Shown: one piece after another, positions 1 to 33,545 of the stretch | Layout: the number at the start of each line of letters is the position of its first letter | How positions within the stretch are numbered: position 1 is the stretch's first letter | Assembly: GCA_002069815.1 (NCBI GenBank) | Contig: MWCB01000016.1 | Coordinates: 1-33,545, forward strand | Reading direction: 5' to 3' | Source of the DNA: Tenericutes bacterium ADurb.Bin239 | GTDB taxonomy: Bacteria > Bacillota_I > Bacilli_A > RFN20 > CAG-826 | DNA length: 33,545 bases | Position numbers and translations under genes: made by a program | The notes under the pieces: model-generated | Seen by the model: only the letters and a program-made list of their open reading frames with translations | The model's database searches: none | Told to the model about the DNA's origin: nothing

Positions 1-1
1 T

Positions 2-655
2 TACGTTCGTTACTTTAAAACATTTGGACGCAGTGAACAATATATTTTTCTAATTATCTTCATTGCTCCACTGATTGGATTAGTTGGTCATTTAACAAAT
101 GAACACATCCCCTTCTTATTAATGAATAATGTTTTTTGTTATATGATTCTCGCGATGAACATTCAATATATTAATGCCTCTACTGACTTCTTAACAGGGC
201 TTGCTAATAGACGCAGTTTAAGTAACCATCTCCATAATCGGATGACGGGCAGTGATAAACAAAGTAGTTTTTCGATTATTATGTTTGACCTTGATAACTT
301 TAAAATGATTAATGACACTATGGGTCATAATGTTGGAGATGATGCTCTCCGTCAGTTTGGACGTTTCTTACGTAACAATTGTAAGGATGTAGACTTTGTT
401 GCCCGCTTTGGTGGCGATGAATTCATTTTAGTTCTTGATAGTATGTCACCTGAACAACTAACACAAAAAGTCGCCATTATCCGTGAAAGCTTTAAACTTT
501 ATGAAGGCAATAAAGTTGGTGATTTCCAAATTGGATTCAGCGCTGGGTACTTTATTCACACTAAAGATCTTAACTTATCCGTTAGTGAACTTATTAGTAT
601 CATTGATGAACGGATGTTTAAAGATAAACGCAAGCGCGGAAACGGACTTATTTAA
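2..655 (+). CDS. Membrane GGDEF protein (diguanylate cyclase), 5' end outside window
   Basis: The frame is open from base 2, so the gene starts upstream of the window. The first ~55 visible residues are hydrophobic (two probable membrane segments) and run into a GGDEF domain that opens with DFLTGLANRR. The signature FGGDEF is intact, as is the FDLDNFKMIND metal/substrate segment, so c-di-GMP synthesis from two GTP is expected at the inner membrane face. The product I-site, normally RxxD five residues before GGDEF, reads K-D-V-D, so feedback inhibition may be weakened. An ATG at 122 exists, but starting there would cut the membrane region and it is probably internal. It is the only + strand gene and converges on the V-ATPase operon. 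Confidence 0.85.
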   Translation, partial: YVRYFKTFGRSEQYIFLIIFIAPLIGLVGHLTNEHIPFLLMNNVFCYMILAMNIQYINASTDFLTGLANRRSLSNHLHNRMTGSDKQSSFSIIMFDLDNFKMINDTMGHNVGDDALRQFGRFLRNNCKDVDFVARFGGDEFILVLDSMSPEQLTQKVAIIRESFKLYEGNKVGDFQIGFSAGYFIHTKDLNLSVSELISIIDERMFKDKRKRGNGLI

Positions 656-661
656 TAATAA

Positions 662-684
662 AATACACGCGGGCAGCGCGCGTG
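662..684 (-). terminator. Possible terminator of the V-ATPase operon
   Basis: On the minus strand CACGCG (684-679) pairs with CGCGTG (671-666) across a 7-base loop and is followed by TATTTTATTATT. It lies just past the stop of the V-ATPase D gene. The U-tract is interrupted, so efficiency is uncertain. Confidence 0.4.
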
Positions 685-692
685 CACGGACT

Positions 693-718
693 AAGAGTGT
701 GGAAATCCACACTTTTTT
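693..718 (+). terminator. Rho-independent terminator of the GGDEF gene
   Basis: AGTGTGG (696-702) pairs with CCACACT (707-713) around AAAT, and the stem can extend leftward by G-U and A-U pairs. A run of T follows (714-718, then T-rich). It lies 40 bases past the GGDEF stop and overlaps the last codon and stop of the convergent V-ATPase D gene. Confidence 0.75.
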
Positions 719-1358
719 ATTTATTTTCTTTTAACTTCTTTTCAATAATGATTTCTTTACTCTTCATCATTCGAATCGTATTACTGCGTTCTAAATCGGT
801 AAGTTTCATGCGAATAACTCGGATTTGTTCTTCAATCTCTTTAATTATGATATTTTCAATAGCGTTAACACGCCGTTTTGATTTCTCAATTTCCGCTACT
901 AAGATTTTAATTGTACTTTCTAAATTAGCAAGTTCGATAAGAAGCGCAAATAAATCTTGAATAGCTTTAATTAATTCATCAAAGGCACTGGTTGTCGCAA
1001 TAAGATCGTAATTAAGTTCGCTTTGGTCTGGTTTTGTCTCTAACTTAGGAATAATTACACCCATAACCCGGTCAAAACTAGCGCTTAATTCATGCGTGGT
1101 CACACTATCATTAATGTGGTCATTAATCGCTTCTTTACTCATTTTGACACATGCAAACTGATAGCGGGTTAACGTCACACGGAGCGCTTTTTCAACTTTT
1201 TCTCTTAGAGCACGATAGGTGGGAAGCAAAGGAATAAACTCATGAATTAATTCATCTTGTTTATCTTTTAAAAGCTTATGACCGCGCGTAGTGGTCGCAA
1301 GTTTATCCCGCAACTTTTGTAACTCCATCCGGGTTGGATTAATTTGGGAAGTACTCAT
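717..1358 (-). CDS. ntpD: V-type ATP synthase subunit D (central stalk)
   Basis: This 213-residue protein is the central rotor shaft of the V1 sector. The sequence opens with the family hallmark NPTRMELQKL followed by long charged helices; the C-terminal half (ENIIIKEIEEQIRVIRMKL) is the second arm of the antiparallel coiled coil. Length is normal for the family. It is the last gene of the operon and starts three bases after the stop of subunit B, behind an AAGGAAAG ribosome site. The TAA stop overlaps the T-run of the opposing terminator. Identification is secure from sequence and position. Confidence 0.95.
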   Translation of the reverse strand: MSTSQINPTRMELQKLRDKLATTTRGHKLLKDKQDELIHEFIPLLPTYRALREKVEKALRVTLTRYQFACVKMSKEAINDHINDSVTTHELSASFDRVMGVIIPKLETKPDQSELNYDLIATTSAFDELIKAIQDLFALLIELANLESTIKILVAEIEKSKRRVNAIENIIIKEIEEQIRVIRMKLTDLERSNTIRMMKSKEIIIEKKLKENK

Positions 1359-1361
1359 TAA

Positions 1362-2741
1362 CTATTTACTTTCCTTGTAATATTTATCGACAAGTTTTGG
1401 ATCAATTCGTCGTAATTCGTGACGGGGAAGTAATCCTAAAAGTCTCCATCCAAGATCTAATGTTTCGTTAATACTTCGATTTGTTTCAAAGCCTTGTGAA
1501 ACGTATTTTGCTTCAAAAGCATCGGCAAAAGCGGCGTATTTTTGGTCAATTTCCGATAAGGCACTATCACCTAAAATAAGCGATAATTCCTTTGCGTCTT
1601 TCCCGCGTGCGTAGGCGCTAAAGAGTTGGTTCATCGTGTCAGCGTGATCTTCACGGGTTTTGCCCTTGCCAATTCCTTTATCTTTAAGACGGGAAAGGGA
1701 AGGTAAAACATCAATAGGTGGGGTTAAACCTTTCATTGATAATGGACGGGAAAGAATAATCTGTCCCTCGGTAATGTATCCTGTTAAGTCGGGGATTGGG
1801 TGTGTCTTATCATCTTCAGGCATCGTTAAGATGGGAATTTGGGTAATTGAACCAGTTAGTCCCTTCACGCGACCCGCGCGCTCGTAGAGTGATGCTAAGT
1901 CGGTATACATGTAGCCAGGATATCCTCTTCGGCCTGGTACTTCTTTACGGGCGGCACTGATTTCACGCAGAGCTTCAGCGTAGTTAGTAATATCAGTTAA
2001 GATCACTAAGACGTGCATACCGAGTTCATACGCTAAGTATTCGGCAGCGGTAATTGCCATCCGTGGGGTGGCAATCCGTTCAATCGCCGGGTCATTAGCT
2101 AAGTTAATAAACATAACGGTTCGGTCAAGAGCATCACTTTCTTCAAAGGCCTCGCTAAAGAAGTTAGCTTCTTCAAAGGTAATGCCAATTGCAGCAAAGA
2201 CAACCGCGAATTTTTCATCGCGTCCTAAAACCGTTGCTTGCTTTGCAATTTGGGCGGCTAGTCGATTATGGGTTAAACCAGAACTTGAGAAAATGGGTAG
2301 TTTTTGGCCCCGTACAAGCGTATTTAAGCCATCAATAGCGCTAATCCCGGTTTGAATAAATTCGTTAGGGTAATCGCGCGCAACCGGGTTAAGCGGAACG
2401 CCATTAATGTCAATACGTTTAAAGGGAATAATATGACCTTTGCCATCAAGCGGCCGACCAAGTCCGTCAAATTTTCGCCCTAAGATGTGGGGAGAAACAC
2501 CAAATTTAACCCCTTCGCCAGTAAAAATAGCTTTTGCATCATCAATCTTTAAACCTTGGCTACTTTCAAAAAGTTGGACAATCGCTTGATCATTGTCAAT
2601 TTCTAAAACTTTACCCAGTCGTTCTTCGCCACTGCTTTGGATAATACGGACCAGTTCGTCATATTTTACACCGCTGACGTTTTCAACAACCATCAGGGGG
2701 CCGACAACTTCTTTAATTGTTTTAAATGCTTTAATTGCCAT
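1362..2741 (-). CDS. ntpB: V-type ATP synthase subunit B (non-catalytic)
   Basis: At 459 residues this is the regulatory/non-catalytic nucleotide-site subunit alternating with A in the A3B3 head. It matches the family from [15 protein letters not shown] at the N-terminus to the C-terminal [16 protein letters not shown]. As expected for B, the P-loop is replaced ([18 protein letters not shown]), while [19 protein letters not shown] and the [16 protein letters not shown] segment supplying the arginine to the catalytic interface are present. A strong GGAGGAAT ribosome site precedes the ATG. It starts four bases after the subunit A stop. Confidence 0.97.
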
Positions 2742-2745
2742 ATAC

Positions 2746-4506
2746 CTATTCCTCCTTTAAGCTGTTAAATGCAGCAATAATGTCGCGCTTTAGTGCTTTT
2801 GCTTCTTTATCAAAATCTTTTTCAGCGACATATTTAATGTGACTAATCCGTTCATTGACCGCTAGATTTTCCATCGCTTTATATTCAACACCAACATCAA
2901 GTGCTTCATTAGCGTTTCTAATCCAAGTCACAATTAAATCAAGCATCCCGTATTGTTTTTCAATTGATGTATATGTATCCACTGCATGGAATGCATTTTG
3001 ATGTAAATAGTCTTCACGTATCATTTGTGCCGCGTGTAATTTAACACGGTCTCTTTGGCTTAAAGAATCGATCCCAACAAGGCGCACAATTTCAAGTAGT
3101 GCCGCTTCATCTTGTAATAAATCTTTTAAAAGCGCCACATATTCTTTCCAATGTGGGAAGCTAAGACTGTGGAAACGAACAATGTCATCATCATACAATG
3201 AATAACTTCTTAACCAGTCAATCGCGGGGAAATGACGTTTATACGCTAGTGCGGCACTAAGTCCCCAGAAAACTTTAACAATCCGTAAAGTCGCTTGTGA
3301 AACTGGTTCACTAGTGTCACCACCTGGTGGCGAGACTGCGCCAATCGCGGTAATTGAACCTAGCCGTTTCTTTTTCCCTAGAGTAACAACGACACCCGCT
3401 CTTTCATAGAAATCGCTTAAACGACTCGCAAGATACGCTGGATATCCTTCTTCGCCTGGCATCTCTTCGAGACGAGAACTCATTTCGCGGAGCGCTTCAG
3501 CCCAACGGGAGGTGGAATCTGCCATAATGGCCACACGATATCCCATATCACGGAAATATTCAGCGATGGTAATACCGGTATACATACTTGCTTCACGGGC
3601 GGCAACTGGCATGTTTGACGTATTAGCAATTAAGACTGTTCGATTCATTAGCGATAACCCTGATTTCGGGTCAATTAGACGTGGGAATTCCATTAATACA
3701 TCCGTCATCTCGTTACCTCGTTCCCCACATCCAATATAAACAATTAAATCCGCATCGGCCCATTTGGCGAGTTGATGTTGAACGACTGTCTTTCCACTAC
3801 CAAATGGTCCAGGAATGGCAGCAATACCCCCGCTAGCGATAGGGAAAAGGGTATCAATTACTCTTTGGCCCGTAACCATTGCTTGTTTCGGCGGTTTTTT
3901 AGTAACATATGGTCTTTTCTTTCGCACCGGCCATTTTTGTAACATTGTTAACTCTTTAACACCATCTCGTGTTTCAATAATGGCGATAACTTCGTCAACA
4001 GTAAATGAACCTTTTTTAATTTTCGTAAGGTTACCTTTAACACTAGGCGGCACTAAGATTAAATGTTTCACCGCTGGTGTTTCATTAACATACCCTAATT
4101 CATCACCAGCCTCTAATTCATCACCCTCTTTAGCGGTCGCAATAAAATCCCACTTCCGGGTGCGATCTAGTTTTGGAACTTGGACACCAACTGGAATATA
4201 GGTACCATGTTCCTCATAAATTGCATTAAGCGGACGTTGAATACCATCATATATTGATTCCATTAACCCTGGACCAAGTTCAACTGACAATGGTTCTTCG
4301 GTTAAAGTAACTTTTTCACCAGGTCCAACTCCCGCTGTTTCTTCATAAACTTGAATACTAGCAAGGTCATCACGTAATTCAATGATTTCACCAATAATTT
4401 GTTTATCACCAACAAGGACCACGTCATAAACTTGGGCGGTTTTCATCCCGCTTGCCACAACTAGCGGACCTGAGACTTTAACGATTCTACCAGTTACATT
4501 TGCCAT
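2746..4506 (-). CDS. ntpA: V-type ATP synthase subunit A (catalytic)
   Basis: This is the catalytic ATPase subunit, 586 residues from the chosen start. The P-loop GPFGSGKT lies at 233-240; the non-homologous insert typical of A subunits is at roughly 115-190; and [36 protein letters not shown] and [11 protein letters not shown] are all intact. The frame stays open 11 codons further upstream (to 4539), but those codons overlap the subunit F gene. The ATG at 4506 has a GAGGAA site eight bases before it and gives the usual N-terminus [14 protein letters not shown]. It ends in TAG. Confidence 0.97.
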
Positions 4507-4519
4507 TGTTCCATTCCTC

Positions 4520-4822
4520 TTATAGAAGATCAATCCCAATTGATTTTCTAATACTTTCTTTCATTTCGCTAAGAGCTAAACCTTCATCTTCCGCATTAAA
4601 TGGGAGCGGAAGATAAAGGGGATATAGTTGTTTTTGGTTTTTACTGTAATTATCAAAGAAAGGTTTAAAAGTTGTGTCATAAGCAATTACTTTTACATCT
4701 TTTGATAATTCACTTAAAATTTCAGCAAGCTCTTCTTCATCATTTACCACATGGACTAAAAAACCAATTGCTTTAAAAAGAGTGGCTTCGCTTTTATTGC
4801 TAAATAACACTAGTTCATCCAT
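4520..4822 (-). CDS. ntpG: V-type ATP synthase subunit F (NtpG-type stalk)
   Basis: A 100-residue subunit F homologue, the small Rossmann-like protein bound to subunit D in the central stalk (called NtpG in Enterococcus hirae). The fold pattern is visible as alternating strands and helices ([30 protein letters not shown]), ending in a conserved-type short helix. Sequence identity to textbook members is low, so the call leans on position between C and A and on length. Its start overlaps the end of subunit C by 13 bases, suggesting translational coupling. Confidence 0.85.
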
Positions 4823-5544
4823 GGGCTAATATTCCTTTTGGTATATCTAATATTACGTAATCGTTCAATTTGGAGTTGTTTCATCCGTACATAATAAATT
4901 AATGTGGGGATATAATCACTTTCGGTTGCTAACTCTTCTAACTTATGGAATAAGAACTTATCAATCTTAGTTTCTAGATTACTTGGTGTATCTTTTTCAA
5001 CGACATCAATATTAAAAGTTGCTTTTATGAAATTATAAATTGACGATATATCACTATTTACCAAAGTAACAAACTGTTCTTTACCAACAAGTGATTGTTC
5101 TAAATAGTTTGAAAGTAGCGCTTCACTAGTGTCGCCTCTATTTTTACCGCGAATAATCATTAAGATATTTAAGAGTCCGTGCGCGTAGTCTAAATAATTA
5201 ACAAAAGTTAAGTCTCCACTTTTAACAGCCTTTTGATACGTTTTGTTATAAAGATCTTTAAGGAACCCTTTTTCTTTTTTAACAAGGTCACGAGCGAAAA
5301 AGTAATTAACGTATATGGGATTTCCTTCAGTATAAGCGTTTATTTCATCTCTTAAATCGGCAAGGGCGTGCTTACAGAGTGCTTCAAAATTTGTGACAAT
5401 GCTAGTTGATACCAGTTCATTATTCACAAAGAAGTTTAATTGCTCCTGCTCTTTAAGCGCGGCAAAGGTTGAAAAGTCGCTCTCATTTAAGAGTTTTGAA
5501 ATTTTGGCGTCGAGAACTCCCTTTAAATACGTACCACTACTCAT
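4810..5544 (-). CDS. ntpC: V-type ATP synthase subunit C, short form
   Basis: The position between E and F and the helical, charged composition fit subunit C (AC39/NtpC), the funnel-shaped connector between the central stalk and the membrane rotor. Family features include the helical FEALCKHALADLRDEINAY and the C-terminal pattern DYIPTLIYYVRMKQLQIERLRNIRY, which corresponds to the 'yyl.K..Ei..lR.i' tail. At 244 residues it is clearly shorter than the ~330 residues usual for this family; about one third is missing, apparently from the N-terminal part. The first ATG overlaps the end of subunit E by eight bases, leaving little room for a longer N-terminus. Confidence 0.85.
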   Translation of the reverse strand: MSSGTYLKGVLDAKISKLLNESDFSTFAALKEQEQLNFFVNNELVSTSIVTNFEALCKHALADLRDEINAYTEGNPIYVNYFFARDLVKKEKGFLKDLYNKTYQKAVKSGDLTFVNYLDYAHGLLNILMIIRGKNRGDTSEALLSNYLEQSLVGKEQFVTLVNSDISSIYNFIKATFNIDVVEKDTPSNLETKIDKFLFHKLEELATESDYIPTLIYYVRMKQLQIERLRNIRYTKRNISPWMN

Positions 5545-6148
5545 CTTTAAATAACTTTTTATAAATCCTTTGTTCGTGAGCTCGTTGATAAATACTCACA
5601 ATTTCATTAAAATCAAAAATTAGATCATATTGTTTAGCGCTTAAAAGGAAGCCTTCCACAACATGAGTGGGTTCTTTACTTAATGTAAAGTTATATTTAG
5701 CATTCGCTTTATTTAATAAATCAAGTTTGGTTGGGTCTTTACTTGAAGATAGTGCGGCCACAAACTTTTTAAAGTTACGACGGGAGACATGCATTATTTC
5801 ATCACCTTTAACTTTTTCTTTATTTATTAAATTAGTGACAAATTTTAATAATTCTTGGCCTTCAATTCCCGCTAGTTTAACGGCCACTTCATCAAAAATA
5901 TCAGAAACAATTTCTTGCCGAACTTGTTCTTTATAATTTTCTAACCCTTTTTCGTTGCGATCTTTAAAGTTTGCAACCCGTTCTTTACTTTTAGCGGTAG
6001 CACTAGCTAATTCGGCGGCATTTTTAGCATCAAGATCATCTTTACCCGCTTTTAAAATACGTTTTGCTTCCGCTTTTGTTTCGGTAACTAAAAGCGCTGC
6101 TTCTTTTTTAGCTTCTTCTTTTATTCGTTCAAAGATTGGCTTTTTCAT
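5537..6148 (-). CDS. ntpE: V-type ATP synthase subunit E (peripheral stalk)
   Basis: A 203-residue peripheral stalk subunit. The N-terminal ~85 residues form an Ala/Lys/Glu-rich coiled coil (FERIKEEAKKEAALLVTETK and onward) that pairs with the small NtpF-type stalk protein; the C-terminal half is the mixed alpha/beta head that binds the top of A3B3. The ATG at 6148 is chosen because AAGGAG lies five bases upstream; the GTG two codons earlier (6154) would touch that site. It begins nine bases after the subunit K stop. Confidence 0.9.
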   Translation of the reverse strand: MKKPIFERIKEEAKKEAALLVTETKAEAKRILKAGKDDLDAKNAAELASATAKSKERVANFKDRNEKGLENYKEQVRQEIVSDIFDEVAVKLAGIEGQELLKFVTNLINKEKVKGDEIMHVSRRNFKKFVAALSSSKDPTKLDLLNKANAKYNFTLSKEPTHVVEGFLLSAKQYDLIFDFNEIVSIYQRAHEQRIYKKLFKDE

Positions 6149-6157
6149 AAGCACTCC

Positions 6158-6631
<474 letters not shown>

Positions 6632-8539
6632 TTATTCATTCTCCTTTATTGCATCAAGATATTTATATTTGTACGAAAAAGGTGTAAATTCATATCCTCC
6701 TCCTTCGTAGAACTTCCCAAAAAATTCTAGGTATTGTAGTCGTCCATCATGGACATAAGCACTAAGTAAGCCCATCGCAAAGTTAAAGGTATGGCCCACT
6801 AAATAAATAATAAGACCAAATAAAATTCCTATAATGGGAATTCCCATTACCATACCCGCAAGTAGGTTCATAGTAAAAGCAATAACAGCGGTACTCAAGC
6901 TAAGCGCTAAGAGTCTTGAATAACTTAAGACATCACCTAAGTAACTTGTCGAATTGTATAATCCACTTAATCCACCTAGCACTTTACCAAAAAAGCCTTT
7001 AGCGTTACGACCGTTAAACAATACGATTAATAAGGCGCCTAGCCCAATCATACCTACACCAATACCCATTACGACTTTATTTTTAATAGCAACGGTAACA
7101 ACTAAGCCCACTAAAATTAAAATCCAACTGACAGCATCCGCAAGCATACTTAAAATATCTCGTTTACGGACATCGTTTACAATTTTTAAAATAAGTCCGC
7201 TGATGATATGTAAAATTCCTAATCCAAGCGAAAAGATTAACATTGGTAAAGGATCATCAACTGGCTGTAAAACAACTGATGTTAAATTAGGATTACCAAA
7301 CCAACGACCGATAATATTTAATAAGTCAAAATTAACACCAAAAAAGCCCCCAGTTAATATTCCAAAAATAATAGATGGTATACTCGATAAAACAAAAATG
7401 GTAGCTAAGTCTTTAAGTCCACCTTTTGGTCGCTTCAATTTTAAGAAAAGTCCAAAAACAATTAACATTAAAAGACCATAACCAACATCTCCCATCATAA
7501 TCCCAAAAATAACCCAATACCAAATAGACATTACTGGGTTAGGATCAACTTCTTTGGGATGGGGAACACTGAACATGTTCGTAATTGCTTCAAACTTTTC
7601 GACAAACTTGTTGTTTTTGGTTGCCGTTGGCACCATTTCTTCGTCATTCACATCTAATTCTTCAACATCAAGATCAACTTTATTTGCTAGGCTGGTGGTT
7701 AAGGATTCAAATTCATCTTCACGGACCCAACCTTCAATATAAGCCACCCGTTCTGTTGTTTTTGTATTCACTAACTGACGAAGTGCATAGTTATAATAAT
7801 AATCATAGTAAATGCGGAGTTTAGTTGACTCTTTGCTTAATACTTTTAAATCAGCATTAGCCGCTTTAATAATATCTTCATTCACAGTTAAACTATTCTT
7901 TAATTCAGGCAAAAGCGCACTAAGTTTAGTGTCAAAGAGCGGTAAGGTTACTTCATTAAAACGATAAGCGTTAAGTAAAATAAGAGCTTGACTTTCATAC
8001 ACTAATTCATAACCAAAAGCACCATACACAAACTCTTTATCACGTGATGATTCTTCAAAAACATGACCTTTAGCGCTTGTTTCTTTTTGAAATTCTTCAA
8101 ATAATTCGAAAGGAACATATCCTATCATTATTCGCGTTTTCACAAGTTCGCTTAATGTTTTGGTAGCCACGCTTAAATTCAAATATGGAGTCAATATTTT
8201 AATTTCATCATTTAAACGTTTATTTTCGCTTTCTGCATTTTCAATTCGTTCTAGCGCCGCGTTTACTTTAGCAAGCAGCGCTTTGCCTTCTGTTTCAATA
8301 TCTTCAAATTCACTTCGTTTAACTTCATGAAAAGCAAAAATTTTTTTCTTTTGGTGTTTACTCAATACTTCAATCCCGCGTTCAATCGCTCGCAAGTCAT
8401 TGTTGATATCGCCTGGTAACCCTAATGCACTATCATGTTCAAAGGGCATGAATTTGCTTTCATGTTGGAGCGCTTTAATTAGTGTTTCTTGTTCACTGAT
8501 AGGAGTCAACAAGCGAATTTTCTTTACGGGAACAATCAT
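6632..8539 (-). CDS. ntpI: V-type ATP synthase subunit I (membrane stator)
   Basis: A 635-residue stator subunit (subunit a/I). The N-terminal half (about 1-330) is a soluble coiled-coil arm ending near EGWVREDEFE. The C-terminal half has seven or eight membrane helices, starting around NPVMSIWYWVIFGIMMGDVGYG. The segment SYLGDVLSYSRLLALSL contains the conserved arginine facing the rotor glutamate across the ion path. The ATG shares ATGA with the TGA stop of the upstream stalk gene, which indicates translational coupling and confirms UGA is read as stop. Confidence 0.96.
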   Translation of the reverse strand: MIVPVKKIRLLTPISEQETLIKALQHESKFMPFEHDSALGLPGDINNDLRAIERGIEVLSKHQKKKIFAFHEVKRSEFEDIETEGKALLAKVNAALERIENAESENKRLNDEIKILTPYLNLSVATKTLSELVKTRIMIGYVPFELFEEFQKETSAKGHVFEESSRDKEFVYGAFGYELVYESQALILLNAYRFNEVTLPLFDTKLSALLPELKNSLTVNEDIIKAANADLKVLSKESTKLRIYYDYYYNYALRQLVNTKTTERVAYIEGWVREDEFESLTTSLANKVDLDVEELDVNDEEMVPTATKNNKFVEKFEAITNMFSVPHPKEVDPNPVMSIWYWVIFGIMMGDVGYGLLMLIVFGLFLKLKRPKGGLKDLATIFVLSSIPSIIFGILTGGFFGVNFDLLNIIGRWFGNPNLTSVVLQPVDDPLPMLIFSLGLGILHIISGLILKIVNDVRKRDILSMLADAVSWILILVGLVVTVAIKNKVVMGIGVGMIGLGALLIVLFNGRNAKGFFGKVLGGLSGLYNSTSYLGDVLSYSRLLALSLSTAVIAFTMNLLAGMVMGIPIIGILFGLIIYLVGHTFNFAMGLLSAYVHDGRLQYLEFFGKFYEGGGYEFTPFSYKYKYLDAIKENE

Positions 8540-8844
8540 ACTTTAACAATGTCCTTAAAGATTTCATTCACTAGTTTTGACCGATTAGCGTTCGCGCTTT
8601 TTTCAATCTCGCTAGTAATTTTTTCCTTCTTAGCGGCAAAAGTTATCGCTAATGTTTCAATCTCGTGATTAGCGGTTTTATCAATAGCATTTATTTCTTT
8701 AGCAAGCTTAAGGGCTGATTCGCTACGGAGAGTCGCTAATTCTTCGTGCGTATCACTTAAAAGCTTCGCGTTATCTTCTCTCGTTTTCGCGAGAAGTTCT
8801 TTCGCATCTAATTCTGCTTGCACAATTTTCTCTAATACACTCAT
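8536..8844 (-). CDS. ntpF: V-type ATPase small peripheral stalk subunit (NtpF/subunit H-type)
   Basis: A 102-residue, almost entirely helical Ala/Lys/Glu-rich protein (LEKIVQAELDAKELLAKTRE at the N-terminus) predicted to form a coiled coil. As first gene of the operon, directly before subunit I, it matches the position of NtpF, the partner of subunit E in the peripheral stalk. It has a clear GAAAGGAG ribosome site and ends with TGA overlapping the next start. Coiled coils of this type carry little family signal, so the assignment relies on length and context. Confidence 0.85.
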   Translation of the reverse strand: MSVLEKIVQAELDAKELLAKTREDNAKLLSDTHEELATLRSESALKLAKEINAIDKTANHEIETLAITFAAKKEKITSEIEKSANANRSKLVNEIFKDIVKV

Positions 8845-8932
8845 AGGACTCCTTTCGAGACGGATTAACCGCTACCGATTTATTAGCATAAATAGGTAGA
8901 GTTTCTTTTCCTCGTGTAGTATTTTAACATGT

Positions 8933-8949
8933 TTACATTGCAAATGTAA
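8933..8949. promoter_or_regulatory. Perfect 7-3-7 inverted repeat upstream of the V-ATPase operon
   Basis: TTACATT-gca-AATGTAA is a perfect dyad about 90 bases before the first V-ATPase gene. On the minus strand a TAAAAT -10-like element (8922-8927) lies just downstream, so the dyad covers the expected -35 region, where a repressor or activator could act. No known operator family was recognised. Confidence 0.4.
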
Positions 8950-8992
8950 CACGATACGAAGTTGCGCGGATAAGAAAGTAATAAATAATTTA

Positions 8993-9015
8993 TAAAAAAG
9001 CCGCTTTTCGCGGCT
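8993..9015 (-). terminator. Rho-independent terminator of the EAL gene
   Basis: AGCCGC (9015-9010 on the minus strand) pairs with GCGGCT (9004-8999) across a five-base loop (GAAAA) and is followed by TTTTTT. It lies 27 bases past the stop of the EAL gene and insulates it from the V-ATPase operon. Confidence 0.85.
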
Positions 9016-9041
9016 AATATTTATGAAATATGAAATAAATA

Positions 9042-11480
9042 TTATTTTGCTTTTCGGCTCTTAATAATAAACGCTTTTGCATCTTTAACTTCAAGCGGCC
9101 TACTCATGTAATAACCTTGACCAAAATCACAACCTAAGAATTTTAAAGTGTTATATTGTTCTTCGGTCTCAATACCTTCGGCAAGAGATTTAATATTGAA
9201 CTTTTTACAAATATTAATAATTTCAGGAACGATACAAGCCTTTTTTTCTTTGTTATCAATTGTTTCAACAAAAATACGATCCATCTTAACTGTCGTAAAG
9301 TGTAACTTTTCAAGTCTTTCTAACGACGAGAAGCCGGTGCCAAAGTCATCAATGGCCGTTTCGATACCATATTCATTTAATTCGGTCAATGCCTCATTTA
9401 ATTGTTCATGGTTTGTCGAGAAAATTGTTTCAGTAACTTCAACGTTGATGAGTGAGGGCGAAATACCAGCGCTTTCAATTCGTAAGAAAAAATCACCTGC
9501 GAAGTTTGTATCTAAAAGTTGTGATACTGAAATATTAATTGAAACTGGACAATTATCAATTCCCAGCGCTGAAAGATCTTTGATAAATTGAATTGCTAAA
9601 TCAATTATTTTCTTGCCAAAAGGCATGATGATACGATTGTTTTCAACAATCGGAATAAATTCAAGTGGCGAAATAGGACCATATTTATCACTAGTGAAAC
9701 GCGCGAGTGCTTCAAAACCACTGACTGCGCCGGTTTGTAAATTGAAAATTGGTTGAAAAACAAGACGTAATTTATCTTCGTGACCTGGTTCAAATGAGAC
9801 ATCAAGCAGTTCTTTTCGTAAATAGTCTTCCCGTTGAACAACTTTATCCATATCGTCATCATATAAATATATCGCCATTATTCTATTTTCATGAACAATA
9901 AATTCACTAGCGACTCGGGCTTTTTGTAAATAAACTTCAGCGATATTAATTTTACGATGTAAATGGATAACCCCAACACCACAACGGATTTGTTCACGAA
10001 TAATAGTACGTGCAATTGCTCTCCGCAGTCCAGCATAAAATGTTCTAATTTCTTCTTTGGTCATCTTATATTTAGCGTAATAAACATATAAGTCTTCTTC
10101 AGCATAGTGCAATGTAATCTTATCGGTCTCTAATTGTTTTAATTTACTCACTAGTGAGGTTGTTAGTAGTTCAACATATTGGTATCCGTGAGAACGATAT
10201 AATTTTTGACTTTCCTTTAAGTTAACTAAAATAAGTGTCCCTTGAAAGTTATTGCGATCAAGTTTTTCTTGAATTTTACTAGTTAAGAATTCGCGGTTGG
10301 GAATATGTAACTTTTGGTCAAAGTTTTGGAAATAGATTAGTTGTTTTTCAATTTTCTTTATATGATCAATATCGATAACAAGTCCCTCTATCGCTAAGAA
10401 GTTACCTTGTTCATCGTAAATCGCTTGGGCGTTTTCAAATACCCACTTAGTTGTACCATCTTTCATTATAATTTCATATTCTGTACGAATTTGTTTTTTA
10501 TGTTTAATCGCTTCCTTAAATTCTCGTCGCAATTGCGGGCGATATTTCCGCACAATTATGTCACCGTAAGCAATAATATGGTTATTAATGAGATCTGTCG
10601 GAGCATATCCAGTTAATTCAATAACGCCCTCTGACATGAATTCCATCGTCCATTTTGGATCACCTTTACAGCGAAAAACCATCCCTTGTAAGTTTTGTAA
10701 TAAACTCGTCTTAATGCGATCACTTTCCTGGAGTTTCTCTTCAATTTTTTTGCGGTTAGTAATATCCCATGTAATGACAATCCGCGCAAAACCACCATTA
10801 TTTTCATTTTTTTGAATGGCGGTGAATTGTTCCACCCACGCAATTGTTCGATCTTTTTTGATAATTCTTTTTTCAATACTGAAACTATTTTCACCAAGAT
10901 TTTTCATTAATTGTTCGGCTTCAATTTCACGTTTAACATCATCAGGGTGGGTGTTTTTATTTAACCCTAAGGCTGCGTATTCTTGTTTGTTATATCCAAT
11001 GATTTCATCGTGCTTTCGGTTGATAAGCGCAACATTTAAGTCGTCGTTAGGAATAATAGCAATGGCAAACGGAGAGCGCGCAAATGCGGCGTCGACAAGA
11101 TATATTTTCTCAATTGTGGAAACAGGATACTTTTCAATTTGCTTTACTTCTTCCCGAAATGCTTCAAGTGTGTTGCACTCTAGGCACCAGAAACCAAATC
11201 TTTTTTCTTTATCTATTGAATTATAAAATTCTTTGCTCGATAACACTAAAAACTTTAACCGAGGATAAGTTAAGAATAATCGGGTAAATTGTTCTACCAC
11301 TTCAATTTTTTCGCCTTTTAATTCAAAAAGAACCCCGCTCAGATTATGGAATTTTTTAATATCTTCCATTACTAGTGCGGGGGTTGTAAAAGCTAGGCGG
11401 AAATCTTTCTCAAGCACCGCTTTAACAGTGCTTATAGTATCGGCATTATTACTAACGACAAGAATTTCAGGTGATTTCAT
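9042..11480 (-). CDS. REC-like/PAS/PAS/degenerate GGDEF/EAL c-di-GMP phosphodiesterase
   Basis: An 812-residue soluble signalling protein. Domains in order: a receiver-like fold without the phospho-Asp (about 5-85; the strand reads GVLFELKG); two PAS domains (about 125-250 and 260-385); a GGDEF fold whose signature is replaced by AEEDLYVY (about 460-467), so cyclase activity is unlikely; and a complete EAL domain (570-805). The EAL residues for Mg2+ and hydrolysis are all present: E590 in FEALARF, N649, E681, D711/D712 in DDFGTGFSSL, K732, E768 and Q788. It should therefore linearise c-di-GMP, perhaps tuned by a ligand on the PAS domains. The ATG at 11480 is chosen; a GTG five codons upstream (11495) is also possible. 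Neither has a clear ribosome site. Confidence 0.9.
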   Translation of the reverse strand: MKSPEILVVSNNADTISTVKAVLEKDFRLAFTTPALVMEDIKKFHNLSGVLFELKGEKIEVVEQFTRLFLTYPRLKFLVLSSKEFYNSIDKEKRFGFWCLECNTLEAFREEVKQIEKYPVSTIEKIYLVDAAFARSPFAIAIIPNDDLNVALINRKHDEIIGYNKQEYAALGLNKNTHPDDVKREIEAEQLMKNLGENSFSIEKRIIKKDRTIAWVEQFTAIQKNENNGGFARIVITWDITNRKKIEEKLQESDRIKTSLLQNLQGMVFRCKGDPKWTMEFMSEGVIELTGYAPTDLINNHIIAYGDIIVRKYRPQLRREFKEAIKHKKQIRTEYEIIMKDGTTKWVFENAQAIYDEQGNFLAIEGLVIDIDHIKKIEKQLIYFQNFDQKLHIPNREFLTSKIQEKLDRNNFQGTLILVNLKESQKLYRSHGYQYVELLTTSLVSKLKQLETDKITLHYAEEDLYVYYAKYKMTKEEIRTFYAGLRRAIARTIIREQIRCGVGVIHLHRKINIAEVYLQKARVASEFIVHENRIMAIYLYDDDMDKVVQREDYLRKELLDVSFEPGHEDKLRLVFQPIFNLQTGAVSGFEALARFTSDKYGPISPLEFIPIVENNRIIMPFGKKIIDLAIQFIKDLSALGIDNCPVSINISVSQLLDTNFAGDFFLRIESAGISPSLINVEVTETIFSTNHEQLNEALTELNEYGIETAIDDFGTGFSSLERLEKLHFTTVKMDRIFVETIDNKEKKACIVPEIINICKKFNIKSLAEGIETEEQYNTLKFLGCDFGQGYYMSRPLEVKDAKAFIIKSRKAK

Positions 11481-11500
11481 AGTAAGTGCGCCCACATTTG

Positions 11501-11509
11501 ATTATACCA
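11501..11509 (-). promoter_or_regulatory. Extended -10 promoter of the EAL gene
   Basis: The minus strand reads TGG-TATAAT, a consensus extended -10 element. No good -35 is seen, which is usual for extended -10 promoters. Initiation about seven bases downstream would fall at 11493-11496, on the candidate GTG start codon or about 14 bases before the ATG. Confidence 0.6.
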
Positions 11510-11724
11510 TTTTATTCACATATTCTTTACATTTGTATTTAAAAATATAAAAAACTTTGGTTTTATGCGCTTAATAATTAAGAATTTTTAGTAAATTATT
11601 GTTAAATTATTTGCTTTTTTTGTCGTCGATAAACTTATTGCATTTTTTATATTAATTTGTTTTTATGTGCTTTTGGTTTTAGAAAGCCATTTAAAATATA
11701 TGGAATGCCCACTGCTTTGCGTAA

Positions 11725-11928
11725 CTAATGTGAATATAAAACAAAAAGATATAAGAATAGATGTTGTAAAGCTTCTTTTTTAGGCCGTATCCAACCAAGT
11801 ATTAATTCAATAAACATAAGCGAGAAAATTGTGAACTGTATGTTGCCATATAGTGAAAGCGTTAGATTAGTAAACGGAAGTATTACTCCTTCTCCGCTAT
11901 AAAAAGAAATACTAGCGTCGCTAAAACG
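11725..11928 (-). pseudogene. Possible remnant of a small membrane protein
   Basis: The minus strand is open for 67 codons between two TAG stops with no ATG, GTG or TTG near its 5' end. The translation has protein-like character: a glycine/proline start (YSGEGVILPF), a hydrophobic helix (FTIFSLMFIELILGWI), a basic turn (RPKKEA) and a second helix (LFLYLFVLY). This pattern suggests the C-terminal part of a two-helix or larger membrane protein that lost its beginning. I do not recognise the family. It could also be a chance open frame in AT-rich DNA. Confidence 0.3.
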
Positions 11929-11933
11929 CTAGT
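11911..11933 (-). terminator. Possible terminator after the cyclotransferase-like gene
   Basis: ACTAGCG and CGCTAGT form a 7-bp stem with a nine-base loop. On the minus strand it is followed by ATTTCTTTTT. It lies 80 bases past the stop at 12013. The broken U-tract makes it moderate. Confidence 0.45.
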
Positions 11934-12012
11934 TGTCGCTTTTAATATTAGATAGGTTGTTTTGTTTGTTGCCGTTTTACAGTTTCCTTCAACCTATTTT
12001 AATTATACTCTC

Positions 12013-12465
12013 TTATCTATCGCTATATTTGATGGCTTCATCTAATATTTTTTCATCAAAGCCAAAATCTTTATATCCTTCACGAACCGTTTGTTCATAC
12101 TTTTCAGTGGGAAGACCAAGTCTTCTATCTTCACGCATAATATACGCAAAAGCATTAATTGAAGTTACATTACCTTTATCGTCTCTTAATTCCACTACAA
12201 AGTCTTTTTTATAGTAGAAGTCGGGATGTCCTTCGAAAATATCTAAACGCCGCTCATCGTCTTCCACAATAATGAAAACACCAACTGGAACAAAATATCC
12301 CCTCGCTTTTTCAATGGTCAAATAGTTATTTAAGCCTCTCCCTTTAAACATTAAACGATAATCTTTAATAACCGCCGTGCCGACTCTTTTAGAATCTTTA
12401 CATCTGTCTTTCATTTGAATAAGGTTAAGATTACTACCGTAGGCTAAATAATATCTAGGTTCCAT
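12013..12465 (-). CDS. Gamma-glutamylcyclotransferase-like (AIG2/GGCT fold) protein
   Basis: A 150-residue protein with the two family signatures: the N-terminal YLAYGSNL loop that binds the gamma-glutamyl group, and a following acidic residue in FEGHPDFYYKKD that corresponds to the catalytic glutamate. Members form 5-oxoproline from gamma-glutamyl-amino acids or gamma-glutamylamines, or act on related small amides; the substrate here is unknown. AAAGGAG lies upstream of the ATG. The ATG overlaps the stop of the kinase-like gene by one base, so the two are translated together. Confidence 0.85.
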   Translation of the reverse strand: MEPRYYLAYGSNLNLIQMKDRCKDSKRVGTAVIKDYRLMFKGRGLNNYLTIEKARGYFVPVGVFIIVEDDERRLDIFEGHPDFYYKKDFVVELRDDKGNVTSINAFAYIMREDRRLGLPTEKYEQTVREGYKDFGFDEKILDEAIKYSDR

Positions 12466-13016
12466 TAGTGATTCTCCTTTTGTAATGCTTCTTCAAATTC
12501 TTTGGTCCTTGACCAATATTTAATACCCCAATTGTCAAAGTTCCACTTCTCACTATATTCATTACATTCATAATCAATATAATATATTAAATTGTTTTGC
12601 ACTACAAAGTTTGTGGGATAATAATCAATATTTAGTCCTGCTTTCTTCGCTAAAGCGGCCATTTGACGAACTTGTTTAATATATTCATCAACACTTTCAC
12701 CTCTTTTTACTAATTCAAAAATAGTGTCACCCTCAATATATTCTTTAACAATAATTTCCTGTTCTTTATTGACATCAATTAAGACTGGCATTCTTATACC
12801 AGCATTTAATAATCTTTTATAATCATAAAGTTCTGCTTCTATTTTATTACCAAAGGTATAATAACCACATGGTTCATGATGAATTTGTTTCACCACGACA
12901 CATTTATTATTGGAGCACGCTAAATAAGAATACCCTCCCTTGCCTTTGCCAAGAAGCTTTAAGATTTTATAAGATTTTCCGTTTACTTTTTTTTCATTCA
13001 TTTTTAATCTTCTCAT
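12465..13016 (-). CDS. Small protein kinase/aminoglycoside-phosphotransferase-like protein
   Basis: A compact 183-residue kinase fold. Visible elements are a glycine loop GKGKGG (23-28), the ATP lysine in VVVKQ (K43), an acidic helix residue in IEAELYDY, a hinge around VKEYIEG, a catalytic-loop equivalent IDYYPTNF (D131, N136) and a metal site IDYE (D148) in place of DFG. The HRD histidine is absent, closer to APH/Kdo-kinase-like enzymes than to eukaryotic-type Ser/Thr kinases. Translation may start at the internal ATG at 13001 (MNEKKVNG), which has AGAAG before it, while the first ATG has none. The substrate is unknown; coupling to the cyclotransferase gene suggests a small amine or amino-acid derivative. 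Confidence 0.75.
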   Translation of the reverse strand: MRRLKMNEKKVNGKSYKILKLLGKGKGGYSYLACSNNKCVVVKQIHHEPCGYYTFGNKIEAELYDYKRLLNAGIRMPVLIDVNKEQEIIVKEYIEGDTIFELVKRGESVDEYIKQVRQMAALAKKAGLNIDYYPTNFVVQNNLIYYIDYECNEYSEKWNFDNWGIKYWSRTKEFEEALQKENH

Positions 13017-13106
13017 TTTATTGTACTACCAAATAGATGGACACTTTAACAATGTCATTAATTAAATTTTTAATTATCACTCTTTTCGTTTTGAATTAAA
13101 AACTTT

Positions 13107-13141
13107 AAAAAAGGCGGTGTATGTTTAAAATACACCACCTT
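13107..13141 (-). terminator. Strong terminator of the 18-kb sugar locus
   Basis: On the minus strand AAGGTGGTGTAT (13141-13130) pairs over 12 bp, one of them U-G, with ATACACCGCCTT (13122-13111) around a seven-base loop, followed by a T-run (13112-13107). It lies 90 bases past the last surface protein gene. Confidence 0.9.
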
Positions 13142-13230
13142 GGTATCTAATGTTAGTGTCTAAATCTAAATGTCTTAGGCATTGTAATCTAAAACATATA
13201 AATCTGTAATTTGCTTTTTATGATTACTAT

Positions 13231-15051
13231 TTAACCACCATAAGTTAATCTTTGAAGTGAAAAATCATCAAAGAGCAGGTAGTTATTGGGATCCGATGAG
13301 GCTCTGCCATCATTGTTATTGATATTAATAAATACATTCAAATATGTCATATCAGATGAACCAGGATTATAGAAGTATCCAGTAGCGGTAGTCCATGTTT
13401 CGGTATTAACTTCATCAAACGACATACCAAACCAATTGAACAATGTTCCACCATTCTTAAATCCTATTACATCAATACCACCTTTTTGATATGTAGTACC
13501 AGCCTTGATTTTAAATGAGAATTTATAAATTCCCGCTTTTTTCATTTCGGGAACATTACCAAATAAATCAAAGGCAACATTGTTATTTTTGCAATAAACC
13601 TTAAGGAATCTATTATTTGCTTCTGTAATAATCTCACTACCTGTCGATGATTCTTCAATAAGAATTGTTCTTCCATTGTACCATCTATTATTTGCAAGAT
13701 TATCTGTGAAGCCGAAGTCTTCGCCTTCTAAATCACCCTGGCCTGCACTATCTACGTTGGTCGTTCCTACAATACCATCAACAACTTTAAATACTTGAAT
13801 ATTGTCAACCCAAATATAATTGTCTTCGCCGATACCACCTTCAGGCCAATATGTAAGGTTAAATGTATTGAATTTATCAACAGATTCTGCAGTCAAAGTA
13901 TATCTAAGTCTTACATTAGTGTACGCAGTAGTAGAAATTCCTGAAATATCTTTGACTACTAACCCAGCATCACTGAAGTTAATGCCGGTGCCAGCTACAG
14001 TTAAACCATGAAATCCTGTGTCCCACATATACCCTTTGATTGTGCCGTATCCACCACCTCCATTATTTAATGTTAGTGATGCTTCTGATGCTTTGATATC
14101 AAAACTGATTTCATATTCGCCAATTTCGCCAGCCCCACCAGTAACGGCCTTTTTCATAGTGGTATTCCCGGGCCACCACACAACTGCTGGAATCTTTAAA
14201 GCGGTATTATTTGCACCATCTTGCGCAATGTAATACCAGCCTCCAACACCGCCATTCTTGTCAGAATAGTTACCATAAGGAAAACGCGAGAATGTATTGT
14301 TAGCCTCAAGTTTGATACTTGTTCTTTCAAAGTCATAATTGAAATCAGCGCCCGTGTTTGCACCAGGGGTTGGACCAGATTTAGTTAACACTGTCCCCGA
14401 TGGATCTTCATAATAACCCGCGTTTGATGTCACGCCGCGTACTGTGATGTTAGTACCATCAAAGGCAAATGCTTTTAATTGTGCTTCGCTTAATGTGTAA
14501 TATAAGGCTGTGCTAGCATAAATTTCTGTGGAACCAAGAAAAGCCTTATATGATTCTGCGCCAGTAACAGCATTCCAAGATAAAACGTTTTCCGTAATTT
14601 TCACATTAGCGGGTCGTCTTAAAATGCTATATGTTACGCTAGCTCCACATCCGTGATCACACTCTGCTGTCGCGCTACCTTCTGTATCGGTGGTAGGATT
14701 TGTCACAACATAATTTGTGTAAGAATGGACGCCTGTTGGAGCGAGATATGCAATGTGTGTACTCGCTAAAGCATCACCAGCATACGCGCCTTGATCAACA
14801 AATGTGCCCCCTGGATTCGTCAGATATTGACGTAGGCAAGTGCAACAAGCCCAGAACTCTGCGTTTCCAGCTTCAACACACGTTGGGGCATTTCCAAGAT
14901 AATGATTACCGTGATGGTGACCACTTTCACACTCGGCAACACCACCCCCACCGGCGCGCGAACCAATACCATTATGTGCCGCAGGAACTACTATGCTTAT
15001 GCCTAAAGCTAGAGAAGCAACAATAGTTAGAAGTATTTTTTTCTTCTTCAT
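13231..15051 (-). CDS. Secreted carbohydrate-binding-like protein, paralogue of its upstream neighbour
   Basis: A 606-residue exported protein with a Sec signal peptide (basic MKKKK, hydrophobic LLTIVASLALGIS). After a Gly-rich linker come a Cys/His-rich segment (CESGHHHGNH, CCTCLRQY, CDHGCGAS), an FN3-like domain (about 142-225, VLSWNAVTGAESYKAF) and two jelly-roll-like sandwiches (about 235-430 and 435-600). The first shares IPAVVWWPGNTT and YEISFDIKASE with the upstream lipoprotein, and the second is collinear with it too. It lacks that protein's C-terminal esterase domain, a lipobox and LPXTG, so it is probably released or held non-covalently. AAAGGAGA precedes the ATG. A carbohydrate-binding role is inferred. 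Confidence 0.75.
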   Translation of the reverse strand: MKKKKILLTIVASLALGISIVVPAAHNGIGSRAGGGGVAECESGHHHGNHYLGNAPTCVEAGNAEFWACCTCLRQYLTNPGGTFVDQGAYAGDALASTHIAYLAPTGVHSYTNYVVTNPTTDTEGSATAECDHGCGASVTYSILRRPANVKITENVLSWNAVTGAESYKAFLGSTEIYASTALYYTLSEAQLKAFAFDGTNITVRGVTSNAGYYEDPSGTVLTKSGPTPGANTGADFNYDFERTSIKLEANNTFSRFPYGNYSDKNGGVGGWYYIAQDGANNTALKIPAVVWWPGNTTMKKAVTGGAGEIGEYEISFDIKASEASLTLNNGGGGYGTIKGYMWDTGFHGLTVAGTGINFSDAGLVVKDISGISTTAYTNVRLRYTLTAESVDKFNTFNLTYWPEGGIGEDNYIWVDNIQVFKVVDGIVGTTNVDSAGQGDLEGEDFGFTDNLANNRWYNGRTILIEESSTGSEIITEANNRFLKVYCKNNNVAFDLFGNVPEMKKAGIYKFSFKIKAGTTYQKGGIDVIGFKNGGTLFNWFGMSFDEVNTETWTTATGYFYNPGSSDMTYLNVFININNNDGRASSDPNNYLLFDDFSLQRLTYGG

Positions 15052-15116
15052 TTTTTAAACTCTCCTTTCTAAAGAATTTGTATATTTTTAAGCCCGCGTC
15101 AGGGCATAAAACCAAT

Positions 15117-17690
15117 TTAAAGTGTAGTAACCTCATATGGTTTAACTAAAGCAGCATTGACACATCTAATGATATTGTTTAAGTCGCTTTGTCCAACACC
15201 ATCAGGGACATACGTAATATCATTAATATCTTTGTCAAAGATAGCTGCCACCATTGTTAAACTAGCCATATATCGACCTAGACCAAACGAGAGATGGATA
15301 TCATCACGATGTAAAAGGTCCACGTTAAATGGCTGTTCAGCATTTTTAATTGCGGTCGTTTTAGGAATATATTTATCAAATTGGACCGAATAGAATCCTT
15401 CCATTACTTTTTGGTCGATCGTAGTGACATGTTCATACATTTCTTCCCGCCCAGAAAAACCACTTGCTTGCGCCGCAGCATCTAGATATAAAGGACCGGC
15501 ATTAAACACAAATGATGTATTGGGACCAACAATGTCACGTACACTCTCAGCAAAAGCGGACAAATTATTAAATGATGTGTTGTCTTTATAAACCGCTCCT
15601 GCTTGTTGGAAGGAAATAAAGTCCCAATGCGAGTGAAGTTTTAGCGCTGTTCTTAATGAGCAAAGTGGAATGAGATTGTACCATGCTTTACTCGTTTTAT
15701 TGTAGGCTCTTAAATCATAGTTTGCGTAATCGTTATTGTAGAAATCATAGTGTTGATTAATGGTACAGCCCCCAAAGAACAACACATAAATATTGATTTT
15801 AGATACGTCTTCACCAAGATTTTCGAGAATATTATAAATATATTCAACCGTATCATCGGTCGCCGAGTTACCAATCATTAACATATTCATAGTGGAATCA
15901 CCTCCTAAAACTAGGGCATATATTTCAACATCGTCGATAATGAGATAATTAGAATCACTGCCAACAGGATTTGTAAATGTGGCCGTGAAGAAAATATTAA
16001 TTACATCAAGCGCCGCGACTTCGTTTGTTAAAAATCTAACGGTGTATTGCGTATAAGTATCGGCACTAGCGGAAGTAACATCAATAAATACTTCTTCAGT
16101 TAGAGCAATCGGACTACCCGCTTTAAATCCCCACATTTTAAATGAGAATTCAGGATTTATTAATTCCGCACTCTTTTTCACTTTAATGTCCATTTCAAAG
16201 ACACCGCCTTGACCAAGTTTAGCAGGATTGCCCGCTAGATTTATTTGCGCTTTTGTATCAGTAACCGAAGCAATTTTTAGTGCTTGATTTTGATCTTCTT
16301 TGATGACCGCTGATGCTAGCGCATTATTTTCTGGCAAAATAGTGTTATCCGCGTACCATAAATTGTTTCCCATGGTGTAAATATTCCAACACTCAAAGTC
16401 GCCGCCAATGTTATTATCAACATTATCCGTTTGGACAACACCATCTATAACTTTAAAGACTTCGATATTATCAATAATGATGTAATTGTCTTCACCAATA
16501 TTTTGTTCAGGCCAATAAATTAAATTGAATTGATTATATGGAACATTAGAATTTAATGTGTATCTAAGTCTCACATTCGTGTATGCGCTTGTCGAAATAT
16601 TTGGAATATCTTTAATAACTAATCCAACTTCGTTAAACGAAACACCTGTGCCAGCAATAGTAATGGGGTCACTTGCATTATGAGTATTCCAAAGGTAACC
16701 AGTGATTTTACCGTAGTTTCCGTTAGCGGTATACGTTAATGAAGACTCGCTTGCTTTAATATCAAAACTAATTTCGTAAGTTCCAACCGCCCAACATCCA
16801 CTACCTAAATCTCTTTTTAAAGTAGTGTTCCCTGGCCACCACACAACCGCCGGAATTAAAGCTGCCATATTTCCGTCACTCTCTTGATGGATATAATAAT
16901 GACCACCTAGTCCATCATTCATATCCGACCAGTTACCGTAAGGGTAGTTGTTCCAACCACCAATTCGATTAAGTCTAATCCTACTATCATTTTCAAAGTT
17001 AGAATTATACGCTGATTGAATATTATCTTTCGCTCTTCTAAAGGCTTCGGTCGTGGACTTACCATTATATGTAAAGTATTCATCGCTACTTGTGTAGGCA
17101 TATACTTTGAAGTCACCACTTAAGTCATCTAAAGTAGTTACTTGGTACGTTGTTAATCCCCCAACATCTATTTCTTGGTTATTAAGATTGATGATATATC
17201 CTTCGGCGTTTGTAACGTCAGCCCAAGAAATAATATTACCAACCAAAGAAACAAAGGCAGGCAAGCGAAGAATTTTCTTTTGGATAGTTTCCGAGCATCT
17301 ACTACATGTGATAGTGTAACTACCTTCCGTTTCTACAGTTGGCTCCACAATGATAGGATCACCAAAAGAGTGACCTAAAGCATCAGTTAATTCTTCATAA
17401 CTATATGCACATTTTTCACAATAGTGTTCAATTTTGCCGCCTGTTGTACACGTTGCTTCCACAACTACTCTTTCTTTAGCAATATGCTTTTCTACTTCAA
17501 ATTTTTCGTGGCATTTAGTGCACTCTTTCCAGTGTTCAGTTTCATTAAATAAGTACGAACTACTTAATTCGTGGTCACAAACAGAAACAGGTGTTGATGA
17601 AGATACACTAGTTTCGGATTCACTCTTCTTTTCGCAACCAAAAAGGATTAGTGATGAACTTAATAATAGAAATAACAATTTCTTTTTCAT
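15117..17690 (-). CDS. Surface lipoprotein: Cys-pair repeats, FN3, two sandwiches and a C-terminal SGNH (DUF4886-like) domain
   Basis: An 857-residue lipoprotein (lipobox LFGC, lipidated at C19). Next come three CxxC pairs (C57/C60, C91/C94, C129/C132) of the kind repeated in surface proteins of Gram-positive gut bacteria, an FN3-like domain (142-215, NIISWADVTNAEGY), and two carbohydrate-binding-like sandwiches (230-430, 430-597). The last ~220 residues look like an SGNH hydrolase: LMIGNS with nucleophile S609, FFGG at 638-641, FISFQQAG near 691, and RDDIHLS with D796/H799. DUF4886 proteins carry this layout. Such domains often remove acyl groups from glycans; the substrate here is unknown. 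AAAGGAG lies before the ATG. Confidence 0.8.
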   Translation of the reverse strand: MKKKLLFLLLSSSLILFGCEKKSESETSVSSSTPVSVCDHELSSSYLFNETEHWKECTKCHEKFEVEKHIAKERVVVEATCTTGGKIEHYCEKCAYSYEELTDALGHSFGDPIIVEPTVETEGSYTITCSRCSETIQKKILRLPAFVSLVGNIISWADVTNAEGYIINLNNQEIDVGGLTTYQVTTLDDLSGDFKVYAYTSSDEYFTYNGKSTTEAFRRAKDNIQSAYNSNFENDSRIRLNRIGGWNNYPYGNWSDMNDGLGGHYYIHQESDGNMAALIPAVVWWPGNTTLKRDLGSGCWAVGTYEISFDIKASESSLTYTANGNYGKITGYLWNTHNASDPITIAGTGVSFNEVGLVIKDIPNISTSAYTNVRLRYTLNSNVPYNQFNLIYWPEQNIGEDNYIIIDNIEVFKVIDGVVQTDNVDNNIGGDFECWNIYTMGNNLWYADNTILPENNALASAVIKEDQNQALKIASVTDTKAQINLAGNPAKLGQGGVFEMDIKVKKSAELINPEFSFKMWGFKAGSPIALTEEVFIDVTSASADTYTQYTVRFLTNEVAALDVINIFFTATFTNPVGSDSNYLIIDDVEIYALVLGGDSTMNMLMIGNSATDDTVEYIYNILENLGEDVSKINIYVLFFGGCTINQHYDFYNNDYANYDLRAYNKTSKAWYNLIPLCSLRTALKLHSHWDFISFQQAGAVYKDNTSFNNLSAFAESVRDIVGPNTSFVFNAGPLYLDAAAQASGFSGREEMYEHVTTIDQKVMEGFYSVQFDKYIPKTTAIKNAEQPFNVDLLHRDDIHLSFGLGRYMASLTMVAAIFDKDINDITYVPDGVGQSDLNNIIRCVNAALVKPYEVTTL

Positions 17691-17702
17691 GGTTGTTCTC
17701 CT

Positions 17703-20063
17703 TTACTTAGCAATTATTTCTAACATATACACTTGATGTGGTTGCATTCTTAAACCGATTTTAGCTTCACCGTTTTTGACTGTTGTCACTATCCTTCTTT
17801 CTGTGTTTTGGGAAGAGGTTAGATAAACATCCGCTGTTTCAATGCCGTAATCGCGAAGTGCTTTTAAGATAAAACCTTTGGAAACTACGGCATTCTTAAC
17901 ATTAGTTAAGAAGATAGCAACATTTCCGTCTTTGTTTTTGTAAGCAGCGGTTACAATGTCTTCGACAGTCCACTCACCTTCTAAGGATGCCCTGCCAGTT
18001 GTCGCTATTGAAGTAGCGCTGTAGTTTGGATTTGAATATTCATACGTTGAGTAATCCGTATTTACATCGGGAGCATTTAGCATTTCCCCATAAATCATGT
18101 AATCTTTACCGTATGTGGTGCGCGCTTTCGACAAACGATTAACATAGTCAACCATTTCAAAATTGATTTGAGCCGCACCTGGTAATTTATTAGTGGGAAA
18201 ATATTCATAATTAAATTCATTGATTCCCCCATTAAGTGCAGTATAACCAGCGATGTAATAATAAGCATCGCCTAGTTCATCAAGTGGCACTAAGTATCCA
18301 TCTGTTCTAATCGCACCAAATTCGTGATAGACGCGCTCAAACATTGGAATCTTAATGGCAATGTTATTATCGACCATCCCTCTTATTTCATCGGTCTCCA
18401 TCCAGCCTAATGGCCCACCATTAGCTCTTGCTTGATAGAAATCGACATATGCAAGCGTTTTTTCCGTAATCATTTCGATACCAACCGAATAAAACCCGTT
18501 CAGGTCCGCTAAATCAGATGCGTTTTGGAGTTGTTTATAAAAACCATCTAGAATATTGACTTTCTTGCCATGAGAATGGGCCAAATCAAAACACTCAATC
18601 GGGTGAACAGCGGTAGCAAAAACGTCAAAATACAGCGCGTCAACGTTGTAAGTATCAAAATAACCTTGTTCGGTTTTATTACGATTATCTAGCCAATCTT
18701 CACTTTTAGGACATTGATAATAAAATGGGGTGCCATGAATATAAAACGCTAGTCTATCTTGTCGCGCATTTCTAATTGAATTATCGTAAAACATTTCTAA
18801 AGGGGAAATAGTATTAAATTCAAATACGCTGTAGGCGTGATTGTATTCTCTAACAAGATCAAAATAGTTTTTGTTTTGATAAATAGCAATATTTAAAATA
18901 TCATCTTCAATCCGTGATGCAATCGCGTCATAAGTCGGAATCATATCAACCCACGAAGAAACGTCAGGTCTAAAACCAAAAATTGTTAATCCGGTTTTTT
19001 CAAAAAGTTTTCTATTAATGTCTTGACGGTCTTCGGCCCGACCAATCAATGTAACCCATTTTTGCTCCAGTGCCCAAGTCTTATACCTGCTAGCGGCTTC
19101 TTCCCATTTACCCATAACTAGATTAGCTAAAATGATATCATAATCAAAATTAACAGCGGTTTTGCCGAGATCATCGACATGATGATAAATACTCATCCGC
19201 AGCTCTTCTTCACCAATTCCAGTAAATGTAAAGTTTTTAATATAGTCTTCTTGGTCTTGAGTCATCCAGTAAAAACCGCCTAAGTTTTCACTGTAATAAC
19301 TTCCAAATTGCATTGTCATACCCCAACCAGATGGATAAGTTGACATACTAACGGGATAACCCAAGGGGGATGATTTTCCAATTCCTAATCCATAGACATC
19401 ATTAAAGTTTTGGGTTGGATTTAAGAACTTAAACCCCGTCGCAAATGGTGCGGCATAAACATCTTTTTCTTTATCTCCTAATGTTTTAATTCCTTCAACG
19501 ATTGGATATTCGACGTCCATAACCGAAAGGTCGCCATTGTAAGTCATATTGCTAAGTCTTACTCTAAACTTAACTTCATCGGAATTCTTCGCTAGCGAAA
19601 TAGTACAGGTCGCATCTGCTCTTGAATTAAAAGTGTACACAAATTGAATTGCTTTCTTTTCGGCAGTATTTTCAAGGATTGTCATTACATAATTATCCGA
19701 AAGCAACCCTTGTGAATTTCTGTCCACTAAACTTAATCTAATCGGAGGTGCTTCCGTTGCCCCTTTAACTAAATATAATTTTGATTCTTTGTTGGCAAAT
19801 TCATTAATCGAACCATTGGGATTAAGGACTAATCTTACTCTTTCATTTTCAATCGTTATTAAAGCACCCTCTTCTAGTGAAAGTTCATTTTTCCCATCAA
19901 TAGGAAGTGATGAGGTTCTTATTCGTGAGTTGTCATTAAAATACGAACTCATATTAATAAATTCTTTCATATCTCTCTTGCCTCCGTTTTCGTTACAACT
20001 ACAGATGGAAAAAGCAATCGCGGCTGTCATCAAACAAATGAATAGTGGTTTTTTAATCGTCAT
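17703..20063 (-). CDS. Lipoprotein with glycoside-hydrolase-like TIM barrel (DUF6259-like)
   Basis: A 786-residue exported protein with a hydrophobic signal and a plausible lipobox (ICSC, then NENGG). Residues ~50-330 look like an all-beta sandwich (IENERVRLVLNPNGSINEF), as placed before the barrel in GH31/GH36-type enzymes. Then comes WEEAASRYKTWALEQKW, typical of DUF6259-type proteins, and a barrel with VDALYFDVFA (an aspartate at a strand end, candidate nucleophile), VGIEMITEKTLAYVDFYQAR and YGEMLNAP. A C-terminal beta domain closes the protein (NVAIFLTNVKN). The family name is from memory and the activity unassigned; a surface glycosidase is the simplest reading. It starts two bases after the stop of the upstream gene. 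Confidence 0.65.
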   Translation of the reverse strand: MTIKKPLFICLMTAAIAFSICSCNENGGKRDMKEFINMSSYFNDNSRIRTSSLPIDGKNELSLEEGALITIENERVRLVLNPNGSINEFANKESKLYLVKGATEAPPIRLSLVDRNSQGLLSDNYVMTILENTAEKKAIQFVYTFNSRADATCTISLAKNSDEVKFRVRLSNMTYNGDLSVMDVEYPIVEGIKTLGDKEKDVYAAPFATGFKFLNPTQNFNDVYGLGIGKSSPLGYPVSMSTYPSGWGMTMQFGSYYSENLGGFYWMTQDQEDYIKNFTFTGIGEEELRMSIYHHVDDLGKTAVNFDYDIILANLVMGKWEEAASRYKTWALEQKWVTLIGRAEDRQDINRKLFEKTGLTIFGFRPDVSSWVDMIPTYDAIASRIEDDILNIAIYQNKNYFDLVREYNHAYSVFEFNTISPLEMFYDNSIRNARQDRLAFYIHGTPFYYQCPKSEDWLDNRNKTEQGYFDTYNVDALYFDVFATAVHPIECFDLAHSHGKKVNILDGFYKQLQNASDLADLNGFYSVGIEMITEKTLAYVDFYQARANGGPLGWMETDEIRGMVDNNIAIKIPMFERVYHEFGAIRTDGYLVPLDELGDAYYYIAGYTALNGGINEFNYEYFPTNKLPGAAQINFEMVDYVNRLSKARTTYGKDYMIYGEMLNAPDVNTDYSTYEYSNPNYSATSIATTGRASLEGEWTVEDIVTAAYKNKDGNVAIFLTNVKNAVVSKGFILKALRDYGIETADVYLTSSQNTERRIVTTVKNGEAKIGLRMQPHQVYMLEIIAK

Positions 20064-20065
20064 AA

Positions 20066-22768
20066 TTATACACCCCGCTTCTTTCTTCTAAATACAATGA
20101 TAGTGGTTGATGTTCCAATTGACGCTAAGGCAACTCCACCGATAGAAAGACCAATCATTAATTTGGTGTTATTTGTATCATTTTGGGAAATGCCTGACCC
20201 GCCTACCACAAGATGCAGTGTTGTCTCATATGTTTGGTCTAAGATCGTTGCTCTAATGGTAAGATCCGTCTCACCTTCTTTTTTAGGAAATAGATAACCA
20301 TTTGAATACACACAAATAGAGAAATCATCAAAGAAAAATCTTAAATCAGTATTAAGCTCTTCACGCCTATCACCTTCATATATGGCGTAAACATAAACAG
20401 AATAAATTGATTCAATGTCAAGTGTTGTAACTGTTTCATCAAGGGTGGCAAATAATTGAACAGGATAAACCGCTTGTTTAAGTTCAAAGTCATCAACTTG
20501 CATTCCATAACCAAATTCAGCATCACCCTGAATATGAAGGTTAACTAAATATCGACTCGCAGTTACACAATCAAAGACAATTGATAATTTGCCGTAGGCA
20601 AAACTACCATATGAACAATCAAATTCGCGCGAAATTACATCACCAACTATTTGACCGTCAGCATCAACGGGTGTGGCACTTAATGTACAAAGTCCCCCGT
20701 TTGCAGATAACCGACCTTCAACACCTTCCGCTGCATATCTATTTATATATACGGATAATGCATATTTTCCAGGGGTTAAGTTAACATATTGTCCGATATC
20801 AGCATACGCTGTTTTTGGAACGTGAGCATCCCAGAAAATTGGTGCCATATACCATAAGTTAGCGTACCCACTCCGACGATAAGTATTAGTTTGACCATCA
20901 TCGCCACTACCGCCGCCAGTTCCGCTAAATGACCAGAAACTATGTTCATTTTGAGCTTCAAAGGAACCGTCAATTAGTAAATTGTCAGTATCAACAACCA
21001 AATCCACATAACCAATTCCTATTGAATCGTTATATTGTACAGTAGCGTAAATGCGGCTAGTGCCGCTAGATATACCTAGCACATGGTAGCCGGTTGTTAA
21101 TTCGCGCACAAACACTACTTTTTTATTTTCTGAAACAACTGTTTTGGTCGTTTCATTTTCAAATATATAATTATCATTTTCATCAAACACATCAACATTA
21201 ACGGTTGTGTATGTTGTGGTTGAAATAGCTTGTGCGGTACTTACATCTACTCTTTGAATATGTTTATTAGCGTTAATGTTTGCATCATTAACTACTAAAG
21301 ATAGTTGATTAGTTGTTAGCGTTTTGCCAAAAACTTCTACGTTACATTTAACAGTGGAGTTTCCTTCGGCAAGCGGCACTAAATTGTTGTTTAAATCGGC
21401 AATAAATATTCCAGCGGTACCAAATTCATAATGCGTAGCAACATGATTTTCCATTGGAATAGAAACAAATTCATCATTATCTTTAAATTTGACAGTAATA
21501 TTTGGATTCATATTTTTGCCAGTCTTATAACCCGCATTTATCGCGAGTTTAGCTTCTTCTGGTTCTAAAACTTCCCAAACGCGCACGTCGTCAACGTGGT
21601 AGCCATTAATTTGGCCTTCGTGTTCAATCGCGGTTGTAAATATAACGAGTCTATTTTCAACATAATTGTCAGTAAATAAGACTGCTTGTTTTTCGACCCA
21701 ACTTGTACCAACATCCGTAAATGAAACGCGATCAAGGTTTTTCTTAAACATCGCGGTGTTGTTATCGGTGCCCGAATTAACGCCATTTGAATCTTGGAAA
21801 GTAACGGTTATTGGAGAAGGATTAGCGATCGGATTCCATAACTTAGCAAAAAAACTTACTACATAATATGTATTTTTCTTTAGTGTTAAATCTTGACCAA
21901 TCGCTGGTCTTTCGCCCGCATGCAAACCATTATTACTAAATGTTAAAAACGCGTTCGCGGTTGAACCATTGTTACCCCACCCATTACGGTCAGTTCCTGC
22001 CCACGAGAATGATTTCCATACTTTCATTCTTTCAAATGTCGAATCAACAGGGGATGTCCCTAAATTTTCAAATCCGGGATCATTCACAAATTGAACACTT
22101 TTATCTCCTATTTTACAATCGGTTGGCGCAGTGCTAGAGGTATCAATAAAATCATCAATATTTATTTCTTTTAAAGAAACATCATCTATCAAATAAAAAC
22201 CATCTTTACCAGTGCTCCGACATTGACAATGGATGGCAGCTCTAATTGCGGTTAATTCATTGGTATAAATAAGAATCGATATTTGTTCATATGTGGTCGT
22301 AGTGTCATTATATATATTTTGTGATACCGCTATCCATTTATCGCTTGCTAATGGGTTGCGATAACCAAGGCATAGGTATCCGTTTTCAGCTGGACCGCTT
22401 CGTTTTACATATGCGGACCATAAATAATAAGTATGCGATTTAACGTATACATCCTGCTAAATAGCAGGATAATCATTAACATTAAGGTGCCCATCTTCTG
22501 AATCATATTGGAGTTTAACTGCTCCCCCTAAGCTTCTACATTCATCATTTACTGTCGTTCTTTCAACCATTAAATTAGTGAAATTTGTATCGGAAAAAGT
22601 TTCCACAGTGGTAAATGGGATTAACTCTTGCGAAAAGTCAGTGTTATGTAAACATTCTTCCCCTAACGGCGGATAACTACGTTCTGCTTTAGTCTCTAAA
22701 ACTCTTAAAGAGGCCGGAAAAGATAAAAGAGCAGCAAATAATAATATTGTTCTTTTTATTTTTCGCAT
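20066..22768 (-). pseudogene. Membrane-anchored multi-domain carbohydrate-binding-like protein, interrupted by an in-frame UAG
   Basis: One 900-codon frame runs from ATG 22768 to TAA 20066 but carries a single in-frame TAG at codon 104 (22459-22457). Codons 1-28 encode a signal peptide. Three CBM4/9-like sandwiches (about 35-197, 225-405, 600-767) each contain an I-x-Q start of a strand: I-stop-Q at 103-105, I-G-Q at 290-292 and I-G-Q at 658-660. Bacterial Ig-like segments fill the rest, and a C-terminal helix followed by RRKKRG anchors it to the membrane. GGAGGAAAAATA precedes the ATG, which overlaps the kinase stop by one base. Everything after the UAG is undamaged, so the lesion is recent, is read through, or is a sequence error. 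Without readthrough only a 103-residue secreted fragment is made. Confidence 0.75.
22451..22470. repeat. Perfect 9-2-9 palindrome containing the in-frame UAG
   Basis: ATCCTGCTA and TAGCAGGAT are perfect reverse complements separated by AA. In the mRNA the UAG is the first triplet of the 3' arm, just after the two-base loop. The next codon is CAG, matching the CAR part of the UAG-CAR-YYA readthrough context, but the following GAU does not match YYA. Confidence 0.95.
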
Positions 22769-23688
22769 TATTTTTCCTCCTTATATATATCTAAAACTTC
22801 ATGAAGATTTGGTATTGATTGCGCCGCGCCTTTTCTAGATACAGCAATACTAGAAGCCGTTGCTGCGAATTTCAAAGACTCTTTAATTTCGTATCCATTA
22901 GCTTGGCGATATGCGAGTGCGCCAGTGAATGTGTCGCCAGCACACGTTGTATCAACGACATTAGTAGGAATCGCTGCTTGATATGTTACTTCATTGTTTT
23001 CAATTAAGTATGCTCCGTCTCCACCTAAGGTTACAATTGTAGCTTTTGCTTTTAATTTGCGATGTATTTTAATTAAATCTTTTTCGTTTTTAAATTGTAT
23101 TTTACTTAATAGTAATGCTTCGGTTTCATTCATCACTAATAAATCAACTTCGGCTAATATATTCATATCAAATTCACATACCGGCGAAGGATTCATAATA
23201 ATATACATGCCTAATTTATGAGCGGTATCAATTGCGTTATACAAAGCATTTAAATTAGTTTCTAATTGCGTGATGAATATGTCTCCTTTTTGTGCGTGTT
23301 TTTTTAAAAACGGCGCTATTTTGTCGGCATTATTAAGTAAATTAGCACCTTTGTCCACTAAAACCGCATTATCTTTTTGACTTTCATCGAAGATAATAAA
23401 ACATGTTCCCGATGTTGCCCCTTCTATCTTTTCGATACCACTAGTATCAAGGCCATATTCTTTGATGCTTTTTAACATTATTCTTCCGCTATCATCTTTA
23501 CCAACAGCACCCATTAAATACACATCTTCAACACCAATCTTTTTAGCAGCAATAGCTTGATTAGCGCCTTTACCGCCTAAATTAGAAATCATTCCGTGCC
23601 CACATTTTGATTCACCAAGCAAAGGCATCCTGTCTGTATAAATAACTAAGTCATAATTGATAGATCCTAAAACAAATACTTTCTTCAT
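22768..23688 (-). CDS. Ribokinase-family (PfkB) sugar kinase
   Basis: A 306-residue PfkB carbohydrate kinase. Motif 1 is GGKGANQA (38-45). Motif 2 is DTTCAGDTFTGA, with the catalytic base D252 and anion-hole residues. Length and both motifs are as in ribokinase. It follows the isomerase and epimerase, so the likely substrate is the ketose made by the isomerase (D-ribulose, or D-allulose), phosphorylated at the terminal hydroxyl. Ribokinase itself acts on D-ribose, so substrate choice is inferred from context. It overlaps the epimerase stop by one base and has a strong GGAGG site. Locus knowledge: L-fuculose is normally phosphorylated by an FGGY-family kinase, not by this family. Confidence 0.9.
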   Translation of the reverse strand: MKKVFVLGSINYDLVIYTDRMPLLGESKCGHGMISNLGGKGANQAIAAKKIGVEDVYLMGAVGKDDSGRIMLKSIKEYGLDTSGIEKIEGATSGTCFIIFDESQKDNAVLVDKGANLLNNADKIAPFLKKHAQKGDIFITQLETNLNALYNAIDTAHKLGMYIIMNPSPVCEFDMNILAEVDLLVMNETEALLLSKIQFKNEKDLIKIHRKLKAKATIVTLGGDGAYLIENNEVTYQAAIPTNVVDTTCAGDTFTGALAYRQANGYEIKESLKFAATASSIAVSRKGAAQSIPNLHEVLDIYKEEK

Positions 23689-24353
23689 TATTTAATCGCC
23701 TCCCTAAGTTTATGAATACCCTCTTCAATTGAAAGGTCTTTCCTAAATACACTTGAGGTTCCTGCCACAAAAATATTAGCTCCCTTTTCTCTCATAATTT
23801 TTGCATTTTCAAAACCAACATTCCCATCAACTTCAATCATTACATCTTTACGATTATTTTCATCTAATAGTTTTCTCATGTCCGCTATTTTATTTAATGT
23901 TTCTATAACTAGTTTTTGACCAGCAAAGCCAGGGTTTACTGTCATTACAAGAACAAAATCAATCTTTTTAATGTATGGAATAATTTTACTAGCGGGCGTT
24001 TGCGGTTTAATTGCTAGTCCTGCTTTCGCACCTTTGCTATGAATTAGATCTAGACATTCTTTAATCTTGTCAGTTGATTCAAGATGAATAGACATTAAAT
24101 CGCCTTTTCTTAAATCAAACCAGTTTATTTTTTCTAAAGGATTTACGACCATAAGATGATAATCCAGTGGAATATTACATTTTTCGCGATACTGCTTACT
24201 AATACTATTGCTAAGCATAAAATTAGGCACAAAAACACCATCCATAACATCAATATGGAGATATTCAATACCGTTACGCACAAACGCTTGTAACATTTCT
24301 TCAATATCATAAATTGAAGCACACATCATAGAAGGTGAAATGTTGCTTTTCAT
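23688..24353 (-). CDS. Ribulose-phosphate / allulose-6-phosphate 3-epimerase family protein
   Basis: A 221-residue TIM-barrel epimerase. Metal and catalytic segments are all present: HIDVMDGVFVPN, DYHLMV, VMTVNPGFAGQ, IEVDGN and VAGTSSVF. The N-terminus PSMMCAS and the PGFAGQ form (with Ala) recall E. coli AlsE (D-allulose-6-phosphate) as much as Rpe (D-ribulose-5-phosphate, usually SVNPGFGGQ). The reaction is inversion at C3 of a ketose phosphate, feeding the pentose phosphate pathway or glycolysis. It lies between isomerase and kinase genes with two bases after the isomerase stop and no clear ribosome site, so translation is probably coupled. A housekeeping rpe is not excluded but would be oddly placed. 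Confidence 0.88.
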   Translation of the reverse strand: MKSNISPSMMCASIYDIEEMLQAFVRNGIEYLHIDVMDGVFVPNFMLSNSISKQYREKCNIPLDYHLMVVNPLEKINWFDLRKGDLMSIHLESTDKIKECLDLIHSKGAKAGLAIKPQTPASKIIPYIKKIDFVLVMTVNPGFAGQKLVIETLNKIADMRKLLDENNRKDVMIEVDGNVGFENAKIMREKGANIFVAGTSSVFRKDLSIEEGIHKLREAIK

Positions 24354-24355
24354 AA

Positions 24356-26116
24356 CTATTTGTATAAGGGACCTAAATCACGACAAGCTAAAATATCGCT
24401 GGCGACATTATCACTTTCTCCGTAATACGCCCATACGTGCGGTCTAAATATCCTTTCTTTTTCGATGTTATGCAATGAAACTGGAATTCTTAAAGCGCTT
24501 GCTAGCGCTAAGGCTTCTGTTCCAATGTGACCTGACACTAATGCACAGTGGTTTGCACCCCAATTAGCCATAATTGAATAAACATCCTTAACATTTCCGT
24601 CCCCACTTACTCGTGGCGCAAAGAAGGTTGAAGGCCAGGCGCGATCCGTACGTTTTTCAATTGGATCAGTGATATCTCTTGGAAGATCAACAGTGTGCCC
24701 TTCCACAATTTGTAAAACCGGTCCAATTCCTTTCACTTTATTTAAACGCATCATGGTAACTGGAAGTTCCGCTCTTGTTACATAGTGTGAAGACATTCCC
24801 CCACCTTTAAAATATTCAAGGTTTGCGGGGTGATAAGTTACAGCTTTTAATGTGTTTTTTATATCTTGATCCGTAACTTTCCACCACTCCTTAATAGCAG
24901 GTTTTCCTTTTTCTTTCATCTCTCCCGCCCCATCAAGAGCAGCAGCACCCGAATTATTTAGGTGAATAATTCCGTTTTTAGCTTTGCCCATCAATTCTTT
25001 GCCAGTGACTCTTTTTACTGATTCATTTGACCAATATGTTCTTACATCGGCAAAAATGGTTGCTTTATTAGTAAGAAGTGTCCCAAACATCATTGTTAAT
25101 CCATTCAGTGTATCGTTCTCCGTTGCAAATGGAGTCGGTTGTTTAATGCCGCTCCAATCAAAAGAAGTATTAATGATTGATTCAGCAAAGTCACAATTTG
25201 GTAGCCAATCAGTCCATTGTCTTTGACCTTGGAAACCGCCGACTAAAGCATTTTTACCTAAACTTTCTTCGTAATATCCTTTGTCAGCAAGTTTTTTGTT
25301 GCCATACATTATATCTTTAATAATAATGGCCATCTTTATTGAATATTCCCAATCCTTTTTATATTCTTCTGCAGTATGTCTAAGTTCTTTTGGATTATAA
25401 AAATCTTCGCCTTGCTTAATGTTCTTTTTCACCCATTTCGCGGCAATTTCGTATTCTTTTTCATCAAAGATGTTCTTTTTAATTCTTCGTAAAACTTCAG
25501 TCATATCAACCCATTCCGCTCGCATTCCTAAATACTCTTGTAAAAGCATTGGATCTAAAAGTGAACCAGGAATACCCATTGAAACATTACCGATGGCGAC
25601 ATATGATTTATTTCGCATTTGCGCGACCGCATTAACTACTTTTGCGTAACATATTAACTTTTCTTTGACATCGTCCGTAACTGTATCATCATCCATGTCT
25701 TGTACTTCTTTACCGTAGATTGAAAACGCTGGTAGTCCTCTTTCAGCGTAAGCCGACATAATACACGCTAAATAGACTGCGCCTGGTCTTTCGGTACAGT
25801 TTGTGCCCCACACTGCTTTAATTGTATGTGGATTCAAATCCATTGTTTCGGTCCCAAAACAAAATATTGGGGTCACTGATAATGAACCTGTCACTCCTAA
25901 TCTTGCAAATTCTTCATCAACCGCACTTGCTTCAGCCGCGTTTGTAATTGTTGTTTTAGAAATAACAACTTCAATTGGCTTACCTGCTAAATCAAAAACA
26001 TTTTCTTGAATGATTTTTTTAGCTTGGGCCGCCATTTGCCGACATTTTTCTTCAATTTTATAACGAACGCTATCTCGTCCGTCATTAACCATCCTAATTC
26101 CAATAATTGTTTTCAT
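24356..26116 (-). CDS. fucI: L-fucose / D-arabinose isomerase
   Basis: A 586-residue FucI-family isomerase aligning end to end with the E. coli enzyme, including the shared C-terminus GPLYK. The Mn2+/catalytic residues (E. coli E337, D361, H528) correspond to E333 in ATENDTLNG, D357 in FADVRTYW and H523 in NWGANH. Also diagnostic are GGFQGQRQWTD, SFDWSG and NNSGAAALDG. These enzymes interconvert L-fucose/L-fuculose and equally D-arabinose/D-ribulose, and some convert D-altrose to D-allulose. The absence of a fuculokinase/aldolase pair nearby and the presence of GH172 favour D-arabinose here. It starts directly at the GH172 stop with a GGAGGAAAAATAA leader. Confidence 0.95.
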   Translation of the reverse strand: MKTIIGIRMVNDGRDSVRYKIEEKCRQMAAQAKKIIQENVFDLAGKPIEVVISKTTITNAAEASAVDEEFARLGVTGSLSVTPIFCFGTETMDLNPHTIKAVWGTNCTERPGAVYLACIMSAYAERGLPAFSIYGKEVQDMDDDTVTDDVKEKLICYAKVVNAVAQMRNKSYVAIGNVSMGIPGSLLDPMLLQEYLGMRAEWVDMTEVLRRIKKNIFDEKEYEIAAKWVKKNIKQGEDFYNPKELRHTAEEYKKDWEYSIKMAIIIKDIMYGNKKLADKGYYEESLGKNALVGGFQGQRQWTDWLPNCDFAESIINTSFDWSGIKQPTPFATENDTLNGLTMMFGTLLTNKATIFADVRTYWSNESVKRVTGKELMGKAKNGIIHLNNSGAAALDGAGEMKEKGKPAIKEWWKVTDQDIKNTLKAVTYHPANLEYFKGGGMSSHYVTRAELPVTMMRLNKVKGIGPVLQIVEGHTVDLPRDITDPIEKRTDRAWPSTFFAPRVSGDGNVKDVYSIMANWGANHCALVSGHIGTEALALASALRIPVSLHNIEKERIFRPHVWAYYGESDNVASDILACRDLGPLYK

Positions 26117-27205
26117 TTATTTTTCCTCCGGTACATAATCGTATCTTTTTTCCTTTTCCTCTAATTTAGGAAATTTAATATGTGGTTCTTTTTGATAATA
26201 AAACGCTACTGATTTTATATCTGCGTCACGATGTTGATATTTTTTAAAATCTTCTCTCCATCCAATTGCATCAACCGTAACTCTAATATCTTTTTTAAAT
26301 CCAATTGCGTCAACAATATGGAAACGATGCATAGAGAATCGTTTTGGTTTCGTTTTAACTTCAGCGAGTGATAATCCTAAGTAAGGTGTTTGATATAAGA
26401 TTTCATCAGATCCAGGAATAATACCATAAGCTCCAAAATTCCAAGCACCACCAAAATAATCTTCCGTTCCGTTATCACAGATTGTTGGATATTTTTTATC
26501 ACCATCAAGGTAGAATTTAACTTCTCCTTCACCCCACCATCTATCGTGGAGTTCGCTCCACGCTAAATAAGTGCCAACATACACACCTTCACCCTTCACC
26601 CCATCTAAAATAGTATGAACTGGATATTCAGGGGTCGTTAAAGTGTGACGATATTGCGCATGAAAATAACCGACATCGTCATCAACTTTTTCTTCAGTAA
26701 AGGTAATCTTATAGGCGACGATCCACGTCATATCATCACCTTGATTTTCAAGTTCAATTCTAAATCCTTTTCGAAAAGGCATTTCAAAATAAGAATTAAG
26801 TCCCCGATGCGGGGCCACCGCAATTGGTAAAGAATTAACAAGATGCGGATGCGCATCATGGCCCATACAAAAGAACATACCTAGTGGACATTCAACTGAC
26901 GGTTCTTTTTCATCGTCCCAATAGATTCTTAATACTAATTCTGAGTATTTACGTCTATCGCTAGTGAGGAAGATATGTTTAATAATTCCGCTTCCTTCAT
27001 AGTTAGCGAGAACTCGAGTACTATTAGCCTCAATTCTTACAAACGGACAAACTTTATACCCTTCTTCTACACAATTTTTAGAGAAAAATAATTCAGGATC
27101 TTGCGGATTTATTTTAGCCATCGCTCCTTTTCCTTTTTCGCCTGTTGGATTTTCGGCTGATATCATGCGTGTTACAATGCCTGTTTTTTTGAATAATTCT
27201 TTCAT
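26117..27205 (-). CDS. GH172-family (DUF2961) glycosidase, cytoplasmic
   Basis: A 362-residue DUF2961/GH172 protein. Hallmarks are GSGIIKHIFLTSD, PSVECPLGMFF, AWSELHDRWWGEGEVKFYLD and NGTEDYFGGAWNF; the glutamates in WGEGE and GTEDY are the likely catalytic pair. Characterised GH172 enzymes include exo-D-arabinofuranosidases and difructose-anhydride/alpha-D-fructofuranosidase enzymes. No signal peptide is present, so it would act on imported oligosaccharides. The frame is open to 27286, but that overlaps the permease gene; the ATG at 27205 follows the permease TAG by 19 bases and has AGAAAGGAA upstream. Close coupling to fucI, a kinase and an epimerase suggests D-arabinofuranosides as substrate. 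Confidence 0.88.
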   Translation of the reverse strand: MKELFKKTGIVTRMISAENPTGEKGKGAMAKINPQDPELFFSKNCVEEGYKVCPFVRIEANSTRVLANYEGSGIIKHIFLTSDRRKYSELVLRIYWDDEKEPSVECPLGMFFCMGHDAHPHLVNSLPIAVAPHRGLNSYFEMPFRKGFRIELENQGDDMTWIVAYKITFTEEKVDDDVGYFHAQYRHTLTTPEYPVHTILDGVKGEGVYVGTYLAWSELHDRWWGEGEVKFYLDGDKKYPTICDNGTEDYFGGAWNFGAYGIIPGSDEILYQTPYLGLSLAEVKTKPKRFSMHRFHIVDAIGFKKDIRVTVDAIGWREDFKKYQHRDADIKSVAFYYQKEPHIKFPKLEEKEKRYDYVPEEK

Positions 27206-27224
27206 CTTCTTCTTTAATTCCTTT

Positions 27225-28115
27225 CTATTTTGTTCCTGTAAGCGCAATTCCTTCAATAATCTTTTTTTGGAATATTGAAAGAACAATCACTGGGATAACA
27301 AGCGACATTAAGGTCGCAGCAATAACGACCCCATAATCGCTTGAATATGAATCGTTTAGAGTTTGAATAATTTGCATTACTTGCACTAGCGCAGGATTAT
27401 CGACAACCGTTAAAGTTGGCCATACAAAGGAGTTCCATGTGCCCATAAATGTGCCGACTCCAATAATAATCATTGGTGTAACCGACATCGGTAGAAATAT
27501 TTTAAAGAAGATACCAATCCGACTACTGCCATCAATTTGTGCTGCTTCTTCAATGTTGTTGGGAATATTTAAGTAAAATTGTCGAAAAAAGAATATTTGA
27601 TAACCATTTGCTAATCCAGGAACGAATAAGACAAAAATGGTATCAACCATATTTAGAATATTAACGACCCTAATAGAAGTAAGCATGATGGTAATCCCTG
27701 GAACAAACATCGGGAACAGTAAAAAGGGCCACACAAACTTTTTGCCTTTAAAATCAATTCTCGCTAGAGCATAAGCCGCTAACATATTGACAAATAGGCT
27801 ACCCACAGTGGCTAAAAGCGCTACAAGAAGTGTCATAAATACTGCGCCCATAAATTTTGATCCATTAACATCAACATCAAACACTTTAGTGAAATTTTCG
27901 AAAGTCCACTTGCGCGGGAAAAAGGAAATATCATCTAAAACAAATAGTTCGCGTTTTTCTTTAAAGGCAGCGGGCAACATCCAAATAATGGGGAAGATAA
28001 TCGTAAAACAAATTATAATAGCGATAGCACTCCAAATAACTTTCTTGACAATCGCTTTTTTCTTGTCGCTAGAGATCTTTTTCTTCGGTTGTAAGTTCAT
28101 TGTTTTGGTGCTCAT
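27225..28115 (-). CDS. Sugar ABC transporter permease (MalG/UgpE-type)
   Basis: A 296-residue inner-membrane permease with six predicted helices. The EAA loop reads EEAAQIDGSSRIGIFFKIFL, typical of the MalG-like partner in carbohydrate uptake (CUT1) importers. An N-terminal basic stretch precedes the first helix (AIIICFTIIFPIIWMLPAAF). It starts one base after the stop of the MalF-type gene and is followed by GH172. Together with the other permease it forms the membrane channel for an oligosaccharide; no ATP-binding subunit is encoded in the locus. Confidence 0.95.
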   Translation of the reverse strand: MSTKTMNLQPKKKISSDKKKAIVKKVIWSAIAIIICFTIIFPIIWMLPAAFKEKRELFVLDDISFFPRKWTFENFTKVFDVDVNGSKFMGAVFMTLLVALLATVGSLFVNMLAAYALARIDFKGKKFVWPFLLFPMFVPGITIMLTSIRVVNILNMVDTIFVLFVPGLANGYQIFFFRQFYLNIPNNIEEAAQIDGSSRIGIFFKIFLPMSVTPMIIIGVGTFMGTWNSFVWPTLTVVDNPALVQVMQIIQTLNDSYSSDYGVVIAATLMSLVIPVIVLSIFQKKIIEGIALTGTK

Positions 28116-28116
28116 A

Positions 28117-29049
28117 TTACAATTCCTCGCTCTTTTTGCTCCGAATTAGACGAAAGGCGACTAAATTAATGGTGACAATAATTGACATCACGATCAGTGA
28201 TCCAGCAATAGTAGCGTTTTGTGGTCGCGCTGAATCCCTGAACGAATTAAATAAGTATAGCGACGGTGTTAGGGTCATATTCATTGGACCACCTTGAGTA
28301 ATCATATAAGGAACATCCATCATTTGTAATGAACCAGTAATGAGATTAACGAGCATCAAAATAATAATATTGCGAATTGACGGAATTGTTATTCTAAATG
28401 TTTTAGTCCAAAAGCCCGCTCCATCAATTTCGGCGGCTTCGTAATATGTTCGAGGAACATTTAATAATGCCGCATACATAACAATTGTGTTATAGCCAAA
28501 GCCTAACCAAAAAGTAGGTACTAAGATTGCTACGATTGGCCAATAACCTTGAGTGGTAAATGCAATTGGAGCACCGCCAGCTAGATGAATTAATGAGTTA
28601 ATTAAACCGCCTCTAAAATTAATTAGAAATAAAAAGATAATCGAAGCGATAATACCTGATATTAAACACGGGATATAGATTAAAACTTTAATTGCATCCG
28701 CTAATTTGACATTTAATTTTCTTAAGAGTGAGGCAAAGAAGAATGAGGCAAGCATCATCACTGTTACACTAATCAGGGTAAAGAACGCTACGTTACTAAA
28801 TGATTTTAGAAAATCAGGCGTTTTAAAGATATAATCAAAATTCGCTAAATTGTTAAATGCGCCTGTATTGTAATCTTGAAGTGATCTAACAAGCGCCATT
28901 ATTAAAGGAATATAAGCAAACGTAGTTAGAAGCAAAATAGCGGGGGCCACTAAGATCCAACCACTGGGAGCGTCACGATATTTATATCTATCACTCCTTT
29001 TTTTCTCTTCTTTCAATTTTATTGCATTATATTCTTCTATCATTACCAT
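28117..29049 (-). CDS. Sugar ABC transporter permease (MalF/UgpA-type)
   Basis: A 310-residue permease with six predicted helices and the MalF-type EAA loop YEAAEIDGAGFWTKTFRITI. The N-terminal cytoplasmic tail is charged (KLKEEKKRSDRYKYRD), and the first helix APAILLLTTFAYIPLIMALV is typical of the family. It follows the binding-protein gene after three bases. Its partner is the MalG-type permease downstream. The specificity comes from the binding protein and cannot be read from this gene. Confidence 0.95.
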   Translation of the reverse strand: MVMIEEYNAIKLKEEKKRSDRYKYRDAPSGWILVAPAILLLTTFAYIPLIMALVRSLQDYNTGAFNNLANFDYIFKTPDFLKSFSNVAFFTLISVTVMMLASFFFASLLRKLNVKLADAIKVLIYIPCLISGIIASIIFLFLINFRGGLINSLIHLAGGAPIAFTTQGYWPIVAILVPTFWLGFGYNTIVMYAALLNVPRTYYEAAEIDGAGFWTKTFRITIPSIRNIIILMLVNLITGSLQMMDVPYMITQGGPMNMTLTPSLYLFNSFRDSARPQNATIAGSLIVMSIIVTINLVAFRLIRSKKSEEL

Positions 29050-29052
29050 TCC

Positions 29053-30450
29053 TTATTTATCGTAATCGTATTTCGGGTTTTCGGGATAAGATGCCCGCGA
29101 CATAATTGTATTAATATTATTAATTGCGCTATTTAGTGCTTGCGCATATAATCCATCAAACGCACCTTTTTTACAGTTAAGTTCCATTACTTCAATCATT
29201 TTGCCAAATTCTTGGGCGACATCCCATGGGAAGGTCGCTTCGGGAATCCCAACGGCCGCGACTTTATTACAAGTATCAAACCAATCTTGCGGAACATTTA
29301 ATTCAACCGTTTCTAAATATTCTTGAACGGAGACTGATGTTGCGGCTTTTGAAAAGTAAGCTTTAATAAAATATTGCCCAGTTCTTTCGGCGCTTTCAGT
29401 AAACATCCAGTTTAAGAACTTGGCCGCTAAGTCTTTATTTTTACTTTCTTCTGACATAACATAGCACCATCCACCATTACTTGAAGTGCAGCTTTCTTGA
29501 TCACCAGTAAGAGTAGGAATCGGGGCAACACCAATATTATTAGCAATAGCGGTATCTTCGCCTAAGTAATCGTAGACTTCAGCAAATCCCCAACTACCTG
29601 AATATGTCATCGCTAAAGTACCGTCGCATAAAGCATCAACGATATATGTGTATCCTTCACTCGTTAATGCAGCGGTTGGACAATAGTTATTTGAAAACAT
29701 ATTGTAGAAGAATTGACCAATATTCTTAAACCCGGTGGCGGCTGGTTCTTGATTAAGTCTTATCGTTCGCCAATCATCTTCAACCACTAGACCCCCCGTT
29801 GTATTTTGTTGTAATCCGTATGTAACCCACGTTGCTTCATACGCTCCTAGTGGAAGTCCACATGGATACTGTCCTTTTTTAATTGTTCCTGAACTAACTA
29901 ATTTGGAACATGCGTCATATAATTCATCAAACGTTGTAGGTACACTAGTAACACCCGCTTGCGCTAACAAATCCTTGCGATAAAAGAATAAACTTCCTGG
30001 TTCTACGTTCCAAGGATAAGCATAGAGGTGGTCACTATATGTACACATTTCTTTAAAAGCGGGAACAATGTCATTTATTGCTTTCTCCGTTAAATAACTT
30101 TCAAGCGGAGCGGCGTGATTGCCTTGAATATGTGAGTTGTATAATTCCGCATACGTTGCCATGTATAAGTCGGGAGCGCGCCCATTTTCGCGAGAAGTGG
30201 TAAGCGCAGTCGCATAATTTGCTTGAGTGAAAAAGTTTACTGAAACTTGGATTCCATCAGTTAAATCAGCATTAAAATCATTCACTAGTTCCATTAAATG
30301 ATCTTTGGCCCATTTTTCAAATTCGCGAGCATAAATAGTTATTTTGGTTGCGCCTTCTTCAATGTTGGTTTGACTTTTACCGCCACTGCAACCTGTAATT
30401 GAACAGATGGTTGTTCCTAATATAATTAGTGATAATAAGCGTTTTTTCAT
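29053..30450 (-). CDS. Sugar ABC transporter substrate-binding lipoprotein
   Basis: A 465-residue family 1 solute-binding protein with a lipoprotein signal (SIITG-type lipobox ITGC, then SGGKSQ), anchored outside the membrane. Typical features are TKITIYAREFEKWAKDHLME at the first strand, LYAYPWNVEPGSLFFYRKDLL at the inter-lobe hinge and FLNWMFTESAERTGQYF near the C-terminus. Aromatic residues (W, Y) are frequent around the expected cleft, as in oligosaccharide binders. It has a GGAGGAACGACA leader and starts 13 bases after the regulator stop, so it depends on the promoter upstream of the LacI gene. The ligand is inferred to be an oligosaccharide cut by GH172. Confidence 0.93.
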   Translation of the reverse strand: MKKRLLSLIILGTTICSITGCSGGKSQTNIEEGATKITIYAREFEKWAKDHLMELVNDFNADLTDGIQVSVNFFTQANYATALTTSRENGRAPDLYMATYAELYNSHIQGNHAAPLESYLTEKAINDIVPAFKEMCTYSDHLYAYPWNVEPGSLFFYRKDLLAQAGVTSVPTTFDELYDACSKLVSSGTIKKGQYPCGLPLGAYEATWVTYGLQQNTTGGLVVEDDWRTIRLNQEPAATGFKNIGQFFYNMFSNNYCPTAALTSEGYTYIVDALCDGTLAMTYSGSWGFAEVYDYLGEDTAIANNIGVAPIPTLTGDQESCTSSNGGWCYVMSEESKNKDLAAKFLNWMFTESAERTGQYFIKAYFSKAATSVSVQEYLETVELNVPQDWFDTCNKVAAVGIPEATFPWDVAQEFGKMIEVMELNCKKGAFDGLYAQALNSAINNINTIMSRASYPENPKYDYDK

Positions 30451-30463
30451 TGTCGTTCCTCCA

Positions 30464-31465
30464 CTATATTGTTTTTACTGATTCCCCAATTATAAGTTGG
30501 GCATCAATTGTTGTGATTTTTCCTTTATCTTTTGGTGCTTTCATCCTGTCTAACAACGAATTAACAACTGCTTCTGCAATTAAATTTAAGGGTTGGTTAA
30601 CGATGGTTAGTTTTGGTTTAAATAGTCCCGTCAGCATAATGTCGTCAAACCCAATTAAGGAGACATCATCGGGAACTTTGATGTCTTTTTCATTCATATA
30701 AAAAATAGTGCCAAGCGTCGAAATATAGTTAGATGCAAAGATACCAGTATATTTCTTTTTGCTTAAAATTTCTTGTACTTGTTGATAAGCATATTCAACT
30801 CTTTCATCATAAGTAAAGGCATCAACCTCAATGTTATGTTTTTCAGCAAATTCCACAAAACCTTTATAACGTTCGCGGCCAGTGAAAGAGTTCCAGTTAT
30901 TGTAAATAATCGCCACTTTTTTGTGACCATGTTTTAAAAATTCGTTACACGCTAATCCAGCGGCTTTTCTGTTGTTTAACAAAACAAAATCAAAACCATC
31001 AAGCCCATCAACATATTTATCAACGAAAACGACTTTGTTATTGTTTAGTGACTTGTAATTAGTGCTGTCTCTGCTGGCAGGAACAACAATAATTCCATCC
31101 ACTCTTCTTACAATCATGTTGTTAATGATTTTCTTTTCTTTTTCGACATCAAAATTGTGTTCATTTAATATAACGCTGTAATCATTTAATTCTAACTTTT
31201 GATTAATTTCCGACGCTAAGTCGCCATAAAATGTATTCGAAAATGAAGGAATAATGACGCCAATTGTTTTGGTTGTGCCAGTTGCTAGACCGCGCGCATA
31301 CTCATTTACGACATATCCTAGTTTAGATATTGCTTCTTCAATCTTAACTTTATTCGCGGCTTTCACCGCTTTTCCATTTAAATAATTAGAAACAGTACCA
31401 ATAGAAAGACCTGTCATTTTAACGATATCTCTGATCGTTGGAGTGGGATTGTGTTCTTTTTTCAT
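30464..31465 (-). CDS. LacI-family transcriptional regulator of the sugar locus
   Basis: A 333-residue LacI/GalR repressor. The helix-turn-helix is at the N-terminus (TIRDIVKMTGLSIGTVSNYL), followed by the hinge helix (YARGLATGTTKTIGVIIPSF). The periplasmic-binding-like ligand domain shows SNTFYGDLA, GIIVVPAS and VSLIGFDDIMLTGLFKP. It is the first gene of the co-directional sugar locus, and a perfect 12-base operator lies 41-52 bases upstream, so autoregulation together with the transporter and enzymes is likely. The inducer is unknown, perhaps a pentose or its phosphate. The ribosome site is weak (GAGAGA, 13-14 bases from the ATG). Confidence 0.94.
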   Translation of the reverse strand: MKKEHNPTPTIRDIVKMTGLSIGTVSNYLNGKAVKAANKVKIEEAISKLGYVVNEYARGLATGTTKTIGVIIPSFSNTFYGDLASEINQKLELNDYSVILNEHNFDVEKEKKIINNMIVRRVDGIIVVPASRDSTNYKSLNNNKVVFVDKYVDGLDGFDFVLLNNRKAAGLACNEFLKHGHKKVAIIYNNWNSFTGRERYKGFVEFAEKHNIEVDAFTYDERVEYAYQQVQEILSKKKYTGIFASNYISTLGTIFYMNEKDIKVPDDVSLIGFDDIMLTGLFKPKLTIVNQPLNLIAEAVVNSLLDRMKAPKDKGKITTIDAQLIIGESVKTI

Positions 31466-31505
31466 AAAATATATGTCTCTCTATTTATTTTATTATTCAA
31501 TAAAG

Positions 31506-31517
31506 TGAACCGGTTCA
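31506..31517. promoter_or_regulatory. LacI-family operator O1
   Basis: TGAACCGGTTCA is a perfect 12-base palindrome with the central CG typical of LacI-family operators. It lies at the predicted transcription start of the regulator gene, where bound repressor would block initiation. Confidence 0.8.
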
Positions 31518-31522
31518 ATTAC

Positions 31523-31551
31523 ATATTAACAAAATGAACCGCTAATGTCAA
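31523..31551 (-). promoter_or_regulatory. Sigma-70-type promoter of the sugar locus
   Basis: On the minus strand TTGACA (31551-31546) is separated by exactly 17 bases from TAATAT (31528-31523). Initiation is expected near 31516, within the operator. It is the only strong promoter seen upstream of the twelve co-directional genes. Confidence 0.85.
31535..31546. promoter_or_regulatory. Possible second operator half-site O2
   Basis: TGAACCGCTAAT keeps the left half (TGAACCG) of O1 and lies in the -35/-10 spacer, 29 bases centre to centre from O1. It may be a weak auxiliary site. Confidence 0.45.
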
Positions 31552-31684
31552 TAATAATTAAAAGAGAAAAAATACAAATTGGATAGAAAATAATATTATT
31601 ATTGCTAATCTTTTGGGTGGTAAAACCATATAAAATGAAACAAATATAAATTTGTTTAGAATGCGTTAATTAATAGTAGCCACT

Positions 31685-32737
31685 TTATTTTTTAAAATAC
31701 TTAGCGTTCTTGTATGTTCCAATCTTATATATTTTGTTCGCCTTTAAAAGTTTTGCTAAGACCACTTCAATTGTTGTTACTGAAACATCTGGAAGTAACT
31801 CTTTAATATCCCTTTTGGAAAGAGGAACAATACTATCTAAAACAACAGCGGCTATGCGTTCACTCTTTTTTTCTTTGCCAGTCTTAATTGTCATAATTCT
31901 TTTATTCATCTCTTTATAACATTGATAAAGAATTTGGAATGTAAACTCAATAAATGGATAATATGTGTTTTTCGAATCGTACCAATCTTTTTGACTTCTT
32001 TGGAGTGCGTGATAATAGTTATCTCTATATTGATTGATTTGATTTTCTAAAGAAATATATTTTCCAATATCGTATCCTTCTTTATAAAGAAGCAACAAAG
32101 TAAGTAAGCGTGACACACGGCCGTTTCCATCACTAAACGGGTGAATCGAAAGAAAATCCATAATCACACACGGAATTAATAACAAACTTGGAATATCATA
32201 GTCATCTCTCGCAACTTGGTAAGCCAAACAAAAATCTTTCATTGCCTTCTCAACATCTTTTGCTTTAATAGGAACAAATATCACATCTATAATTGTTCCA
32301 CCCTCAGTAGTTCTAGCAATCACATTGTCACTCGTCTTGTACTTCCCGCCTTTGTCAAATCCAACGTGTCTGCCAACAAGCAAAGCATGGATTCGCTTAA
32401 TGGTTTCTTCATTAAAGTCTAAATATTCATAATTCTCGGTCACAAAACGGATTGCGTCATGGTATCCAGCAATTTCTTCTTCGCTGTGCGTTAGTGGTTT
32501 ACTATTATCTTCTATTATTTCTTTTATTCTTTTCTGGGTCGTGAAAATACCTTCAATAGCGTTGCTACCCACAACCGATTCTTTGATGGCAATTGAATTT
32601 AATTTGTTAAATAAATTTTTATTTAATTTCTTCTTTGTAGCAACTTTTCCTTTTAGATCTGTAATAATGTTTGATAAAGAAAAAAGACTAGCGGTTATTG
32701 TTTTATCTTTTAAAAAGGTATAGGTAAATTTACGCAT
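31685..32737 (-). CDS. Fic family protein (AMPylase-like) with built-in inhibitory helix
   Basis: A 350-residue Fic protein. The catalytic motif HPFSDGNGRVSR (199-210) matches the full HxFx(D/E)GNGRxxR consensus, so nucleotide transfer (usually AMP from ATP) onto a hydroxyl of a target protein is expected. The inhibitory motif S-N-A-I-E-G (58-63) fits the (S/T)xxxE(G/N) rule and precedes the core, making it a self-inhibited class II Fic. The C-terminal ~75 residues look like a winged helix (SKRDIKELLPDVSVTTIEVV), suggesting DNA binding. AAAAGGAAAG precedes the ATG. No separate antitoxin gene is adjacent. The target is unknown. Confidence 0.93.
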   Translation of the reverse strand: MRKFTYTFLKDKTITASLFSLSNIITDLKGKVATKKKLNKNLFNKLNSIAIKESVVGSNAIEGIFTTQKRIKEIIEDNSKPLTHSEEEIAGYHDAIRFVTENYEYLDFNEETIKRIHALLVGRHVGFDKGGKYKTSDNVIARTTEGGTIIDVIFVPIKAKDVEKAMKDFCLAYQVARDDYDIPSLLLIPCVIMDFLSIHPFSDGNGRVSRLLTLLLLYKEGYDIGKYISLENQINQYRDNYYHALQRSQKDWYDSKNTYYPFIEFTFQILYQCYKEMNKRIMTIKTGKEKKSERIAAVVLDSIVPLSKRDIKELLPDVSVTTIEVVLAKLLKANKIYKIGTYKNAKYFKK

Positions 32738-32753
32738 AACTCTCTTTCCTTTT

Positions 32754-32782
32754 CTGCATATATTTTATCATTTTATATGCAG
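32754..32782. promoter_or_regulatory. Inverted repeat in the fic promoter region
   Basis: CTGCATAT and ATATGCAG form a perfect 8-base inverted repeat separated by 13 bases, ending 16 bases before the fic ATG. The spacer contains AT-rich -10-like hexamers on the minus strand. Binding by the winged-helix tail of the Fic protein itself is a plausible but unproven idea. Confidence 0.45.
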
Positions 32783-32822
32783 TAAAGCAAATAAACCTTC
32801 GTTTTTAATCAGTTTTTTAACG

Positions 32823-32939
32823 CTAGTGAGTTTTAGCAAAATTCAAACTAACAATTGTTTCAACGTGCCTTGACACCCGCAGGTGCTCATGTGTGCGCAT
32901 ATACGCGTAACCGAAGAGGCTATTGTGGAACCATGTGTA
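32823..32939 (-). pseudogene. GC-rich scar encoding an RlmD-like C-terminal tail
   Basis: Between two stops the minus strand encodes 38 codons ending VSRHVETIVSLNFAKTH. The HVETIV part resembles the C-terminal HVETVVLL of RlmD/TrmA-type uracil methyltransferases; the upstream residues do not match that family. The stretch 32861-32920 is much richer in G and C than its surroundings. It may be a leftover gene end or an attachment-site scar of an integrated element. The alternative is a chance open frame in transferred DNA. Confidence 0.35.
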
Positions 32940-32965
32940 TTAGTTATTTAGTTGAATAGATCAAA

Positions 32966-33545
32966 CTAATAGTCTTTACCCTTCATAATCACAGAGGATT
33001 TTATCATTCTGTACTTCGTTTTCAGGGCCTTTGCAACTTCTTTCGCTGCCTCTTCTTTTGCTTTAACGACCTTATCATCAATTTTATTGTCGCCTTTTAC
33101 CTCGATGAATTCTCTAGTTCCATCTTCGTATACCACGATGAAATCAGGATAGTAGTTTCTAATGGCGTTCGTTTCAGGATCAACGTATTGAATAGAGAAT
33201 CCAGATGATGTGCTTGTAAACATTCCAGTAAAGTAAATTTTCTTAATCTTCTTTTCTTTGTGGCCAAGCAAATAATCATCAAAGAAAACTTTCTCTGGTT
33301 TAGAGTCAAAACAATAATTATCTGTATGGAATGATAATTCCTTCAGTTTCTTGTATAAGTCATCTTCTTCTGAAGCAACTAAGTCTTTATCGGCCTTAAA
33401 AACATAATGATCTGTGCCTTCTGGTTGTTTTAGTAAAATCACATCGCTTTGTGTATAAGTAGTCTCACAGGTATCTTCATAAAGGTATCTAAAAATATCA
33501 ATAATCAGTTTATCTTGAATTAATGCGTTATATTTGTTCACAAAG
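32966..33545 (-). CDS. C-terminal part of a type III restriction enzyme-like helicase/nuclease, 5' end outside window
   Basis: The frame continues past the window edge: the codon before the first possible GTG start at 33541 is sense, so only the last ~193 residues are seen. The visible part has a nuclease core of PD-(D/E)xK type: YYPDFIVVYEDGTREFIEVKGD supplies the aspartate and the E-x-K. This is the pattern at the C-terminus of type III Res subunits and related DEAD-helicase restriction proteins. The helicase motifs would lie upstream, outside the window. A modification (Mod) partner is not visible. It probably acts on foreign DNA. Confidence 0.75.
   Translation of the reverse strand, partial: FVNKYNALIQDKLIIDIFRYLYEDTCETTYTQSDVILLKQPEGTDHYVFKADKDLVASEEDDLYKKLKELSFHTDNYCFDSKPEKVFFDDYLLGHKEKKIKKIYFTGMFTSTSSGFSIQYVDPETNAIRNYYPDFIVVYEDGTREFIEVKGDNKIDDKVVKAKEEAAKEVAKALKTKYRMIKSSVIMKGKDY

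Follow-up and report, generated by a model that had tools for sequence, protein, structure and literature searches.

A probable D-arabinofuranoside catabolic operon with a cytoplasmic GH172 enzyme in Tenericutes bacterium ADurb.Bin239

Introduction

Mycobacterial and related cell walls have D-arabinan as their signature polymer, and D-arabinose is a rare mirror-image sugar. To our knowledge, only few enzymes that attack D-arabinan have been known. The D-arabinan locus of Microbacterium arabinogalactanolyticum has a Gram-positive layout, in which an ABC importer and a cytoplasmic GH172 exo-alpha-D-arabinofuranosidase are combined with an isomerase and a kinase leading to D-ribulose 5-phosphate, together with GH183 endo-D-arabinanases and a GH116 exo-beta enzyme (PMC10509167). 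PUL42 of Dysgonomonas gadei, from the Bacteroidota, combines GH172 with a fucose-isomerase homologue that was abundant during growth on D-arabinan; it encodes DUF4185/GH183 enzymes and has three GH172 proteins (PMC10115798). The alphaFFase1 locus of Bifidobacterium dentium also contains LacI, an ABC importer and GH172, with a GH32 partner, and no FucI, kinase or epimerase was named in that operon (PMC8605356).

Here we describe a locus in a window of 33,545 nucleotides (the whole stretch of DNA analysed, contig C16; 36% G+C) from Tenericutes bacterium ADurb.Bin239, a gut-type bacterium with a small genome (1.29 Mb, 94% complete). The GH172, importer, isomerase and kinase set of D-arabinan PULs is present in the window. 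With the Microbacterium locus it shares the layout, the importer, a cytoplasmic GH172 on the same side of the family tree, and an isomerase and kinase predicted to yield D-ribulose 5-phosphate. However, where that locus has GH183 and GH116 enzymes, the window has DUF6259 and DUF4886 lipoproteins and its own Rpe. Our locus apparently works like the Microbacterium one; what sets it apart are the outer enzymes, where it has the DUF6259 protein, and apparently the kinase, which is of the PfkB type. The difference from D. gadei PUL42 lies in the single cytoplasmic GH172 and the ABC importer, and that from the B. dentium locus in a GH172 on the other side of the tree.

Results and Discussion

Gene content of the locus

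Pfam/NCBIfam searches and a check of the open reading frames placed all locus genes within 13231-31465 on the minus strand, in agreement with the co-directional gene set proposed in the first-pass annotation:

30464..31465, minus strand: LacI-family repressor (Pfam LacI and Peripla_BP_3; best NCBIfam model RbsR-type, below cut-off)
29053..30450, minus strand: substrate-binding lipoprotein of a CUT1-type sugar ABC importer (SBP_bac_1/8)
28117..29049, minus strand: ABC permease 1 (BPD_transp_1; UgpA-like)
27225..28115, minus strand: ABC permease 2 (BPD_transp_1; UgpE-like)
26117..27205, minus strand: cytoplasmic GH172 (DUF2961), predicted exo-alpha-D-arabinofuranosidase (Pfam, PDB scores, motifs, tree)
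24356..26116, minus strand: three-domain FucI-type isomerase, predicted to convert D-arabinose to D-ribulose (NF008220; PDB match; own clade with other cassettes)
23688..24353, minus strand: ribulose-phosphate 3-epimerase, the second copy of the genome (Ribul_P_3_epim; orthologue scores)
22768..23688, minus strand: PfkB/ribokinase-like kinase, predicted D-ribulose 5-kinase (PfkB; TIGR02152 below cut-off; G613 orthologue passes)
20066..22768, minus strand: exported CBM/Ig-like protein with a C-terminal membrane anchor, TAG-interrupted (reading frame; comparison with L022)
17703..20063, minus strand: DUF6259 lipoprotein with a GH129/GH36-like fold, candidate surface glycosidase (Pfam, AlphaFold, Foldseek)
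15117..17690, minus strand: lipoprotein with a CBM-like region and a C-terminal DUF4886 SGNH-hydrolase-like domain (Pfam DUF4886)
13231..15051, minus strand: secreted CBM-like protein (paralogy to the DUF4886 protein)

The four exported genes come after the PfkB kinase gene. Pfam/NCBIfam detected no ABC ATPase in the locus; three MalK-type ATPase matches and a transketolase are encoded elsewhere in the genome. A separate L-arabinan/L-arabinose operon was found on contig C14 (L145:2261-8827), with ArfA (GH51), a GH43-type arabinanase, an FGGY kinase, AraA and AraD; with it, the genome appears equipped for both arabinose enantiomers. Elsewhere in the window, a V/A-type ATPase operon occupies 717-8844, with a PAS-EAL protein beside it at 9042-11495. 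At the window end, a TnsA-like endonuclease domain (PF08722; 32966-33541) adjoins a Fic-domain gene (31685-32737), and this pair is a possible mobile-element neighbour.

The GH172 enzyme

The GH172 protein matched Pfam DUF2961 at 266 bits (cut-off 27). Its start was taken as the ATG at 27205 (362 aa) and not the TTG of the open reading frame at 27286, as relatives begin at the identical residue; a signal peptide was not evident. Solved DUF2961 members have a double jelly roll, and all PDB matches of the protein were DUF2961/GH172-type structures. The nearest was ExoMA1 (8ic8), an exo-alpha-D-arabinofuranosidase, at 261 bits, while DgGH172c, BACUNI and alphaFFase1 reached 97-114 bits (alphaFFase1, 97). 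The catalytic residues of alphaFFase1 are E270, E291, D292 and W298 (PMC8605356); the window protein keeps these E/E/D/W active-site motifs, with WWGEGE and GTEDYFGGAWN aligned to them.

Placement of the enzyme in a family tree had been proposed as a check on the first-pass reading. Our tree of 96 sequences, a quick search with ExoMA1 and alphaFFase1 on long branches, placed it in a clade of five members (support 100) on the side of the D-arabinofuranosidase ExoMA1, away from the fructofuranosidase. The other side held alphaFFase1, BACUNI, DgGH172c and the majority of the GH172 proteins from the window's family, and the split was supported at 100. ExoMA1 prefers alpha-D-Araf over alpha-D-Fruf (PMC10509167), and from its sequence the window GH172 is predicted to be an exo-alpha-D-arabinofuranosidase. 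However, DgGH172c is itself active on alpha-D-Araf in published work despite its position on alphaFFase1's side, so that D-arabinofuranosidase activity is found on both sides of the tree.

The tested alphaFFase1 acts on alpha-D-fructofuranosides as well (PMC8605356), and the operon could in principle serve such substrates (difructose anhydride), with GH172 acting like the B. dentium enzyme, which also lies in a LacI/ABC operon (PMC8605356); in L121, from a genome of the same taxonomic order, GH172 is near a GH32 gene. However, the scores and the tree separate the two enzymes, the locus has no GH32, and freed fructose would need no FucI, ribokinase or Rpe, all of which are conserved in the cassette. 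Fructofuranoside use is highly improbable here, and an alphaFFase1-like function was rejected on score, clade and partners.

Importers beside other GH172 genes varied. At eight loci of the window's family (L006 and L008-L014), alphaFFase1-side GH172 adjoins permeases 40-59% identical to those of the window, which suggests, from sequence, one importer type common to two GH172 classes. Two ExoMA1-side GH172 of the same taxonomic order (L121:5106-18555 and L122:6936-13187) lie beside a family-5 (oligopeptide-type) ABC importer, and in L121 FucI and the GH32 gene are also adjacent to GH172.

From D-arabinose to the pentose phosphate route

The isomerase passed NF008220 (860 bits, cut-off 775) and fell below TIGR01089 (785 versus 850). 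Its best PDB match was a D-arabinose isomerase (762 bits), and a specific assignment to that activity was considered and withdrawn, as the protein is not sister to D-arabinose isomerase in the FucI tree. There it groups with the other cassettes in a clade of their own (100/100). FucI proteins from genomes of the window's family belong to different FucI clades, and two of their genes have FucU and an FGGY match as neighbours. The tree does not separate substrates, and FucI sequence alone does not tell D-arabinose from L-fucose use. The epimerase scored 197.7 against TIGR01163, below its cut-off of 212.6, and passed the subfamily model NF004076 (206 versus 165); its orthologues in two cassette-bearing Bacillota MAGs, G612 and G613, pass TIGR01163 (rpe). 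A housekeeping Rpe copy lies on contig C1.

FucI accepts L-fucose, L-galactose and D-altrose, whose furanosides resemble D-arabinofuranosides, and the epimerase has a match to the D-allulose-6-phosphate epimerase model as well, so that glycans of these sugars might be what is taken up. However, Rpe models outscored AlsE in every cassette copy and none reached the AlsE cut-off, on which ground the D-altrose/allulose route was rejected, and same-family FucI genes with fucose-type neighbours belong to the other clades mentioned above. It had been claimed earlier that fuculose aldolase and FGGY fuculokinase are missing. The absence of the aldolase extends to the whole genome, where AraD is the only Aldolase_II protein found, whereas FGGY kinases are absent from the locus and present elsewhere in the genome. 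Since the only class II aldolase is AraD, L-fucose use is unlikely and was discarded; for this group of sugars as a whole we consider uptake very unlikely.

The kinase matched TIGR02152 at 269 bits, below the cut-off of 299.65; the G613 orthologue passes at 300.4, and that of G612 stays below at 290.6. The literature searched yielded no D-ribulose kinase of the PfkB family; the AraB ribulokinase accepts D-ribulose (PMC12307932). A Bacteroidota MAG cluster (L094) resembles the window in having LacI, GH172, FucI and a pentulose kinase. However, it carries a FucP-type symporter and an AraB-type FGGY ribulokinase (714 bits, cut-off 428) where the window has the ABC importer, the ribokinase-like kinase and Rpe. 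As L094 pairs GH172 and FucI with a ribulokinase, the step after FucI would most simply be phosphorylation of a pentulose, and by analogy the cluster independently supports a route from D-arabinose through D-ribulose to D-ribulose-5-P. The earlier reading of D-arabinofuranoside to D-arabinose to D-ribulose is supported by the GH172 grouping and the gene order, with the substrates of kinase and epimerase predicted.

The L094 cluster (1430-10251) contains two GH172 genes and DUF6786 in addition to FucI, the symporter and the ribulokinase; DUF6786 was also seen between GH172 and FucI in L097, and it may participate in the use of D-arabinose.

The kinase is closest to ribokinases and LacI to RbsR, and the G613 cluster carries a nucleoside-hydrolase-like gene, all of which would suit a kinase and epimerase serving D-ribose (from nucleosides, for example), with GH172 and FucI serving another sugar. 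However, ribose-5-phosphate isomerase was not found in the window's locus, FucI accompanies the epimerase in 4/5 cassettes (the fifth, in G614, is on short contigs), and the nucleoside-hydrolase-like gene appeared in one cluster only. Such a division of labour is extremely unlikely. In G613 that gene lies between LacI and SBP (L158:14406-15293).

Exported proteins

All four exported proteins of the first-pass annotation were there, and the first, listed as two pieces, proved to be a single frame (22768-20066) split by an in-frame TAG at 22457-22459, with the frame continuing on both sides. TAG ends other genes here, including fucI, and is therefore read as a true stop, which is either a nonsense mutation or an assembly error. 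Relatives of this protein carry CBM_4_9 and Big_2 domains.

The DUF6259 domain was found by Pfam in 7/7 aligned members, and it was the only Pfam match of the protein above cut-off; by sequence, no GH129/GH36 relationship and no PDB relative were detected. An AlphaFold model from 7 sequences reached pLDDT 70 and pTM 0.75, with parts of the barrel weaker (5 sequences gave pLDDT 42). Its top Foldseek matches were GH129 (E 1.9e-19), with GH129/GH36 at TM ~0.5 and 8-14% identity, and the model shows an N-terminal beta domain, a barrel and a C-terminal beta domain as in GH129/GH36. The protein's invariant acidic residues include D480 and D588, which would be candidate catalytic residues. Judged from the model, the protein is a candidate surface glycosidase; comparison with a viral fold library contributed no further useful match. 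Relatives were found in none of the plasmids or viral contigs searched, and no naming paper for DUF6259 was found in the literature searched.

The DUF4886 domain scored 117 bits in Pfam, with the GNS and DxxH motifs intact, and a DUF4886 protein is also present in the G612 cluster. The product of the last gene (13231..15051) is paralogous to the stretch 107-597 of the DUF4886 protein, with 39% identity across 506 aa.

Promoter and regulation

A consensus match to a promoter was found just 5' of lacI at 31551-31523 (minus strand), with the -35 TTGACA (31551-31546), 17 bp, and the extended -10 TG-TAATAT ending at 31523. It scored 10/12 and stood first among the top matches, and no other match with this score had a TG preceding the -10. 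Directly 3' of the -10 is a perfect 12-bp palindrome, TGAACCGGTTCA, at 31506..31517, with a single exact copy within the window, and it is a probable LacI operator. In G612 and G613 the corresponding site 5' of lacI carries another palindrome, ATGAAWCGWTTCAT, which recurs ahead of the following unit; a search of 159 loci found it in these two only. The arrangement of promoter and palindrome fits autorepression by LacI, which would leave one promoter for the entire operon.

Conservation of the cassette

Gene order in relatives, another check suggested earlier, was conserved: the cassette was found in four other Bacillota MAGs (G611-G614), one of them in identical order. These are the four nearest GH172 carriers, and all encode a DUF6259 homologue, while DUF6259 was not found in five carriers of more distant GH172 or in 391 other genomes drawn from the phylum. 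Five genomes, window included, share GH172, Rpe, RbsK, the ABC permeases and DUF6259, in differing orders. FucI is beside the cassette in four of the five; for G614, two short contigs were read and FucI was seen on neither. From LacI to DUF6259, G611 (L022) has its genes arranged as in the window, and the next gene encodes a relative of the DUF4886 protein as well as of the last gene product. The same gene set occurs in G612, G613 and G614, rearranged or distributed over contigs. Recurrence in four other genomes, at 34-71% protein identity, is more than chance.

The search for GH172 had no match in the three other genomes of the genus, and 14/279 genomes of the order carry it, window included, the nearest at 40% identity. 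The separate clade of cassette FucI and the patchy GH172 suggest that the cassette was transferred as a unit; the argument comes from phylogeny and patchiness only, and the base composition of the window gave no sign of a foreign island.

Proposed pathway and significance

Taken from sequence comparison, the locus is probably a D-arabinofuranoside catabolic operon, serving import and fermentation. Surface or anchored proteins (CBM-like, DUF6259 glycosidase, SGNH-type esterase) would bind and trim a D-arabinofuranose glycan, and the CUT1-type importer, with its ATPase encoded elsewhere, would bring in short oligosaccharides. Cytoplasmic GH172 would then free D-arabinose from the non-reducing end, FucI would convert it to D-ribulose, the ribokinase-like kinase would give D-ribulose 5-phosphate, and the dedicated epimerase would pass this as D-xylulose 5-phosphate to the pentose phosphate route. 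LacI would repress the operon at the promoter palindrome.

Whether the operon feeds on D-arabinan polymer is close to an even call. GH116 (PF04685) was not found in the 94% complete genome, where controls matched; GH183 (DUF4185) was absent among the locus proteins, and a genome-wide profile search for it had no match in this genome or in any control genome. Counting against the D-arabinofuranoside reading as a whole are a locus lacking GH183 and GH116, the substrate ambiguity of FucI, the action of alphaFFase1 on alpha-D-fructofuranosides, and a kinase for which the literature searched gave no PfkB precedent on D-ribulose.

If our reading is true, feeding on D-arabinose glycans would extend beyond Actinomycetota, Bacteroidota and Patescibacteria to small-genome Bacillota via a conserved cassette. 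It raises the question of which D-arabinose glycan is on offer in these habitats, and points to a conserved surface enzyme (DUF6259) and a kinase as testable new activities.
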